A DNA stretch of 64,000 nucleotides from Rhodococcus koreensis. Lineage in GTDB: Bacteria > Actinomycetota > Actinomycetes > Mycobacteriales > Mycobacteriaceae. A program made the translations under genes and the position numbers. Below, piece after piece: positions 1 through 64,000 of the stretch. The notes beneath the pieces are model-generated. The model did not search any database and had not been told where the DNA came from. It saw nothing but the letters and a program-made list of their open reading frames with translations. Numbering within the stretch: position 1 is the first letter of the stretch; each line of letters opens with the position of its first letter. The stretch covers positions 4,278,001-4,342,000 of the forward strand of contig NZ_FNSV01000005.1 in NCBI RefSeq assembly GCF_900105905.1. The letters run 5' to 3'.

Positions 1-438
1 GCCGGGGTCGACGATCCGCACCTCCAGCGCGACCGGTACGACACCATCGCCGGTCCGCCCAATCCGCTGGCCGATCTCCGGCTGGGCATCACCCACTCGC
101 CCGAGCCGCGGGTTCTCGATCGGTTCGCGGACGACGGGTACGACCTGGTGCTGGCCGGCCACACGCACGGCGGTCAGCTGTGCCTGCCGTTCTACGGCGC
201 ACTCGTCACCAACTGCGACATCGACCGCTCACGGGTGAAGGGGCCGTCCAAGTGGGGGGCGCACACCCAGCTGCACGTGTCCGCCGGGATCGGGACGTCG
301 CCGTGGGCGCCGGCCCGCTTCTGCTGCCGCCCCGAGGCGACGCTCCTGACGTTGGTCCCGGCTCAGCGCGGCGGCTCGGACTCCGACACCGCGCGGGCTC
401 GCGCCGAGTCGTCGGAGAGCACCGTTTTACGCAATTGA
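1..438 (+). CDS. Metallophosphoesterase, 3' part only
   Basis: This is the C-terminal part of a calcineurin-like metallophosphoesterase. The frame enters from the left window edge, so the start codon and N-terminal metal ligands are not visible. About 145 codons remain. They contain the family's C-terminal metal-binding motif GHTHGGQ (visible codons 53-59), preceded by the segment ITHSPEP, as in YkuE-type enzymes. After the conserved fold comes a polar tail of about 25 residues rich in Ser, Arg and Ala, probably unstructured. Members cleave phosphoesters with a dinuclear metal centre; the substrate cannot be read here. The gene is followed by tRNA-Pro on the same strand. The family call is firm from the motif, the substrate unknown. 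Confidence 0.85.
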
Positions 439-492
439 CCAGGGGATTTAATGGTGACTGGTTGGGTAATGTAAGCTAGCCGAGGTTCAACA

Positions 493-566
<74 letters not shown>

Positions 567-581
567 CAGTGTGAGACACCG

Positions 582-621
582 AGAAGAGGCCTCGACCGGT
601 TCGCCGGTCGAGGCCTCTTCT
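582..621 (+). terminator. Terminator after tRNA-Pro
   Basis: The stem is an 18-bp perfect inverted repeat (AGAAGAGGCCTCGACCGG and its complement) closed by a TTCG loop. It lies directly downstream of the tRNA and lacks a long T tract, as is common for actinobacterial terminators. The UUCG tetraloop would make the RNA hairpin exceptionally stable. Confidence 0.9.
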
Positions 622-676
622 GCGTGGTGGGGACGTTTTCCGGTTGCCCGGACCCCGCGGCCACCGCTCCGAAACC

Positions 677-695
677 TCAGGCTAGCCTCACCTCA
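677..695 (+). promoter_or_regulatory. IdeR/DtxR iron box over the start codon
   Basis: The 19 bases TCAGGCTAGCCTCACCTCA match 15 of 19 positions of the DtxR/IdeR consensus TTAGGTTAGCCTAACCTAA. The last base is the A of the downstream ATG. Bound Fe(II)-IdeR would therefore cover the 5' end of the siderophore-binding gene and repress it when iron is plentiful. No Shine-Dalgarno sequence is visible between box and ATG, so a leaderless transcript is likely. Confidence 0.75.
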
Positions 696-1702
696 TGTCA
701 TCGAGGCTCTACGTACGCGCCGGGCTGGTCGCCCTGGCCAGCGTCTTTCTCGCCGCCTGCGGCACCACCGACACCGGTTCGACCGCCGGCAACACCGACG
801 TCGCCACCGGCGGCCGCCAGTTCGCCACGGCGGACGCCGAGACCGCCAAACTCGGCACCGATGCCGAACCCGGCGTCTTCCCCCGGACCATCACCCACGC
901 GCTCGGGGAAACCGTCATCGAGAAGAAGCCCGAGCGGGTGATCGTCCTCGACGGCGGCGAGCTGGACGACGTGCTCTCCCTGGGAATCACGCCCGTCGGA
1001 CTGGCCAGCCCAGAGAGCGCCGCCGGACAGCCGTCCTACCTGGCCGACAAGCTCGCCGGAGTCCCGGACGTCGGGACCACCAACAACCTGAACCTCGAGG
1101 CGATCTCCGCGCTCCAGCCCGATCTGATCCTCGGCAGCAAGCTGCGCGCCGACAAGCTGTACCCGCAGCTGTCGTCGATCGCACCGACCGTATTCAGCAT
1201 CCGCCCCGGCTTCCCGTGGAAGGAGAACTTCCTGCTCGTCGCGGACGCCCTCGGCGAGGAGACCAAGGCGGAGGACGTGCTCAACGCCTACCAGACTCGC
1301 GCGGACGAGGTCCGGGAGTCCATCACCGGCGAGCCGACGATCTCGCTGGTCCGGTTCATGTCCGGCAAGATCCGCCTCTACGGCAACCTGTCGTTCATCG
1401 GTGTCATCCTGCAGGACGTCGGGCTCCCGCGCCCCACGGTGCAGAACATCGACGAACTCGCCGTCGAGGTGAGCCAGGAGACGATCGGTGAAGCGGACGC
1501 CGACCGGATCTTCTACTCCAGCTACGGCGCACCCGAGACCACCGACGAGTCGACCGTGGTCGGCGGCCCGCTGTGGAATCAGATGCAGGCAGTGAAGGAC
1601 GGCAAGTCCGTGCACGTCAGCGACGAGACCTGGTTCCTCGCGCTCGGACCGACCGGGGCGATGCTCGTCCTCGACGACCTCGAGAAGATGCTCGCCGCCT
1701 GA
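695..1702 (+). CDS. Iron-siderophore ABC transporter substrate-binding lipoprotein
   Basis: A 335-residue periplasmic binding protein of the FepB/FhuD type (PF01497 family). Residues 1-22 form a lipoprotein signal peptide ending in the lipobox LAAC, so the mature protein should be lipid-anchored outside the membrane. The remainder shows the two-lobed binding-protein pattern: the segment ERVIVLDGGELDDVLSLGI resembles the family's N-terminal lobe, and a middle segment reads DLILGS. It would capture a ferric siderophore and pass it to a permease not encoded nearby, so this is an orphan receptor gene. An IdeR-type box overlaps the start codon, which supports an iron-uptake role. The chosen ATG gives a complete signal peptide. 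Which siderophore it binds cannot be told. Confidence 0.88.
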   Translation: MSSRLYVRAGLVALASVFLAACGTTDTGSTAGNTDVATGGRQFATADAETAKLGTDAEPGVFPRTITHALGETVIEKKPERVIVLDGGELDDVLSLGITPVGLASPESAAGQPSYLADKLAGVPDVGTTNNLNLEAISALQPDLILGSKLRADKLYPQLSSIAPTVFSIRPGFPWKENFLLVADALGEETKAEDVLNAYQTRADEVRESITGEPTISLVRFMSGKIRLYGNLSFIGVILQDVGLPRPTVQNIDELAVEVSQETIGEADADRIFYSSYGAPETTDESTVVGGPLWNQMQAVKDGKSVHVSDETWFLALGPTGAMLVLDDLEKMLAA

Positions 1703-1719
1703 GTTCCCGAATCCCCGAG

Positions 1720-2523
1720 TCACTTCGGCGCGGGCACGAACGCGTCGTAGATTGCCTGCGGCGCACCGTCGATGGCCCAGATGACCATGAGTCCGACGGC
1801 CACCGTCAGGGCGGGCCCGAGCACGACCTTCTCGAAGGGCCCGCCCGCCCGGATGGACAGGAACGACGGGAGCCGGAACTCCCACCACCGTTCCTTGCCG
1901 AGCGTGAGGAACGGCGCAAGAAAGGGGACGCCCTCCTTGGTGATGGCGTCCCCAAGACAGTGGGTTGCGCAGCCGAGGGCCACCGCGACGCCGAGCCCGG
2001 TGGAACCGGCCTCGGTGGGATACGACTGCCAGGTGAGCGCGGACAGCACCGCGGCGACCGCCGAAACCGCCAGCCAGCCTTTTTCTTTGGCCAGCTCACC
2101 GGCCAGCCCGCGCAGGGCCAGGCCGAGGCAGACGAACAGCGTCGCGATGATGGCGGGCTTGCCGAACTGGACGACGAGCGCGGACACTCCGGCCCCGATG
2201 CCGGCCGCAAACAGGGCGGTGTGGGTGAGCGTGCGGTGCCCACCCCGCCGCTTGCCGTCCCGTTTGCCCTTGGTGATCGTGTAGAAACCCAGCGACACCG
2301 CATCGACACCCTTCGCGACGACGCTGCTGACCGGACCGAACGAACGCGACACCGTCGACTGGCTCGTGTCGAGGTCCGGGAGCAGCGCCGCCCCGGCGCA
2401 CACCGCCGCGAACGTGAGGGTCTCGGCGGTGGACGTGGGCCCACCCCAGTCGAGCGGCAGCAGATCTGCCACCGCCAGACCGACGGCCGCACCGGACATT
2501 GCGTGGGTGGGACCCATCACCAT
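1720..2523 (-). CDS. YdjM-like membrane protein (DUF457, metal-dependent hydrolase family)
   Basis: A 267-residue polytopic protein with the DUF457/YdjM signature: the N-terminal GPTHAMSGAA, an LLPDLDT segment and a central GGHRTLTHT motif whose His and Asp residues are thought to bind a metal. In Escherichia coli YdjM is an inner-membrane protein of the LexA regulon; its reaction is not well defined. Five or six hydrophobic stretches can be seen. The start is placed at an ATG because GAAAGG lies about 10 bases upstream; an alternative GTG four codons earlier sits too close to that ribosome site. The gene is convergent with the siderophore gene and 17 bases from it. No SOS box was recognised upstream. 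Confidence 0.8.
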   Translation of the reverse strand: MVMGPTHAMSGAAVGLAVADLLPLDWGGPTSTAETLTFAAVCAGAALLPDLDTSQSTVSRSFGPVSSVVAKGVDAVSLGFYTITKGKRDGKRRGGHRTLTHTALFAAGIGAGVSALVVQFGKPAIIATLFVCLGLALRGLAGELAKEKGWLAVSAVAAVLSALTWQSYPTEAGSTGLGVAVALGCATHCLGDAITKEGVPFLAPFLTLGKERWWEFRLPSFLSIRAGGPFEKVVLGPALTVAVGLMVIWAIDGAPQAIYDAFVPAPK

Positions 2524-2624
2524 GGAAGACAGCACCTTTCGACCCCGACTCGGGACACGGTCATCCGAGCCGGTGTCCTGACACCGCTCAACCTAGCAAC
2601 AACATCCGACACACCCGTCACACA

Positions 2625-2670
2625 CCTGTGAGTACTTGTTAACCGCCGGCGGTTAAGAAGTACTCACGGG
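2625..2670. repeat. Palindromic repeat, family 1, copy 1
   Basis: A loopless inverted repeat with 20-base arms GTGAGTACTTGTTAACCGCC and GGCGGTTAAGAAGTACTCAC, one mismatch, followed by CGGG. The flanking CGCGAAGCG forms a small second hairpin. It lies between the start of the YdjM-like gene and the micro-ORF. The same G-to-C asymmetry in the arms is found in the copy at 57302. Confidence 0.9.
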
Positions 2671-2733
2671 CGCGAAGCGCATGGGGGATGATGGAATCGT
2701 GCGGTGCGTGCAGCCGGGCGAAGGAGGGTCGTC

Positions 2734-2793
2734 GTGGAAACTGTGGTGGTATTCGTTCTCGCGTTGCTGATCTATTGGTGGGGCCTGCTCTGA
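2734..2793 (+). CDS. 19-residue hydrophobic membrane micro-ORF
   Basis: The peptide (M)ETVVVFVLALLIYWWGLL is almost entirely hydrophobic after two residues and would form a single transmembrane helix ending in an aromatic IYWWG belt. A near-perfect ribosome site, AAGGAGGG at 2721-2728, lies six bases before the GTG start, much better than the sites of most neighbours. No family is recognised. It lies between a family 1 palindrome and the convergent catalase gene, whose stop is 20 bases away. The strong translation signal and the composition support a real gene. Conservation in relatives would decide it. Confidence 0.55.
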   Translation: METVVVFVLALLIYWWGLL

Positions 2794-2812
2794 GCGTGCC
2801 CCACCAACGACA

Positions 2813-4282
2813 TCAGTTCCCGGCCTGTCCTTCCCGGACACCGATTTCCACTCGCTTGCCCAGGTCGGGGTCGACGCTCTTCCAGTAGTCGAACACCCGC
2901 AGCAGAACCGGTTCGCTGACACCGCCGAGTGCGTGACCGACGATGTTGTTCACCAGGCGGTCGCGTTCGTCGTCGCTCAGGACCTCGCGGACGAGGGTGC
3001 CCGCCTGCGTGAAATCGCCGTCCTCGGCGTGCTCGACGTAACCGGCGCGCACCGACTCACCGTCGAACGCCCAGAGGCCTTCGTCGCCCGCGAGCGACGC
3101 GTCGGCGTGCGGGCCGCCGTACGAGTTCGGCGCGTACACCGGGGTCTCGGGTGAATTGGTGGCGTACCGCATCGCGCCGTCCTGCGAGTACGAGTTCACC
3201 TGGTTCTTCGGGGCGTTGACCGGCAGTTGCGCGTAGTTGGCGCCGATGCGGTACCGGTGCGCGTCCGCGTAGGAGAAGACCCGCCCGAGCAGCATCTTGT
3301 CGGGTGAGAAACCGATTCCCGGAACGACATTCGACGGTTCGAACGACGCCTGCTCGATCTGGGCGAAGAAGTTGTCGGGGTTCCGGTTGAGGGTCCACTT
3401 GCCGACCTCGATCAGCGGGTAGTCCTTCTGCGACCACACCTTCGTGAGGTCGAACGGGTTGAACCGGTAGCCCTCGGCCTCGTCGACGGGCATGACCTGG
3501 ACCTTCAGCGTCCAGCTGGGGAACTCGCCGCGGGCGATCGTGTCGTACAGGTCGGCGCGGTGATGGTCGGGGTCGGTGCCCGCGAGGGTGTCGGCCTCGT
3601 CCTGGGTGAGAAACTCGATGCCCTGGTCGGTCTTGAAGTGGTACTTCACCCAGAACCGCTCGCCGTCGGCGTTGACCCACTGGTACGTGTGCGAGCCGAA
3701 GCCGTCCATGTGCCGCCACGTCTTCGGGATGCCGCGGTCACCCATCAGCCACGTCACCTGGTGTGCGGACTCGGGCCGCAGCGTCCAGAAGTCCCACTGC
3801 ATGTTGTGGTCGCGCAGACCGGATCCGGGCAGCCGCTTCTGCGAGTGGATGAAGTCGGGGAACTTGATCGGGTCCTTGATGAAGAAGACGGGCGTGTTGT
3901 TGCCGACGAGGTCGTAGTTGCCGTCCTCGGTGTAGAACTTCACGGCGAATCCGCGCGGGTCGCGCCAGGTGTCGGGGCTGCCCTGCTCACCTGCGACCGT
4001 GGAGAAGCGCACCAGCGATTCGGTCTTCGCGCCGGGCTGGAACAGCGTGGCCTTCGTGTACCGGCTCACGTCGTGGGTGACGACCAGTTCGCCGAACGCG
4101 CCGGCGCCCTTGGCGTGGACGACGCGCTCCGGGACGCGCTCGCGGTTGAACTGCGCGAGCTTCTCGACGAGGTAGTGGTCGTGCAGCAGGATGGGGCCCT
4201 GAGTCCCGGCGGTGAGCGACTCGTTGTCGCTGGCGACGGGAATCCCGGCGTTGGTGGTGGTCGCGCGCTGTGTTTCAGGCAT
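2813..4282 (-). CDS. katA: Monofunctional haem catalase
   Basis: A 489-residue small-subunit catalase that dismutates H2O2 to water and oxygen in the cytoplasm. The distal catalytic His56 (RVVHAKG) and Asn129 (GNNTPVFF) are present, and the proximal haem ligand is Tyr338 in [12 protein letters not shown]. Length and motifs fit clade 3 enzymes. The gene follows a Fur-family regulator on the same strand, as in streptomycete catR-catA and mycobacterial furA-katG, but a TnpB-like gene now lies between them and ends 21 bases before the katA start. That leaves only a weak ribosome site (GAGA) and no obvious own promoter in the remaining gap. Expression may depend on read-through or on sequence inside the inserted gene. 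Confidence 0.97.
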
Positions 4283-4303
4283 GGCAAAGCGTCTACGTAG
4301 ATC

Positions 4304-6133
4304 TCATACTGTCTGCCACTTGCGTGGCGGCGTGGGAGATGGACGTGTGTCACGGCTACCCGCATCACCGTGAGGTGGTGCGGGTTTGACCGTGTCCCAC
4401 ACCGACGCTTGTGGTGCAGGAACATATCTGTTCGGAGTCACCCCCGCCCGCGGTGTCACGGTGGGCAGGCTGCGGCGGACCCGGCGATGCCGCGGCCGAC
4501 GCGGGGTCGGACTGGTCTTGTCCCGGGACCGGCGCACCGGTGCGTGCTCGGCGACCCGAATCGCGGGCATCTGCCCCCGCCGCCGGGTGGCCTTGTTTTT
4601 GCCGAGGAGCGCGCGTTTGGCGAGGTTCACCCCCGCGACGTGGTCCCGGTTGCCGCCGACCCGGCAGCCCGGGCACCACGCGGTGTGATAGCCGCCGGGG
4701 CGGGCGAGGGGTGCGTCGCAGCCCGGACACTGTGCCGAGGATCCTCGGGCGGGCACCGAGACCACCACGATACCGACACCGGCGGCGGTGTGGGCGAGGG
4801 CGGCGGTCGCTTTACGGCGGGCGGACTGCGCGGCCCGATTGTTGTTGACCCGGCCGTGCCCGCGGGTCTCGAGGGTGGTCAGGTCTTCCACCGCGATCAC
4901 CCGTGCGCCCGCCGAGGTGGCGTAGTCGGTGACCTGCCGGGCGAAGTGGAAGGCCAGTTCTCGGTTGATCTTTCCCCGCTTGATACCCACCGCCTCGCGG
5001 TGGGCGTCGAGGACGGCGATCTTCGCCTCCAGCCGGGCGCGGACCTCGGGTGGGGCGGTGGCGGCCAGTCGCGTCAGCCGGGCCGCCTTGCGGTGCAGCA
5101 TCTGCCCCTCGGCCTGCAGGCGGGCGAGTTTCGTCCCGAGGCCGCGGTCGTCGTAGGTGACGCCCCGGTAATCGGAGACCAGCCCCTCCGGGCCCTCTGC
5201 TGCGGTGGCGGCGGCACCGAGCGTGGACGGGCACCAGTCCACGCCCACCGCAGAAGTTCCCGATGTCAGATCAGCGGCGGGGACCGTCTCGGTGGCCGCG
5301 CACCGCCACAACAGGCCTTTCCGGTCGAGGACGAGGGTGGGGAGATGCCAGTCGGTGATCGGCCGGTCGTGCAGGTGCGGTGGGATCGCGGCGGTCAACC
5401 GGACTCGTCGCCACTGCGCATGTCCTGTCGGGGCGACGGTGGTGGGCAGTTTGACGGTCAACGTCATGACGGCGTCGGTGACGGTGAGGTGTGCGAGTTG
5501 TCGATCCGCTGCGGACAGCCGAGCCATCGCCGAGGTCTTCGGTGGTGCCTGCATGTCGGTGATCCGCAGCCGCGCCTGCACCGCGCCGTCGGTGCGGCAG
5601 GCGCGCGCGGTGAGCTGCCGCACCACGCCCCGGGCGAAACCCAATGGCACCCAGTCACCCGGTTCGGTCGGCGGCGCCAGAGTGCCAGTGGCCGGGTCGA
5701 ACCGGGCCGACAGTGCAGTAATCGCGGTGTCTCGGTATGTCAGGGTCCGCAGCGTCGCCATCGCCTGTGCGGTGACCACCCGGGTAACACGTGACGGAAT
5801 GTAGACATCGTCCGGGTAGTGCGGGGTCCAGCCCAGACGCGCAGCAGCGACATGACCCTGTATCGGGAGCTTGCGGCCCTGGCGGTCCACGCCGGCGGCG
5901 AGGACATCGAAGGTGGCCGGTCGCCACAGCCGCGCCAGCAGCCGCGCTTCGGCGCCCGAGATCAGGTCGAGCAGCCACCCCACCCGGGTGTCGACATCGT
6001 CGAGTCCGATCGGCTCACCGGTGATGTCATCGACCGCCAGGTACGGGCGGGTGGTGAACGAGAACTGCCGCAGCGCAGGCAATCCGGCATCGGCCATCAG
6101 CTGGCCCACCTCAACGCCATGATCGTCTCCCAT
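4304..6133 (-). CDS. tnpB: TnpB-like RNA-guided nuclease (IS605/IS607 OrfB family), extended form
   Basis: A 609-residue TnpB-type protein, much longer than the usual 370-430. The RuvC-like nuclease is split as expected: Asp299 in GVDW, Glu416 in AVEDL and Asp497 in NRDHVAGVNLA. A four-cysteine zinc ribbon (Cys469, 472, 487, 490; CPGC-14-CPGC) sits before the last motif. All three catalytic acids seem present, so it is probably an active nuclease rather than a dead TnpB-derived repressor. About 290 residues precede RuvC-I, and a basic Pro/Arg-rich tail of about 100 residues follows. In TnpB systems the guide (omega) RNA overlaps the gene's 3' end, which here abuts katA. No TnpA transposase partner is visible. 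The ATG is chosen for GGGGGAG upstream; an in-frame ATG at 6163 is possible. Confidence 0.85.
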   Translation of the reverse strand: MGDDHGVEVGQLMADAGLPALRQFSFTTRPYLAVDDITGEPIGLDDVDTRVGWLLDLISGAEARLLARLWRPATFDVLAAGVDRQGRKLPIQGHVAAARLGWTPHYPDDVYIPSRVTRVVTAQAMATLRTLTYRDTAITALSARFDPATGTLAPPTEPGDWVPLGFARGVVRQLTARACRTDGAVQARLRITDMQAPPKTSAMARLSAADRQLAHLTVTDAVMTLTVKLPTTVAPTGHAQWRRVRLTAAIPPHLHDRPITDWHLPTLVLDRKGLLWRCAATETVPAADLTSGTSAVGVDWCPSTLGAAATAAEGPEGLVSDYRGVTYDDRGLGTKLARLQAEGQMLHRKAARLTRLAATAPPEVRARLEAKIAVLDAHREAVGIKRGKINRELAFHFARQVTDYATSAGARVIAVEDLTTLETRGHGRVNNNRAAQSARRKATAALAHTAAGVGIVVVSVPARGSSAQCPGCDAPLARPGGYHTAWCPGCRVGGNRDHVAGVNLAKRALLGKNKATRRRGQMPAIRVAEHAPVRRSRDKTSPTPRRPRHRRVRRSLPTVTPRAGVTPNRYVPAPQASVWDTVKPAPPHGDAGSRDTRPSPTPPRKWQTV

Positions 6134-6648
6134 CAGCTCCCCCACCCGAGACTGTGTCCCCATCCTCACCGACGGTCTCGACCCTAACGCCGACCACCGA
6201 CACGTCACGCTCGATCCACGCCACCCCGAAACCCACGCCGACCGATCCCGCCACCACCCGCACCACCGCGAACCGGCCGGTGGCCGCGTCGTCACCCACC
6301 CGATTCACACCCGCTCGAGTCTCTCCCGTGGACCGGAACCACGATCCTGGTAGGCTCTGCACCAGGTGCCGTTGGCACGCCCACGCAACGTCACATCCTG
6401 ATCGGCGGGTGAGGGGTCCTGGCCAGTCGAGCCGGACACCCAGCAATACAACTGCTTCCGCCCCGTCGGCCCGAACACTCTCCGGTGCAGGTCCATCCAG
6501 GTTGACGTCGCGATCCTCCCGGTCGAAAACTCGCTGACCGGAAACCTGTACGCCGAGGGGCCTACGACGCGGCCCCCTCGACCCCCACCCAGTTGAGAGC
6601 CTCCAGGTTGCAATCGGGTGAGGGTGTATCGGCGGGAACGAACCGGGA
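6134..6648. other. Gene-free stretch between tnpB-like gene and furA
   Basis: No convincing gene is seen. Open frames on the minus strand run through it without stops but resemble no family and have no ribosome site. It probably holds the left end of the TnpB element, the original furA-katA junction, and any promoter of the tnpB-like gene. I could not define element ends or terminal repeats by eye, and found no CRISPR-like repeats. Confidence 0.5.
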
Positions 6649-7107
6649 TCAGGACAGGGCTGCTGCCGACCCGGTTTCGCTCTGCGCGTCGGCCTGGCAC
6701 TGAGAGCAGAGCCCCCAGAAGACGACCTCGGCCTCGTCGATCTCGAATCCGTGGGCCTGCGAGGGGTCGAGGCACGGTGCCTCGCCGACCGCGCAGTCCA
6801 CGTCCACGACGGTCCCGCAGCTGCGACACACGAGGTGGTGGTGGTTGTCTCCGGTACGGGTTTCGAACCGTGCGGGCGATCCCGCGGGTTCGATACGTCT
6901 GAGCAGACCGGCGGCGGTGCACGCCTTGAGGACGTCGTATACCGCCTGGGTGGAGACCGATCCCAGCTCTTCGCGGACTACGGCTGCGATGTCGTCGACG
7001 TCGGAATGCGGCCGTACGGCAACCGCATTCAACACTGCAACACGTGGTGCAGTGACACGGAGGCCCACGCCGCGCAGCTGCGCTGTGGGATCCGTGCCGT
7101 GTTGCAT
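6649..7107 (-). CDS. furA: Fur-family peroxide/metal regulator (FurA/CatR type)
   Basis: A 152-residue Fur-family repressor. An N-terminal winged helix (residues 1-85, ending with the RFETR wing) binds DNA, and a C-terminal domain carries the HHHLVCRSCG metal motif and a second CSQC pair that would form the structural zinc site. Location upstream of a catalase on the same strand points to the FurA/CatR branch, which senses peroxide through metal-catalysed oxidation and represses itself and the catalase. The ATG lies about eight bases after a good -10 box, so the mRNA is probably leaderless. Downstream katA is now separated from it by the TnpB-like gene. Confidence 0.92.
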   Translation of the reverse strand: MQHGTDPTAQLRGVGLRVTAPRVAVLNAVAVRPHSDVDDIAAVVREELGSVSTQAVYDVLKACTAAGLLRRIEPAGSPARFETRTGDNHHHLVCRSCGTVVDVDCAVGEAPCLDPSQAHGFEIDEAEVVFWGLCSQCQADAQSETGSAAALS

Positions 7108-7114
7108 GTGTTCC

Positions 7115-7142
7115 AGTATCGCGCCTTTTTGGAATTAGTCAA
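7115..7142 (-). promoter_or_regulatory. furA promoter, leaderless
   Basis: On the minus strand TTGACT is followed after 16 bases by GATACT. The start of transcription would fall on or beside the furA ATG at 7107. The AT-rich spacer AATTCCAAAAAGG is the natural place for an autoregulatory Fur site. The intergenic region is shared with the divergent ArsR gene. Confidence 0.7.
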
Positions 7143-7152
7143 GAAAAGGATG

Positions 7153-7189
7153 TGTCGGAGATTATTGACATGTCGGAAATCTCCGACAT
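7153..7189 (+). promoter_or_regulatory. Operator of the ArsR-type regulator
   Basis: A perfect inverted repeat, ATGTCGGA-AATC-TCCGACAT, occupies 7170-7189. An additional direct half-site, TGTCGGA, starts at 7153. It ends 11 bases before the GTG start of the ArsR-family gene, which fits autorepression and could also reach the divergent furA promoter. Confidence 0.8.
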
Positions 7190-7200
7190 AAGCTCGCCCC

Positions 7201-7512
7201 GTGCCCGACGACGACGTCTTCCTCGCCCTCGCCAACCCCGTGCGACGGCGTCTGCTGGAAATCCTCGTGGACGGACCGCTCACCGCCGGGGACCTCGCGG
7301 GCCGGTTCGACCTCAGCCGCCCCGCGGTGGCGGAGCATCTGCAGGTGCTGCGCCGGGCCGGGCTCGTCCGCGACGAACCGTCCGGACGGCAGCGGCACTA
7401 CCACCTGACCGCCGAGCCGCTCGCCGACGTCGGCGACTGGCTGCACCCGTTCGAGCGGTTCTGGCATCACCGCCTGCGCACACTCGCCGACTTCCTCGAG
7501 GAGGACTCGTGA
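7201..7512 (+). CDS. ArsR-family transcriptional repressor
   Basis: A 103-residue winged-helix regulator. The pattern LANPVRRRLLEILVDGPLTA, then LSRPAVAEHLQVLRRAGLV, is the helix-turn-helix core of the ArsR/SmtB fold. No metal-binding CxC motif is present, and the partner is an SRPBCC protein. It therefore belongs to the large metal-independent branch that regulates an adjacent AHSA1-type gene. The GTG start follows a perfect palindromic operator. The stop overlaps the next start in GTGA, so the two genes are co-translated. Confidence 0.9.
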   Translation: MPDDDVFLALANPVRRRLLEILVDGPLTAGDLAGRFDLSRPAVAEHLQVLRRAGLVRDEPSGRQRHYHLTAEPLADVGDWLHPFERFWHHRLRTLADFLEEDS

Positions 7513-7919
7513 CCGACCGCACCACCACCCGGATCTCCGTCGACCAGTTCATCGCCGCGCCGCCGGCCAAGGTGTGGCGCGCCCTCACCGAGCCGGATCT
7601 GCTCGCCCGCTGGTGGGCAGCGGGCGACATCGCCGCCACCGTCGGGCACCGGTTCCACCTCGACATGCCCGGCTGGGGCGCCGTGCCCTGCGAAGTGGTC
7701 GAGGTCGAGCCGGAACGGCGCTTCGTCTACACGTTCACCGAGAACTGGACGCTGGTGTGGCGCCTCGTTCCCGAGGGTGCGGGCACGCGCCTGTTCCTCG
7801 ACCACTCGGGCTTCGACCTCGACGACAAACGCAGCCGCGACGCGTTCGAGCGGATGGGTCCGGGCTGGCGGAACACCGTGTTGCCGCGCCTCGCCGGCGT
7901 CGCCGCGGAGATCGCGTAG
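7509..7919 (+). CDS. SRPBCC/AHSA1-domain protein
   Basis: A 136-residue START-like protein. The N-terminal IAAPPAKVWRALTEPDLLARWW and the later ALTEP/RFVYTF/TRLFLDHSGF strands are typical of the AHSA1 (activator of Hsp90 ATPase) branch of SRPBCC folds, which form a deep hydrophobic ligand pocket. In bacteria such proteins are usually paired with an ArsR repressor, exactly as here; their ligands are mostly unknown. It starts inside the stop of the upstream gene. No signal peptide is seen, so it is cytoplasmic. Confidence 0.88.
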   Translation: MTDRTTTRISVDQFIAAPPAKVWRALTEPDLLARWWAAGDIAATVGHRFHLDMPGWGAVPCEVVEVEPERRFVYTFTENWTLVWRLVPEGAGTRLFLDHSGFDLDDKRSRDAFERMGPGWRNTVLPRLAGVAAEIA

Positions 7920-7931
7920 CGCCCCGGGCTG

Positions 7932-8582
7932 TCAGCGCCGACGCGCGGGTCCGGTGGTCATCCGGCCGTCGGTGATCACGATGCCGTGATGCGTTCCCGG
8001 CGTCAGCCAGTCGGCGAGCGTGGGCCCGTCGGCCGCCACGTCCACGCGGGCGTACCGGAAGTGGCCGCGGAGCCGCGCGGACGCCGTCACGAGACCGCGA
8101 CCGTCGTCACCCGGTTGCGCGAACCCCAGCGCTCCGGCGATCGGTAGCCGCGGTCCACGCGGCCGGGTGCTCATGGTGACGCGCCATGCCCCGGACGACG
8201 CCGCGAACTCGCCGTGCACGTCGCCGTCGAACTTGGCAGGCACCTTGGGCAGGCTCCAGTGCGCGCGTCCACCGTGCACGGAGGGTTCCGAATCTACGGC
8301 GATGAACGGGACCGCCATGCGCGGCAGGACGCCGATACGACGTCCCGGCGCGCGGAGCACCGGGCTGGCGAGGATTTCCCGGTAGGGCCCGACGGGCGAG
8401 TCGAGATAGTCGACCATCATCGCGAGGGTCATCGGGACGGTGGCGCCGCCGGGTCCGAGGGCGCGGGCGGCCGCGGTGCTGCGGTGCCACCACAGCGTCG
8501 CGCGGACGGCCGCCGGCCACGGGGGCGGTGAGCTCTCGGGCCAGTCGGTGCGGTCGGTGGTCGATTCAGGCACGCTCCACAT
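7932..8582 (-). CDS. Acetoacetate-decarboxylase-family protein
   Basis: A 216-residue protein of the acetoacetate decarboxylase-like superfamily. Supporting segments are the N-terminal WPAAVRATLWWHRS, the central SPVGPYREILASPVL and the HWSLPKVPAKFDG strand, which corresponds to the substrate-lid region in that fold. I could not confirm a Schiff-base lysine by eye, so decarboxylase activity is uncertain; many relatives bind or hydrate keto acids instead. The ATG overlaps the end of the GMC oxidase gene by 17 bases, making it the last gene of a TetR-BVMO-oxidase operon. A role in processing keto acids or lactones released by the two oxidative enzymes is inference. Confidence 0.72.
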   Translation of the reverse strand: MWSVPESTTDRTDWPESSPPPWPAAVRATLWWHRSTAAARALGPGGATVPMTLAMMVDYLDSPVGPYREILASPVLRAPGRRIGVLPRMAVPFIAVDSEPSVHGGRAHWSLPKVPAKFDGDVHGEFAASSGAWRVTMSTRPRGPRLPIAGALGFAQPGDDGRGLVTASARLRGHFRYARVDVAADGPTLADWLTPGTHHGIVITDGRMTTGPARRR

Positions 8583-10278
8583 CGACTGTCTCCCTTCGGT
8601 TCACGACCGTCAGCGGAAGCCGCAGTGCGCCCGGCGCGTCGGCCGGCACCACCGGATTCCGGGGCGGTGACGGTGCGATACGTACGTATGGCTCGCCCGG
8701 CTCGGGCCGGGTGTCGGTCTCACCCCTGTTGGGCCACAGCGCGAACGCGCGCTCGGCCTGTGCGGTGATGGTGAGCGACGGATTGACGCCGAGGTTCGCG
8801 CTCACCGCCGACCCGTCGGCCACGTGCAGCCCGTCGTGTCCGTACGCGCGCAGGTAGGGGTCGACGACCCCGGTGTCCGGCGAGTCCCCGATGGCACATC
8901 CCCCGAGGAAATGCGCGGTCATCGGTATGTTCACGACGTCGGCGACGGAACCGCCGGGGTCTCCTCCGATCCGCTCGGCCACCTTCCTGATGGCTTTGTG
9001 CCCCTGCGGGATCCATTCAGGCGGCGGATCTCCGGGACCCGGACGGCTGGTGACCGCGCGCCCGAGTCGGCCCTTCCCTTTGGCGAGCTCGAGCGAATTG
9101 TCGTCGGTCTGCATCACGAGCGCGATCACGGTGCGCTCCGACCAGTGCCGCACCGATAGGCTGCGGGCGAACGCCCCGGGCCGGCGCAGCGCGACTCCCA
9201 CCGTTTTCAGCAGCCGCGGCGCCCGGCCGCCGCCGTCGCTGAGGACGGTCTGCAGCAGCCCGATCGCGTTGCTGCCCTTGCCGTACCGCACCGGCTCGAT
9301 GTGGGTGTGGTCGTCCGGGTGGAACGAGGACGTGATGGCCACGCCTTTCGTGAAGTCGGTGTCGCGGTTCCTGGCCGTGGCCGCGAGCACCGCCTCCGAG
9401 TTGGTGCGCACCACCGACCCCAGCCTCGGCGACAACCGTGGCAGCGCACCGGATTCCTTCATCGCCAGCAGCAGCCGGGCGGTACCGTACGTGCCCGCGG
9501 CGACCACCACCTGGTCGGCGGTGAACGTGCGCTCCCGCCTACGGATTCCGTCGGTGCGGCGGGTCCGCAACTCGTAGCCGCCGCCCAGCCGGGGGCGCAA
9601 CGCTTTCACCGTCGTCAGCGGATGGACCCGGGCGCCCGCCTTCTCCGCGAGGTGGAGGTAATTCTTGACGAGCGTGTTCTTCGCTCCCACACGGCAACCC
9701 GTCATGCAACTGCCGCACTCGGTGCACCCCGTGCGGTCGGGACCCTCGCCGCCGAAGAACGGGTCGGCCACCCGCGACCCCGGTTCGCCGAAGAAGACAC
9801 CCACCGGTGTGGACGTGAACGTCGCACCGACGCCCATCTCCTCGGCCACCTCGCGCATGACGGCGTCGGCGGGGGTGAACGACGGATTGGTCGTCACCCC
9901 CAACATCCGCTTCGCCTGCTCGTAGTACGGGGCCAGCTCCGACTGCCAGTCGGTGATGTGCGCCCACTGCCGGTCCTCGAAGAAGCGGCGCGGCGGCTGG
10001 TACAGCGTGTTCGCGTAGTTCAGCGAACCACCGCCGACCCCGGCGCCGGCCATGACCAGGACGTCAGGCAGGAGGTGGATCCGTTGCACGCCGTAACAGC
10101 CCAGCCAGGGTGCCCACAGGTAGCGTCGCAACCGCCAGCTCGTCTCGGGCAGTTCGTCGTCGGTGAAGCGCCTGCCCGCCTCGAGAACACCGACCCGGTA
10201 CCCCTTCTCGGTGAGCCGGAGCGCCGCGACGCTGCCGCCGAAACCGGAGCCGACCACGACCACGTCGTAATGCGTCAC
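8566..10278 (-). CDS. choD: GMC oxidoreductase, ChoD-like (cholesterol-oxidase family)
   Basis: A 570-residue FAD-dependent GMC oxidoreductase. The FAD Rossmann motif VVGSGFGGS lies at about residues 7-15, followed by LEAGRRF, the AGAGVGGGSLNYANTLY segment and a TGCTECGSCMTGCR cysteine cluster. The closing part reads GVNPSLTI. The sequence runs parallel to M. tuberculosis ChoD (Rv3409c) over its whole length. ChoD-like proteins are annotated as cholesterol oxidases, but the true substrate is disputed. GTG is chosen as start: a GGAG site precedes it, and it overlaps the upstream stop in GTGA, giving a tight operon with the monooxygenase. Longer upstream reading is not needed for the fold. Confidence 0.9.
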   Translation of the reverse strand: MTHYDVVVVGSGFGGSVAALRLTEKGYRVGVLEAGRRFTDDELPETSWRLRRYLWAPWLGCYGVQRIHLLPDVLVMAGAGVGGGSLNYANTLYQPPRRFFEDRQWAHITDWQSELAPYYEQAKRMLGVTTNPSFTPADAVMREVAEEMGVGATFTSTPVGVFFGEPGSRVADPFFGGEGPDRTGCTECGSCMTGCRVGAKNTLVKNYLHLAEKAGARVHPLTTVKALRPRLGGGYELRTRRTDGIRRRERTFTADQVVVAAGTYGTARLLLAMKESGALPRLSPRLGSVVRTNSEAVLAATARNRDTDFTKGVAITSSFHPDDHTHIEPVRYGKGSNAIGLLQTVLSDGGGRAPRLLKTVGVALRRPGAFARSLSVRHWSERTVIALVMQTDDNSLELAKGKGRLGRAVTSRPGPGDPPPEWIPQGHKAIRKVAERIGGDPGGSVADVVNIPMTAHFLGGCAIGDSPDTGVVDPYLRAYGHDGLHVADGSAVSANLGVNPSLTITAQAERAFALWPNRGETDTRPEPGEPYVRIAPSPPRNPVVPADAPGALRLPLTVVNRRETVDVERA

Positions 10279-11765
10279 GCGACGGTCTCCTTCGCCGTCC
10301 TGCGCCGGGATACGTAGTTCTCCCGGTCGAAGCGCTGCAACTGCGAGCGGAACTTCCAGGTGAACGTCGGCCACTGGACGGAGTTCCGGCCCTCGGAGTC
10401 GTAGTACCAGCTCGAGCAGCCGCCCTTGTTCCAGACGGTGGTCTGCAGTTCGGACTGGATGCGGGTGTTGTATCGGCGCTGCGCCTCCTCGGTGACCTCG
10501 AAAGCCGCGATTCCGTTGTGGTGCATCGCCGTCAACGCGTCGGCGATGTACGCGGACTGCGATTCGAGCATGTAGACGATGGAGCTGTGACCGAGATTGG
10601 TGTTGGGCCCGTACATCAGGAACAGGTTGGGGAACCCGGCGACGGTGGTCCCCTTGTACGCACTCGGGCTCCCGGCCCAGTGCTCGGCGAGGGTGCGGCC
10701 GTTCGCCCCGCGCAACGCGTGCGCCACCGGCGGTTCCGTCGGCGTGAACCCGGTCGCGAAGATGATGGTGTCGACCTTGTGCTCGTTGCCCACCGCGTCG
10801 ACGACGCCGTCCGCTGTCACCCCGGCGAGTCCGGCGTCGACGAGCGTGACGTCGGGGCGGTCGAGGGTCCGGAGCCAGTCGTTCGACAGCAGCATCCGCT
10901 TGCAGCCGATCGTGAAGTTCGGTGTGAGCTTGCGGCGCAGTTCGGGATCGCGCACCTGCCTGCGGAGGTGCACCCGGGCCACCGCCTCGAACACCGGCAG
11001 CAGTCCGGTGGCGTGGGCGAGCACCCCGCCCAGGGCTTCCCGGAAGCTGTACACCGAACCGCGGACTACCTTCTGCACCAACGGCAGTCGCCGGTAGAGG
11101 GTCTTCTCGGCGTCCGGCAATGCACGGTCGAGTCGCGGGATCACCCAGGCGGGGGTGCGCTGGAACACGGTGAGGTGCTCGGCGACGGGCGCGATCTCGG
11201 GCACGAACTGCACCGCCGACGCGCCGGTTCCGATGACAGCCACGCGTTCACCGGTGAGGTCGTGGTCGTGATTCCACGTGGCCGAATGGAACGTGGTGCC
11301 GCCGAAGGTTTCCAGCCCGGGCATGTCCGGGACGCTGGGTGTCGACAGCGCACCGGTCGCGGCCACCACGACGTCGGCCGTCAGCGTTCCGCGGCTCGTC
11401 CGAACGGTCCAGACGGCCGCGTCGTCGCCCCAGTGCGCCTCCTGCAGTTCGCACTCGGTGACCACCCGGGACCGGACACCGGTGTCGGCCGCGACCTTCT
11501 TCAGGTAGCGATGGATCTCGGGCTGGCGGGCGAACGTGTGACTCCAGTCGGCGCTGGGCGCGAACGAGTACGAGTACAGCGACGTCGGGACGTCGCACGC
11601 GGACCCCGGGTAGGTGTTGTCGCGCCACGTGCCGCCGACGTCGTCGCCGCGCTCGATGATCAGGACGTCGGCCTGCGGCTGCGTCTGCAGGATGCGCGCC
11701 GCCAGGCCCATGCCCGCGAAACCCGCCCCCACGATCAGGGTGTGTACGTGCTGCGGAAGATTCAC
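10275..11765 (-). CDS. Baeyer-Villiger flavin monooxygenase
   Basis: A 496-residue class B flavoprotein monooxygenase that inserts oxygen next to a ketone, using FAD and NADPH. The FAD motif VGAGFAGMG is near the N-terminus. The Baeyer-Villiger fingerprint FxGxxxHxxxW is met by FGGTTFHSATW, followed by the NADPH motif GTGASA and the FQRTPAWVIPR segment. The late motif ATGF is present. It is co-translated with the upstream TetR gene and the downstream ChoD-like oxidase through two GTGA overlaps. Sequential action, alcohol to ketone by the oxidase and ketone to ester by this enzyme, is a plausible inference. No substrate can be assigned from sequence. Confidence 0.92.
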   Translation of the reverse strand: MNLPQHVHTLIVGAGFAGMGLAARILQTQPQADVLIIERGDDVGGTWRDNTYPGSACDVPTSLYSYSFAPSADWSHTFARQPEIHRYLKKVAADTGVRSRVVTECELQEAHWGDDAAVWTVRTSRGTLTADVVVAATGALSTPSVPDMPGLETFGGTTFHSATWNHDHDLTGERVAVIGTGASAVQFVPEIAPVAEHLTVFQRTPAWVIPRLDRALPDAEKTLYRRLPLVQKVVRGSVYSFREALGGVLAHATGLLPVFEAVARVHLRRQVRDPELRRKLTPNFTIGCKRMLLSNDWLRTLDRPDVTLVDAGLAGVTADGVVDAVGNEHKVDTIIFATGFTPTEPPVAHALRGANGRTLAEHWAGSPSAYKGTTVAGFPNLFLMYGPNTNLGHSSIVYMLESQSAYIADALTAMHHNGIAAFEVTEEAQRRYNTRIQSELQTTVWNKGGCSSWYYDSEGRNSVQWPTFTWKFRSQLQRFDRENYVSRRRTAKETVA

Positions 11766-12346
11766 GACTTCTCCACCTTCGATTCCCACACGGGCAACAG
11801 CCGCGCGCGTAGTGACTGTTCGGCCTCGGGGGTGCGGAACAGTGCCGACACCGCCAGACCGCGAACCAATTCGATACTGAGCTCGATGGCGTCGGAGTCG
11901 AACCGATCGCCGAACACCTCCGCCGACCCGCGACGCAGCGCGTCGGTGACCTTCCGCTCCAGCGGGACCGTCGCCTCGAACAGGGCCGGGTCGGTGCGGG
12001 CGGCCACCCACAGTTCGAGGGCCGCGTAGAACAGCGGTCCGGAGAAGGCGTCGGCGAGCACCTCGATGCCGCGGCCGGCATCCACTTCGGTGGCGAGGAT
12101 CTCCTCCATCCGCTTGTCCACGAGATGCTCCACCGCGGCCACCACCAGCGACTCCTTGGTCGGGAAGTGGTGCAACTGCGCGCCGCGCGACACCCCGGCC
12201 CGCCGCGCGATGCCCTGCGTCGTGGTGCGGGCGTATCCGAACTCGACCAGGGAGTCGACGGCCGCGTCGAGCAGCTTCGTGCGCATCGCCGCGGTCCGCT
12301 CGGCCTGCGTGCGGGTCGTTTTGACTACTGCTGTGTCAGGTGTCAC
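11762..12346 (-). CDS. TetR-family regulator of the BVMO operon
   Basis: A 194-residue TetR repressor. The N-terminal helix-turn-helix is clear (LLDAAVDSLVEFGYARTTTQGIARRAGVSRG broken over residues 29-60), followed by LHHFPTKESLVVAAVEHL. The C-terminal ligand domain is unassigned. Start choice is uncertain because no ribosome site is visible; GTG at 12346 gives a normal N-terminus, and a leaderless message from the promoter further upstream is possible. Its stop overlaps the monooxygenase start, so it is the first gene of the operon it probably controls. A palindrome 28 bases upstream is a candidate operator. Confidence 0.85.
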   Translation of the reverse strand: MTPDTAVVKTTRTQAERTAAMRTKLLDAAVDSLVEFGYARTTTQGIARRAGVSRGAQLHHFPTKESLVVAAVEHLVDKRMEEILATEVDAGRGIEVLADAFSGPLFYAALELWVAARTDPALFEATVPLERKVTDALRRGSAEVFGDRFDSDAIELSIELVRGLAVSALFRTPEAEQSLRARLLPVWESKVEKS

Positions 12347-12373
12347 ACCCAGCACTGTAGGCGGGAAAAAGAA

Positions 12374-12390
12374 AACAGTCCAGACTGCTT
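12374..12390 (-). promoter_or_regulatory. Candidate TetR operator
   Basis: AACAGTCCAGACTGCTT contains the near-perfect inverted repeat ACAGTC-CA-GACTGC in the short region before the TetR gene. Position and symmetry fit an autoregulatory site. It has not been matched to a known operator. Confidence 0.5.
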
Positions 12391-12399
12391 GTAAATGCA

Positions 12400-12450
12400 C
12401 CTGTGAGTACTTATTAACCGCGGGGCGGGACGTTAATAAGTACTCACGGG
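12400..12450. repeat. Palindromic repeat, family 1, copy 2
   Basis: The arms GTGAGTACTTATTAAC and GTTAATAAGTACTCAC are perfectly complementary around a 13-base GC-rich loop. Compared with the family consensus, one G-C pair has become A-T on both arms, a compensatory change. It begins one base after the multicopper oxidase stop. Confidence 0.92.
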
Positions 12451-12451
12451 C

Positions 12452-14242
12452 CTACGGCACGAGGCGGTACCGCAGCATCATGTCGTGGTCCTCGTGGTCG
12501 AGCATGTGGCAGTGCCACACGTACCCCTGCAGGGGATGCGACGACTGCTCCATGTGGCCGCCACCGGAGTGATCCATCGTGTGCGCCGCCGACATCCCGA
12601 AGGTGGCGTCCGGGTCGAAGCCGAGTTCGTCGGCCGTCGGGAACCGGACGACGATCCGGGTGATCGAGTTCGCGTCCGCGATCACGGTGTCCTTGAACCC
12701 GGACTCCCACACCTGCGGCGCCAGGTTCGGCCCGAGAACGAACGGGTCCGCCGACGGCGTCCACCGCACCCCGACCGCGGGTACCGGGACGGCCTGCATC
12801 AGGGCGTTCGTGTCGATCGCCTGCCGTCCGATCACCCGGAACGTCACCAGATGCAGGTGGATCGGATGCGGTTCGGGCGTGACGTTGACGATGTTCCACT
12901 GCTCGACGGTCCCCTGCCGGGGCATCTCGATGTCGTCGGTGGTGTAGCGCAGGTTGTTCAGCGACATCAGCGGCGACGGCTGACCCAGGCCCTGCGCGAG
13001 CTGCATCACCGACACGTTGCGCACCACCGACGGCCGCGCGACGGGCGGGAGTACGGCGAGGCCACGACTGCCTCCCCGCAGTGTCTCCGGCACTCCGCCG
13101 GTGAAGCCGGCGGCCGTCCCGACCCGGAACCGGCAGAACCGCGGCATGATCTGCACGCCGCGTTGCGCGACCTGCGCCGGAATCGGCTCGTCGTTACGCA
13201 GTTCCACCGTCGTCCCGGGGGCGAGGGCCCCGAAGTCGACGAGGAGGTCCACCCGCTCCCCCGGTCCGAGGCGGACGTGGTCGGTGGGGACGGGCGCGTC
13301 GAGCAGCCCGCCCTCGGCGCCGATCACCCAGAACCTCATCCGGTTCTCGAAGAACAGATTCCACACGCTGAACGACGCCGCGTTCACCATCCGCAGCCGG
13401 TACAGGCCGCGCGCCACCGGCATCTCCGGCCACACCTTGCCGTTCACCACCCCCACGTCACCGGGGGTGGCGGCCTCCCAGCTGCCCTGCGGATTCAGCG
13501 GGTTGGAGCGGACACTCTGCCGTCCGCCGTCGGTGAAGTTCTTGTCCTGCAACACAAGCGGCAGTTCGAACTCGCCCGCAGGCAGACCGAGCGGGTTGCC
13601 GGTCTGACCGGTGTCGTACTCGTCGCGCAGCAGGTACATGCCCGCCAGCCCGGCGTAGATGTTGAGCCGGGTGACGCCCATCGCGTGGTCGTGATACCAG
13701 AGCGCGCAGGCGTCCTGCCGGTTCGGGAACTCGTGCACCATCCCCTGTCCCGGCCGCATCGTGTCCTCGGGATGTCCGTCGAACTCGGGGGGCGTCCGTC
13801 CGCCGTGCAGGTGCAGCGACGTCGGGACCTGGGTGCGGTCCTGCTCGCTCACGCCGTGGATCCGCGTGTCGACGTCGGCGGCGAGGGGGTTGCTCGTGAT
13901 GTCGTTGCGGTAGGTCAGTGAGGTCCGTTCGCCGACGTGCGCCTCGATCGTCGGGCCCAGGTAATCCATGCCGCCGTAGCCGAGGGCCGGGGATGCAGGC
14001 AGGTCGGGATGGAACACGTGCATCGTGCTGCTCGCGTGCACCTCGACGGCGGTCCCGCCGAGCACCGGCAACGGCGGCAACTGTTCCCGGAACGGCTGCA
14101 GCGGCGGCGAGGAGAAGACGAACGGCCGCAGTGGATCGATCCCGAACGGGTAGGCGCTCGCCGATCCCGCTCCGACGGCGCCGAGCCCGGCCGTCAGCGC
14201 CAGACCACGCACGAACGACCTACGCGGAATTCGTCCATCCAT
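12452..14242 (-). CDS. Tat-exported multicopper oxidase
   Basis: A 596-residue three-domain multicopper oxidase of the CotA/bilirubin oxidase/phenoxazinone synthase type. It begins with a twin-arginine signal (RRSFVRGLALTAGL) cut near residue 30, so it is exported folded with copper. All four copper clusters are visible: HLHGG (His144, His146), WYHDH (His184, His186), HPIHLH near residue 480, and the C-terminal HCHMLDHEDHDMM with the type 1 copper Cys, His and Met. It oxidises phenols or metal ions with reduction of oxygen to water. The last 60 residues before the final motif are His/Met-rich (HTMDHSGGGHMEQ), possibly a copper-binding loop. It is divergent from the formylglycine-generating enzyme gene. 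Confidence 0.95.
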   Translation of the reverse strand: MDGRIPRRSFVRGLALTAGLGAVGAGSASAYPFGIDPLRPFVFSSPPLQPFREQLPPLPVLGGTAVEVHASSTMHVFHPDLPASPALGYGGMDYLGPTIEAHVGERTSLTYRNDITSNPLAADVDTRIHGVSEQDRTQVPTSLHLHGGRTPPEFDGHPEDTMRPGQGMVHEFPNRQDACALWYHDHAMGVTRLNIYAGLAGMYLLRDEYDTGQTGNPLGLPAGEFELPLVLQDKNFTDGGRQSVRSNPLNPQGSWEAATPGDVGVVNGKVWPEMPVARGLYRLRMVNAASFSVWNLFFENRMRFWVIGAEGGLLDAPVPTDHVRLGPGERVDLLVDFGALAPGTTVELRNDEPIPAQVAQRGVQIMPRFCRFRVGTAAGFTGGVPETLRGGSRGLAVLPPVARPSVVRNVSVMQLAQGLGQPSPLMSLNNLRYTTDDIEMPRQGTVEQWNIVNVTPEPHPIHLHLVTFRVIGRQAIDTNALMQAVPVPAVGVRWTPSADPFVLGPNLAPQVWESGFKDTVIADANSITRIVVRFPTADELGFDPDATFGMSAAHTMDHSGGGHMEQSSHPLQGYVWHCHMLDHEDHDMMLRYRLVP

Positions 14243-14387
14243 ACGGTGGAGCCCCCTGCACGATGCGACCAGCGCTGCGACTGGAGTAGCCGACTCGAGT
14301 AGCCGACGGTACCCCAACCGTCGCTGCGCGCACCCGGTTTACGGGCGCACCGTCGCACGACGGCCGTCGTCGTGCCAGTCTGACCCC

Positions 14388-15326
14388 ATGACTCGTGCAG
14401 TTCAGAAGAACATGGCATGGATCCCCGGGGGCACCTTCTGGATGGGTTCGGAGGACTTCTACCCCGAGGAACGCCCCGTCCACCAGGTGACGGTCGACGG
14501 GTTCTGGATGGACTCGCACCAGGTCACCGTCGCCGAGTTCCGGCGGTTCGTGAAGGACACCGGCCACGTCACGACCGCCGAGATCGCCCCCGACCCCGCC
14601 CAGTACCCCGGCGCGGATCCGGCGTTGCTCGTGCCCGGTTCGCTGGTGTTCACCCCGACCCCCGGTCCCGTGCCCCTCGACGACTTCACCCGCTGGTGGT
14701 CGTTCACGCCGGGCGCCGACTGGCGGCACCCGGAGGGTCCGGGCAGCAACGTCGGCGGACGCGAACGCCATCCCGTCACGCACGTGTCGTGGTTCGACGC
14801 CCGCGCCTACGCGGAGTGGGCGGGCAAGGACCTGCCGACCGAGGCCGAATGGGAGTTCGCCGCCCGCGGCGGCCTGGACCGGAAGCCGTTCGTGTGGGGC
14901 GACGAGCACGAACCGGGTGGCAGGCCCGGCGGAAACGTGTGGCAGGGCCGGTTCCCGTGGGAGAACCTCCTCGAGGACGGGTTCGCCGGGACGTCGCCGG
15001 TGGGCCATTTCCGGCCCAACGGTTACGGACTCGGCGACATGGCCGGCAACGTGTGGGAATGGACCACCGATTACTTCACGGCGGATCACTCCGCGGGCGG
15101 CAAGAACGTGGCACCGGCGAGTTCCTGCTGCATTCCGGCGAATCCCCGCATCGACACCGCTGTCGCCGCGGACCCGCACGAGCCGTACGCGCGCCGCGTG
15201 ATCAAGGGCGGCTCGCATCTCTGCGCGCCCAACTACTGCCTCCGCTACCGGCCCTCGGCCCGGCAGGGTGACACCGAGGAGACGTCGACCTGCCACATCG
15301 GGTTCCGGTGCATCGTCCGCCCGTGA
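14388..15326 (+). CDS. Formylglycine-generating enzyme (sulfatase-modifying factor)
   Basis: A 312-residue FGE that converts the CxPxR cysteine of type I sulfatases to formylglycine. The catalytic copper-binding pair is present as Cys279 and Cys284 in GGSHLCAPNYC, followed by RYRPSARQG, which matches the true enzyme rather than the wider SUMF1-like group. The N-terminal segment IPGGTFWMGSE, the middle PTEAEWEFAARGG and the GNVWEWT motif complete the fold. No CxPxR sulfatase is encoded in this window, so its target lies elsewhere. The adjacent divergent multicopper oxidase is notable because FGE needs copper(I). Close to M. tuberculosis Rv0712 in design. Confidence 0.95.
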   Translation: MTRAVQKNMAWIPGGTFWMGSEDFYPEERPVHQVTVDGFWMDSHQVTVAEFRRFVKDTGHVTTAEIAPDPAQYPGADPALLVPGSLVFTPTPGPVPLDDFTRWWSFTPGADWRHPEGPGSNVGGRERHPVTHVSWFDARAYAEWAGKDLPTEAEWEFAARGGLDRKPFVWGDEHEPGGRPGGNVWQGRFPWENLLEDGFAGTSPVGHFRPNGYGLGDMAGNVWEWTTDYFTADHSAGGKNVAPASSCCIPANPRIDTAVAADPHEPYARRVIKGGSHLCAPNYCLRYRPSARQGDTEETSTCHIGFRCIVRP

Positions 15327-15377
15327 CCGGACCCCGCGTTCTCACCTGACGCGGATGATGACAACCCGTCCGAATCG

Positions 15378-16319
15378 GTGTTCGCTCGAAGAGTGCGGTC
15401 GACGAAACTATCTGTGGCGCTGGCCAGGGAAGCTCTGGCCGCGCACACCGAAACGGCAAACGGCTGGCTCCAGGGGACCCCGCCCGGGCGCACGGTCCGG
15501 CGCATCATCGACGGGCTGGTGGGGATCGAACTCTTCGACAGGTCGATGACGCTCGCCGCCAGGATCTTCACGTCCGTGCTGCCCGTGATGATCGCGGCAT
15601 CCACACTGAGCAGTTGGAACGTGACCGCAAGCACCATCAAGACCCAGTTCGGCTTCGACCCCACGGAACTGACATCCACCTCCGGCGACGTCGACACCAC
15701 GAACCCCTCCTTCGCCGCGTTCGGGGTCGTCGGGCTGCTGATGATCGCGATCAGCGGCACGTCCTTCGCGCGGGCCCTCGCCCGGGTCTACGGCAAGATC
15801 TGGAACGTCCCGTCGATCAGCCTCCGAGACGCCTGGCGGTGGCTCGTCGTCCTGTTCGCCGTCGCGCTGTCGGGGACGGCGATCGGCCTGGCCAGCGAGC
15901 TCACGAACGTCCGGTTCATCGGTCCACCTCTCGCAGTCGCCGGGGAGTTCGCGGTGTGGATGGCCGTGTGGACCCTCAGCCCGTACCTGTTGACGATAGG
16001 CACCCTCAAGGGTCGCGTTCTCTGGGCGACCGGGATGCTGACCGCCGCCGCGCTCACCGCCCTCCACGTCGGTGGACGCCTCGTCCTGCCCCGGATCACC
16101 GCAGCCGCGCAACACCAGTTCGGGCCGCTCGGCCTGGTATTCACCGCGATCAGCTGGCTGTTCGTCCTGTCCGTCGTGATCGTAGGGTCCGCGGTGATCG
16201 TCAAGGCCATCGCGCTCGACGAGGGCTACGTCGGGCACTACCTGCGCGGACCGGACGCGATCGCGTCAGAACAGGCCGCCGAGTCCCTTACCGAGGACGA
16301 CGGCGCCCATCACGAGTAG
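15378..16319 (+). CDS. YihY/BrkB-like integral membrane protein
   Basis: A 313-residue membrane protein with about six hydrophobic segments. The arrangement resembles YihY/BrkB-type proteins: an amphipathic N-terminus, a GTSFARALARVYGKIW loop between helices, and a final helix ending near residue 280. GTG is the only sensible start. Function is unknown in the family. The 3' end overlaps the convergent GAP-family gene by 54 bases, so the two mRNAs are antisense to each other at their tails. Confidence 0.7.
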   Translation: MFARRVRSTKLSVALAREALAAHTETANGWLQGTPPGRTVRRIIDGLVGIELFDRSMTLAARIFTSVLPVMIAASTLSSWNVTASTIKTQFGFDPTELTSTSGDVDTTNPSFAAFGVVGLLMIAISGTSFARALARVYGKIWNVPSISLRDAWRWLVVLFAVALSGTAIGLASELTNVRFIGPPLAVAGEFAVWMAVWTLSPYLLTIGTLKGRVLWATGMLTAAALTALHVGGRLVLPRITAAAQHQFGPLGLVFTAISWLFVLSVVIVGSAVIVKAIALDEGYVGHYLRGPDAIASEQAAESLTEDDGAHHE

Positions 16320-16931
16320 CAGCACGCTCATCACGGCGGCGTTGTTGGCCTGCAGCCAGACCTTGAGGCTGTCGAGGGTCCCGCGCATCCTGTCGGCGGC
16401 CACGGCGTACGCGACCACCGGGACGAGGACGGTCGACCCGGCCAGCACGGTGTACACGAGAAGGGCCACCACCTGCTCTGCCCCGCTCACGCCGGCGGTG
16501 CCGATTCCGACGCCCGCGGACACGCAGAGCAGCAGGTTCTTGGGATTGATCGCCGCCAGCGCGAATCCGAGTCCCGTGGACTTCACGAAGTTCAGGTCGT
16601 CGATGGCCTGCATCCACTTCGGGGGTTCCGCGTCGGCGTTGCGACTTCGCCACTGCCGCCCCGCGAGCAGGAGCAGCAGCACACCCAGAACGACTTTCAC
16701 CCACGACGCCGTCGCGGAAGGGCCGTCGGAGTCGGACGTGTCGACGCTGCCGGCGAGGAGCACGAAGATCCCTGTCGCGACGACGATGCCCAGGATCCAG
16801 CCGACACCGAAGCCCGCGCTCGCCCCGCCTGCACGCTTCGACAGCAACATCAGGATGACGGCGATGATCGGTATCGGCGAGATCGCGACACCCACCGCGA
16901 GCGGTAACAGTTCTCCGATGACTGAGCCCAT
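16266..16931 (-). CDS. GAP-family (LysE-like) membrane transporter
   Basis: A 221-residue protein with six predicted membrane helices and the GAP-protein layout: an N-terminal LPLAVGVAISPIPIIAVILML repeat half and a second half with FALAAINPKNLLL. These proteins are found in mycobacteria near peptidoglycolipid genes and are distantly related to LysE exporters; the substrate here is unknown. The ATG matches the usual start just before the first helix. Convergent overlap with the YihY-like gene is described there. Confidence 0.75.
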   Translation of the reverse strand: MGSVIGELLPLAVGVAISPIPIIAVILMLLSKRAGGASAGFGVGWILGIVVATGIFVLLAGSVDTSDSDGPSATASWVKVVLGVLLLLLAGRQWRSRNADAEPPKWMQAIDDLNFVKSTGLGFALAAINPKNLLLCVSAGVGIGTAGVSGAEQVVALLVYTVLAGSTVLVPVVAYAVAADRMRGTLDSLKVWLQANNAAVMSVLLLVMGAVVLGKGLGGLF

Positions 16932-16982
16932 GTCCGAACCGTAGGGTCGGGCGGCCGTGTCCGCCTCGCACGTCCCGGGTGA

Positions 16983-17024
16983 GGTGAGCGGCAAAGCGTG
17001 CTCGGGGACGCTTTGCCACTCACC
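16983..17024. repeat. Palindromic repeat, family 2, copy 1
   Basis: The arms GGTGAGCGGCAAAGCGT and ACGCTTTGCCACTCACC flank an eight-base loop, with one C-A mismatch. The TGA in the right arm (read on the minus strand) is the stop codon of the lipase. The outer GGTGAG clamp recalls family 1, but the inner arm differs. Confidence 0.88.
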
Positions 17025-18141
17025 TGGGGGACAGCACGCGCGCGGCGAACGCGAGGGAGTCCGGCATGGAGGCCATCAGCGACCCGCGATGGTCCTCACC
17101 GACGAGTTGCTGGAATTCGACGTTCACCCCGTGCTGCCGCATCTCGGCGAGCTGCGCCCACGTCAACGGAATCGGCACCGACGCATCGGACAAACTGTGC
17201 ACCACCCGCAGGGGACGGTCGAAGCCGTCGACGGGCACCTGCTGCATCTCCCGGAACAGCTCCCGGAACCGGTCGTTCCACAGCGGCGCCGCGAACAGGT
17301 CGCCGACCGACGTGGGGTGGGCCAGCAGGTACCGGCCGAGTTCGCGGCTGCACGTCACCTTCGCGAACTCCATCAGGTCGAGTCCTGTCGGCGACAGGTA
17401 GCGCCGGATGTCGACCTCGGGACGCTGGTCGTCGATACCGGCGAGGGTCAGCAGTGCGTAGTTCACGATTCCGGTGGTCGGCAGAGCCGGAATGGCCGGA
17501 CCCACGGCCGGGAAGAGCTGGTCGAGGTGGGTCGGCGCGGCCACGGCGACGGCGCCGCGGAAGTCGAGCGCGGGTGCCCTGGTGGTGGCCTCGCGGGCGG
17601 CGAAGTAGGTCGCCTGCCCGCCCTGCGACAGTCCGGTGACGGTCCACCGGTCGGCGAGCACGTCGCCGTAGACCTCGTGTGCGGCCAGGACGACGTCGAC
17701 GGCGTTCGCGGCGGCCGCCGGACCGTCCAGATAGGCGTTGACACCCGCTGTGCCGATTCCCGCGTAATCCGTTGCGGCGACGGCGTACCCGGCTGCGAGC
17801 CACTGCTCGATCGCGGGCAGCTCGACGTAGTTGAACCCGGCGACGGACGGTGCGCACTGGTCGGCGACACCGACGGTGCCGTGGGCGTAGGACACCACCG
17901 GCCAGCCGCCGGCGGGCGGGTCGCCGTGGGGAAGGAAGACCGATCCGGTCGATTCACCGGTCGCGGTGGAGGTACGGAGGGTGGAGTACCGCACCCGGAC
18001 GCTGTCTCCCGCCTGGGCGGGGACCGTACCGGGGGGCAGCTGCTCCTGCGACAGCAGGATCCCGGGCGGCTGCGCGGAGACCTCGGCCGCGCCGGTGAGC
18101 AGCAGCAGAACCGCCGCCACCGCAGCCCCGACCACTCTCAT
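17020..18141 (-). CDS. Secreted lipase (LIP family)
   Basis: A 373-residue secretory lipase. A Sec signal peptide ends around residue 23 (LLLLTGAAEVSA). The nucleophile Ser172 lies in GLSQGG, and a late GEDHRGSL probably supplies the catalytic His; an Asp in LSDASVP completes the triad. The YAHGTVG segment provides the oxyanion region. Such enzymes of Candida LIP type and actinomycete relatives hydrolyse triacylglycerols or other esters outside the cell. The stop codon lies inside a family 2 palindrome, and a second copy sits 29 bases upstream of the start, so the gene is bracketed by the repeats. Confidence 0.9.
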   Translation of the reverse strand: MRVVGAAVAAVLLLLTGAAEVSAQPPGILLSQEQLPPGTVPAQAGDSVRVRYSTLRTSTATGESTGSVFLPHGDPPAGGWPVVSYAHGTVGVADQCAPSVAGFNYVELPAIEQWLAAGYAVAATDYAGIGTAGVNAYLDGPAAAANAVDVVLAAHEVYGDVLADRWTVTGLSQGGQATYFAAREATTRAPALDFRGAVAVAAPTHLDQLFPAVGPAIPALPTTGIVNYALLTLAGIDDQRPEVDIRRYLSPTGLDLMEFAKVTCSRELGRYLLAHPTSVGDLFAAPLWNDRFRELFREMQQVPVDGFDRPLRVVHSLSDASVPIPLTWAQLAEMRQHGVNVEFQQLVGEDHRGSLMASMPDSLAFAARVLSPR

Positions 18142-18169
18142 CGGCCCAGTATCCACCCGCAACCGACAC

Positions 18170-18208
18170 GTGAGCGGCAAAGCGTGCGGGAGCACACTTT
18201 GCCACTCA
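18170..18208. repeat. Palindromic repeat, family 2, copy 2
   Basis: The arms GTGAGCGGCAAAGCGTG and CACACTTTGCCACTCA enclose six bases. It has the same C-A mismatch near the outer clamp as the copy at 16983. It lies between the lipase start and the IS110 element. Confidence 0.85.
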
Positions 18209-18333
18209 GTGATACTGGTTGGGTTCGTTGACGCGGCCGGTCTGACTCGTTGCCACTCTGACGCCCGCAAGGACTGTCCTTCACGTGATGTGTCGACCGA
18301 CCGCGTCGACGAACACACGCGGCCGGTCGGGCG

Positions 18334-19515
18334 GAGTGACCTGATAGGAGCCTGACTTCGACAAGTCCCATCACTGAGTTGTCCGCCGTTCCCGACCGGT
18401 GCGTGGCCACCAGATGAAAGGGACAGCCATGACCAGCATGACCGAAACCCCGCCGGATGTCAGCCTGACCATCCACGCCGGCGTCGACACCCACAAACAC
18501 ACCCACCACGCCGCGATCGTCGACCACCTCGGTCGCCCCCTCGCCGACCGCGAGTTCCCCGCCACCGACGCCGGCTACCACCAACTCCTGAGCTGGCTCG
18601 CCGGCACCGGCATCATCGCCTCCGTCGGTGTCGAGGGCACCGGCAGCTACGGCGCCGGCCTCACCCACGTGTTGCACGACGCCGGCCTCACCGTCGTCGA
18701 GGTCGACCGCCCCGACCGTCGTTCCCGACGACGGCACGGCAAATCCGACCCGCTCGACGCCTACGCCGCCGCCACCGCGGCCCTGACCGGACGCGCCACC
18801 ACCGTCCCCAAGACCCACGGCGGGGACGTCGAGGCAATCCGGTTCCTGCACAACGCCCGCCGCAGCGTGATCAAGTCCCGGGCCGAGGCGATCACCACCC
18901 TCAAGGCGATGATCGTGAACGCACCCGAACCCCTCCGCGCCGCCCTGCGCGGGCTGTCCGACCCCGCCCTGTTCGCCGCCTGTGCCGCGCTGCGTCCCGG
19001 CCCGATCGTCCCCGGCGACCTGACCGCGGCCGTCAAGACGGCGTTGCGGTCCCTCGCCCGCCGGATCCGCGCCCTCACCGCCGAGGGTCGGGCCCTGCGC
19101 ACGAACATCGCGGCCCTGGTCGCCCACACCGCACCACGGCTGCTCGAACGGTGCGGCGTCGGTGTCGAGACCGCCGCCCAGCTGCTGATCACCGCCGGCG
19201 ACAACCCGGGGCCGCATCACCTCCGAGGGTGCCTTCGCGAACCTCTGCGGGGTCGCCCCGATCCCGGCGTCGTCCGGGCAGACGACCCGGCACCGCCTCA
19301 ACCGGGGCGGTGACCGGCAAGCCAACCGGGCACTGCACGTGATCGTGCTCTCCAGACTCAAGTACGACGACCGCACCCGCGCCTACCGGGACAAACGACT
19401 CGCCCAAAGCAAAAGCAAACGCGACATCATCCGCTGCCTCAAACGAGCCGTCGCCCGAGAAATCTTCGCCCTCCTCAACCCCGCAAACCCGGGTTGACAC
19501 TCATAGGAGCATCAC
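18334..19515 (+). mobile_element. IS110-family insertion sequence (approximate limits)
   Basis: The limits are approximate. The transposase has a leader region of up to about 220 bases before it, and under 30 bases separate its end from asd. Long left end plus short right end is the layout of the IS110 subgroup, in which the left non-coding end encodes the bridge RNA that selects target and donor. A 15-base near-repeat, T(G/C)ATAGGAGC(C/A)T(G/C)AC, occurs at 18342-18356 and 19501-19515 and may mark the recombination core at both ends. No terminal inverted repeats were seen, which is normal for IS110. Confidence 0.6.
18429..19497 (+). pseudogene. IS110 transposase with frameshift
   Basis: A DEDD serine transposase. 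The N-terminal RuvC-like half is intact: Asp in AGVDTHKH, Glu in GVEGTGSYG, and the Asp pair in KSDPLDAYA. At about 19208, in GACAACCCGGGGCCGC, the frame shifts by one base. The correct continuation, RITSEGAFANLCGVAPIPASSG then RHRLNRGGDRQANRAL, which holds the catalytic serine, is found in another frame and runs to a TGA at 19497. An extra G in the GGGG run would explain it. As written, translation ends at 19313 without the serine domain. Start ATG has GAAAGGGA upstream. A programmed slip or sequencing error cannot be excluded. Confidence 0.85.
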
Positions 19516-19525
19516 GTGGGGGGAG

Positions 19526-21825
<2,300 letters not shown>

Positions 21826-21920
21826 GCGTTTCTACCTCCAGGTCGATGAATCTGTACTGGTCCAGCTGTCGAGCTTACCGGCGGAGTCCAATCTGATCCC
21901 GGGTGAGTCCGTTCGGCGGC

Positions 21921-22892
21921 CTATCCGAACGCCGTGTTCGCGGCGTCCGCGACCCTTGCCACGGCGGCGCAGTTCGGGCCGTGAACAGTGACGACTGCAC
22001 CCGCGTGGCCGAGCCTGCGGGTGAACTCGTCGACACCCGCCCCGGGCCGTGTGATGTCGATCGGCTCACCCATCGGGCTCGTCCACCGGCACCGGTCGCC
22101 GACCGTCTCCGGCTCGGCGGGAACAAGTGGTCTGTTTTCCTTCACCGGCGACATCGTGAACGACACGGTCACCTCGCTCCCGGGCACCCGATTCGGATTC
22201 GGGAACAGGACGCAGTCGAACGGGGCAGGTGGCGACTCCGGATCGACGACACGTCCGCCGGCCGTGGTCCCCAGCACGTCGAGGACTTCGCAGGGGTCGT
22301 GGACGGCGAGCACCACCTGATCCGGGGAGCCGGCGTCGCGGGCGGGCAGCCCCGACCGCATCCTGTCGATCGCCGAGTCCAGCACCGCGTCGGCCAGCGG
22401 GCAGGCGTCCTGGCCCGCGACGGTTCCGGCGCGGACGGTCGCAGGCGGCCGTCCCACCTGTTCGTCGTCGGTTCCGAGGGGCAGCCGGAAGACACGCTCG
22501 CACGTCCCGCGGGTCAGGTCGGCGCCCGCACCGCGGTAGACGGTCACCCCGTCCACCGTCTCCGGCCGCGTCAGCGATGCGTCGGACAGCATCGACGGCA
22601 GCAGGGACACCTCCACATAGGTGGTGACGCCGTCGGGCCGCGTCATCAGCGCCGAGCACACCGGCAGTTGCACGGCCGACCCGTACTGCTGGACCGTCCC
22701 GGCGTGCCGCACCACCGCCTCGTCGAGCAGTCCGCACGGATCGGCGGCGCGGAGCTCATCCTCGACGTGGACGTGCCGCTGCTGGTCCGGACTCAGTTCC
22801 TGCAGCGGGGACGCTCCCGCGGTCCCCGACACGCTGTGCGCGCACCCGGACGTGATCGCGGCGCACAGGAGCGCCGCGGCGACTTTCTTCAC
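21921..22892 (-). CDS. Lipoprotein of unknown function (DUF3558-like)
   Basis: A 323-residue secreted lipoprotein with a clear signal peptide and lipobox TSGC (Cys17). The mature part has paired cysteines and the repeated pattern DPCGLLDE / DPCEVLD, typical of actinobacterial DUF3558-like lipoproteins, in which two related domains can be recognised (about residues 40-185 and 190-320). No catalytic motif is seen. Members are cell-envelope proteins without an assigned role. It lies between ask and the DUF1254 gene, same strand, with gaps of 95 and 54 bases. Confidence 0.7.
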   Translation of the reverse strand: MKKVAAALLCAAITSGCAHSVSGTAGASPLQELSPDQQRHVHVEDELRAADPCGLLDEAVVRHAGTVQQYGSAVQLPVCSALMTRPDGVTTYVEVSLLPSMLSDASLTRPETVDGVTVYRGAGADLTRGTCERVFRLPLGTDDEQVGRPPATVRAGTVAGQDACPLADAVLDSAIDRMRSGLPARDAGSPDQVVLAVHDPCEVLDVLGTTAGGRVVDPESPPAPFDCVLFPNPNRVPGSEVTVSFTMSPVKENRPLVPAEPETVGDRCRWTSPMGEPIDITRPGAGVDEFTRRLGHAGAVVTVHGPNCAAVARVADAANTAFG

Positions 22893-22946
22893 TCGATCCC
22901 CCCTCGAATCGGCCCGAACACTACCGCCGATTCACTGTCTCCCGGA

Positions 22947-24290
22947 TCACCTGGTCTTCACGATCGGCGGGATCTCGAACGTTCCGTCGAACACCTCGGC
23001 CCGGGGGCTGTACATCCGCAGCATCGGCCGGAATCCGGCGTCCGGTGTGGGCAGCCAGTTGGCGCGGGCGACCGGGTCGGCCGGGGCGGTCGCGCCGAGC
23101 GTGATGGTCAGCGAACCGTCGTCGGCGAACACCAGTCCCGGGGTGCGGTCGCCGATCGAGTAGCGGTCGAGGGGATTGTCGACGAGAAAGAACTCCGGGA
23201 GGTCGTACATGGTGATCGACCAGAACGCGTCGACGGGCGGGGTCGGCGCGAACGTGAGTATGTAGGTGTGTTCGCCGGACAGTTCGTTGCCTTCGCTGTC
23301 GTGGTAGATCGGCGCGTATGCGGCCTCGTAGCCGTGGTTGCCCCACAGTCCCGCCATCGCGGCGCCGGCCCGCAGTCCCAGTGCCTTCGAGCGGTCCTCG
23401 ATCCGCCACTCGGGTGAGTTCACGGTGCCGACCTCGAAGAAGTCGTCGTTGTAGTCGAAGGCGTGGTACATCAACTGCCAGCCGTTGACGACCGCCGCAC
23501 CGGCACCCGATTTCAGTGCGGCAACCAACGATTGGTGCCCGGCCTCGGCGCCCGCCGTGAGGACGGACGCGAGATCCGGCGGCGCCTCGAGGTACGGCGA
23601 CGCCCCGGTCTCGAGCAACCCGAGTGGGGCGAACATCTGCTCGGCGATCAGGTCCTGCGCGGCGGGCGGGTACGCCTGCGAATACACCCGCAGCTTCTCC
23701 CAGAACCGAAGGTGCTCGGGGACGTTCGGGTCGGGTGCGGGCAGACCGACCACCTGTGCCTGGTCGCCGACAGGTTCCAACGTCAGGGCCGACTGCAGTG
23801 CCTTCACCCGCTCCAGATCGGCCTCGCCGTCGCAGGCCCAGCGGCCGACGATGGTGCCCACCGACGTGGGGAACGCGATCCGCGTCGCGCCGGCGGGGAC
23901 CTCGCCGGACCACCCGGGGCCGGTCAGCAGATAACGGCCGGCCGCCGTTCCCGTCGCGCGTTTGCCGACGTACGCGAAATTGTCGGTCCACGCGTCGACG
24001 AACTGCAGCACGTAGTACGCGCCGCCGCTGTCGGGCACCCGGAGCAGTTGCGGTCCGTGGCCGAGGTCGATCTGGGCGATCGAGTAGACGGTGTCGTTGT
24101 TGACCGAGACGAACGTGTCCCGCGGCCCAGCGAGTGTGCGGGCATGGCTGAACGTGTTGAAGGGTCCCGCGTCGAGGCTCCCCATCCCCTCCGACACGAA
24201 GCGGTTCACCTGGTCGAGATCGAACACCAGCGGAAACCCGTACACCCACGCCTTCGCGGCGAGTTCCTGCAATTCTGCGCTGACGGTCAC
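22947..24290 (-). CDS. DUF1254/DUF1214 protein
   Basis: A 447-residue protein with the N-terminal DUF1254 pattern (AWVYGFPLV, then NNDTVYSIAQIDL) and the C-terminal DUF1214 pattern (FWSITMYDLPEFFLVDNPLDRYSIGDRTPGL split by a loop). These two-domain proteins are widespread in environmental bacteria, usually periplasmic; this one lacks an obvious signal peptide. Function is unknown. The GTG start overlaps the stop of the SulP gene in GTGA, so it is co-translated with a sulfate/anion transporter, a pairing that may hint at function. A longer in-frame extension into the transporter gene has no biological support. Confidence 0.82.
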   Translation of the reverse strand: MTVSAELQELAAKAWVYGFPLVFDLDQVNRFVSEGMGSLDAGPFNTFSHARTLAGPRDTFVSVNNDTVYSIAQIDLGHGPQLLRVPDSGGAYYVLQFVDAWTDNFAYVGKRATGTAAGRYLLTGPGWSGEVPAGATRIAFPTSVGTIVGRWACDGEADLERVKALQSALTLEPVGDQAQVVGLPAPDPNVPEHLRFWEKLRVYSQAYPPAAQDLIAEQMFAPLGLLETGASPYLEAPPDLASVLTAGAEAGHQSLVAALKSGAGAAVVNGWQLMYHAFDYNDDFFEVGTVNSPEWRIEDRSKALGLRAGAAMAGLWGNHGYEAAYAPIYHDSEGNELSGEHTYILTFAPTPPVDAFWSITMYDLPEFFLVDNPLDRYSIGDRTPGLVFADDGSLTITLGATAPADPVARANWLPTPDAGFRPMLRMYSPRAEVFDGTFEIPPIVKTR

Positions 24291-25999
24291 GAATCCTCCT
24301 CTGGCCGTTTCCGGCTCACATCGGCAAGCGCTTCCCGCACGGTCGGGTACAGACCGACGGGTGAAGTTTCGGAGTCCGCCCGGCGCATCGTGTCGCGGAA
24401 CTGGCCGATGTCGCGGGCCACCCGGAGGTCGACGCCCTTGCGTTTCAGGGCGTCCCGCAGTTGCCCGAGCATCTGCGCCGCACTGACGTCGATGAACGGG
24501 GACGTCTCCGCGTCGAGCACCACCGTCCTGGTGTCGTCGGTGCACAGTTCTTCGATGCGGTCCTTCACGTGATCGGCGTTGGCGAAGAACAATCCGGACT
24601 CGACCCGCACGACCACCACGTGCGGAGTGGAGGGCAGTTCGGGGTGGCGTTCGGCGTCCACCCACAGCGACCCGTCCTTCACGAGCGCCGCGACGTGCGG
24701 GCGGGAGGCCCGGTAGAGCAGCAGGAGCATGGACACGCCGATGCCGATGACCAGCCCGGGCAGGGTGTCGAAGAGCAGGACGCCCACCATCGCCGCGAGA
24801 GCCGCCGCGAAGTCGGCGCGCGCGGCGTGGCCGTAGATGCTGCCCAGCCGCCTCGTCCACACCCCGTACAGCCCGCGGAGCGCGGCGATGTCTACGAGTT
24901 CGACGACGGCGGCGATCACCACCGCGGCCAGGGTCGCCTCGGGCAGGTTCTCGAAGAGGCCGGTGAGGAACAGCAGCGTGACCACGGTCAGCGCGGCGAC
25001 GACGAGACCGCTGACCTGAGATTTCGCGCCCGCCCCTCCATTCACCGCCGTCTTGGAGAGGCTGCCGTTGACCACCATTCCCGAGCACAGCCCGGAACCG
25101 AGGTTTGCGGTGCCGAGGCCGAGAAGTTCCCGGTTCGGATCGATCTCGTAGCCTTCCTTCGCCGCGTACGTCTTCGCGGCGCCGAGACCTTCGGCGAAGC
25201 CGATCAGCAGCACCCCGACCGCCGGACCCAGCAGGTCCACGTAGTCGTCGAACCCGACTCCGGCCGGCAGACCGAGCGAGGGCAGACCCGGATCGATGTG
25301 ACCGACGATGTCGACGCCCCGGTCGTCCAGCCCGAACAGCGACACCGCCGCGATCCCGAGGAGCACGGCGAGCAGGGATCCCGGGACCAGCGGCAGCCAG
25401 CGTTTGAACCCGAGCACCACCACCAGGCTGAGACCGCCGACGACGAGCGTCACCCAGTGCGTGTCCCCGAGATGGGTGAGCACCCCCCAGGCCTGTTCGA
25501 AGAAGTTGCCCTTCTCCTTCTCCACTCCGAACAGCGCGGGCACCTGTCCGACGATGATGGTGAGGGCGAGGCCGACGATGAAGCCCTTCAGCACCGGCTC
25601 GGAGATGAACGAGGCGATGAATCCGAGGCGCAGCAAACCGGCCAGCAGCCCCGCGATCCCGGTGGCGATCGCGAGGACGGCGGACAGCGCTGCATACTTT
25701 CCGCCGTCCGCACCGGCCAGCGGCGCGACGATCGCCGCCGACAGGGCTGCGGTCGCCGACATCGGACCCACCACGAGGTGACGCGAACTGCCCGCCGCCG
25801 CGTACAGGATCAGTGCCGGGACCGCCGCGTAGAGGCCGGCGACCGGTGGCACCCCCGCGATGGTCGCGTAGGCCAGTGCCTCCGGGACCAGCACCGCCCA
25901 CACGGTCAGGCCCGCGATCACATCGGGCCTGACCCACCCCCGTTGGTAGTCCCGCAGCGAGCCGAACACCGGCCAGGTGCCGGTTACGGTACTCACCAC
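24287..25999 (-). CDS. SulP-family anion transporter with STAS domain
   Basis: A 570-residue SLC26/SulP transporter. The first 430 residues hold 12-14 membrane helices with the family signature VPEALAYATIAGVPPVAGLYA near residue 40 and NGSLSKTAVNGGAGAKSQ in the transport domain. Residues from about 455 form a cytoplasmic STAS domain (DAETSPFIDVSAAQMLGQL). Substrates in this family include sulfate, bicarbonate and carboxylates; sulfate is only one option. The next start could be GTG at 25996 rather than 25999. Operon with the DUF1254 gene by GTGA overlap and with the small membrane protein gene 12 bases upstream. Confidence 0.93.
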   Translation of the reverse strand: MVSTVTGTWPVFGSLRDYQRGWVRPDVIAGLTVWAVLVPEALAYATIAGVPPVAGLYAAVPALILYAAAGSSRHLVVGPMSATAALSAAIVAPLAGADGGKYAALSAVLAIATGIAGLLAGLLRLGFIASFISEPVLKGFIVGLALTIIVGQVPALFGVEKEKGNFFEQAWGVLTHLGDTHWVTLVVGGLSLVVVLGFKRWLPLVPGSLLAVLLGIAAVSLFGLDDRGVDIVGHIDPGLPSLGLPAGVGFDDYVDLLGPAVGVLLIGFAEGLGAAKTYAAKEGYEIDPNRELLGLGTANLGSGLCSGMVVNGSLSKTAVNGGAGAKSQVSGLVVAALTVVTLLFLTGLFENLPEATLAAVVIAAVVELVDIAALRGLYGVWTRRLGSIYGHAARADFAAALAAMVGVLLFDTLPGLVIGIGVSMLLLLYRASRPHVAALVKDGSLWVDAERHPELPSTPHVVVVRVESGLFFANADHVKDRIEELCTDDTRTVVLDAETSPFIDVSAAQMLGQLRDALKRKGVDLRVARDIGQFRDTMRRADSETSPVGLYPTVREALADVSRKRPEEDS

Positions 26000-26011
26000 G
26001 TCGTCATCGTC

Positions 26012-26434
26012 CTAGTCCCTGGCGGTGTCCCAGGTGGTGACCGCCCAGATCACGACGACGTCGAGTGCGATGATCAGAATCGACCACAGCGGGTAGTAGG
26101 GCAGCCACAGGAAGTTGGCGAGGATCGACAGCGCGGCGATGCAGACCGCGACGACGCGAGCCCACGTGGCGCCCGTCATCAGTCCGATCGCGCTGATGGC
26201 CAGGACGACGCCCAGCACGATGTGGATCCAGCCCCACGCGGTGGTGTCGAACTGGTAGGTGTACTGGACGCCGATGACCAGCAGATCGTCGGACGCGACT
26301 GCGGCGATGCCCTGGAAGAACGAGATCACGCCGACGGTCAGCAGCAATATCGCCGCTGCCAGTGAAGTTCCTGCTGCAAAACCCTGTTTCACAGGGCTGT
26401 CCGTCCTGGACTCCGGGGTAGTCGTCATGTCCAT
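26012..26434 (-). CDS. Four-helix membrane protein (DUF7144-like)
   Basis: A 140-residue protein with a 20-residue polar N-terminus and four hydrophobic helices. The segment GIAAVASDDLLVIGVQYTYQFDTTAWGWIHIVLG is characteristic of a common actinobacterial membrane family, often stress-related and of unknown function. GAGAAGGG lies upstream of the ATG. It is the first gene of the cluster with SulP and DUF1254, divergent from the AI-2E-type exporter; the promoter region between holds an inverted repeat. Confidence 0.75.
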   Translation of the reverse strand: MDMTTTPESRTDSPVKQGFAAGTSLAAAILLLTVGVISFFQGIAAVASDDLLVIGVQYTYQFDTTAWGWIHIVLGVVLAISAIGLMTGATWARVVAVCIAALSILANFLWLPYYPLWSILIIALDVVVIWAVTTWDTARD

Positions 26435-26493
26435 GCCCTTCTCGAAAGTGTGTTTGCGAACAGTCGAATCGTCCGACCCCCGGCGGTGGGAGG

Positions 26494-26534
26494 CATCATC
26501 CGCGCCGGGTGATCCTCATCTGCAACGGATGATG
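26494..26534. promoter_or_regulatory. Inverted repeat in divergent promoter region
   Basis: CATCATCCG and CGGATGATG form a perfect nine-base inverted repeat separated by 23 bases, centred between the divergently transcribed DUF7144-like gene and the AI-2E exporter gene. A regulator site for both sides is a reasonable guess; no regulator gene is adjacent. Confidence 0.45.
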
Positions 26535-26606
26535 TGACGCCGACGCGCCGGTGCAAGAGTCGAATCGGGGCATCCCGGAACCCCCGGCGTTGCGAAGGGA
26601 CACGCG

Positions 26607-27731
26607 ATGATCGATCCGCAGGACGTATCCGGCGCGGAGCCGGACTCTCGGTGGTCGATGCCGCGGGGCCTGATCGTGATCCTCGGACTGGCCGCGCTCG
26701 TCGTCACCGTGGCCGGGATCCAGGTGGCGGCACCGATCCTCGCCCCGATCTTCCTCGCCCTCATGCTCACCGTCGCGGTCCATCCGCTGCCCGTATGGCT
26801 GCACAGGAAGGGCGTGCCGGCGTGGCTCGCGACGATCGCCGCGATCCTGGTCGTCAACGGCATCCTCGTCGTACTCGTGCTGTCGCTGGCGCTGTCGGTC
26901 GCGCAGCTCGCCACGCTGCTCCCGCAGTACGCGGACGACTTCACGTCCCTCATCGACGACGCCGAGAGCTTCCTGAACAGCAACGGCGTGAACTCCGCCA
27001 GCGCCCAGACCATGCTCTCCCAAGTGGATTACGCCACGGTGTTCGGTTTCGTGGACGGCATCCTGCAGGCGATGCTGGGAATCTTCTCGAACCTGCTGTT
27101 CCTCGCCGCCCTCCTGCTGTTCATGGCGGTCGACGGAAGCTCCTACGGTTCGCGGATGGGCATCGTCACGCGGATGCGCCCCGACATCGCCACCGCCCTG
27201 TCCGCCTTCTCCCTCGGCACCCGCAAGTACCTGGTCGTGACCACCGTCTTCGGATTGATCGTCGCGGTCATCGACACCGGAGCACTGTGGGCACTGGGGA
27301 TTCCGTTGCCGGTCCTGTGGGGCCTGCTGTCGTTCATCACCAACTACATCCCGAACGTCGGCTTCGTTCTCGGGCTCGTCCCGCCTGCCCTGCTCGCGCT
27401 GCTCCAGGGCGGTCCGGGACTGATGCTGACGGTCATCGTCCTGTACAGCGTCATCAACGTCATCATCCAGTCCGTGATCCAGCCCAAGTTCGTCGGGGAC
27501 GCCGTCGGCCTGTCCGTGACCTTCACGTTCCTGTCGCTGGTGTTCTGGACGTGGATCCTCGGACCGCTCGGCGCGATCCTCGCCATCCCGCTGACGCTGA
27601 TGGCGAAGGCACTGCTGATCGACATCGACCCGTCCACGAGGTGGGTCAACACGATCCTCAGCAGCTCTCCCACACCCCCGGCACCGGCCACCACCCCCAC
27701 CCCGCCACGACACGAGAAGGAAGAACCATGA
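26607..27731 (+). CDS. AI-2E family (YdiK/PerM-like) membrane exporter
   Basis: A 374-residue protein with seven or eight membrane helices. The segment ITNYIPNVGFVLGLVPPALLALLQGG and the later QPKFVGDAVGLSV are typical of the AI-2E/UPF0118 family, whose members export autoinducer-2, antiport sodium or are uncharacterised. A proline-rich cytoplasmic tail (PTPPAPATTPTPP) ends the protein. It overlaps the downstream alkylsulfatase start in ATGA, so the pair is co-translated. Export or uptake of a compound linked to the sulfatase is inference. Confidence 0.88.
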   Translation: MIDPQDVSGAEPDSRWSMPRGLIVILGLAALVVTVAGIQVAAPILAPIFLALMLTVAVHPLPVWLHRKGVPAWLATIAAILVVNGILVVLVLSLALSVAQLATLLPQYADDFTSLIDDAESFLNSNGVNSASAQTMLSQVDYATVFGFVDGILQAMLGIFSNLLFLAALLLFMAVDGSSYGSRMGIVTRMRPDIATALSAFSLGTRKYLVVTTVFGLIVAVIDTGALWALGIPLPVLWGLLSFITNYIPNVGFVLGLVPPALLALLQGGPGLMLTVIVLYSVINVIIQSVIQPKFVGDAVGLSVTFTFLSLVFWTWILGPLGAILAIPLTLMAKALLIDIDPSTRWVNTILSSSPTPPAPATTPTPPRHEKEEP

Positions 27732-29536
27732 CACCCGACTTCTCCGACACCACCGATTTCGAGGACGCCGACCGCGGTTTCGTCGACCGTCTCGACCCCT
27801 GCACCGTCACGGACGCGGACGGTCGCGCGGTGTGGGACATGCAGGAGTATGCGTTCCTGTCCGGCGACTGCCCGGACACGGCCGACCCGAGTCTGTGGCG
27901 GCAATCGCAACTGTGCGCGAAGGACGGTCTGTACGAGGTCACCGAGGGCATCTACCAGCTACGCGGAATCGACCTGTCCAACATGACGATCGTCGAGGGC
28001 GAGACAGGTGTCCTGGTGATCGACCCGCTCATCTCGCAGGAGACCGCGGCCGCCGCGCTCGCGCTGTACCGGAAGAACCGGGGCGACCGGCCCGTCACCG
28101 GCGTCATCTACACGCACTCCCACATCGACCACTTCGGCGGTGTCTTCGGCGTCCTCCCGGACGGTCGCGGCGACGTCCCGATCCTCGCCCCCGAAGGGTT
28201 CCTCGAACACGCGGTCTCCGAGAACATCTACGCCGGAACGGCAATGGGCAGGCGCGCCACCTACATGTACGGACCGCTGCTGCCCAAGGGTCCGCGCGGG
28301 CACCTCGGTGCGGGGCTCGGAACGAACACGTCGACCGGCAGGCCGGGGCTGATCCCGCCGACCGTCGACATCACCCACACCGGTCAGGAGGAGACCGTCG
28401 ACGGCATCCGGATCCTCTTCCAGGTGACACCGGGAACGGAGGCGCCCGCCGAGATGAACTTCCTGTTCCCGGACCACCGGGCACTGTGCATGGCGGAGAA
28501 CGCCACCCACAACCTGCACAATCTCCTCACGTTGCGCGGCGCACTGGTCCGCGATCCCCGCGCCTGGTCGCGGTATCTCGACCAGGCGATCGAGATGTTC
28601 GATGGCGGCTACGACGTCGCGTTCGCGTCCCACCACTGGCCGACGTGGGGTCGCGACCGGGTGGTGAAATTCCTGTCGGAGCAGCGCGACCTGTACCAGT
28701 ACCTGCACGACCAGACGCTGAGAATGCTCAACGCGGGATTGACCGGGATCGAGATCGCCGAAAACTTCCCGCTGCCGCCCGCCCTCGAATCCGCCTGGCA
28801 TGCGCGCGGGTACTACGGCTCGGTCAGCCACAACGTGAAGGCGATCTACCAGCGATACATGGGCTGGTTCGACGGCAACCCGACGTCGCTGTGGCAGCAT
28901 CCACCCGAAAGCGTGGCCACCCGCTACGTCGAGTGCATGGGCGGCCAGGACGAGGTCCGGTCGAAGGCGACGCAGTACCTCGAGCGCGGAGATCTGCGGT
29001 TCGCGGCCGAACTGCTCAAGCATGCCGTGTTCGCCGACCCCTCCGACGACGCGGCCAAGGACCTGCTGGCCCGCACGTACGAGCAACTCGGGTTCGGCGC
29101 AGAGAACGCGACGTGGCGCAACTTCTACCTCACCGGGGCACTCGAACTGCGCGGCGGCATCGTCGCCCCGCCGCTCAGCGACCTCGGCGCGGACATGCTG
29201 AGCGCCCTGACGATCGACCAGATCTTCGACTCCGTCGCCCTCCGCATCAACGGCCCGCGGGCCTGGGACGCGACCCTCGTCGCGGAGTGGCACTTCACCG
29301 ACCCCGAAGCGCACTACCGGACGACGTTGTCCAACGGCGCGCTCATCCAGACGGTCGCGCCGAGGACGCCGACGCAACCGGACGTCACGCTGACCCTGAC
29401 GAAGATGCAATTGCTCGCCCTGTTCGCCGGCCGGGGTCTGGAGGGCATCGAGGTGACGGGTGACCCGTCGAAACTCCTCGCCCTCACCGAATTGCTCGAC
29501 CCGCCCGACAACGCGTTCCCGATCGTCACGCCGTAG
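27728..29536 (+). CDS. Alkylsulfatase, metallo-beta-lactamase type (group III)
   Basis: A 602-residue zinc alkylsulfatase like SdsA1/BDS1 that hydrolyses primary or secondary alkyl sulfates such as SDS. The binuclear zinc motif THSHIDH gives His130, His132, Asp134 and His135; MAENATHNLHNL supplies further ligands. A helical dimerisation segment (YLERGDLRFAAELLKHAVFADP) and a C-terminal SCP2-like lipid-binding domain (last 120 residues) follow. No signal peptide is present, so it should be intracellular, unlike secreted SdsA1. It would release sulfate and an alcohol as sulfur and carbon sources. Confidence 0.92.
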   Translation: MTPDFSDTTDFEDADRGFVDRLDPCTVTDADGRAVWDMQEYAFLSGDCPDTADPSLWRQSQLCAKDGLYEVTEGIYQLRGIDLSNMTIVEGETGVLVIDPLISQETAAAALALYRKNRGDRPVTGVIYTHSHIDHFGGVFGVLPDGRGDVPILAPEGFLEHAVSENIYAGTAMGRRATYMYGPLLPKGPRGHLGAGLGTNTSTGRPGLIPPTVDITHTGQEETVDGIRILFQVTPGTEAPAEMNFLFPDHRALCMAENATHNLHNLLTLRGALVRDPRAWSRYLDQAIEMFDGGYDVAFASHHWPTWGRDRVVKFLSEQRDLYQYLHDQTLRMLNAGLTGIEIAENFPLPPALESAWHARGYYGSVSHNVKAIYQRYMGWFDGNPTSLWQHPPESVATRYVECMGGQDEVRSKATQYLERGDLRFAAELLKHAVFADPSDDAAKDLLARTYEQLGFGAENATWRNFYLTGALELRGGIVAPPLSDLGADMLSALTIDQIFDSVALRINGPRAWDATLVAEWHFTDPEAHYRTTLSNGALIQTVAPRTPTQPDVTLTLTKMQLLALFAGRGLEGIEVTGDPSKLLALTELLDPPDNAFPIVTP

Positions 29537-29605
29537 GCGCTCCGCGCCCGTGAGTGGTTAGAGAGTCTCTGGACTCCTTGACCACTCACGGGCGGCGGAG
29601 CCGCC
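29536..29605. repeat. Palindromic repeat, family 3, with satellite hairpins
   Basis: The central inverted repeat CCCGTGAGTGGTTA...TGACCACTCACGGG (29547-29592) shares the CCCGTGAGT outer clamp with family 1 but has other inner arms and an 18-base loop. Small hairpins GGCGC-TCC-GCGCC and GGCGGC-GGA-GCCGCC adjoin it on both sides. The element fills the whole gap between the convergent alkylsulfatase and M23 genes, whose stops touch it, so a bidirectional terminator is one reading. Confidence 0.85.
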
Positions 29606-30894
29606 TATCCGAAGTCGACGATCGCGAGGTTGCTCGGAAGCTGATCCGTCCGCGGCTCACCGCTGGGCAGTTTTCCCTGCAGGAACTGCCCCGACAGGTA
29701 GTCGTCCGCGTCGAGGATCTGCTGCGGCGCCACCTGCCCCTCGTATTCGAAGCTGTCGAAGACGTACGGCAGGGAGTCGGCGTAGAGCAGGCTCGGGCCG
29801 TTCATAAGCTGGAAGTGCAGGTGCGACGCGTTGGCGTTGCCGGTGTTCCCGAGTTTCGCGAGGGTGTCGCCCTTCGAGACCTTGTCCCCGGGCTTGACGA
29901 GCAGCGAACCCTCGATGAAGTGCGCGTACATCGCGTAGACGCCGCCCCCGAGGTCGAGGACGACGTGGTTTCCGTCGACGTTCTCGACGGTGAGTTTCGC
30001 GGCGAGTTCCGGCACCTCGGCGGGCAGTGTGCCCGGGGCGTTGGCGGGCACGTTGTCGAGCGTGGCCACGACCGTTCCGTCGGCGACGGCGTACACGTCG
30101 GACCCGTAGTCGACGTAGCTTTCGTTCTTCGTCCGGTCGCCGGTGTAGAACTCGCCCTGGTCGTTGGTGCGTTTCCAGTCGATCGCGAACCGCTGACTGT
30201 TGTTGATCTTGCCGTCGACCGGGAGCGGCGACGTCCGGTGCGGGAAGCCCGGCAGGCAGCAGCCGTTGAGGGCAATCCAGTTGTCGCCCTTCAGCGGTGG
30301 CGAGATGACGCGTGGGGTCCCGGCATCGATGTCGAGGGCGGTGGCCAGATAGTCGACGGCGGACGGTTCCCGCGACGACGGGGCCGCGGCGGCGCTGCCG
30401 TAGAGGTGGTGAAGCACCGCCTTCGGGGCCTGATCGAGCGAGTCGAACGTGTAGTCGACGAACACGATGCGACTTTCCTGCGGCGGAATCGCCGTGGAGG
30501 TCGCGGCCGGCGCGGTGAGCATCCGCAACCGGTTGCAGTCGCCGTACGGACAATTCGGCTCGACGAGCGCCGCACCGGAGAACGACGCGATCACCTTCGA
30601 CGGGTCGGTCCCGTCGACGACGTCCAGTTTGTCGAGGGTCGCCGGGACGGGTGTCGCGTTCGTCAACTGGAGGTCGTAGGCGACGTGGTACTTCCCGTCG
30701 GTTCCCGGGAACGGGAAGGTCGGATCACCGATCGGGGTGAGGATCAGTCCCGTGTAGGCGTCGGGCACGGTGACCGCGCCGGTCCCGCCTGCCGTCGTCG
30801 GCGACGCGCTCGTCTCCGGCGCATCGTCGCTGGTCGAGCACCCCGCCGCGACGAGTGCGATCGACATCATCAGCCCGGCCACTGCCAACTTCAT
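29605..30894 (-). CDS. M23-family metallopeptidase lipoprotein
   Basis: A 429-residue lipoprotein with lipobox VAAGC (Cys19) and a C-terminal LytM/M23 domain (about residues 240-400) of the lysostaphin type that acts on peptidoglycan cross-links. The zinc site is represented by Asp in RFAIDW and by the HLHF motif; the first His of the usual HxxxD pair is replaced by Gln/Arg (QRFAID), as in a subgroup of this family, so activity is uncertain. Between signal and peptidase is a beta-rich region of about 200 residues. The motif GDTLAKLGNTGNA precedes the HLH. Its stop adjoins the family 3 element. Confidence 0.85.
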   Translation of the reverse strand: MKLAVAGLMMSIALVAAGCSTSDDAPETSASPTTAGGTGAVTVPDAYTGLILTPIGDPTFPFPGTDGKYHVAYDLQLTNATPVPATLDKLDVVDGTDPSKVIASFSGAALVEPNCPYGDCNRLRMLTAPAATSTAIPPQESRIVFVDYTFDSLDQAPKAVLHHLYGSAAAAPSSREPSAVDYLATALDIDAGTPRVISPPLKGDNWIALNGCCLPGFPHRTSPLPVDGKINNSQRFAIDWKRTNDQGEFYTGDRTKNESYVDYGSDVYAVADGTVVATLDNVPANAPGTLPAEVPELAAKLTVENVDGNHVVLDLGGGVYAMYAHFIEGSLLVKPGDKVSKGDTLAKLGNTGNANASHLHFQLMNGPSLLYADSLPYVFDSFEYEGQVAPQQILDADDYLSGQFLQGKLPSGEPRTDQLPSNLAIVDFG

Positions 30895-31085
30895 GGTCAC
30901 TCCATTCAGGCACTTCGCCGCTGCCGTGTGCTCTCCGACGTGGCCATGGTCCGCCGATCCGCCGGCTACGGATTCACCCGTCTCGTGTGAACTTCGGATT
31001 GCTGCCGGTTTGCGGAAACCACGTTCATCCACACAGAACACCGGGTTCTCGCTAAAATCATCGCACCGGCTTACTGCGTCGGAGA

Positions 31086-33782
31086 TTGACGTTTGTCGAA
31101 GATCGTTTCTCGGTGCAGCGAGAATTGGGGGTCGGCGTGGCGGCAGCACCGCTCGGGGAATTTCATCTGAGTACTCGAATACCTTCGAGTGCAGGGGGTC
31201 GAACGGTCACCCGGACCCGCCTGCACACCATGCTCACCGACGCGCTCACCGACGAGACCCACCCCTATCCGGTCGCGCTGGTCTGCGCGCCTGCCGGGTC
31301 GGGAAAGACGCGGGCGGTGGCCGACTGGGCGCGGGAGTTGCTGGCCGCCGACGACGCTCCGACCATTGCCTGGCTCACGATCGAGGAGCGGCACAACGAC
31401 CTCGACGTCGTCCACCGGGCGATCCTCCGCGCGCTCACCGACTCCGGAAATCCTCGTCTGCAGAAGGCGTGCGCCGGGCTCGTTTCCGAGTCACCGGACC
31501 TCGGCGCCACATTGTCGGCCGCGTTGCACGAACTCGGCGAGAACATCTGGATGATCATCGACGACGCCCATCTCCTGCGCGACACCGACGTGCTCACCGA
31601 CCTCGAGTCGTTCATGCGCTGGCAACCACCGATGCTGCGGACGGTCATCGTCGGACGGTTCGAGCCGCCGCTCGCGCTGCAGCGACTTCGCCTGGACGGC
31701 AGGCTGTTCACGCTCACGGCAACGGATCTCGCCTTCACGTCCGACGAGTCCGCCGAGATGCTCGACGAGCACGGCGTGGTGCTGTCCCCGGACGATCTCG
31801 ACGCCCTGATGGTTCGCACGGAGGGCTGGGCTGCCGGAATCCGGCTGGCGGGAATGTCTTTGGAAGGACATCCGGATCCGAGCCGGTTGATCGCCGAGTT
31901 CTCGGGCGACCGCCGGGCCGTCGCCGACTATCTCATCGAGGAGGTCCTCGCCGGCCAGACCGACGAGATGCGCGAGTTCCTCCTGCGCACGTCCGTCCCC
32001 GTCTCGTTCACGGTCGAACTCGCCGAGAAGCTCACGGGCTGCACCGACGCGCACGGCAACATCGATTGGCTCGAGCACCACAATTTCCTGATCAGCCGGA
32101 TCACCGAGAACCCCACGCACTACCGCTACCACCCGCTGCTGCGCAGCTATCTGCGCGCGGAGATCAGCCGGATCGGCCACGTCGAAGTCGAGCATCTCGA
32201 ATTGACGGCGGCCCACTGGCACGACGAATTCGGGGATGCACTGCTCGCACTCGAACACGCGGTGAACTCCGGTGATCACGACGAGATCGTGGCTCTGCTG
32301 GCCCGGACGTCGCTGCCCCTGATCATCGGCGGCCACGGCGAGGCCGTCGACCGGATTCTCACGAGGGCGCCCCGTGCGTCGCAGGACCATCCGTCGGCGC
32401 GGCTGCTCCGCGCCGCCGCCGCGCTCGCCTCGGGAAACATCCCGGTGGCCACGTCCACCCTCGAACTCCTCGACCGCAGGAAGTCGGGTCTGCTGGTGGA
32501 CGGCGCCACCGAATCCCGGGTGCACCTGCTGCTCCGCGAATCGCTGCGGGTGCAGACCGCGATCGGCACCGGCGACATCGAGACCGCGCTGAAGCGGCTG
32601 CAGAGCGTGGGCGGCGGATCGAGCGGCGACCCCGATCTCGATGCGTTCGTCCTGCTCCAGGAAGGGCGTGCGCTGCTCTTCCTCGGACGGGACGACGACG
32701 CGGAGGCTGTGCTCGGGAGGTCGCTCGCGCACGCGAGGCTCGGCGACGCACCGTTGAGCGTCATGTACTGCCTGGGGACTCTCGCCGCCGTCTCGATGTC
32801 GCGGGGCGCCGTGACGGTGGTGTCCGAACTGGTGGACGAGGCCCTGACGATCGGCCGGACGCAGTCGGCGACGAGCGATCCGACGTTCCAGTTGACGAAG
32901 CTCATCGACTCCTGGTGCCGCTACATGCGGATGGACCCCGACGCCGCCCGCGTCGCCGCCGAATCCGCCGAGGCGTTGCGTCGCGCGAGCACCGGAACCG
33001 CGGGTCTCGCCGACGGCGCCACGGCCCTGTTCGGTCTCGACGAGTCCGAACACCGGCACGGTTCGGTGACGATGGTGCATGCGGACAGCCCCGTGTCGTC
33101 CGCGCTGCCGATGCCGCCGGGAATCCGGGCGGTGCTGCTGCCCGCCATCCAGTACGCGTATCTGTCCGCCGGTGAGATCGGGTGGGCGCACGAGTTGGCC
33201 ACCGAGGCGCAGGCCTTCCTCGGGCCCACCGGCGACACACCCCTCGTCGAGGCGATCATTCACCTGCACCTGCACCGCCTCGACCTGGCCCGCCGGACGA
33301 TCCAGCCGGTCCTGGACGGTGAACTGGAATGCGCGGCGGGCACCAACCTGATCGCGGCGTGGCTCGTGGACGCGTCGATCGCGCTTGCCCGCAAACATGA
33401 TTCGCGCGCCCACAGCGCACTCACCGAGGCGTTGCGTCTCGCGGAGCCGCAGTCGGTGCTGCGTCCGTTCCACGACTGCGGACCACAGATCCGGGATCTC
33501 CTCGTGCGGAGCACCGGCCGGTTCGGGGTCCTCGAACCGTTCGCGGAGAGGCTCCGCGCGTCGTTCCCGCGGTCGGAGAGCACGGCATCCGACATGCTCA
33601 CTCCCCGTGAACTGGAACTCCTCGTGGAGCTTCCGTCGTGGCGCACCGCCGAGCAGATCGCGGCCGACCTGTGCGTGTCGGTGAACACGGTGAAGACGCA
33701 TCTGCGCGGGATCTACCGCAAACTCGGCGTCACGTCCCGCCGCGACGCGATCGCCGCCGCGCAACACAACGGTTTGCTCTGA
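31086..33782 (+). CDS. Large LuxR-type regulator (LAL/MalT-like)
   Basis: An approximately 880-898-residue regulator of the LAL class. An N-terminal P-loop ATPase carries CAPAGSGKT (Walker A, about residues 68-75) and IIDDAH (Walker B). A long helical sensor of TPR-like repeats follows (residues 400-820), and a C-terminal LuxR helix-turn-helix is closed by TPRELELLVELPS...ISVNTVKTHLRGIYRKLGV-type sequence. Such proteins bind an inducer and ATP before activating transcription. The ORF opens with TTG; GTG at 31137 with GGGGG in front is an equally good start. It is divergent from the M23 gene and has no obvious target operon beside it. Confidence 0.9.
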   Translation: MTFVEDRFSVQRELGVGVAAAPLGEFHLSTRIPSSAGGRTVTRTRLHTMLTDALTDETHPYPVALVCAPAGSGKTRAVADWARELLAADDAPTIAWLTIEERHNDLDVVHRAILRALTDSGNPRLQKACAGLVSESPDLGATLSAALHELGENIWMIIDDAHLLRDTDVLTDLESFMRWQPPMLRTVIVGRFEPPLALQRLRLDGRLFTLTATDLAFTSDESAEMLDEHGVVLSPDDLDALMVRTEGWAAGIRLAGMSLEGHPDPSRLIAEFSGDRRAVADYLIEEVLAGQTDEMREFLLRTSVPVSFTVELAEKLTGCTDAHGNIDWLEHHNFLISRITENPTHYRYHPLLRSYLRAEISRIGHVEVEHLELTAAHWHDEFGDALLALEHAVNSGDHDEIVALLARTSLPLIIGGHGEAVDRILTRAPRASQDHPSARLLRAAAALASGNIPVATSTLELLDRRKSGLLVDGATESRVHLLLRESLRVQTAIGTGDIETALKRLQSVGGGSSGDPDLDAFVLLQEGRALLFLGRDDDAEAVLGRSLAHARLGDAPLSVMYCLGTLAAVSMSRGAVTVVSELVDEALTIGRTQSATSDPTFQLTKLIDSWCRYMRMDPDAARVAAESAEALRRASTGTAGLADGATALFGLDESEHRHGSVTMVHADSPVSSALPMPPGIRAVLLPAIQYAYLSAGEIGWAHELATEAQAFLGPTGDTPLVEAIIHLHLHRLDLARRTIQPVLDGELECAAGTNLIAAWLVDASIALARKHDSRAHSALTEALRLAEPQSVLRPFHDCGPQIRDLLVRSTGRFGVLEPFAERLRASFPRSESTASDMLTPRELELLVELPSWRTAEQIAADLCVSVNTVKTHLRGIYRKLGVTSRRDAIAAAQHNGLL

Positions 33783-33887
33783 GACGGTTCACCACTTGCG
33801 GGTGAGGCGCGTCGCCGTTCCGTCGGTCACCCTGAAATCTACGGCTGACCGAGTTCTGGAACGACGATGCGAATGAAGGAGCCCGCC

Positions 33888-34121
33888 GTGGTGCGTCCTG
33901 AATCGAACTGGCCCGGCAAGGTCAGGTACGCCTTCCTGATCAGCGGCGCCCTGTCCGATCGGGTGCTGGCGGCCTTCCCCGAGTTGGACGTCTCGGACGT
34001 CACGACCGGTGACACGACGCTCTACGGTCCGGTCGACGGCCCGACGGATCTCCGGGGCATGCTGGCCCGCTTCGACGCGCTGGGACTGACCGTCATCGAG
34101 ATGCGCAGGCTACCGGACTGA
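33888..34121 (+). CDS. Small conserved-looking protein of unknown function
   Basis: A 77-residue protein without signal peptide or cysteine. It begins VVRPESNWPGKVRYAFLISG and ends with a compact alpha/beta pattern (DLRGMLARFDALGLTVIEMRRLP). GAAGGAG six bases before the GTG decides the start. The helix-strand order and size recall small ACT-like or regulatory subunits, but no family is recognised. It lies 50 bases upstream of the kinase gene on the same strand and may be co-transcribed with it. Confidence 0.65.
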   Translation: MVRPESNWPGKVRYAFLISGALSDRVLAAFPELDVSDVTTGDTTLYGPVDGPTDLRGMLARFDALGLTVIEMRRLPD

Positions 34122-34171
34122 CCGGGCGTCGGGGTTCAATGGGGAAGGGTCCCGGGAGGCGGTGAAGCCGA

Positions 34172-35980
34172 GTGAGCGGCGAGTTCGAACCGGGCACGGT
34201 GTTTGCCGGCTACGTGATCGAACGGGTTCTGGGACGAGGCGGGATGGGCACCGTCTACCTCGCCCAGCATCCCAACCTGCCGCGCAAGGTCGCTCTCAAA
34301 CTGCTCGACACGTCGTGGACGAGCGACGACTACGTCCGGTCGCGTTTCGAGTCGGAAGCGGACCACGCCGCCCATCTCGACCATCCCAACATCGTCACCG
34401 TCCACGACCGCGGCCGCGAGGGCGGCCGGTTGTGGATCGCGATGCAGTACGTTCCCGGCGTCGACGCCCGGAGAGCGCTCAATTCCGGGGCACTGGACGT
34501 GGAGCGCGCCGTGCACATCGTCAGCGAGACCGGGAAGGCGCTCGATCACGCGCACGAGGCGGGGATCCTGCATCGCGACGTGAAGCCGGCGAACATCCTG
34601 CTCGCGCCGGGCGACCCCGAACGTGTGCTGCTCACCGATTTCGGCACCGCCAAGGCCCTGGACGAGACGCATCAGCTGACCCGCACCGGGATGCTGGTGG
34701 CGACGCTGCACTACGCGGCGCCCGAGCAGATCGAGGGCCGGAAACTCGACCACCGTGTCGACATCTACGCGTTGGGCTGCACGTTCTTCCATCTGCTCAC
34801 CAACGAACCGCCGTTTCCCGGGACCACCGCGTCGTCGGTGATGCACGGTCATCTGAACGGGCCGATTCCCAAGCCGAGTGTGGTGCGACCCGGGCTGCCC
34901 GCCGGTGTCGACGCCGTCGTCGCGCGCGCCATGGCCAAGGACCGCGAGGAGCGCTACTCGACGTGTCGTGAGTTCAGCGACGCCGTCCACGCGATCGAGT
35001 GGGACGGGCCGGGCAGTGTCACCCGCCCTGCCGGCCTCGCCGACTCCGCGGCGACCACCCGGACGAGCCGTCCCGCCGTGACCCGGCCCGACGCCGAGCC
35101 GGGTGCGGAGCCGACGACACCGACAACGGTCGCGGGCCGGTGGCGGCGCACACGCTGGCTGCTCGCCGCCCTTCTGGCGGTTGTCCTCGTCGCCGCCGCT
35201 GTCGCCTATGTCGTCTGGCCTGGCGAGGAGTCGGCCGACAGGCAGGTGGTGCTCCCGCTGACCGGCTTGCAGGGCCCGGCCGGGCTCGCGGTCTCGGGCA
35301 GCGGGAACCTGTACATCGCGGACAGCGCGGCCAAACAGGTTCTGGAGGTGCGCGCCGGGTCCTACGAGCAGACGGTTCTTCCCTTCACCGGACTCGACGT
35401 TCCGCAGGGAGTTGCGGTCAGCACGTCCGGCGACGTGTACGTCTCCGATCTCGTGACCAACACCGTGACGATGCTGCACGGCAGCACCCAGGTACCGATG
35501 CCGATCGGCGGGCTGAACCAGCCGTTCGGAATCGCGCTCGGACCGGATGGAACGCTGTACGTCGCGGACACGCTGAACAACCGGGTGATGGCCCTGCGCG
35601 ACGTCACCGCCGCCCCCGTCGCGGTACCCCTGACGGTGATCGGGCCGTTCGCCGTCGCCGTCGGTGAGCAGGGCGATCTGTACGTCGGCACGCCCAACAA
35701 GGTGCTCGCGTGGAACGCTGCCACCCGCGCCCAGAGCTTCCTGCCGTTCACCGACCTCCAGAGCGTCGGTGGTGTCGCGGTCGACGACGAAGGAACCGTG
35801 TACGCGATCGACCAGAACCACAATCGGATTCTGCGGCTGCCCGCCGGTTCGGACGAGCAGGAGGTCCTCCCGTTCACGGGCCTGGACCAGCCGGAAGGGA
35901 TCGCCGTGTCGAGCCGGGGCGATGTGTACGTCGCGGACACCGACAACAGCCGGGTGGTCATGCTGCCCGCGGGCAGCTGA
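34172..35980 (+). CDS. pknD: PknD-like Ser/Thr kinase with extracellular NHL sensor
   Basis: A 602-residue eukaryotic-type kinase. The glycine loop GRGGMG is at 21-26, Lys43 in ALKLL, catalytic Asp137 in HRDVKPAN and DFG at 157-159. A Pro/Thr-rich juxtamembrane linker follows, then one membrane helix at about 330-350. The last 250 residues are a six-bladed NHL-type propeller (repeated GLAVSGSGNLYIADS, GVAVSTSGDVYVSD, GIALGPDGTLYVAD patterns), as in M. tuberculosis PknD. The propeller would sense an external ligand and dimerise the kinase. GTG start has GGGAGGCGG upstream. The WhiB gene is convergent four bases downstream. Confidence 0.93.
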   Translation: MSGEFEPGTVFAGYVIERVLGRGGMGTVYLAQHPNLPRKVALKLLDTSWTSDDYVRSRFESEADHAAHLDHPNIVTVHDRGREGGRLWIAMQYVPGVDARRALNSGALDVERAVHIVSETGKALDHAHEAGILHRDVKPANILLAPGDPERVLLTDFGTAKALDETHQLTRTGMLVATLHYAAPEQIEGRKLDHRVDIYALGCTFFHLLTNEPPFPGTTASSVMHGHLNGPIPKPSVVRPGLPAGVDAVVARAMAKDREERYSTCREFSDAVHAIEWDGPGSVTRPAGLADSAATTRTSRPAVTRPDAEPGAEPTTPTTVAGRWRRTRWLLAALLAVVLVAAAVAYVVWPGEESADRQVVLPLTGLQGPAGLAVSGSGNLYIADSAAKQVLEVRAGSYEQTVLPFTGLDVPQGVAVSTSGDVYVSDLVTNTVTMLHGSTQVPMPIGGLNQPFGIALGPDGTLYVADTLNNRVMALRDVTAAPVAVPLTVIGPFAVAVGEQGDLYVGTPNKVLAWNAATRAQSFLPFTDLQSVGGVAVDDEGTVYAIDQNHNRILRLPAGSDEQEVLPFTGLDQPEGIAVSSRGDVYVADTDNSRVVMLPAGS

Positions 35981-35984
35981 CCGC

Positions 35985-36320
35985 TCAGGCCTGGCGTGCC
36001 AGGTCGAACCCGAACGATTCCGCGACCGCCTCGTCGACCCGGCCGTGGTGATTGGCGAGCAGTTCTTCGCGTTCGTTCGCGGAGAGACCGCCCCAGATGC
36101 CGTACGGTTCACCGACACTGAGCGCGTGCTCCCGGCACTGCACCAGCACGGGGCAGCCGCGGCAGATCATCTTGGCGCGGAAGTCCCGCATCTCGCGTGC
36201 CCGGCCGCGTTCGCGGTCGGGGTGGAAGAAGGTGGACGATTCGTAGCCGCGGCACGCGGCGTCCCTCTGCCAGTCCCACACCTCGGCGACCGGAATGGGA
36301 AGACTCAACCGATTGGACAT
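35985..36320 (-). CDS. whiB3: WhiB-family Fe-S regulator, WhiB3-like
   Basis: A 111-residue WhiB protein. Four cysteines (DAACRG, then MICRGCPVLVQC) hold the [4Fe-4S] cluster, followed by the GIWGG turn and a short basic tail. The FFHPDRERGRAR segment is characteristic of the WhiB3/WhiD branch, which in mycobacteria senses redox state and controls lipid synthesis with the primary sigma factor. The gene overlaps the ROK gene's end by 16 bases on the same strand, an unusual linkage to sugar phosphorylation. Confidence 0.88.
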   Translation of the reverse strand: MSNRLSLPIPVAEVWDWQRDAACRGYESSTFFHPDRERGRAREMRDFRAKMICRGCPVLVQCREHALSVGEPYGIWGGLSANEREELLANHHGRVDEAVAESFGFDLARQA

Positions 36321-37309
36321 TGCACTCCTCCAGATACTCGTGAGCCGTTGTGTGCGAGCCCGAGAACTCGTTCCCGGGCCAGATCGGCGGCGCCGACGAT
36401 GCCGACGTTCGCGCCGAGTTCCGCCAGTCGCACCTCGGCGACCGGTCGATGTGCGCGTCCCGTGAGACGGTTCTCGAAAGCGGCGGCGGCGGGACCGCGC
36501 AGCAGTTCACCGGCCTCGCAGACTCCCCCGCCGATGATGAACAGGTCGGGGTCGAAGAACGCGGCGATGTCCGCCATGCCGTGTCCCAGCCAGGAACCGA
36601 TCACCCGGAAACATTCGAGCGCGGCGGGGTCGCCGTCCTGTGCGGCGGCGGTGACGTGCAGGCCGGTGATGGCGTCGGCCCTGCCGCCTGCGCGGGCGAG
36701 GAGGTCGGCGGCGAAACCGGGCGACACGTTCGCGAGGTCCTGCGCTTCCCGGACGAGTGCCCGCCCGCTGGCGTAACGCTCCCAGCAGCCGTGGTTGCCG
36801 CAGCCGCACCGGCGGCCGTGCGGTTCGACGTTGAGGTGCCCGAACTCCGCGGCCACCCCGAACTTGCCGCGGTGGAGGACGCCGTCGACGACGATACCGC
36901 CGCCGATCCCGGTTCCCACGGTGAGCACGACGACGGTCTGTCCCGTCCGCCCGGCCCCGAAGCGCGCTTCGCCCCAGGCGGCGGCGTTGGCGTCGTTCTC
37001 CACCACCGTCGGCAATCCGCACGCCGCTTCGACCACCGCACCGAGCGGTTCGTTGCGCCAGGCGAGGTTCGGGGCGAACAGCACGGTGCTGAGGTCGGCG
37101 GCGACGAAGCCTGCCGCGCCGATGCCGACGGCCTGGACCGGGTGGGTATCGGCCAGATCCCGGACGAGTTCGGCGATGACGTTCTCGACACCGCGCGCAT
37201 CGTGGGACGGGGTGTCACGACGCACCATCCGGTGGATGACTCCGTCGGTGTCGACCACGCCGGCAGCGATCTTCGTGCCACCCACGTCGATGCCAATTGT
37301 CAGAGCCAT
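36305..37309 (-). CDS. ROK-family sugar kinase (glucokinase-like)
   Basis: A 334-residue ROK kinase lacking the DNA-binding domain of NagC-type repressors. The ATP motif IGIDVGGTKIAAG is at the N-terminus, catalytic Asp in ENDANAAAWGE, and the zinc-binding ROK signature GHLNVEPHGRRCGCGNHGCWE gives three cysteines and a His. The family's best-known actinobacterial member is glucokinase; N-acetylglucosamine or other hexoses are possible. ATG chosen as the start of the conserved domain. The end overlaps whiB3 by 16 bases, so the two are probably one transcript, promoter upstream in the AT-richer stretch at 37340-37410. Confidence 0.9.
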   Translation of the reverse strand: MALTIGIDVGGTKIAAGVVDTDGVIHRMVRRDTPSHDARGVENVIAELVRDLADTHPVQAVGIGAAGFVAADLSTVLFAPNLAWRNEPLGAVVEAACGLPTVVENDANAAAWGEARFGAGRTGQTVVVLTVGTGIGGGIVVDGVLHRGKFGVAAEFGHLNVEPHGRRCGCGNHGCWERYASGRALVREAQDLANVSPGFAADLLARAGGRADAITGLHVTAAAQDGDPAALECFRVIGSWLGHGMADIAAFFDPDLFIIGGGVCEAGELLRGPAAAAFENRLTGRAHRPVAEVRLAELGANVGIVGAADLARERVLGLAHNGSRVSGGVQCPIG

Positions 37310-37573
37310 GTCTCGTGTCCTCTTCAAATCTACGAGTGAGCGGTGTCACGCTGACACTAGAGGACCTTTGGCTCGTTATCAATACGTACTTTGGTTTTTC
37401 TGAGAACAAAGTGCTGGGTATGTCAGCACCGATCGGCCGCTTCCCGATCTCATCCCCGAGGAGTGATCCGCATCCGCACAGGTAGGAGGAATCTGAGATC
37501 GCGATCGCCGAATCGCACGAAGGAGGATTCGATGAGCTCCCCATGGTCGATCGAGCCGGCAGGCCCGTAGCTC

Positions 37574-38581
37574 GTGCCCGGCGCCCACCAGCAGCCGGAA
37601 CCGGGCGAGACCGGCACCCGGCGCATCGACTGGCAATGGCGGGCCGCGGCGCTGGGCGCCGTCGACGCCGCGCCGGCCGCCGCGGTCACCGCCGCCGTCG
37701 CCGTCCCGTCGGGTGTCGCGCTGGCGGTGGGGGTGCTGCCCGCGGCGATCATGGGACTGCCGCCGACCCGACGGGCGCGGGCTGCACTGATTCTCATCGG
37801 GATCCTGACCGGGCTGCCGATGGTGCTGGGCTCACTCGTCGCCCACACACCCCTGCTGGCGATCGTGGTCGTGTTCACCCTCGCAGTCGGTGCGGCGGCG
37901 CTCGCACGGACCACCGTCGCGAAGCGGCGAAACCTCGGCAGGGTCTTGTCGACGCTGTCGGTGCCGCTGGTCGGAGTCGGGCTCAGCTACGACGACCCGG
38001 CCACAGCAGTCGGACTCGCCGTGCTCATGATCGGCGGTTCGGTGTTCGCGTATGTCGTTTCGCTGCTGCTCCCCGAACATGCTGCCGTCGCGCCCGTTCG
38101 GCCCGGGACCGCGATCACCCTCGGGTACGGCGTCCGACTCGGCGCCGCAGGCGCGACCGCCGCCGCGATCGGGTTCGCCCTCGACCTCGACCACGTCGGC
38201 TGGGCCTGCGCAGCAGCACTTCTCGTGATGCGTCCCGACACCGACGAACAGGTGACCCGCATGGCGGGACGGATCGCGTCGATGCTCATCGGGGGCACGG
38301 CGGCCGTGCTCGTCGTCGGTGCGACTCCCGCCGACTGGGTCTACAGCGCCGCCGTCGTCGCGGTCGTCGCGACCGCCGCGGCAACCCACCGCAGTCGCTG
38401 GTACGTGACCTCCACGTTCACCACGTTCCTCGTGTTCGTCCTGCTGCTGTATTCCGATCCCGAACAGGCCGGATACCGCTTCACCGAACGGCTTTCCGAA
38501 ACCGTGCTCGGCGTCGCCATCGCGTTCCTCTTCGGCATCGCCGTCCCCACCCTGGGGCGTCGGACGCAGTGGTCACACTGA
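37574..38581 (+). CDS. FUSC-like integral membrane protein
   Basis: A 335-residue protein with nine or ten helices arranged as two similar halves. The second half (RPGTAITLGYGVRLGAAGATAAAIGF, then HVGWACAAALLVMRPDTDEQVTRMAGRI) resembles the membrane part of FUSC/aromatic-acid exporter proteins; the RxxxTxxG-type loop is visible. There is no large cytoplasmic domain. GTG start lies 70 bases after AGGAGG-rich sequence; a more upstream start is not supported. Function unknown; the neighbours give no clue. Confidence 0.72.
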   Translation: MPGAHQQPEPGETGTRRIDWQWRAAALGAVDAAPAAAVTAAVAVPSGVALAVGVLPAAIMGLPPTRRARAALILIGILTGLPMVLGSLVAHTPLLAIVVVFTLAVGAAALARTTVAKRRNLGRVLSTLSVPLVGVGLSYDDPATAVGLAVLMIGGSVFAYVVSLLLPEHAAVAPVRPGTAITLGYGVRLGAAGATAAAIGFALDLDHVGWACAAALLVMRPDTDEQVTRMAGRIASMLIGGTAAVLVVGATPADWVYSAAVVAVVATAAATHRSRWYVTSTFTTFLVFVLLLYSDPEQAGYRFTERLSETVLGVAIAFLFGIAVPTLGRRTQWSH

Positions 38582-38599
38582 CCGCGTCCAACCGCCACT

Positions 38600-38650
38600 G
38601 GACGAACGGGACGCTCGTTCGATCTGACGCAACGAGCGTCCCGTTGGTCC
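38600..38650. terminator. Strong hairpin after the FUSC-like gene
   Basis: Twenty-base arms (GGACGAACGGGACGCTCGTT against its complement, 19 of 20 paired) surround an 11-base loop, 18 bases after the stop. No T tract follows. It is a probable terminator; arms this long could also belong to another palindrome family, but no second copy is in the window. Confidence 0.7.
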
Positions 38651-38790
38651 GGAGTGGGCGTGGACGCCGGACGCCCGAGTGGACAAGCCCTGTGATCTGC
38701 GCCATAGTTCTCTCCCGTCGGCACAAGCCGGCACGCCCCTGACACTCGGATCGTCCGGCACGTTCCTGCCGGTGGAGGGATTCATTTCTC

Positions 38791-39870
<1,080 letters not shown>

Positions 39871-39872
39871 CC

Positions 39873-40889
39873 TCAGAGTTCCGCGGGACGGGCGGTCGAG
39901 CCCCTGACCACCAGGTGGGTCGGGAGCACGACCGTCCGTTCCGCCGGTTCCCGCCCGCTCAGCAGGTCCACGACCACCCGGCCCGCCGCCGCTCCCTGCT
40001 CTGCCACCGGTTGCCGGACCGTGGTCAGGTCGGCCAGCTCCGCCGTCGGGTGATCGTCGATGCCGATCACCGACATCCCGGCCGGGACGGGTACCCCCGC
40101 TCGCCGCAGCGTGCGTAGCGCTCCGACGGCGACCTCGTCGGAATGACAGAACACCGCGGTGGGCACGTCGGCTCGGCTGAGCAGCAGTTCCATGCCCCGC
40201 TCGCCGCCCTCGACGCCCCAGGGCACGGTCGCGATGCAGTCGTCGTCGAGTCCGGCGTCGGCGAGTGCACCGTGGAAACCCGCGACCCGGGCGATGTCGC
40301 CCGCCCAGGACTGCCCTTCCGGGTCGACGGTGCGGATCATGCCGATCCGCGTGTGCCCGATCCTGATCAGATGGCCGACGGCCTGACGCGCGGCCAGTTC
40401 GTCGTCGATCCGGACGGACGGGAAGTCGCCGGCGTGCGCGCCGATGACCACCACGGTCACGTCCATCTCCTCGAGCCGTGCCCGCTCCGGCCCGGTCAGC
40501 GGAAACGCCACGGCGATGACCGCATCGACCTTGCGGCGCAACGGAAGTCGTTCGAAGAACGATTCACGCTGGGACGACTCCTCGAGGCAGTACAGCATCA
40601 CGTCCAGGTCGGCGGCACGGAGTTCGTGCTCGATGCCGGCGAGGACCCGTGAGTAGAACCAGGCGTCGATCCACGGCACGACGACGGCCACCCGGCCCGT
40701 CGCGCCGCCCGACAGCTTCGACGCCTCGGGCGAGATGACGTACGCCAACTCGTCGGCGACCCGCTGAATCCGCAGTCGCGTCGCGTCGGACACCCCCTTC
40801 TCGCCGCGCAGCGCACGGGAGACGGTGGCGATCGAGACGCCGGTGCGGCGCGCGACGTCGGCCATGTTCACGGACTGCTTGGGGATCAC
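39873..40889 (-). CDS. LacI-family repressor of the alpha-glucoside system
   Basis: A 338-residue LacI/GalR regulator. The helix-turn-helix MADVARRTGVSIATVSRALRG spans residues 9-29, with the hinge RVADELAYVISPEA; a periplasmic-binding-protein-like sensor follows. Residue order in VVVIGAHAGDFPSVRIDD is typical. It lies between the ATPase gene (convergent, two bases apart) and the divergent glucosidase operon. The GTG start gives a short N-terminal leader; no strong ribosome site is seen. Two palindromes in the divergent promoter region are its likely targets. The effector is probably a glucoside or its phosphate, by inference. Confidence 0.9.
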   Translation of the reverse strand: MIPKQSVNMADVARRTGVSIATVSRALRGEKGVSDATRLRIQRVADELAYVISPEASKLSGGATGRVAVVVPWIDAWFYSRVLAGIEHELRAADLDVMLYCLEESSQRESFFERLPLRRKVDAVIAVAFPLTGPERARLEEMDVTVVVIGAHAGDFPSVRIDDELAARQAVGHLIRIGHTRIGMIRTVDPEGQSWAGDIARVAGFHGALADAGLDDDCIATVPWGVEGGERGMELLLSRADVPTAVFCHSDEVAVGALRTLRRAGVPVPAGMSVIGIDDHPTAELADLTTVRQPVAEQGAAAGRVVVDLLSGREPAERTVVLPTHLVVRGSTARPAEL

Positions 40890-40910
40890 GTTCCCACAGT
40901 AAGCGAGCAA

Positions 40911-40924
40911 CGCAAATATTTGCG
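40911..40924. promoter_or_regulatory. LacI operator candidate O2
   Basis: CGCAAATATTTGCG is a perfect 14-base palindrome, 22 bases upstream of the lacI start. Its GCAAA/TTTGC half-sites match those of the second operator, which supports autoregulation. Confidence 0.75.
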
Positions 40925-41016
40925 CAAATTCCTCACGGAACGCAAGCCGCTGTAGTGCGGAAAAGAAATCACCCTGTTCGAGTTGACAGCAACCTGTGAT
41001 GTGCCTCACGCTCATT

Positions 41017-41032
41017 ACGCAAACGTTTACGC
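41017..41032. promoter_or_regulatory. LacI operator candidate O1
   Basis: ACGCAAACGTTTACGC has the central CG and CGCAAACGTTT(A/G)CG symmetry of LacI/GalR-family operators (six of eight pairs match). It lies 40 bases before the glucosidase ATG. A TTGACA at 40983 is a possible -35 element. Confidence 0.8.
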
Positions 41033-41072
41033 ATCACATTCGCCCATCCCATCCCCGCACCGAGGAGATTCG

Positions 41073-42755
41073 ATGACCCAGTCCGTGGAGTCGACCGCAA
41101 CCACCGTCGCGAGCCGGCACCCCGAAGCCTGGTGGAAGACGGCCGTCGTCTACCAGGTCTACATCCGCAGCTTCGCCGACGGGAACGGCGACGGCATCGG
41201 CGACCTCACCGGGTTGCGTTCCAAGCTGCCCTACCTCGCCGACCTCGGCGTCGACGCCGTGTGGATCAACCCCTGGTACCCGTCGCCGATGGCGGATGCC
41301 GGCTACGACGTCGCCGACTTCCGCGACATCGAGCCGTCGTACGGCACGCTCGCGGAGGGTGAGGCGTTCATCGCCGAGGCCCACGAGCTGGGGATCCGCG
41401 TGATCCTCGACATCGTGCCCAACCACACCTCCAGCGAGCACCGCTGGTTCGGGGCCGCGCTCCGCGACGAGCCCGGGGCACGCGAGCGCTACATCTTCCG
41501 GCCCGGCCGCGGCCCGGCGGGCGACGAGCCGCCCAACGACTGGCAGAGCGCATTCGGCGGTCCCGCGTGGAGCCGTCTCGACACCGGCGAGTGGTACCTG
41601 CACCTGTTCGCTCCCGCACAGCCCGACCTCAACTGGGAGCACCCCGAGGTCCGTGCGGAGTTCGAGGACATCCTGCGGTTCTGGTTCGACAAGGGCGTCG
41701 ACGGCTTCCGGATCGACGTCGCCCACGGCCTGGCCAAGGATCCCGCACTGCCCGATGCCGGTGAGCGCCTTCCCGGTTCGCAGCACACCGATCCGCACCC
41801 CGCCTGGGACCAGGATGCCGTCCACGAGGTGTACCGGGGCTGGCGGACCGTCGCCAACGCCTACAACGACCGCGTCTTCGTCGCCGAGGCCTGGGTTCCC
41901 GGCAACGACCGGCTGGCCCGGTACCTGCGCCCCGACGAACTCCACACCGCGTTCCAGTTCGACTTCCTGCGCGCCCCGTGGCGCTCGGACAGCATTCGCG
42001 CCGTGATCGACGACGCGCTCGAGCAGGCTGCCACCGTCGGCGCACCCGCCACCTGGGTGCTCTCCAACCACGACGTGCCCCGCACCGTCACCCGCTACTC
42101 CCGCTCGCAGCCCGACCACCTCGTCGAAACCGATTGGGAGCGCGCCCGCTGGGCGCTCGAGGAGCCGAACCACGACCTGGGCAGGCGCCGTGCCCGCGCC
42201 GCCGCGCTGCTGCAGCTGGCATTGCCCGGCACCGCGTACATCTACCAGGGCGAGGAACTCGGACTGGAAGAGGTCGAGGACCTTCCCGACGACGTCCGTC
42301 AGGATCCGACGTGGTTCCAGACCGGCTTCACCGACTGCGGCCGCGACGGCTGCCGGGTGCCGATCCCGTGGTCGAACGACGCAGTGCCGTACGGCTTCTC
42401 CCCGTTCGACGCGGAAGAGGACACCTGGCTTCCGCAGCCCGGGCACTGGGCCCCGCACACCGCGGAAGCGCAGGCGGGCCACCCCGAGTCGTTCCTCACG
42501 CTGTACCGCCGGGCGCTGGAACTGCGGCCCGAGTTCTTCGACACCCCGCATCCCGTCGAGTGGCTCGACACTCCCCCGGGCGTTCTCGCGTTCGCCCGCG
42601 GCGCAGTGCAGTGCTGGGTGAACACCGGCACCGAACCGGCCGCACTTCCCGAAGGCTCGACCGTGGTGCTCGGTTCGATCGCCGGCATCACCGGCGGACT
42701 CCCGTCCGACGCCGCGGTGTGGCTGTCGGAACCGGGCTCGGGTGAATCACGATGA
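41073..42755 (+). CDS. aglA: GH13 alpha-glucosidase
   Basis: A 560-residue oligo-1,6-glucosidase/alpha-glucosidase of GH13. Catalytic nucleophile Asp215 (GFRIDVAHG), acid/base Glu272 (FVAEAWV) and transition-state Asp334 (LSNHDVPR) are present, with the GYDVADF and DIVPNHTS loops of the family. It lacks a signal peptide, so it acts on sugars already imported, releasing glucose. It is the first gene of the operon, with GAGGAG before the ATG, and its stop overlaps the binding-protein start in ATGA. Confidence 0.94.
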   Translation: MTQSVESTATTVASRHPEAWWKTAVVYQVYIRSFADGNGDGIGDLTGLRSKLPYLADLGVDAVWINPWYPSPMADAGYDVADFRDIEPSYGTLAEGEAFIAEAHELGIRVILDIVPNHTSSEHRWFGAALRDEPGARERYIFRPGRGPAGDEPPNDWQSAFGGPAWSRLDTGEWYLHLFAPAQPDLNWEHPEVRAEFEDILRFWFDKGVDGFRIDVAHGLAKDPALPDAGERLPGSQHTDPHPAWDQDAVHEVYRGWRTVANAYNDRVFVAEAWVPGNDRLARYLRPDELHTAFQFDFLRAPWRSDSIRAVIDDALEQAATVGAPATWVLSNHDVPRTVTRYSRSQPDHLVETDWERARWALEEPNHDLGRRRARAAALLQLALPGTAYIYQGEELGLEEVEDLPDDVRQDPTWFQTGFTDCGRDGCRVPIPWSNDAVPYGFSPFDAEEDTWLPQPGHWAPHTAEAQAGHPESFLTLYRRALELRPEFFDTPHPVEWLDTPPGVLAFARGAVQCWVNTGTEPAALPEGSTVVLGSIAGITGGLPSDAAVWLSEPGSGESR

Positions 42756-44017
42756 AGCGCGTCGCCGCCGCCGCGGTGGCCGTCGGGGTCCTGTTCGCGG
42801 CGACGTCCTGCGCCGATCAGGGCATCGAGGCCGCCGCGCAGGCGGAAAAGCAGAACCTGGACGGCCGCGGACCCATCACCTACGTGCAGGGTAAGGACAA
42901 CTCCAACGTCGTCCGGCCGCTGATCGACGAGTGGAACGCCACCCATCCCGGTGAGGAGGTGACGTTCAAGGAGCAGTCCGACCAGGCCGACCAGCAGCAC
43001 GAGGACCTGGTGCAGCATTTCCAGTCCCGCGATCCCGGCTACGACGTCGCCGTCGTCGACGTCGTGTGGACCGCCGAATTCGCGGCCCGCGGATGGCTGC
43101 AACCGCTCGAGGGCCCGATGGCGATCGACACGTCCGGCCTGCTCCCCGCCACCGTCGCGGGGGCCACATACGGGGGCGTCCTGTACGCGGCGCCGCAGAC
43201 CAGCGACGGCGCCCTGCTCTACTACCGCACCGACCTGCTCGATCACCCGCCCGCCACCTGGGATGAGCTGATCGGCGCGTGCGGGACGGCGCGGCAGGCC
43301 GGAATCGGCTGCTACGCAGGCCAGTACGCCAAGTACGAGGGCCTGACCGTCAACGCGTCCGAGGCCATCAACACGGCGGGCGGGTCGATCCTCGGACCGG
43401 ACGGCGTGACCCCGACGATGACCACCCCGGAAGCCAAGGCGGGCCTGCAGTCCCTGGTCGACGCGTACCGTTCGGGTGCGATTCCCCGCGAGTCCGTCAC
43501 GTTCCAGGAAGAGCAGGCACGGCAGGCGTTCCAGAGCGGCGACCTGCTGTTCATGCGCAACTGGCCGTACGCGTACAGCCTGATGAACGGTCAGGGCAGT
43601 TCCGCGGTGTCCGGCAAGTTCGCGGTGGCGCCGCTGCCGGGGAAGAACGGGCCCGGTCACTCGACACTCGGCGGGCACAGCGCCGCGATCAACGTGTACT
43701 CGGAGCACAAGGCCACCGCATCCGACTTCCTGAAGTTCTTCCTGGAGAAGAAGTCGCAGGCGTTCTTCCTGTCGCAGGGGTCGCTCGCGCCCGTCCGCGC
43801 CGACGTCTACGACGACCCGGAACTGATCGAGCAGTACCCGTACATCCCCACGCTGAAGACGTCGATCGAGAACGCCGTGACCCGGCCGGTGACCCCGTTC
43901 TATCCCGCGGTCACCCGGGCCGTGCAGAACAACGCGTACGCCGCGATCAAGGGCGAGAAGACGGTGGACCAGGCCGCCGCCGACATCCAGTCCGCGATCG
44001 CCGCGGCCGGGTCCTAG
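42752..44017 (+). CDS. Sugar-binding lipoprotein of the ABC importer
   Basis: A 421-residue extracellular solute-binding protein (family 1). The signal peptide ends in the lipobox ATSC (Cys20), giving an anchored receptor. The mature protein has the two-domain CUT1 pattern, with the LLYYRTDLLD and PPATWDELIGAC segments and a WPYAY stretch near the hinge. Order and length are close to the trehalose receptor LpqY and maltose-type receptors. Being co-operonic with an alpha-glucosidase suggests trehalose, maltose or sucrose-like substrates. ATGA overlap with the upstream gene. Confidence 0.92.
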   Translation: MKRVAAAAVAVGVLFAATSCADQGIEAAAQAEKQNLDGRGPITYVQGKDNSNVVRPLIDEWNATHPGEEVTFKEQSDQADQQHEDLVQHFQSRDPGYDVAVVDVVWTAEFAARGWLQPLEGPMAIDTSGLLPATVAGATYGGVLYAAPQTSDGALLYYRTDLLDHPPATWDELIGACGTARQAGIGCYAGQYAKYEGLTVNASEAINTAGGSILGPDGVTPTMTTPEAKAGLQSLVDAYRSGAIPRESVTFQEEQARQAFQSGDLLFMRNWPYAYSLMNGQGSSAVSGKFAVAPLPGKNGPGHSTLGGHSAAINVYSEHKATASDFLKFFLEKKSQAFFLSQGSLAPVRADVYDDPELIEQYPYIPTLKTSIENAVTRPVTPFYPAVTRAVQNNAYAAIKGEKTVDQAAADIQSAIAAAGS

Positions 44018-44030
44018 AGGAGACAAGCCG

Positions 44031-45056
44031 ATGACCGTTCACGAACTCTCGGAACCGACGACCGAGGTCGTCCCGCAACCGGATTCGTCCGAAACGCCGC
44101 CACGGCCCCGGAAGGGACGCAGCAGGGCAGCAATGCTCCTGGTTCTGCCGACCATGATCCTGCTCGGCATCGTCGTCCTGTACCCGGTGATCAGTGCGAT
44201 GGTGATGTCGCTGTTCAAGGACCCGACCATCGACCCCGCCACCGGCAAATTCGTCGACCAGGGCTTCGCGGGACTGTCGAACTACACGCACTGGCTGTTC
44301 CAGCGGTGCACCGACACGACCGGAGCGTCGGTGTCCTGCCCCGGCGGCACACTGGGATCACTGTTCTGGCAGTCGATGTGGGTCACCGTGTTCTTCACCG
44401 TGGTCACCGTCACCATCGAGGTCGCGCTGGGACTCTGGTTCGCCACCATCATGAACCGGGCGTTCCGCGGCCGGGCACTGCTGCGGACCAGCATCCTCGT
44501 CGCGTGGGCCATCCCGACCGCCGTCACCGCGAAACTGTGGTACTTCGTCTTCGCCTACGACGGCATCGCCAACAAATTGCTCGGCACGGACATTCTGTGG
44601 ACGGGTGACACGTGGCCCGCCCGGTTCGCCGTCGTGATCGCCGACGCCTGGAAGACCACTCCGTTCGTGGCGTTGCTGATCCTCGCCGGACTGCAGATGG
44701 TGCCCGCCGAGGTGTACGAGGCGGCGCGGATGGACGGCGCCGGCGCGTGGCAGCGGTTCCGTTCGATCACGTTGCCCCTCATCAAGCCGGCCATTCTGGT
44801 GGCGGTCCTCTTCCGCGTCCTCGACGTCCTGCGGATCTACGACCTCCCGGCGATCCTCACCGGCGGTGGCGGCGGCGACGGCACCGCCACCACCACACTG
44901 TCGATCCTCGTGATCGACCAGATGCGCCAGGGATTCAACAGCGCGTCCGCCCTCTCCACGATCACGTTCCTGTTCATCTTCGCCGTCGCCTACGTCCTCG
45001 TGAAGGTGATGGGCGTCAACGTGATCGACACCCAAGAGCAGCAGCGAAAGGCCTGA
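44031..45056 (+). CDS. Sugar ABC permease 1 (SugA-like)
   Basis: A 341-residue CUT1 inner-membrane permease with six helices after a 35-residue Pro-rich cytoplasmic leader. The EAA loop that contacts the ATPase reads EVYEAARMDGAGAWQRFRSITLPLIKP, near residue 226. A hydrophilic loop with two cysteines (QRCTDTTGASVSCPGG) lies between helices 1 and 2, probably outside the membrane. GAGGAGACAAGCC before the ATG. Follows the binding protein by 13 bases. Confidence 0.93.
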   Translation: MTVHELSEPTTEVVPQPDSSETPPRPRKGRSRAAMLLVLPTMILLGIVVLYPVISAMVMSLFKDPTIDPATGKFVDQGFAGLSNYTHWLFQRCTDTTGASVSCPGGTLGSLFWQSMWVTVFFTVVTVTIEVALGLWFATIMNRAFRGRALLRTSILVAWAIPTAVTAKLWYFVFAYDGIANKLLGTDILWTGDTWPARFAVVIADAWKTTPFVALLILAGLQMVPAEVYEAARMDGAGAWQRFRSITLPLIKPAILVAVLFRVLDVLRIYDLPAILTGGGGGDGTATTTLSILVIDQMRQGFNSASALSTITFLFIFAVAYVLVKVMGVNVIDTQEQQRKA

Positions 45057-45059
45057 CCC

Positions 45060-45947
45060 ATGTCCACAGCAGTCGTCACGCCGGGAATTCCCCGGCCCAC
45101 GGTGGCGCGCAGGCGCCGGGGACCGTCGCTCGCGTCGATCCGCACTTACGCGGGCCTCGCGGTGATCGTCGTCTGGGGTCTGGCCCCCGTCTACTGGATG
45201 GTGGTCACCGCCTTCCGGGACTCCGACTACACGTTCGACACCACCCCGTGGCCCACCCACGTCACGTTGGACAACTTCGCGAACGTGTTCTCCACGGACG
45301 CCGGTAACCACTTCGCCCGGGCGCTCGTCAACAGCACGATCATCGGCGCCGTCACCACCGCGATCGGACTGATCGTGGGGGTCGGCACCGCGTACGCACT
45401 GGCGCGGTTGCAGTTCCGGGGCAAACACGCGGTCCTCGGGATCATCCTGGCCGCGTCGATGTTCCCGGGTGTCGCCGTCCTGACACCGCTGTTCCAGCTG
45501 TTCACGTCGATGGGCTGGTTCGGCACGTATCAGGCGCTGATCATCCCGAACATCTCGTTCGTGCTGCCCCTCACCATCTACACCCTCACCGCATTCTTCA
45601 AGGAACTGCCGTGGGAACTCGAGGAGGCGGCCCGGATCGACGGGGCCAGCAGGCGGCAGGCGTTCCGAATGGTGCTGCTGCCCTTGGCCGCACCGGGACT
45701 GTTCACCACCGCGATCCTCGCCTTCATCGCGTCGTGGAACGAATACCTGATCTCGAGCCAGCTGTCCAACGACATCACCCAGCCGGCCACCGTCGCCATC
45801 GCACAATTCGCGGGAAGCAAACCGCACGAGGAGCCGTTCACGTCCGTGATGGCCGCGGGAACGATCGTGACCATCCCGCTCGTCATCATCGTGCTGCTCC
45901 TGCAGCGCCGCATCGTGTCGGGCCTCACCGCGGGCGGCGTCAAGTAG
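45060..45947 (+). CDS. Sugar ABC permease 2 (SugB-like)
   Basis: A 295-residue partner permease with six helices. Its EAA loop is ELEEAARIDGASRRQAFRMVLLPLAAPG. It starts three bases after the stop of the first permease and ends the operon; a family 1 palindrome begins five bases after its stop. With the two preceding genes and the separate ATPase it makes a complete CUT1 importer. Confidence 0.94.
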   Translation: MSTAVVTPGIPRPTVARRRRGPSLASIRTYAGLAVIVVWGLAPVYWMVVTAFRDSDYTFDTTPWPTHVTLDNFANVFSTDAGNHFARALVNSTIIGAVTTAIGLIVGVGTAYALARLQFRGKHAVLGIILAASMFPGVAVLTPLFQLFTSMGWFGTYQALIIPNISFVLPLTIYTLTAFFKELPWELEEAARIDGASRRQAFRMVLLPLAAPGLFTTAILAFIASWNEYLISSQLSNDITQPATVAIAQFAGSKPHEEPFTSVMAAGTIVTIPLVIIVLLLQRRIVSGLTAGGVK

Positions 45948-45951
45948 AGCA

Positions 45952-45997
45952 CCCGTGAGTACTTGTTAACCGCCCGACGTTAACAAGTACTCACGGG
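45952..45997. repeat. Palindromic repeat, family 1, copy 3
   Basis: Perfect 19-base arms (CCCGTGAGTACTTGTTAAC and complement) around the loop CGCCCGAC. It is the exact inverted copy of the element at 47237, so the two bracket the LtrA gene like long terminal inverted repeats. It follows the permease stop by five bases. Confidence 0.95.
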
Positions 45998-46037
45998 GGG
46001 TTTTGCCGGGCCGCCCTCCGGTGGCAGCATTCTTCCC

Positions 46038-47243
46038 GTGACCTTTGCCCATCGTCTGCGTCCCCGTCTCGTCGAAGAGCGAGCGTCGGTGTCGCCGCTC
46101 GAGCTGTTCTTCGACCTCGTCTTCGTCTTCGCGCTCACCCGTGTCACCGACCTGATGGCCGAGGACCCCACCGGCGTCAATCTGCTGCGCGGCGCCCTCG
46201 TGATGGCCGTGCTGTGGTGGAGCTGGGTGGGGTACGCCTGGCTCTGCAACCTCGTGCGCGCCGACGAGGGCATCGTCCGGGTCGTGATGTTCGGTGCGAT
46301 GGGCGCCATGTTCGTCACCGCGTTGACGATCCCCGAGGCCTTCGACGACCTCGCGGGCGGACTCGACGGACCCGTCATCTTCGCCCTCGGCTACTTCGTC
46401 GTCCGGCTCCTGCACCTGGTGATGTTCTGGGTGGTCAGCCGCGAGGACCCGCAACTGCGCGGCCAGGTGCTCCGCTTCGCGCCCAGCATGCTGACCGGCA
46501 CCGTGTTCCTGCTCGTCGCGTCGCAGCTCACCGGTACCGCGCAGACCGTCATGTGGATCCTGGCCCTCGCCGGCGACTACCTCGGGACACTGGTCGGCGG
46601 GACCGACTGGCGGTTGCGGTCGGTCAGCCACTTCGCGGAGCGGCACGGGCTCATCATCATCGTCGCGCTGGGCGAGTCGATCGTGTCGATCGGCATCGGC
46701 GTCGCGAGCCTGCCGATCTCGTGGGCGATCATCGTCGCGTCCCTGCTGGGGCTCGCGGTGTCGGGACTGCTGTGGTGGTCGTACTTCGACGTCACGTCCC
46801 TGGCGGTGGAGCACGCGTTCGAGGAGGCGAGCGGTGCGCGTCAGATCAAGATCGCCCGCAACTGCTACAGCTTCATCCACCTGCCGATGGTGATCGGGAT
46901 CGTGATGCTGTCGCTGGGTCTGAAGAAGATCCTGTCGTACGTCGGCGACGGCAACCATCACCGGCTGGTGGATCCGCTGTACGGCTGGCCGCTGGTGGCA
47001 CTGTTCGGTGGCGCGGCTCTGTACCTCCTCGCGCTGGTCGCCTTCAAGGCGTACGCGACGAGGTCGGTAACCGTGCCGCGCGTCGTGACGGCGGTCGTGC
47101 TGATCGCGCTGCTCCCCGTCGTCTGGCATATCCCCGCCCTCGCCACCCTCGGCGTGCTGACCGCAGTCCTGCTCGCGATGATCGGATACGAGATGGTTCG
47201 CTACGACCAGCCCCGGGACGAGATCAGGCACGGCCACCCGTGA
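46038..47243 (+). CDS. LtrA-family membrane protein (low temperature requirement A)
   Basis: A 401-residue protein with about ten helices and the LtrA signature VSPLELFFDLVFVFALTRV near the N-terminus, then HFAERHGLIIIVALGESIVSIG in the middle. The family was named from Listeria and its biochemical role is unknown. The stop codon TGA is the first TGA of the family 1 palindrome that begins at 47237, and the opposite copy of that palindrome lies 40 bases upstream of the start. GTG is the start. Confidence 0.9.
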   Translation: MTFAHRLRPRLVEERASVSPLELFFDLVFVFALTRVTDLMAEDPTGVNLLRGALVMAVLWWSWVGYAWLCNLVRADEGIVRVVMFGAMGAMFVTALTIPEAFDDLAGGLDGPVIFALGYFVVRLLHLVMFWVVSREDPQLRGQVLRFAPSMLTGTVFLLVASQLTGTAQTVMWILALAGDYLGTLVGGTDWRLRSVSHFAERHGLIIIVALGESIVSIGIGVASLPISWAIIVASLLGLAVSGLLWWSYFDVTSLAVEHAFEEASGARQIKIARNCYSFIHLPMVIGIVMLSLGLKKILSYVGDGNHHRLVDPLYGWPLVALFGGAALYLLALVAFKAYATRSVTVPRVVTAVVLIALLPVVWHIPALATLGVLTAVLLAMIGYEMVRYDQPRDEIRHGHP

Positions 47244-47282
47244 GTACTTGTTAACGTCGGGCGGTTAACAAGTACTCACGGG
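47237..47282. repeat. Palindromic repeat, family 1, copy 4
   Basis: Perfect 19-base arms with loop GTCGGGCG, the reverse complement of copy 3. It supplies the ltrA stop codon, and is followed by the small hairpin GCCC-GAA-GGGC. Confidence 0.95.
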
Positions 47283-47367
47283 CCCGAAGGGCATACCCGT
47301 CCTGCACGGCGGCGGTACCGAATCACCTCTGAGGCTCGAGACGATCGAGCCGGAGGGATTGATCACG

Positions 47368-48618
47368 ATGACCGACCATTCACGCGGCCCACGGCTCCGC
47401 AGTCCACTGCGCGGACCATGGTTGACCTCGGTATTCGGCCTCGTACTGCTGATCGGACTGCCCGTCGTCATCGTCACGGGGCTGCTCTCCTACATCGCGT
47501 ACGGGCCCCAGTTCGGGCAGGCCCGCCCCGGCGACGTCGGCTGGCTGCACCTCCCGTACTTCGCGTGGCCCACCCGGCCGTCGTGGCTGTACCGGCTCAC
47601 GCAGGGTCTGCACGTCGGGCTCGGACTGATCCTGGTGCCGATCGTGCTCGCCAAACTGTGGTCGGTGATCCCCAAACTCTTCGTGTTCCCACCGGTGCGG
47701 TCGCCGGCGCAGGCCCTCGAACGGCTGTCGCTGATCGCCCTGGTCGGCGGTGCGCTGTTCGAGATCATCACCGGGGTCCTGAACATCCAGTACGACTACA
47801 TCTTCGGTTTCGACTTCTACACGGCGCACTACTGGGGCGCGTGGGTCTTCATCGCCGGGTTCGTGACACACACGATCCTGAAGGTGCCGTTGATGGTGCG
47901 GTCGCTGCGGTCCCGGTCGTTCCGGGAAGTGCTGCGTACGTCCCGCGCCGACACCCGGCCCGAACCGGCGGACGAGAACGGCCTCGTGGCCGAGGACCCC
48001 ACCCCGGCCACGATCAGCAGGCGCGGCGCCCTCGCCCTCGTCGGTGGCGGCGCCGCGCTCGTCGCGGTGCTGTCGGTCGGGCAGACCACCGGCGGATTCC
48101 TGCGGGGCGCCGCGCTGCTGCTGCCGCGCGGTCGCTCGTACGGCAACGGCCCCAACGACTTTCAGATCAACCGGACGGCCGCGGCCGCGCAGATCACCCC
48201 GGAACAGACGGACGACACCTGGCGACTCGCGGTGGCGGGTGGCGCGGAACCGGTGCAGCTGAGCCGAAGTCAGCTGCGCGCGATGCCGTCGCACACCGCG
48301 TCCCTCCCGATCGCGTGCGTCGAGGGGTGGTCCACCGTCGAGACGTGGACGGGAGTGCGACTGCGTGACCTCGCGGACGCCGCCGGGGTGACGGCGTTCG
48401 CCTCGGCGAAGGTGACGTCGCTGGAGCGGTCGGGGGCGTTCAATCAGGCGGTGCTCACGGCCGATCAGGTGCGCGACGCCGACGCCCTGCTCGCCCTCGA
48501 GGTGAACGGCGCGGAACTGTCCCTCGACCACGGCTATCCCGCCCGGATCATTGTTCCCGCCCTGCCCGGCGTCCACAACACCAAATGGGTGCAGTCCATC
48601 GAATTCCGGGAGGCGTGA
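47368..48618 (+). CDS. Cytochrome b-like membrane domain fused to a molybdopterin oxidoreductase domain
   Basis: A 416-residue fusion. Residues 1-200 hold five or six helices with conserved histidines (WLHLPYF, LHVGLGL, TAHYWGAWVFIAGFVTHT), like a di-haem cytochrome b561-type membrane domain. Another helix near residue 225 follows an SRRGALAL stretch, and the rest is a sulfite-oxidase-type molybdopterin domain with the Moco-binding Cys in LPIACVEGWS and a late HGYPARIIVPALPG. Electrons from an external substrate would pass through haem into the quinone pool. Substrate unknown. ATG chosen with GGAGGG upstream. Confidence 0.85.
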   Translation: MTDHSRGPRLRSPLRGPWLTSVFGLVLLIGLPVVIVTGLLSYIAYGPQFGQARPGDVGWLHLPYFAWPTRPSWLYRLTQGLHVGLGLILVPIVLAKLWSVIPKLFVFPPVRSPAQALERLSLIALVGGALFEIITGVLNIQYDYIFGFDFYTAHYWGAWVFIAGFVTHTILKVPLMVRSLRSRSFREVLRTSRADTRPEPADENGLVAEDPTPATISRRGALALVGGGAALVAVLSVGQTTGGFLRGAALLLPRGRSYGNGPNDFQINRTAAAAQITPEQTDDTWRLAVAGGAEPVQLSRSQLRAMPSHTASLPIACVEGWSTVETWTGVRLRDLADAAGVTAFASAKVTSLERSGAFNQAVLTADQVRDADALLALEVNGAELSLDHGYPARIIVPALPGVHNTKWVQSIEFREA

Positions 48619-48619
48619 G

Positions 48620-49132
48620 ATGCGCCGATTCGCCCGCGTCTACGGAGCCGACCCGCTGCATCTGCTGGCCGTGCTGTTCACGTTCGCACTCGCCGTGTAC
48701 GCGGTCTCGGTGGTGGGTCTGCCGAATCTGTGGAATCCGGACGTGTGGTGGAAGTCGATCGCCGTGTGGTTCCTCGGTGCGGTGATCGCCCACGACCTCG
48801 TGCTGTTCCCGCTGTACGCACTCGCCGACCGGTCTTTGACGTCGGGGCTGGACGCGGTCCGGGGACGGAGACGCCCACGGTCCCGGACGGTTCCGGCGCT
48901 GAACTACATTCGCGTGCCGGCGCTCGCATCCGGGCTGACGCTGCTGCTGTTCCTGCCGGGGATCATCGAGCAGGGCGCCGACGCATATCTTGCGGCAACA
49001 GGGTTGACGCAGGAACCGTATCTCGACCGCTGGCTGCTGCTCAGTGCCGCGTTCTTCGCGCTCTCCGCTCTCACCTACGCCACCCGACTCGCGCTGTCCC
49101 GCAACGACGACGGCGCGGTGAGCCGACCATGA
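48620..49132 (+). CDS. Small integral membrane protein
   Basis: A 170-residue protein with four hydrophobic helices and an arginine-rich cytoplasmic loop (VRGRRRPRSR) between the second and third. No family recognised. It starts one base after the oxidoreductase stop (the ATG partly follows GGAGGCGTGAG), and overlaps the methyltransferase in ATGA, so it is the middle gene of a three-gene operon and probably a partner of the membrane oxidoreductase. Confidence 0.7.
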   Translation: MRRFARVYGADPLHLLAVLFTFALAVYAVSVVGLPNLWNPDVWWKSIAVWFLGAVIAHDLVLFPLYALADRSLTSGLDAVRGRRRPRSRTVPALNYIRVPALASGLTLLLFLPGIIEQGADAYLAATGLTQEPYLDRWLLLSAAFFALSALTYATRLALSRNDDGAVSRP

Positions 49133-49788
49133 GGAAGAGCGGGATGTCCACGGACCTCCTGCTGCGGCGGGCGTCGGCGGGGCTCCCGTGCTGGGTGCGT
49201 GATGCGCGGGGAACGCGGCGCGCCCTGCCGCTCGACCGGTGGATGGGCGGCGACTCGGCTTCGCTCGCCGATCGGATCGCCGACCGTGTGATGCTGGCGG
49301 CGTGTCACGGCGCCACCGTCGATCTCGGATGCGGTCCGGGCCGGCTCACCGCGGCGCTCGTGTCCGCCGGTGTCACAGCGCTGGGCGTCGATTCATCCTT
49401 CACGGCAGTGCAACTCACGATCCGCCGCGGCGGCGTCGCGTTGCATCGGGACATCTTCGCGCCGCTGCCGCGGTCGGGGAACTGGGACCGCGTGCTGCTC
49501 GCCGACGGCAACATCGGCATCGGCGGCGAACCCGTTCGCGTGCTCAGCCGCGCACGAGAGCTGTTGCAACCGAACGGAATTGTGATCGCCGAGGTGGATC
49601 CGCCGACCACGGCGGGGGTGCGCCGTGAACTCCTGCGCTGGGAGACGGAGCATCTCGTCGGAGACTGGTTCGCCTGGGCGAGCGTGGGCGTGGCCGCCGT
49701 GTCCGAGGTCGCGCGCGTGGCCGGGCTGCGGGTGATCGATGTTCTGCAGCATGCGAATCGGCACTTCGCGCGGATGGAATGGGCGTAA
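49129..49788 (+). CDS. SAM-dependent methyltransferase-like protein
   Basis: A 219-residue class I methyltransferase fold. The SAM motif is VDLGCGPGRLTAALVSAG near residue 70, followed by VTALGVDSS and the acidic WDRVLLADGNIGIGG. The N-terminal 50 residues are unusual and basic. The target is unknown. It is translationally coupled with the upstream membrane gene; ATG at 49144 is an alternative start with GGAAGAG in front. Confidence 0.8.
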   Translation: MRKSGMSTDLLLRRASAGLPCWVRDARGTRRALPLDRWMGGDSASLADRIADRVMLAACHGATVDLGCGPGRLTAALVSAGVTALGVDSSFTAVQLTIRRGGVALHRDIFAPLPRSGNWDRVLLADGNIGIGGEPVRVLSRARELLQPNGIVIAEVDPPTTAGVRRELLRWETEHLVGDWFAWASVGVAAVSEVARVAGLRVIDVLQHANRHFARMEWA

Positions 49789-49875
49789 GAGCTCCCATCC
49801 GCCGGGGAAGTAGCGCCGAATACCTAGTGAACATCCACCCACCACCCCTTCCTCCGGAAAGGTTGTTTGATCATC

Positions 49876-50544
49876 ATGTCGAACTATCGAAAAGCACTCG
49901 CAGCAGCGGCCATCGGCGCCCTGGCACTGACCCCGCTCGCGGCGTGCTCGAGCAATGATTCGAGTGCATCCTCGAATATGAGCGCAGCAGCATCCTCCCA
50001 GCCCGCACCCGTCGCCCAGGTCGACAACCTGACCGGGGTGAGTACCGCCGTCGCTCTCGATCCCGGCTTCACCGGGGCGCTGACGACGCTCGGCCTCACA
50101 CCCGGAGTGGTGGGCACGGCAACCCTCGCCGACGGATCGGTCAGCTTCCCGATCACCGGCGGCAACGTGAAGTACTGGGAGCCGGGCACGGTCGACCCCT
50201 ACGTGCAGGGCGAGATCATGCACGACGGCAGCGGATTGTCGCTGGCGGCGCCCGGAACCGTGGTCGAACTCACCGATTTCGCGATCGATCCGGGCACGTC
50301 GCTCCTCACCGGCGACGTGAGCGTCAACGGTTCACCCGCGGCAACCGACGCGGTGCTGTTCGATCTCAACGGCCGCACGCTGAAGCCTCTGCAGACCGGA
50401 CCGAACGACACGGCGATCCTGCAGGGCACCGAGGTCAAGATCTCGGCGGACGCCGCCGGTCTGCTGAACCAGACGTTCAAGACCGACACCGTCACGCCGG
50501 GGCTGCTGGTCGGGATCGCCACCATCACGATCGCGACCAAGTGA
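49876..50544 (+). CDS. Secreted lipoprotein of unknown function
   Basis: A 222-residue lipoprotein with lipobox LAAC (Cys24), a Ser/Ala-rich linker to residue 45, then a beta-rich domain with regular short repeats around the pattern GxxDPGTSLLTGDVSVNG. No cysteine after the lipobox and no catalytic motif are seen. The pattern suggests an extracellular beta-sandwich. GGAAAGG is upstream. It lies between the methyltransferase and the convergent Rv0541c-like gene. Family not recognised. Confidence 0.7.
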   Translation: MSNYRKALAAAAIGALALTPLAACSSNDSSASSNMSAAASSQPAPVAQVDNLTGVSTAVALDPGFTGALTTLGLTPGVVGTATLADGSVSFPITGGNVKYWEPGTVDPYVQGEIMHDGSGLSLAAPGTVVELTDFAIDPGTSLLTGDVSVNGSPAATDAVLFDLNGRTLKPLQTGPNDTAILQGTEVKISADAAGLLNQTFKTDTVTPGLLVGIATITIATK

Positions 50545-50582
50545 CTGTAGGCCGTCGAACGGCTACCCGGATGCGCCGGCCG

Positions 50583-51995
50583 TCACCAGTTCGTGAACAG
50601 CAGATGGTTGACGGCCAGCGCACCGGCGGCCTGCACCGCGAGCCAGAACCGATGGCTTCCGCGCGGCAGGAGTGCGGGGGCGGAGAGGAGCCACCATTCG
50701 AACGGCAACCAGATCCGCTCGGTCTCCGCCTTGCTCAGCGCGCTCAGGTCGGCGATCACCACCGCGAGGAGCGCGGCGGCCGCCAGAACGGGAACCGGCG
50801 ACAGCGCCCGCACCCGCGACCAGGCGAACGTCCGGGGCAGTGCGGCGGGCACCGCCAACCCGACCGCGCAGATCAGCGACGCGAAGTTGGCCCAGCCCCA
50901 GTAGGCGAAGGGGCGGTCCGACGCGATGCCCTGGTAGTACCGTTCCTGCACCAACTGGTAGCCGTCGAACCACCAGAATCCGCACAGCGTGAACACGGCG
51001 GCCACCGCGAGCGCGCCGACCAGTGCGCCGGCCAGCGGCCGGGCCGTGCGCGCGATCACCAGGACGGCGACCGCGGGAATCGCCATCAGGGTGAGCCCGT
51101 AGCTGAGGTAGACGCCGAATCCGAGCAGCACCCCTGCGGCCACGGCGACGAGCGCGGGGACCGGAACGGCGCGGGTCGCCGACAGCGCCAGCAGGGCGAT
51201 CCCCCACGCCACCACGCCGGCGAACAGCGCGTCCGCCGACACCGCCACCCAGATCGCGGCGGGTGCGAGCACGAGGAACGGGGCCGCGCGCCGGGCCGTC
51301 GCCTCGTCACCGAGCGCCCGGACGGCGACGATCACGGCGGCGCCGGCACTCGACCCGACCGTGACGCACAGCGTGGACGCCCACGCGCCGCCGTCGAGTC
51401 CGATCCGGTCGAGCCAGATGAAGGTCAAGAGCGCACCGGGCGGGTGCCCCGACACGTGGGTGGTCCACGAATCGGGCTGCAGGTCCAGGATCCGGTCGGC
51501 GAAGCCCCGCAGCGTCGCCGGGATGTCCGTGACAGCGGGGACGTCGTGCAGGTACTCGTCGGTGGAGGTCAGGCGGTCGACGAACCCGCGCTGCCAGCCG
51601 TCGACCAGTGCGAGCGCCATCGCCCACAGGGCGGACCCGAGCCACACCCCGACCGTGAGGCGCCGCCACGACAGCGTCTGCGCCAGCCCGCGGCCCCACA
51701 CCACGACCGCCGCCGCGACGACGACGGCGACCGGGCTGCCCCACCCGAAATGCACGTCGCGGAACCCGAACAGCGGCGCGGCGTCCGCGAAATCCCGCAC
51801 ACTCTCCACCGTCCGGTTGACGATGGGGGTGATCGTCTCGTTCCCCAGGTACGGGACGACGAACGCAACCACCACGAGGACCAGGGCGAGCCCGGCGCCG
51901 GCGAAGTCGCGGTAGAGGAAATTCCGCTCGCCGGTGCGCTGTGGGGATCCGATGACGTCATCTCCTTCGACGAAAGTCGCACTCGCGCCCAGCAT
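50583..51995 (-). CDS. Polytopic membrane protein, Rv0541c-like
   Basis: A 470-residue protein with about 11 helices. The loop DSWTTHVSGHPPGALLTFIWLDRIGL and the acidic first periplasmic loop with VRDFADAAPLF resemble GT-C type glycosyltransferases that use polyprenyl-phosphate sugars. The gene order beside MTAP, epimerase and a dolichol-phosphate-type GT2 mirrors M. tuberculosis Rv0535-Rv0541c, where the equivalent gene (Rv0541c) also lies on the opposite strand. A glycosyl transfer role is inference. ATG at 51995; two earlier starts would reach into the divergent gene's ribosome site. Confidence 0.78.
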   Translation of the reverse strand: MLGASATFVEGDDVIGSPQRTGERNFLYRDFAGAGLALVLVVVAFVVPYLGNETITPIVNRTVESVRDFADAAPLFGFRDVHFGWGSPVAVVVAAAVVVWGRGLAQTLSWRRLTVGVWLGSALWAMALALVDGWQRGFVDRLTSTDEYLHDVPAVTDIPATLRGFADRILDLQPDSWTTHVSGHPPGALLTFIWLDRIGLDGGAWASTLCVTVGSSAGAAVIVAVRALGDEATARRAAPFLVLAPAAIWVAVSADALFAGVVAWGIALLALSATRAVPVPALVAVAAGVLLGFGVYLSYGLTLMAIPAVAVLVIARTARPLAGALVGALAVAAVFTLCGFWWFDGYQLVQERYYQGIASDRPFAYWGWANFASLICAVGLAVPAALPRTFAWSRVRALSPVPVLAAAALLAVVIADLSALSKAETERIWLPFEWWLLSAPALLPRGSHRFWLAVQAAGALAVNHLLFTNW

Positions 51996-52015
51996 AACGA
52001 CGGAGGATAGAGCGT

Positions 52016-52822
52016 ATGACCGCAACGAGTTCACACGACCCGGTCCGCGCGGACGTCGCCGTGATCGGGGGAAGCGGCTTCTACTCGTTCTTCGACGAGG
52101 GAGCCATGGAAGTCACGATCGACACTCCGCACGGCCGCCCCAGCGCCCCGATCACGGTCGGCGACGTGGACGGCAGGACGGTGGCGTTCCTCCCCCGCCA
52201 CGGAGCAAGGCACGAATTCGCTCCCCACACCATCCCGTACCGCGCGAACCTGTGGGCGCTGCGCACGCTGGGCGTGCAGCGGGTGTTCGCACCCTGCGCC
52301 GCCGGCAGCCTCACCCCGGACCTGGGACCGGGCACGATGGTCGTGCCGGACCAGCTGGTCGACCGCACCAGCGGCCGCGCGCAGACGTACTTCGACGGCG
52401 GCGGCGTGCACGTCCAGTTCGCCGACCCGTACTGCGCCGACCTGCGCAAGGCCGCCGCCCGGCCGGGCACCGTCGAGGGCGGTGTGCTGGTGGTGGTCGA
52501 GGGACCACGGTTCTCGACCCGGGCCGAGAGCCTGTGGTTCGCCCGGCAGGGCTGGACCCTCGTCAACATGACGGGCCATCCCGAGGCGGTACTCGCCCGG
52601 GAGCTCGAGATGTGCTATGCCACCATCGCTTTGGTCACCGATCTCGATGCGGGAATCGAGACCGGCGACGGGGTGCGGGCCGTGGACGTGTTCGCCGAGT
52701 TCCAGCGCAACCTCGGTTCACTGAAGACGTTGGTCCGGTCCGCGATCGCCGCCGCCCCCGACGGACCCTGCGACGCCTGCCGGGTCCACGAGGGTGTGAT
52801 CCTGCCGATCGAGTTGCCATGA
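52016..52822 (+). CDS. mtnP: S-methyl-5'-thioadenosine phosphorylase
   Basis: A 268-residue purine nucleoside phosphorylase-family enzyme that splits methylthioadenosine into adenine and methylthioribose 1-phosphate. The phosphate loop IGGSGFY is near residue 17, followed by FLPRHGARHEFAPHTIPYRANLWAL, PCAAGSLTPDLGPGT and the NMTGHPEAVLARE segment. The family signature LVTDLDAG is present. It matches M. tuberculosis Rv0535. GGAGGATAGAG before the ATG. It overlaps the epimerase in ATGA. Confidence 0.94.
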   Translation: MTATSSHDPVRADVAVIGGSGFYSFFDEGAMEVTIDTPHGRPSAPITVGDVDGRTVAFLPRHGARHEFAPHTIPYRANLWALRTLGVQRVFAPCAAGSLTPDLGPGTMVVPDQLVDRTSGRAQTYFDGGGVHVQFADPYCADLRKAAARPGTVEGGVLVVVEGPRFSTRAESLWFARQGWTLVNMTGHPEAVLARELEMCYATIALVTDLDAGIETGDGVRAVDVFAEFQRNLGSLKTLVRSAIAAAPDGPCDACRVHEGVILPIELP

Positions 52823-53886
52823 CGGCAACACGCGTACTGCTCACGGGCGCAGCCGGATTCATCGGCGGCCACGTCCGCACCGCACTGACCGGGGCCGGTC
52901 ACGACGTCGTCGCCGTCGACGCACTGCTTCCGTCCGCGCACGGCGCCGGCGCCGAACCCCCGGACGGTGTGCGGCGTGCCGACGTGCGCGACCTGCCAGC
53001 CCTGACCGAATTGCTGAGGGGTGTGGACGTGGTGTGTCATCAGGCTGCCGTCGTCGGCGCCGGCGTGGATGTGAGCGACGCCCCGGCCTATGCCAGTCAC
53101 AACGATCTCGGCACGGCGACGCTGCTCGCCGCGATGCACGAGTCGGGTTGCCGGCGGCTGATACTCGCGTCGTCGATGGTCGTCTACGGGGCGGGCCGGT
53201 ATCGCAACAGCCGGGGCGAGTTCGTGGAGCCGGCACCCCGGCGGGCCGAGGACCTCGAGGCGGGGATCTTCGACGAGACGGACCCCGGCACGGGTGAGCC
53301 CCTGGAGTGGGCGCTCGTGGAGGAGAATTCGCCGCTGCGGCCGCGGAGTCTCTACGCCGCGGCCAAGGTGGCCCAGGAGCACTACGCCCTCGCCTGGGCA
53401 CTGGCCACCGGCGGTTCCGTGACGGCGCTGCGCTACCACAACGTGTACGGCGACCACATGCCGCGCAACACCCCGTACTCCGGGGTGGCCGCGATGTTCC
53501 GCTCCGCCCTCGAGAACGGCGACCCTCCGCGCGTGTTCGAGGACGGCAGGCAGACGCGGGATTTCGTGCACGTCCACGACGTCGCGGCGGCGAACGTGGC
53601 CGCGATCGAGGCGGCGTTGCCGGGTTTCTCGGCGTTCAATGTGTGTTCGGGACAACCGATCACGATCGGCGAGGTGGCCGCGACGCTCGCGCGTTCGTAC
53701 GGAGGGTCCGAACCCGTCGTCACCGGCGAGTACCGTCCCGGCGACGTGCGGCACATCGTCGCCGACCCCCGGCTGGCCCGGGAGCGGCTGGGGTTCCGGG
53801 CGCAGATCCTGCCCGCCGAGGGGATCGCGGCGTTCGCGTATGCACCCCTGAGGGATGCCGCGCCGGCGGGACCTCCCCGTGTCTGA
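52819..53886 (+). CDS. NAD-dependent sugar-nucleotide epimerase/dehydratase
   Basis: A 355-residue extended short-chain dehydrogenase. Rossmann motif TGAAGFIGG is at 9-17, and the catalytic Tyr179 and Lys183 (SLYAAAKV) are intact. It is similar to M. tuberculosis GalE3 (Rv0536) in position and layout. The substrate would be a nucleotide sugar for an envelope glycan. It has an acidic insertion (FDETDPGTGEPLEWALVEEN) before the catalytic helix. Coupled to neighbours on both sides. Confidence 0.9.
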   Translation: MTATRVLLTGAAGFIGGHVRTALTGAGHDVVAVDALLPSAHGAGAEPPDGVRRADVRDLPALTELLRGVDVVCHQAAVVGAGVDVSDAPAYASHNDLGTATLLAAMHESGCRRLILASSMVVYGAGRYRNSRGEFVEPAPRRAEDLEAGIFDETDPGTGEPLEWALVEENSPLRPRSLYAAAKVAQEHYALAWALATGGSVTALRYHNVYGDHMPRNTPYSGVAAMFRSALENGDPPRVFEDGRQTRDFVHVHDVAAANVAAIEAALPGFSAFNVCSGQPITIGEVAATLARSYGGSEPVVTGEYRPGDVRHIVADPRLARERLGFRAQILPAEGIAAFAYAPLRDAAPAGPPRV

Positions 53887-54541
53887 GCGCGCGCCGATCT
53901 CTCCGCGGGACGTCACCGTCGTGATCCCGTGCATGAACGAGGCCGGTTCCCTGCCCGGAGTACTGGCCGCGGTGCCGCCCGATTACCGGACAGTGGTGGT
54001 GGACAACAACTCCACCGACGACACCGCCGCGGTCGCGGTGGCACACGGAGCGTCGGTGGTGCGGGAGCCCGTCCCGGGATACGGTTCGGCCGTGCACGCC
54101 GGGGTGCTGGCGGCGCAGACCATGGCCGTCTGCGTGCTGGACGGCGACGGCTCGATGGATCCGGGTGAACTCCCCCGGCTGGTCGCCGCCCTGGACTCGG
54201 GCGCCGACCTCGCCGTAGGGCGGCGACGGGGAACGTGGCCGCTGCACAGCAGGATCGGCAACGCCGTCCTCGCTGCCCGGCTCCGGCGCCGGTACGGGCT
54301 GCCGATCCACGACCTCGGTGCGATGAGAGCCGTACGCAGGCAGGACCTTCTCGATCTGGGGGTCGACGACCGCAGGTCCGGCTACCCACTGCAGCTTCTC
54401 GTGCTCGCGGGCCGCGCCCACTGGCGGGTCGTGGAGCAGGACGTCACGTATCGCCCGCGCACCGCGGGCACGTCGAAGGTGTCGGGTTCGCTGAAGGGCA
54501 CCGTCGTCGCCGTCCACGACTTCTGGAAGGTGATCGGGTGA
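53879..54541 (+). CDS. Polyprenyl/dolichyl-phosphate sugar transferase (GT2)
   Basis: A 220-residue GT2 enzyme. The nucleotide-binding VTVVIPCMNEAGSLPGVL and VDNNSTDDT segments, the DGDGSMDP metal motif and YRPRTAGTSKVSGSLKGT closing loop are those of dolichyl-phosphate mannosyl/glucosyl transferase-type proteins such as Rv0539. It would load a sugar on a lipid carrier for the membrane transferase of this block. No C-terminal membrane helices. GTG gives an eight-base overlap with the epimerase; an ATG at 53855 is the alternative. Stop overlaps the next start in GTGA. Confidence 0.88.
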   Translation: MSERAPISPRDVTVVIPCMNEAGSLPGVLAAVPPDYRTVVVDNNSTDDTAAVAVAHGASVVREPVPGYGSAVHAGVLAAQTMAVCVLDGDGSMDPGELPRLVAALDSGADLAVGRRRGTWPLHSRIGNAVLAARLRRRYGLPIHDLGAMRAVRRQDLLDLGVDDRRSGYPLQLLVLAGRAHWRVVEQDVTYRPRTAGTSKVSGSLKGTVVAVHDFWKVIG

Positions 54542-55212
54542 CCCTCGACGTCGCCGTCCTCGTCGTCGCGAAGGCTCCAGTGCCCGGCTTCGCGAAAACC
54601 CGGCTGGCGCGGGACGTCGGCGACACAAGGGCCGCCGGCCTCGCCGCCGCCTCGCTGCTGGACACGCTCGACGCCGTCGCCGGGGCCGGGGTGGCGCAGC
54701 GGGTGGTGGCGATGACCGGCGACCTCGCCCGCGCGGTCCGGGGCAGCGACATCGCCGCGACGCTGAGCAGTTTCACCGTGGTGCCGCAGCGGGGTGAGAG
54801 TTTCGCGGAGCGGTTGGTGAACGCCCACGCCGACACGTTCGGCCATTTCGGACTGCCGATTCTCCAGATCGGAATGGACACACCACAAGTGACGGCGGGA
54901 CTGCTCGCCGACTCGGCGGACCTCCTCACCGAGCGGCGGGGCCGATGCGCCCTCGGGCTCGCGGAGGACGGCGGGTGGTGGATTCTCGGTGTGCCCGATG
55001 CGGTTTCGGCGCGGGCGATACTCTCCGTTCCCACGTCGAGTCCGGACACCGGGCGCCTCACCCGAGCGGCACTGCTCGCGGCCGGCGCCGAGGTGCTGTC
55101 GCTGCCGACGCTCCGCGACGTCGACTACGCGTCCGACGTCGCCCCGGTCGCCGCGCTCTGCCCGGATTCCAGCCGCTTCCGCCGTGAGTACTTGTCAACG
55201 TCGGGCGGTTGA
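54538..55212 (+). CDS. DUF2064 glycosyltransferase-like protein, Rv0540-like
   Basis: A 224-residue protein of the DUF2064/TIGR04282 group, a nucleotidyltransferase-like GT-A fold. It starts VAVLVVAKAPVPGFAKTRLA, the family's signature, and later shows IGMDTPQVTAGLLADS and LGLAEDGGWWILG. Function is unproven; gene order matches M. tuberculosis Rv0540. Its last nine codons (REYLSTSGG) and the TGA stop are encoded by a family 1 palindrome, so the C-terminus has been rewritten by the repeat. Confidence 0.86.
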   Translation: MTLDVAVLVVAKAPVPGFAKTRLARDVGDTRAAGLAAASLLDTLDAVAGAGVAQRVVAMTGDLARAVRGSDIAATLSSFTVVPQRGESFAERLVNAHADTFGHFGLPILQIGMDTPQVTAGLLADSADLLTERRGRCALGLAEDGGWWILGVPDAVSARAILSVPTSSPDTGRLTRAALLAAGAEVLSLPTLRDVDYASDVAPVAALCPDSSRFRREYLSTSGG

Positions 55213-55240
55213 CAAGTACTCACGGGCGGCGGAGCCGCCA
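55182..55240. repeat. Palindromic repeat, family 1, copy 5, with satellite hairpin
   Basis: The arms GTGAGTACTTGTCAAC and GTTGACAAGTACTCAC are perfect, with one T-A pair replaced by C-G on both arms (compensatory), around the same loop GTCGGGCG as copy 4. GGCGGC-GGA-GCCGCC follows, as after family 3. It encodes the end of the DUF2064 protein. Confidence 0.94.
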
Positions 55241-55258
55241 CGCGTACCCTCGGAGTAG

Positions 55259-56428
55259 ATGCCGGAGAGAGTGACACGCCATCCGTCCACCGTGGCCGAC
55301 TGGAGCAACGACCGCCGCAAGGCGCGACTGCACGCGACACGGCTCGGTCACCGGTGGCAGAAATTCGGTCGCACCAGGCGCTTCCTCGCCGCGGTCGCGC
55401 TCGGGACCGTTCCCCTGCTCCTTGCCGGCGGCCAGTACTGGGTCCACGACGTCCAACCCGAACGCCAGCGGCTCGCACTGACCCAGCCGCAGATCCACGA
55501 GGTGTACGACGCGCAGTCGCCCACCGACCACGACACCGCCGTCGTCGACCTCGTCGGCCTCGGCAACAAGGACGCCACCGACACGGCCAGGACACTGTCC
55601 TCGTACGGCGGCATCGGGCGGGTCTGGGCGGTCCAGTACGACAACGGCGGTATCGACACCAAGGTGATCAGCGAACTGATCGCCGCCCGCGCAGCCGACG
55701 AAGGGATCGACAACGTCGTCCTGTCCGGGCACAGCATGGGCGGCGTCGTCGCGCTGGAGGTGGCACAGCACATCTATGAGGACACCGACGCCAACCTCAT
55801 CGGCGTGGTGCTCGACTGCACCCCGGTGGACCTGCACGCCGTCCGGGCCGGGAGCCGGGACAGCGGCGAAGACATGCTGCGGTGGATCGGCTGGCTGCCC
55901 GGCGCGCGGGAGAGCCGGACCATGCGCGTGCTGGTGGAGACCGCGGCCCGGCAGAGCAGATTCCTCGACACGAAGTCGGACTGGTATCCGCACGTCGACG
56001 TCGACGAATTCCGCGACGTCCTCGACGAGGTCCTCACCGAGAAGGTCCTGTCGGAGGACGTCGCGAGCAACGGGCTGATCGAATCGCAGTTCAAGACGAT
56101 CGTCGCGTCCGGCGCCATCGACAACCTGAAGTCGCTGGCGGTGGAGTCGGACGACAAACCGCGACCGGGGATCGTCTTCGTGCGTCCCCGCGCGGGCTGG
56201 AAGGATCCGGTGGTCGACGTCGACTACACGCAGAAGATCCTCGTCGAACAGTCCGGTGGGACCGACGGCGCACTGCTGGTGGCGAAACTCGACGGAACCG
56301 GCCACGCGAACCCGAACCAGCAACCGGTCGTGTACAACGAGGCGATCGTCAAGCGCATCCTGCCGTTCCTCCGCACCACGCTCGACGAGGTGTCGGTCAC
56401 CAGCGACGCCTCGGGTGGCCGACGGTGA
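55259..56428 (+). CDS. Membrane-anchored alpha/beta hydrolase
   Basis: A 389-residue alpha/beta hydrolase. One membrane helix at about 41-60 (RFLAAVALGTVPLLLAGG) after a basic cytoplasmic end makes it a signal-anchored protein. The nucleophile is Ser159 in SGHSMGGVV; a C-terminal GTGHANP probably holds the catalytic His. The substrate is unknown. The 3' end overlaps the convergent PAP2 gene by 32 bases. Its start is 18 bases after the copy 5 palindrome and satellite hairpin. Confidence 0.85.
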   Translation: MPERVTRHPSTVADWSNDRRKARLHATRLGHRWQKFGRTRRFLAAVALGTVPLLLAGGQYWVHDVQPERQRLALTQPQIHEVYDAQSPTDHDTAVVDLVGLGNKDATDTARTLSSYGGIGRVWAVQYDNGGIDTKVISELIAARAADEGIDNVVLSGHSMGGVVALEVAQHIYEDTDANLIGVVLDCTPVDLHAVRAGSRDSGEDMLRWIGWLPGARESRTMRVLVETAARQSRFLDTKSDWYPHVDVDEFRDVLDEVLTEKVLSEDVASNGLIESQFKTIVASGAIDNLKSLAVESDDKPRPGIVFVRPRAGWKDPVVDVDYTQKILVEQSGGTDGALLVAKLDGTGHANPNQQPVVYNEAIVKRILPFLRTTLDEVSVTSDASGGRR

Positions 56429-57299
56429 GATCTCGGCCAGGCAACGTCGTCGTGTGGGACTCCCACGCCCGCGCCAGGAGGATCGCCAGCCCCAGATACG
56501 CCCATCCCGCCAGCACGTCCACGACGTAGTGCTCGCCGCCGTAGACCAGGACGAACGCCATGGCGACCGGGTACGCCGCCAGCAGCACGCGCGACCACAG
56601 ATTCTTCGCGAACGGCCACAACGCGACCGCCACCAGCAGCGCGAACGCGGCGTGCAGCGACGGCAGCGCGGCGACCGGATTGCTCTGCGCCTCCAGCCAC
56701 CGCGTGCTGACATCCATGGGAACGACACCGAATCCGAAGCCCGCGACGCGACCCACGCTGCCGGAGATCACGTCCCCCTCGGCGGCCAGCCACGGCGGCA
56801 CGGACGGAAGCAGAATGTACGTGACCAGCCCGAGGTACGACAACAGCAGCACCCGACGCATGTACCCCGACCACACGTCGCGCGAATACACGTAGAAGAC
56901 GGCCGCGAGCACCCACGGCACGAGGAAGTGACTGGTGTAGACGATCCCCGTGAGCAGAGTCCACCACGGCAGCTCACCCGTCGGAGGCAGCAGAGTCTCC
57001 TGCAACCACACGGTGGGAATCGTGCCACCGAAGAGCCAGCTCTCCACGGTCACCAGTTCCTGCGCCCGCACGGGCATCCCGAGGTGGTGGGCGACACCCC
57101 GGCTGAGGTCGTAGACGACGAGGGCAGCGATGAGCGGCAACCAGTCCCACACGACCCGCACATGGTCCCGCCACGGCCGGTCGATCGTGAACGCGATCAG
57201 GCCCGCGACGATCCACGTCGCCTGGTAGATGCGGTCGGTGGGCAGCCCCAGCGTGAAGATCGTGACGGTCAGCGCGAGCAGGTATGCGCTCCATGCCAC
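56397..57299 (-). CDS. PAP2/AUR1-like phosphatase, membrane
   Basis: A roughly 300-residue membrane protein of the inositol-phosphorylceramide synthase (AUR1)/PAP2 branch. Motifs ALPSLHAAFALL and YGGEHYVVDVLAGW provide the catalytic histidines and aspartate; six helices are seen. It would move or remove a phosphoryl group on a lipid. The start is uncertain: GTG at 57299 (used here) or the GTG at 57323 inside the family 1 palindrome, which would add eight residues (MVNKYSRA). No good ribosome site precedes either. Confidence 0.85.
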   Translation of the reverse strand: MAWSAYLLALTVTIFTLGLPTDRIYQATWIVAGLIAFTIDRPWRDHVRVVWDWLPLIAALVVYDLSRGVAHHLGMPVRAQELVTVESWLFGGTIPTVWLQETLLPPTGELPWWTLLTGIVYTSHFLVPWVLAAVFYVYSRDVWSGYMRRVLLLSYLGLVTYILLPSVPPWLAAEGDVISGSVGRVAGFGFGVVPMDVSTRWLEAQSNPVAALPSLHAAFALLVAVALWPFAKNLWSRVLLAAYPVAMAFVLVYGGEHYVVDVLAGWAYLGLAILLARAWESHTTTLPGRDLTVGHPRRRW

Positions 57300-57301
57300 C
57301 G

Positions 57302-57347
57302 CCCGTGAGTACTTGTTAACCACGGGCGGTTAAGAAGTACTCACGGG
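57302..57347. repeat. Palindromic repeat, family 1, copy 6
   Basis: Arms CCCGTGAGTACTTGTTAACC and GGTTAAGAAGTACTCACGGG around ACGGGC-type bases, one mismatch shared with copy 1. Read on the minus strand it encodes the end of the crotonase (PVSTS and TAA), and its far side holds a possible PAP2 start. Confidence 0.93.
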
Positions 57348-58115
57348 CGCAGCATCCCCGTGCCTGCCTGCCCCGGCGGCGAAGCGCGCGGCGCCCTCGA
57401 TCATTCCGTTGGCCAGCGAGATTGCGCCGTGCCGGAATTCGTTCAGCAGGGCCTGATCCTCGGTGAGCCCCGACTGCTCCAGCAGCGACAACCGGTCCTG
57501 CCGCAGGCACATCTGGGGCAGGCCGGCGATCTCGGTGGCCAGTTGCCGGGCTGCGGTGAGTGCCTCCCCCGCCGCGACCTTCCGGTTGATCAGCCCCATG
57601 CTCAGGGCCTCGTCGGCGTCGACGGGCCGCCCGGTGAGGACGAGGTCCATCGCGCGGCTCTCCCCGATGAGCCGCGGCAGGCGGACGGTGCCGCCGTCGA
57701 TGAGCGGCACGCCCCAGCGTCGGCAGAACACTCCGAGGACGGCGTCCGCACCGGCGACCCGCAGGTCGGCCCACAACGCGAGTTCGAGTCCGCCTGCCAC
57801 CGCGTGCCCGTCGATCGCGGCGATCACCGGTTTCGACAACCGCATTCGGGAGATGCCCATCGGTGCGTCGCCGTCGGGCGCCACCCGATTCCCGGTCCCG
57901 GAACTGATCGCCTTGAGATCCGCTCCCCCGCAAAATGTTCCGCCCTCGCCGTGCAGCACCGCGACGGACGCGGCCTCGTCAGCGTCGAAGGCGCGGAAGG
58001 CGTCGGCGAGCGCCTCGGCGGTGGGCCGGTCGACCGCGTTGCGGACTTCGGGCCGATTCAGGCTGATCGTCGTGACCGGGCCGTCCTTGCGGACGAGTAC
58101 CAAATCGGAAGTCAT
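57330..58115 (-). CDS. Enoyl-CoA hydratase/isomerase family protein
   Basis: A 261-residue crotonase. The oxyanion-hole segments GEGGTFCGGADLKAI and the AIDGHAVAGGLELALWADLRVA block are conserved, and ADAVLGVFCRRWGVPLIDGGTVRLPRLIG matches the family's C-terminal half. The second catalytic acid position was not resolved, so hydratase against isomerase is open. It is divergent from the TetR gene. Its last codons and TAA stop lie in a palindromic repeat. Confidence 0.92.
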   Translation of the reverse strand: MTSDLVLVRKDGPVTTISLNRPEVRNAVDRPTAEALADAFRAFDADEAASVAVLHGEGGTFCGGADLKAISSGTGNRVAPDGDAPMGISRMRLSKPVIAAIDGHAVAGGLELALWADLRVAGADAVLGVFCRRWGVPLIDGGTVRLPRLIGESRAMDLVLTGRPVDADEALSMGLINRKVAAGEALTAARQLATEIAGLPQMCLRQDRLSLLEQSGLTEDQALLNEFRHGAISLANGMIEGAARFAAGAGRHGDAAPVSTS

Positions 58116-58157
58116 CGCATGCGCCTTTCCTCGCCGGTGTAGCCGACGCTAGCACCC

Positions 58158-58191
58158 TTGACGCAAGAACGGAACGGGTGTTCACTTCTTG
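58158..58191 (+). promoter_or_regulatory. TetR promoter with inverted repeat, leaderless
   Basis: TTGACG is followed after 17 bases by TTCACT, placing transcription start on or beside the ATG at 58195. CAAGAA...TTCTTG (58164-58191) forms an inverted repeat across the promoter, suitable for the TetR repressor encoded downstream. Confidence 0.55.
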
Positions 58192-58194
58192 GGT

Positions 58195-58806
58195 ATGGCC
58201 TACCGGCGCACACCCGCCGTCCAGGAACGCCTGGACGCTCTCCGCACCACCCTCATCGACTCCGCGATCGGGCTGATCGCCCGCGACGGTTACGCCGGAT
58301 GCTCGATCTCCGCGGTCGCCGCGGAGGCCGGCGTCGGCACCGGCACCGTCTACCGGCACTTCTCGAACAAGGGCGAACTGTTCGCGGAAGTGTTCCGCAT
58401 CGTCTGCAGTCGCGAGGTGAGCGCCGCCGTCGAATCCGGTAACACCGCCCGTGCCGACGAGGGTCGTTGCGTCGCCGCCGTTTCCGCCTCCGTCGCCACG
58501 TTCGCCGAACGCGCGCTGCGCGCACCCACCCTGGCGTACGCACTGCTCGTGGAACCCGTCGACCCGCAGGTCGACACGGAGCGCCTGCTGTTCCGCGAAT
58601 CGTTCCGCGACGCCCTCGCGGTGGCGATCGCCGGCGCCGTCGAGGCCGGGGAGATCCCGGACCAGGACGCGTCGGTCACGGCCGCCTGCATCGTCGGCGC
58701 CATCGGCGAAGCACTGATCCTGCCCCTCGCCCGCGGCGCCGCCGACGCCGCGATCATCCCCGCCCTGCTCACGTTCACCCTTCGATCCCTCGGGAGCCCG
58801 ACATGA
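58195..58806 (+). CDS. TetR-family regulator of acyl-CoA genes
   Basis: A 203-residue TetR repressor. The DNA-binding domain is GLIARDGYAGCSISAVAAEAGVGTGTVYRHFSNKGELFAEVF within residues 20-65. The ligand domain is all-helical. Its stop overlaps the acyl-CoA dehydrogenase start in ATGA, and the crotonase gene is divergent, so it probably controls both sides in response to an acyl-CoA. ATG at 58195 fits a leaderless start. Confidence 0.9.
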   Translation: MAYRRTPAVQERLDALRTTLIDSAIGLIARDGYAGCSISAVAAEAGVGTGTVYRHFSNKGELFAEVFRIVCSREVSAAVESGNTARADEGRCVAAVSASVATFAERALRAPTLAYALLVEPVDPQVDTERLLFRESFRDALAVAIAGAVEAGEIPDQDASVTAACIVGAIGEALILPLARGAADAAIIPALLTFTLRSLGSPT

Positions 58807-60440
58807 GTGCCACACACGAGGTCGTCAACCAGGTGCCGCCGCTGATCAATTTCGACGCCGCCGATTACGCACCGATCCTCGAAGCGCTGCAACGCGAAGG
58901 CGCCCACGACGCGCTCGAAGAATTGCACGACGTCGGACGCCTCGCCGGGAGCGAGGAGGCGCAGCGCTGGGGCGACCTCGCCGAGGCGCACCCTCCCGTC
59001 CTGCGCACCCACGACCGCTACGGCCACCGAATCGACGAGGTCGAGTACGACCCGGCCTACCACCAGCTGATGACCACCGCCGTCGAGATGGGCCTGCACG
59101 GCGCACCGTGGGCCGACCCGCACCCGCGCGCCCACCTGGTACGGGCCGCGAAGATGGCGGTGTGGGGCCAGGTCGACGCCGGCCACGGCTGCCCGATCTC
59201 CATGACGTATGCCGTCGTCCCCGCCCTCCGGCACAACCGTGAGCTGGCGGAACGATACGAACCGTTGCTCACCGCCCGGGTCTACGATCCCGCGCTGCAT
59301 CCTCCGCTGACGAAGGCCGGGCTGATCGCCGGGATGTCGATGACGGAGAAGCAGGGCGGCTCCGACGTCCGCGCGGGCACCACCCGGGCCGTGCCGCAGT
59401 CCGATGGCAGCTACCTGCTGACCGGGCACAAGTGGTTCACGTCGGCGCCGATGTCCGACGTGTTCCTGGTGCTCGCCCAGGCACCCGGCGGACTGTCGTG
59501 CTTCTTCCTGCCCAGAGTCCTGCCGGACGGGACCCGCAACCGAATGCACCTGCAGCGCCTCAAGGACAAGCTCGGCAACCACTCCAACGCCAGCAGCGAG
59601 GTCGAGTACGACGAGGCCGTTGCCTGGCTCGTCGGCGAGGAAGGTCGCGGGGTTCCGACGATCATCGAGATGGTCAACATGACCCGCCTCGACTGCACCA
59701 TCGGCACGTCCACCGGCATGCGGGTCGGCACGGCGCAGGCCGCACATCACGCCGTGCACCGGAGCGCGTTCGGCGCCCACCTGGTGGATCAGCCGCTGAT
59801 GCGGAACGTGCTCGCCGACCTCGCCGTCGAGTCGGAGGCGGCTACGACCGTCGCCCTGTGGCTGGCCGCGCTGACCGACCGGGCGACCGCGGGCGACGAG
59901 CACGCGAACACGCTCCGCCGCATCTCGCTGTCGGTCAGCAAGTATTTCGTCTGCAAGCGCGGGCCGATCCATGCCGCCGAGGCCCTGGAATGCCTGGGCG
60001 GCAACGGGTACGTGGAGGAATCCCGGATGCCGCGACTGTACCGGGAGGCGCCCCTGCTGTCGGTGTGGGAGGGCTCCGGCAACGTCGCCGCCCTGGACAC
60101 CCTGCGCGCGATGGCCAAACAGCCGGAGACGCTTCAGGTGTTCTTCGACGAACTCGGCGCGACCGCCGGCGCCGACGCGCGACTCGACGCCGCCGTCACG
60201 GATCTGAAGGCGAGTTTCGGCGACCTCGACACGCTCGAGCACCGGGCGCGGCGAATCGTCGGCGACATGGCGGTCGCCCTCCAGGGTTCGCTGCTCGTCC
60301 GCCACGGGCACCCGGCGGTGGCCGACGCGTTCTGCGTCAGCCGGCTGTCCGGCGACTGGGGCACCGTGTTCGGCACACTGCCGACCGGCGTCGACACCGC
60401 CGCCATCATCGACCGCGCCACCCCCAAGGTGGGGTCATGA
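58803..60440 (+). CDS. Acyl-CoA dehydrogenase, AidB-like
   Basis: A 545-residue flavoenzyme of the AidB/isovaleryl-CoA dehydrogenase-like branch, longer than normal acyl-CoA dehydrogenases (about 380). The AidB pattern appears as GCPISMTYAVVPALRHN, MSMTEKQGGSDVRAGTT, LTGHKWFTSAPMSD and later GGNGYVEESRMPRLYREAPLLSVWEGSGNV. These enzymes bind FAD and desaturate acyl-CoA or act in repair of alkylated DNA; the acyl-CoA operon setting favours fatty-acid breakdown. Coupled to TetR and to the next crotonase by ATGA overlaps. Confidence 0.92.
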   Translation: MSATHEVVNQVPPLINFDAADYAPILEALQREGAHDALEELHDVGRLAGSEEAQRWGDLAEAHPPVLRTHDRYGHRIDEVEYDPAYHQLMTTAVEMGLHGAPWADPHPRAHLVRAAKMAVWGQVDAGHGCPISMTYAVVPALRHNRELAERYEPLLTARVYDPALHPPLTKAGLIAGMSMTEKQGGSDVRAGTTRAVPQSDGSYLLTGHKWFTSAPMSDVFLVLAQAPGGLSCFFLPRVLPDGTRNRMHLQRLKDKLGNHSNASSEVEYDEAVAWLVGEEGRGVPTIIEMVNMTRLDCTIGTSTGMRVGTAQAAHHAVHRSAFGAHLVDQPLMRNVLADLAVESEAATTVALWLAALTDRATAGDEHANTLRRISLSVSKYFVCKRGPIHAAEALECLGGNGYVEESRMPRLYREAPLLSVWEGSGNVAALDTLRAMAKQPETLQVFFDELGATAGADARLDAAVTDLKASFGDLDTLEHRARRIVGDMAVALQGSLLVRHGHPAVADAFCVSRLSGDWGTVFGTLPTGVDTAAIIDRATPKVGS

Positions 60441-61450
60441 CCGACCACGCCGGCACCCGCCCGGCGGCCTGGCGCGACGGCTGGGACGAGGGCGCAGACT
60501 CCCTGTTCGCGGGTCGTGAACCGGACCGGGCCGACGAGCCGGAGTACCGGACCCTCAGCTACGAGGTGACCGGACGCATCGCCCGGATCACGTTCGACCG
60601 GCCGGAGCACGGCAACGCGATCACCGCCGACACTCCCGTGGAGCTCGCCGCCACCGTGGAACGCGCCGACCTCGACCCGCGCGTGCACGTGATCCTGCTG
60701 TCGGGGCGCGGTAAAGGATTTTGCGGCGGATACGACCTGGGCGTCTTCGCGGAGAACAGCGGCGGCAGCGGCGAACGACCGGGCGAGACGACGGGCACCG
60801 TCCTCGATCCGATCGTGCAGGCACGCAACCACAATCCGTTCGCCAACTGGGATCCGATGGCCGACTACGCGATGATGAGCCGGTTCAACCGTGGCTTCGC
60901 GAGCCTGCTGCACGCGAACAAGCCGACCGTCGCGAAGATCCACGGATTCTGCGTGGCGGGCGGCACCGACATCGCGCTGTACTGCGACCAGATCGTCGCC
61001 GCGGACGACACGAAGATCGGCTATCCCCCGACCCGGGTGTGGGGTGTGCCGGCGGCCGGCATGTGGGCGCACCGCCTCGGCGACCAGCGGGCGAAACGAC
61101 TCCTCCTCACCGGCGACTGCATCACCGGACGGCAGGCGGCCGAGTGGGGTCTCGCCGTGGAGTCGGCGCCCGCGGACGAACTCGACCGCCGCACCGAGGA
61201 CCTCGTCGAGCGGATCGCGCAGATGCCGATCAACCAGCTGATGATGGTCAAACTCGCGCTGAACAGCGCGCTGCTCGCGCAGGGCGTCGCCAACTCGACG
61301 ATGGTGGGCACCGTCTTCGACGGGATGTCCCGGCACACCCGCGAGGGGTATGCGTTCCAATTGCGCTCGGCCACCGCCGGATTCCGTGAGGCCGTCCGCG
61401 AACGCGACGAGCCGTTCGGCGACCACAAGCAGTCCCGTCCGGGGCGCTGA
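60437..61450 (+). CDS. Enoyl-CoA hydratase-like protein with N-terminal extension
   Basis: A 337-residue crotonase-family protein, about 75 residues longer than the usual 260. The extra N-terminus (residues 1-40) is polar. The core has SGRGKGFCGGYDLGVF and the IHGFCVAGGTDIALYCDQIVAADD block; a 40-residue insertion between them (SGERPGETTGTVLDPIVQARNHNPFANWDP) is unusual. It lies downstream of the AidB-like gene with an ATGA overlap, and should hydrate its product. Confidence 0.9.
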   Translation: MTDHAGTRPAAWRDGWDEGADSLFAGREPDRADEPEYRTLSYEVTGRIARITFDRPEHGNAITADTPVELAATVERADLDPRVHVILLSGRGKGFCGGYDLGVFAENSGGSGERPGETTGTVLDPIVQARNHNPFANWDPMADYAMMSRFNRGFASLLHANKPTVAKIHGFCVAGGTDIALYCDQIVAADDTKIGYPPTRVWGVPAAGMWAHRLGDQRAKRLLLTGDCITGRQAAEWGLAVESAPADELDRRTEDLVERIAQMPINQLMMVKLALNSALLAQGVANSTMVGTVFDGMSRHTREGYAFQLRSATAGFREAVRERDEPFGDHKQSRPGR

Positions 61451-61475
61451 TCCGCTCCGCGACCACCCGGCCGCC

Positions 61476-62735
61476 TCACGCTTCGGTGCGCGCGGACGCG
61501 GCGGCGGCCCGTGCCATGAGCAGGTTGCGTTCCCGCCGGGTGGGTGCGGCGGCCGCGGCGTCCTCGAGCGTCCGGGCTGCCTCCTCGTAGCGGCCGAGGC
61601 GTTCGAGAACTTCGCCTCGCACCGCGCCGTACAGATGGAGGCGGGCCAGCCGGGGATCGTCCCGCACCGCGTCGAGGGCGGCCAGCGCCGCGTCCGGGCC
61701 GTCCGAATGCAGCAGCGCCACCGCGCGATTGAGTTCCACCACCGGCGACGGCGCCACCTGCGCCAGCGCGTCGTACAGGGCGACGATCGCCTCCCAGTCC
61801 GTGTCCTCGAAACGAGGCGCCCGGGCGTGACATCCGGCGATCGCGGCCTGCAACGAATAGGGACCGAGCGGGCGGCCCAGCGCGACGGCCCGCTCCAGCG
61901 CGGCATTACCGTGCTTCAACAGGATGCGGTCCCACCGCGACCGGTCCTGATCCTGCAACAGGATCGGTTCACCGCCCGGGCCCAGCCGAGCGGCGAACCG
62001 CGACGCCTGCAACTCGGTCAGCGCCACCAGTCCGTGCACCTCGGGCTCACGGGGTAGCAGTCCGGCGAGGACACGGGCGAGCCGCATCGCCTCGGCGGCG
62101 AGGTCACGTCGTATCCAGTCCTCACCCGACGTGGCGGCGTAGCCCTCGTTGAACACCAGGTAGACCACCTCGAGCACCGCCGACAGTCGCGCCGGAAGTT
62201 CCTCGCGCGCCGGCACCTCGAACGGCACCTTCGCCTCCGACAGCGTCCGCTTGGCCCTGCTGATCCGCTGTCCCATCGTCGCCGACGGCACCAGGAACGC
62301 CCGCGCGATCTCGTCCGTCCGGAGACCACCCACCAGCCGGAGTGTCAACGCCACCCGCGACTCCCGGGGAAGCACCGGGTGACACGCCACGAACACCAGC
62401 GCCAGCAGATCGTCCTCCACACCCTCGACCGCGTCCGGCGCGGGCATCGCGCTCGGCTGCTGCGCCGAGGGGTCCACGGCGATCTGCGTGTACTTCGACT
62501 GCTGCGACCGCTCACGGCGAATCCGATCGATCGCCTTGTGTTTGGCCGTCGCCGTCAGCCACGCACCCGGATTGTCCGGGACGCCGTCCCGCGGCCACTG
62601 CTCCAGCGCCAGCACGAACGCGTCCTGCGCGATCTCCTCGGCCGTGCCGACATCACGGACGAGACGGGTGAGGGACGCGATGAGCCGCGGCGACTCCATC
62701 CGCCACACCGCCTCGACCGTGCGCCGCGCGTCCAT
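61476..62735 (-). CDS. ECF sigma factor, ECF42-type (DUF6596)
   Basis: A 419-residue sigma factor, twice the length of usual ECFs. Sigma-2 (LTRLVRDVGTAEEIAQDAFVLALEQWPRDG) and sigma-4 (PRESRVALTLRLVGGLRTDEIARAFLVPSATMGQRISRAKRTL) regions are within residues 1-180. The C-terminal 230 residues are the DUF6596 extension with TPR-like repeats that defines ECF42. The group is regulated through the extension and not by an anti-sigma factor. It starts one base after the DGPF gene stop; the two-gene unit is the standard ECF42 arrangement. Confidence 0.92.
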   Translation of the reverse strand: MDARRTVEAVWRMESPRLIASLTRLVRDVGTAEEIAQDAFVLALEQWPRDGVPDNPGAWLTATAKHKAIDRIRRERSQQSKYTQIAVDPSAQQPSAMPAPDAVEGVEDDLLALVFVACHPVLPRESRVALTLRLVGGLRTDEIARAFLVPSATMGQRISRAKRTLSEAKVPFEVPAREELPARLSAVLEVVYLVFNEGYAATSGEDWIRRDLAAEAMRLARVLAGLLPREPEVHGLVALTELQASRFAARLGPGGEPILLQDQDRSRWDRILLKHGNAALERAVALGRPLGPYSLQAAIAGCHARAPRFEDTDWEAIVALYDALAQVAPSPVVELNRAVALLHSDGPDAALAALDAVRDDPRLARLHLYGAVRGEVLERLGRYEEAARTLEDAAAAAPTRRERNLLMARAAAASARTEA

Positions 62736-62736
62736 G

Positions 62737-63177
62737 TCAGCGGTCGGGGTGCTGCTCGCGGATCCGCGCCGCGAGCGCCTCTTCCCGCTCCCGCAACTCC
62801 GGCGTGAACTCGTCCCCGAAGTCGTCCGACTCGAAGATCGGCCGCACCTCGATCAGCTGTCGTATTCCGGTGCCGGGGTCGGCGGGGCACTTCTTCACCC
62901 ACTCGATCGCCTCCTCGAGAGACCGCACCTCCCAGATCCAGAAACCCGCGACGATCTCCTTCGACTCCGTGAACGGGCCGTCGACCACCGACGTCGTGCC
63001 GCCCTCGAACACCACCCGCGCCCCGGCGCTGGTCGGCTTCAGACCCTGCCCGTCGAGCATGATCCCGGCGTTCACCAAGTCCTCGTTGTACGCGCTCATC
63101 GCGGCGAGCATCGCCTCCGTCGGGGCGATCTTGTCTTCGTCGGCTCCGGCACCCTCGATCATCACCATGACCCGCAT
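62737..63177 (-). CDS. DGPF/YCII-family protein, ECF42 partner
   Basis: A 146-residue YCII-like dimeric alpha-beta protein with the defining motif VVDGPFTESKEIVAGFWIWEV (DGPF at about residue 66). ECF42 sigma factors are nearly always encoded with one or more DGPF proteins and activate them. Its reaction is unknown. GAGGAGG lies six bases before the ATG. A promoter matching the ECF42 consensus precedes it. Confidence 0.92.
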   Translation of the reverse strand: MRVMVMIEGAGADEDKIAPTEAMLAAMSAYNEDLVNAGIMLDGQGLKPTSAGARVVFEGGTTSVVDGPFTESKEIVAGFWIWEVRSLEEAIEWVKKCPADPGTGIRQLIEVRPIFESDDFGDEFTPELREREEALAARIREQHPDR

Positions 63178-63231
63178 GATTTCCTCCTCGATTGTGGTCG
63201 GTCCCGGCCTCTGCCCGGACTCACACGGTAC

Positions 63232-63258
63232 GTCGAACGGCGGGCCCGGTTTTCGACA
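63232..63258 (-). promoter_or_regulatory. Predicted ECF42 promoter
   Basis: On the minus strand TGTCGA (-35) and CGAC (-10) are 17 bases apart, upstream of the DGPF gene. This is the published ECF42-type pattern (TGTCGA with CGA/TC), and so suggests autoregulation of the DGPF-sigma operon. Confidence 0.75.
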
Positions 63259-63261
63259 TCA

Positions 63262-63307
63262 GCCGTGAGTACTTGTTAACCGCCAGCGGTTGGCAAGTAC
63301 TCACGGG
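63262..63307. repeat. Palindromic repeat, family 1, copy 7
   Basis: GTGAGTACTTGTTAACCGC pairs with GCGGTTGGCAAGTACTCAC, with two positions that become G-T (G-U) pairs. It lies between two divergent genes and three bases behind the predicted ECF42 -35 box, so a terminator role is not expected here. Confidence 0.92.
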
Positions 63308-63391
63308 GGCGATTGCAACACGATGCAACGCTTGCCGCTCAGCTCCGACCGGCGTGTGCTGCATGTCACATACCGAGCGAAGGAGAGGTAC

Positions 63392-64000
63392 ATGACACAG
63401 ACGGTCCAGCCGACTGAGGTGCAGACGACCCTGACCCCCCAGGAACGCGTCGACCTGTGGTTGGCGAGCTTCGAATCCGCTCTCGCCACGCGCGACGTCG
63501 ATCGCGCCGCGGGCATGTTCGCCGTCGACAGTTTCTGGCGGGACCTGGTGGCGTTCACCTGGAACCTCAAGACCGTGGAGGGGCGCGACGCCGTCGCCGC
63601 GATGCTGCACGCACGCCTCGACGACACCGACCCGACGAACTTCCGCACCACCGAGACCCCGGACGAGGCGGACGGCGTCACGTCCGCGTGGATCGAATTC
63701 GAGACGGCGACGGGCCGGGGCAAGGGGCACCTGCGGCTGAAGGACGACGAGGCGTGGACGTTCCTCACCACCATGCAGGAGTTGAAGGGCCACGAGGAAC
63801 GCCGGGGACGGAACCGCGTCAAGGGCGCGGTCCACGGCTCCGGCGGCGACACCCAGAGCTGGGCGGAGAAGCGGGAGATCGAGGAGCGGGAACTCGGCTA
63901 CACCCGGCAGCCGTACGTTCTCGTGATCGGCGGCGGCCAGGGCGGCATCGCGCTCGGCGCACGGCTGCGCCAACTCGGGGTGCCGGCCATCGTCGTCGAC
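63392..64000 (+). CDS. NTF2-like/flavin-containing monooxygenase fusion, 5' part
   Basis: The first 203 codons of a gene that runs off the window. Residues 20-150 form an NTF2/SnoaL-like domain (ASFESALATRDVDRAAGMFAVDSFWRDLVAFTWNLKTVEGRD), followed by a linker and the FAD Rossmann motif YVLVIGGGQGGIALGARLRQLG at about residue 177. This order is known in YUCCA-like flavin monooxygenases of actinobacteria and fungi; the substrate is unknown. GAAGGAGAGG precedes the ATG. It is divergent from the DGPF operon. Confidence 0.88.
   Translation, partial: MTQTVQPTEVQTTLTPQERVDLWLASFESALATRDVDRAAGMFAVDSFWRDLVAFTWNLKTVEGRDAVAAMLHARLDDTDPTNFRTTETPDEADGVTSAWIEFETATGRGKGHLRLKDDEAWTFLTTMQELKGHEERRGRNRVKGAVHGSGGDTQSWAEKREIEERELGYTRQPYVLVIGGGQGGIALGARLRQLGVPAIVVD

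What the first reader, a model, noticed from the sequence alone, without database searches (positions are those of the whole stretch)
2625..63307. Seven dispersed, covarying 46-51 bp palindromes with shared arms
Copies at 2625, 12400, 45952, 47237, 55182, 57302 and 63262 share arms GTGAGTACTTGTTAAC. Differences are often paired on both arms: G-C to A-T in copy 2, T-A to C-G in copy 5, and two G-T pairs in copy 7. Paired changes across copies indicate selection on a hairpin or cruciform, not just on primary sequence. All copies are intergenic or at gene ends, and seven in 64 kb is dense. No REP-associated (RAYT) transposase gene is in the window.
Basis: seen in the sequence. Interest (0 to 1): 0.85.

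Follow-up and report, generated by a model that had tools for sequence, protein, structure and literature searches.

The report
Conserved hairpins marking gene ends
These seven short mirror-image DNA sequences belong to an old, vertically inherited family of hairpins at the ends of genes in Rhodococcus and related bacteria, where they probably help to end messages in both directions, and whose two arms have changed together in different lineages.

Summary
All seven palindromes are real. The own genome holds 94 collected copies, all on one contig between 1.42 and 8.51 Mb. It does not behave as a REP: in stretches of eight close relatives 35 of 35 copies sit at the window's own sites, and the two Y1 transposases typed, of six, are IS200/IS605. 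Copies mark gene ends: 70 of 94 have a gene stop within 45 bp, against 104 of 891 random non-coding intervals; 57 of 112 facing genes stop inside the palindrome. No U-tract follows. Best reading: a bidirectional, U-less mRNA 3'-end or terminator hairpin whose base (GTGAGT) is read by a factor; termination and factor are inferred. Another Rhodococcus clade has different letters on both arms, at six of the same gene ends. An IS1182-like element inserts into the loop, 8 of 8 ends. Closest known kind: TRIT hairpins of Mycobacterium (recalled).

The parts
2628..2667 (.). Palindrome copy 1 (16+8+16); G/G unpaired at position 11; small hairpin GCGC-GAA-GCGC at 2670-2680 beside it
   Evidence: orthologues in G195, G272, G204, deleted in G266
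12403..12447 (.). Palindrome copy 2 (16+13+16), 4 bp past the stop (12452-12454, minus strand) of a multicopper-oxidase-like gene
   Evidence: orthologues
45955..45994 (.). Palindrome copy 3, 7 bp past the stop (45945-45947) of an ABC permease gene
   Evidence: present in G278 and G266, absent in G195, G272, G204 where the upstream sequence is a different one
47240..47279 (.). Palindrome copy 4; its TGA (47241-47243) is the stop of the LtrA-like gene; small hairpin GCCC-GAA-GGGC at 47282-47292
   Evidence: orthologues in five close relatives
55184..55223 (.). Palindrome copy 5; the DUF2064 reading frame runs into it and stops at 55210-55212; small hairpin GGCGGC-GGA-GCCGCC at 55225-55239
   Evidence: orthologues in seven close relatives
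57305..57344 (.). Palindrome copy 6; contains the stop (57330-57332, minus strand) of an enoyl-CoA-hydratase-like gene
   Evidence: orthologues in eight close relatives; no palindrome at this place in G238 and G145
63265..63304 (.). Palindrome copy 7, with two T-G pairs
   Evidence: interrupted by the IS in G230 (L266); absent in G195 and G266 where the upstream sequence is a different one

Best explanation
The palindromes are members of an old, vertically inherited family of gene-end hairpins. Shown: a fixed architecture (10-nt outer arm with core GTGAGT, 6-nt inner arm that pairs but varies between clades, 8-nt loop); placement at or in the last codons of genes, often between convergent genes; stop codons for three frames on both strands in the own clade; conservation at the same gene ends between species; covarying arms. 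Inferred: transcribed from either side, the element folds into a long hairpin that ends or protects the mRNA 3' end (a bidirectional terminator without U-tract), and the nearly invariant outer arm is read by a protein (RNA polymerase with an accessory factor, or another RNA- or DNA-binding protein) whose specificity drifted between clades, so that both arms changed together at many sites.
For: Gene stop within 45 bp in 70 of 94 own copies, 23 of 31 in G083, 22 of 35 in the R. spelaei group, 29 of 38 in Saccharopolyspora and two allies, against 104 of 891 random non-coding intervals. 33 of 94 between convergent genes, 11 between divergent ones. 57 of 112 facing gene ends stop inside the palindrome. 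35 of 35 copies in eight close relatives at the window's sites; 3 of 3 in two rearranged genomes at ends of the same genes. At copy 3 the palindrome is missing in three relatives where the upstream sequence differs. Cross-genus covariation with constant length. Strong folding (DNA z -11.4, RNA z -9.4). IS1182-like insertions in the loop, 8 of 8; the IS1182 member IS1272/TnSha1 is reported to hit hairpins, several of them confirmed terminators (PMC4923244, passages).
Against: No RNA data. No U-tract: TTTT in 1 of 188 flanks. G-U against A-C mismatches in the sense strand of tandem sites are not clearly biased (23 to 16; 26 to 19 pooled over four groups), so RNA-level action is not shown. 18 of 112 facing gene ends are far away, 11 of 94 copies lie between divergent genes and 3 inside called genes. 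Only about a hundred gene ends of the genome carry it. Position 11 is unpaired in 32 of 92. Some palindromes are missing at syntenic places in G134, G238 and G145.
Confidence: 0.6

Rival explanations
1. DNA-level site: the palindrome is bound as duplex or cruciform by a protein for supercoiling or chromosome order, as REP/BIME elements bind gyrase (recalled); gene ends are where supercoils collect and such sites are tolerated.
For: Outer half-sites keep a fixed distance: 71 of 74 stretches of other species have 44 bp in all. All 94 copies lie in the 1.42-8.51 Mb part of the main contig. An IS recognises it as DNA. No sense-strand bias of wobble pairs.
Against: A duplex site does not need pairing of the freely varying inner arms, yet these pair across genera. 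Copies follow gene ends, down to the stop codon.
Confidence: 0.22
2. Non-autonomous mobile repeat (REP or MITE-like) that spread long ago and is now fixed at gene ends because insertion there is tolerated.
For: About a hundred near-identical copies per genome in one clade; clade-specific versions; restriction to some clades.
Against: 35 of 35 copies in close relatives at shared sites, no new insertion seen; no REP-type transposase among the proteins typed; outer arms stay nearly invariant in place while flanks differ by 3-16%; 4 of 72,556 plasmid records and 0 of 50,697 phage records match.
Confidence: 0.1
3. Paired changes come from hairpin-templated mutation (template switching makes imperfect palindromes perfect), without selection for the structure.
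For: In place, position 11 shows as many double as single changes (32 and 32 of 106 comparisons), and a third of copies are unpaired there. At copy 5 of G272 a fold-back copy of the arm stands beside the palindrome.
Against: Different inner stems of different genera are all paired over nearly the same length, and gene-end placement is kept, which mutation alone would not do.
Confidence: 0.08

Closest known systems
TRIT, sequence-conserved hairpins at gene ends of Mycobacterium tuberculosis (RNIE paper, doi 10.1093/nar/gkr168; not held, content recalled; use of its TRIT model seen in passages of PMC3526491)
   Same: Conserved sequence plus structure, enriched at gene ends, terminator-like (recalled). 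A mycobacterial hairpin that I recalled, 59-60 bp with constant outer arms and varying, largely paired inner stems, exists in G085 (11 copies) and G052 (1) of 91 genomes; that it is TRIT is a guess.
   Different: Other sequence and length; kinship not shown; the TRIT model was not available to run.
Intrinsic terminators with compensatory evolution (Bacillus cereus, PMC5381666, passages)
   Same: Hairpin after genes, paired changes, two-way use between convergent genes.
   Different: Classical terminators have no conserved stem sequence and end in a U-tract; here the stem base is nearly invariant and no U-tract follows.
REP/GTAG and CGTC repeats with RAYT transposases (PMC3733652, PMC1525189, passages)
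   Same: Short palindromes, many copies, outside genes, sites for target-specific IS elements.
   Different: No REP-type transposase found, no consistent GTAG/CGTC tag, stable orthologous sites, placement at the stop codon.
Haemophilus uptake-sequence pairs used as terminators (PMC5217627, passages)
   Same: Inverted pairs of one short sequence at gene ends give many terminators a common sequence.
   Different: Here the inner stem belongs to the element and varies by clade; a role in DNA uptake was not examined.

Membership tests
REP (RAYT-associated palindrome) | Encoded REP-associated tyrosine transposase, flanked by the repeat | tested here: not met
   6 Y1_Tnp matches; 2 typed with NCBIfam: IS200/IS605 143.7 and 111 bits (cut-off 55), REP_Tyr_transpos 21.3 and 19.6 (cut-off 80); no arm in the 3.2-3.4 kb around any of the 6
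REP (RAYT-associated palindrome) | GTAG (or CGTC) tag at one end | tested here: not met
   Within 12 nt of 94 copies: GTAG 5 and 4, CGTC 7 and 12, by side
REP (RAYT-associated palindrome) | Copy-number turnover by insertion between relatives | tested here: not met
   35 of 35 copies at shared sites in 8 close relatives; losses only
Canonical intrinsic terminator | Stable hairpin just after the gene | tested here: met
Canonical intrinsic terminator | U-tract after the hairpin | tested here: not met
   TTTT in 1 of 188 flanks of 14 nt; T is 300 of 2632 letters
TRIT-type gene-end hairpin | Hairpin with conserved sequence enriched at gene ends | tested here: met
TRIT-type gene-end hairpin | Match to the published TRIT covariance model | not testable with these tools
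   Paper not held; no Rfam family reached its gathering score on 11 loci
TRIT-type gene-end hairpin | Transcription ends there | not testable with these tools
   No RNA data

The most novel reading that the evidence does not exclude
A sequence-specific factor for ending messages, unknown so far, reads the base of these hairpins in Mycobacteriales and Pseudonocardiales. When its specificity shifted in one Rhodococcus lineage, dozens of dispersed hairpins changed both arms together while staying at gene ends, some of them at the same genes: a genome-wide concerted switch of a punctuation mark, which in one clade also carries stop codons for all six frames.
Probability: 0.28. Interest if true: 0.85.

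Novelty: new variant of a known kind. Interest (0 to 1): 0.6.

Why it matters
How GC-rich actinomycetes end transcripts without U-tracts is not well understood (my knowledge). A hairpin family with a readable base, about a hundred known sites per genome and natural variants that changed both arms together gives a direct handle on a possible sequence-specific termination or 3'-end factor. It also offers bidirectional gene-end parts for Rhodococcus work, and warns against taking dense covarying palindromes for mobile REPs.

Tried and rejected
REP/RAYT reading: rejected. Classical terminator: no U-tract. Known RNA family: on 11 loci nothing reached an Rfam gathering score; 6 sub-threshold matches to microRNA families were taken as chance; the window itself was not scanned. 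Plasmid or phage carriage: 4 of 72,556 and 0 of 50,697 records. RNA or DNA level by wobble direction: inconclusive. Direction of the asymmetric loop or its centre relative to tandem genes: no bias. Literature: string searches gave 1 and 8 papers, none relevant by title; word searches (listings only, save the passages cited) showed none describing this element.

Limits. Gene calls come from my own script (GC by codon position), not from an annotation; the control intervals include gaps with uncalled genes. Model R1 was built from 22 copies chosen through a perfect outer arm (16 loci and 6 of the 7 window copies; copy 2 left out for its loop), so it leans to that arm. Infernal searches scored at most 150 candidates per genome (40) and count both strands; the strict count of 92 is whole and all 92 were collected. 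One search used 39 orthologous sequences with 8-nt loops and dropped the others, among them the window's copy 2. In G083 30 of the listed sites' loci were read, giving 31 copies; five further regex matches with other loop lengths were dropped as chance. The gene control (6 of 109 genes abutting a palindrome match a G083 palindrome flank, 1 of 109 others do) is weak alone; the weight lies on the four sites with both flanks matching. The 24 sequences were chosen by me from the hits. Of 18 stretches fetched, 3 held no copy (L074, L080, L081). Two IS-split palindromes are not among the 94.

Full report
The observation. All seven palindromes are present: a 16-nt arm, a loop and the reverse-complement arm; the loop is 8 nt in six copies and 13 nt in copy 2. 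The window is C3:4278001-4342000 of a 10.3-Mb genome in 9 contigs.

Genome-wide. A strict pattern gives 92 copies in the own genome and none in its backwards control. I collected 94 copies with flanks, including all 92: the loop is 8 nt in 92, 9 in one and 13 in one. Two more are split by an insertion sequence. All 94 lie on contig C3 (9.06 Mb) between 1.42 and 8.51 Mb; a uniform spread over the assembly would put all of them there with probability 5.5e-16. The strict pattern hits 11 of 28 genomes of the genus and 0 of 373 genomes of other genera of the family.

Which positions vary. In 92 copies, arm positions 1-10, 12 and 14-16 are nearly invariant on both sides; position 11 is G, A or C and position 13 mostly T or C. 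Watson-Crick pairs at 11: 60 of 92 against 39.8 by shuffling; at 13: 80 against 69.0; at the base (position -1): 72 against 62.9 (2000 shuffles each). So the arms covary, but a third of copies are unpaired at 11. The loop ends are C-G in 58, C-C in 17 and G-G in 17 copies; they are not selected to pair.

Same sites in other species. I fetched 18 stretches of about 20 kb from eleven relatives and found 38 copies. In eight close relatives 35 of 35 abut, on at least one flank, the same point as a window copy; flanks are 84-97% alike; in four of the 35 only one flank matched. In two more distant genomes (G238, G145) gene order differs and 3 of 3 copies stand at 3' ends of the same genes (LtrA, DUF2064). 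G134 showed none in its stretch. Over 39 orthologous sequences, 61 of 78 position pairs (11 and 13) are Watson-Crick against 47.8 when arms are shuffled within a site (0 of 5000 as high). In G204 copy 6 has a paired change in the otherwise fixed outer arm. Losses exist: copy 1 is deleted in G266, leaving its first letters; copy 3 is missing in G195, G272 and G204, and copy 7 in G195 and G266, where the sequence upstream is a different one; copy 6 is missing in G238 and G145 though both flanks match. I read this as the palindrome going with the gene end.

Wider family. A covariance model finds relatives in 24 of 28 genomes of the genus and in 17 of 151 genomes, 6 of 31 genera, of the family. 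In a second clade the best copies have other outer letters on both arms (GCTGTGCGCCTTT and its complement) around the same inner core; 31 copies of G083 are almost identical to each other. Flanking proteins show six own sites shared with G083: four with both flanks matching (8392658, 3331753, and the neighbours 3509037 and 3510199) and two with one (3840707, 6977118). As a control, 6 of 109 own genes abutting a palindrome match a G083 palindrome flank, 1 of 109 others does. G145 holds fewer and more varied copies, so uniformity is not the rule everywhere.

Across orders. A scan of genomes of 84,980 species for CCGTGAGTSCTT, 14-26 nt, and its complement gives 74 stretches: Rhodococcus 36, Saccharopolyspora 36, Halosaccharopolyspora 1, Pseudonocardia 1; 71 of 74 measure 44 bp, although the inner stems differ. 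On 24 representatives that I chose, 93.5% of cells pair, 16 of 21 pairs change on both sides, and the covariation score is 0.574, against 0.154 shuffled and at most 0.105 when slid. This is the best evidence that the structure is under selection.

Gene ends. With my own gene caller, 33 of 94 own copies lie between convergent genes, 46 between tandem genes, 11 between divergent genes, 3 inside called genes, 1 undecided. A stop codon lies within 45 bp in 70 of 94; in the other groups 23 of 31, 22 of 35 and 29 of 38; for random non-coding intervals it is 104 of 891. Of 112 gene ends facing a palindrome, 34 stop at its positions 2-4 (TGA), 15 at 13-15, 8 at 27-29, 37 within 45 bp before it, 18 further off. 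With an 8-nt loop these three stops fall in three frames, and by symmetry on both strands. In G083 the arm lacks that TGA and stop codons often stand right beside it, so the gene end, not the built-in stop, is the common feature.

Flanks. In 57 of 188 flanks a small hairpin (stem of 4 or more, loop 3-4) stands beside the palindrome, against 12.5% of random window stretches and 10% of shuffled flanks; at least 32 of 57 have a GNA triloop read outward. That GNA triloops give unusually stable DNA mini-hairpins is recalled. TTTT occurs in 1 of 188 flanks. One own copy with both small hairpins folds as DNA with z -11.4, one R. spelaei copy as RNA with z -9.4.

An insertion sequence aims at it. One own palindrome is split in the loop by a 1.8-kb element, both halves seen; in a second only the left half was in reach. 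The element's end occurs 2 times in the own genome and 6 times in G230, of ten genomes searched, and 8 of 8 lie in a palindrome loop; one of them is window copy 7 in G230. The transposase resembles IS1182 (248 bits, below the cut-off of 270). An IS1182-family element is reported to target hairpins, some confirmed as terminators (PMC4923244, passages).

Interpretation. Stable inheritance at gene ends, covarying arms over a constant base, fixed length and frequent placement between convergent genes fit a bidirectional 3'-end hairpin read by a factor. Termination, the factor and its coevolution are inferred. A DNA-level role remains possible: wobble direction did not separate the two, and the IS shows that DNA proteins can read the site. 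The nearest known kind is TRIT of Mycobacterium (recalled; RNIE paper not held). A mycobacterial-type hairpin that I recalled is present in 2 of 91 genomes of the family, but kinship was not shown. I therefore file this as a new variant of a known kind.

Noticed in passing
L106 (own C3:3174249-3176100), L125 and L263 (own C3:4610762), L260, L262, L264-L267 (G230): An IS1182-like element whose end lies in the loop of this palindrome in 8 of 8 cases; it seems to use the hairpin centre as its target.
   Followed up: partly
R. spelaei-group loci such as L219, L221, L243, L253: The main hairpin is framed on both sides by small hairpins with TNC/GNA loops and often by TAG stop codons, giving a symmetrical three-hairpin unit.
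   Followed up: partly
Saccharopolyspora loci such as L184, L201, L210: Here the flanks are themselves inverted repeats (GTTTCCGCTGGT ... ACCAGCGGAAAC) outside the main hairpin, an extra outer stem of unknown role.
   Followed up: no
L067 near 10295 (G272, site of window copy 5): Beside the palindrome the arm is copied back once more through a GAA loop (GTACTCACGGGCGGCGAAGCCGCCCGTGAGTAC), as if by fold-back synthesis.
   Followed up: no
L257, L259 (G085), L258 (G052), genus g29 of the family: A different hairpin, 59-60 bp, with constant outer arms GCGAGCAGACGCAAAA and varying, largely paired inner stems, 11 exact-arm copies in G085; the pattern was recalled.
   Followed up: partly
own-genome copies, loops: Asymmetric loops start with GTC in 15 and end with GAC in 17 of 92 copies, but never both, and the central dinucleotide is never GC; unexplained.
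   Followed up: partly
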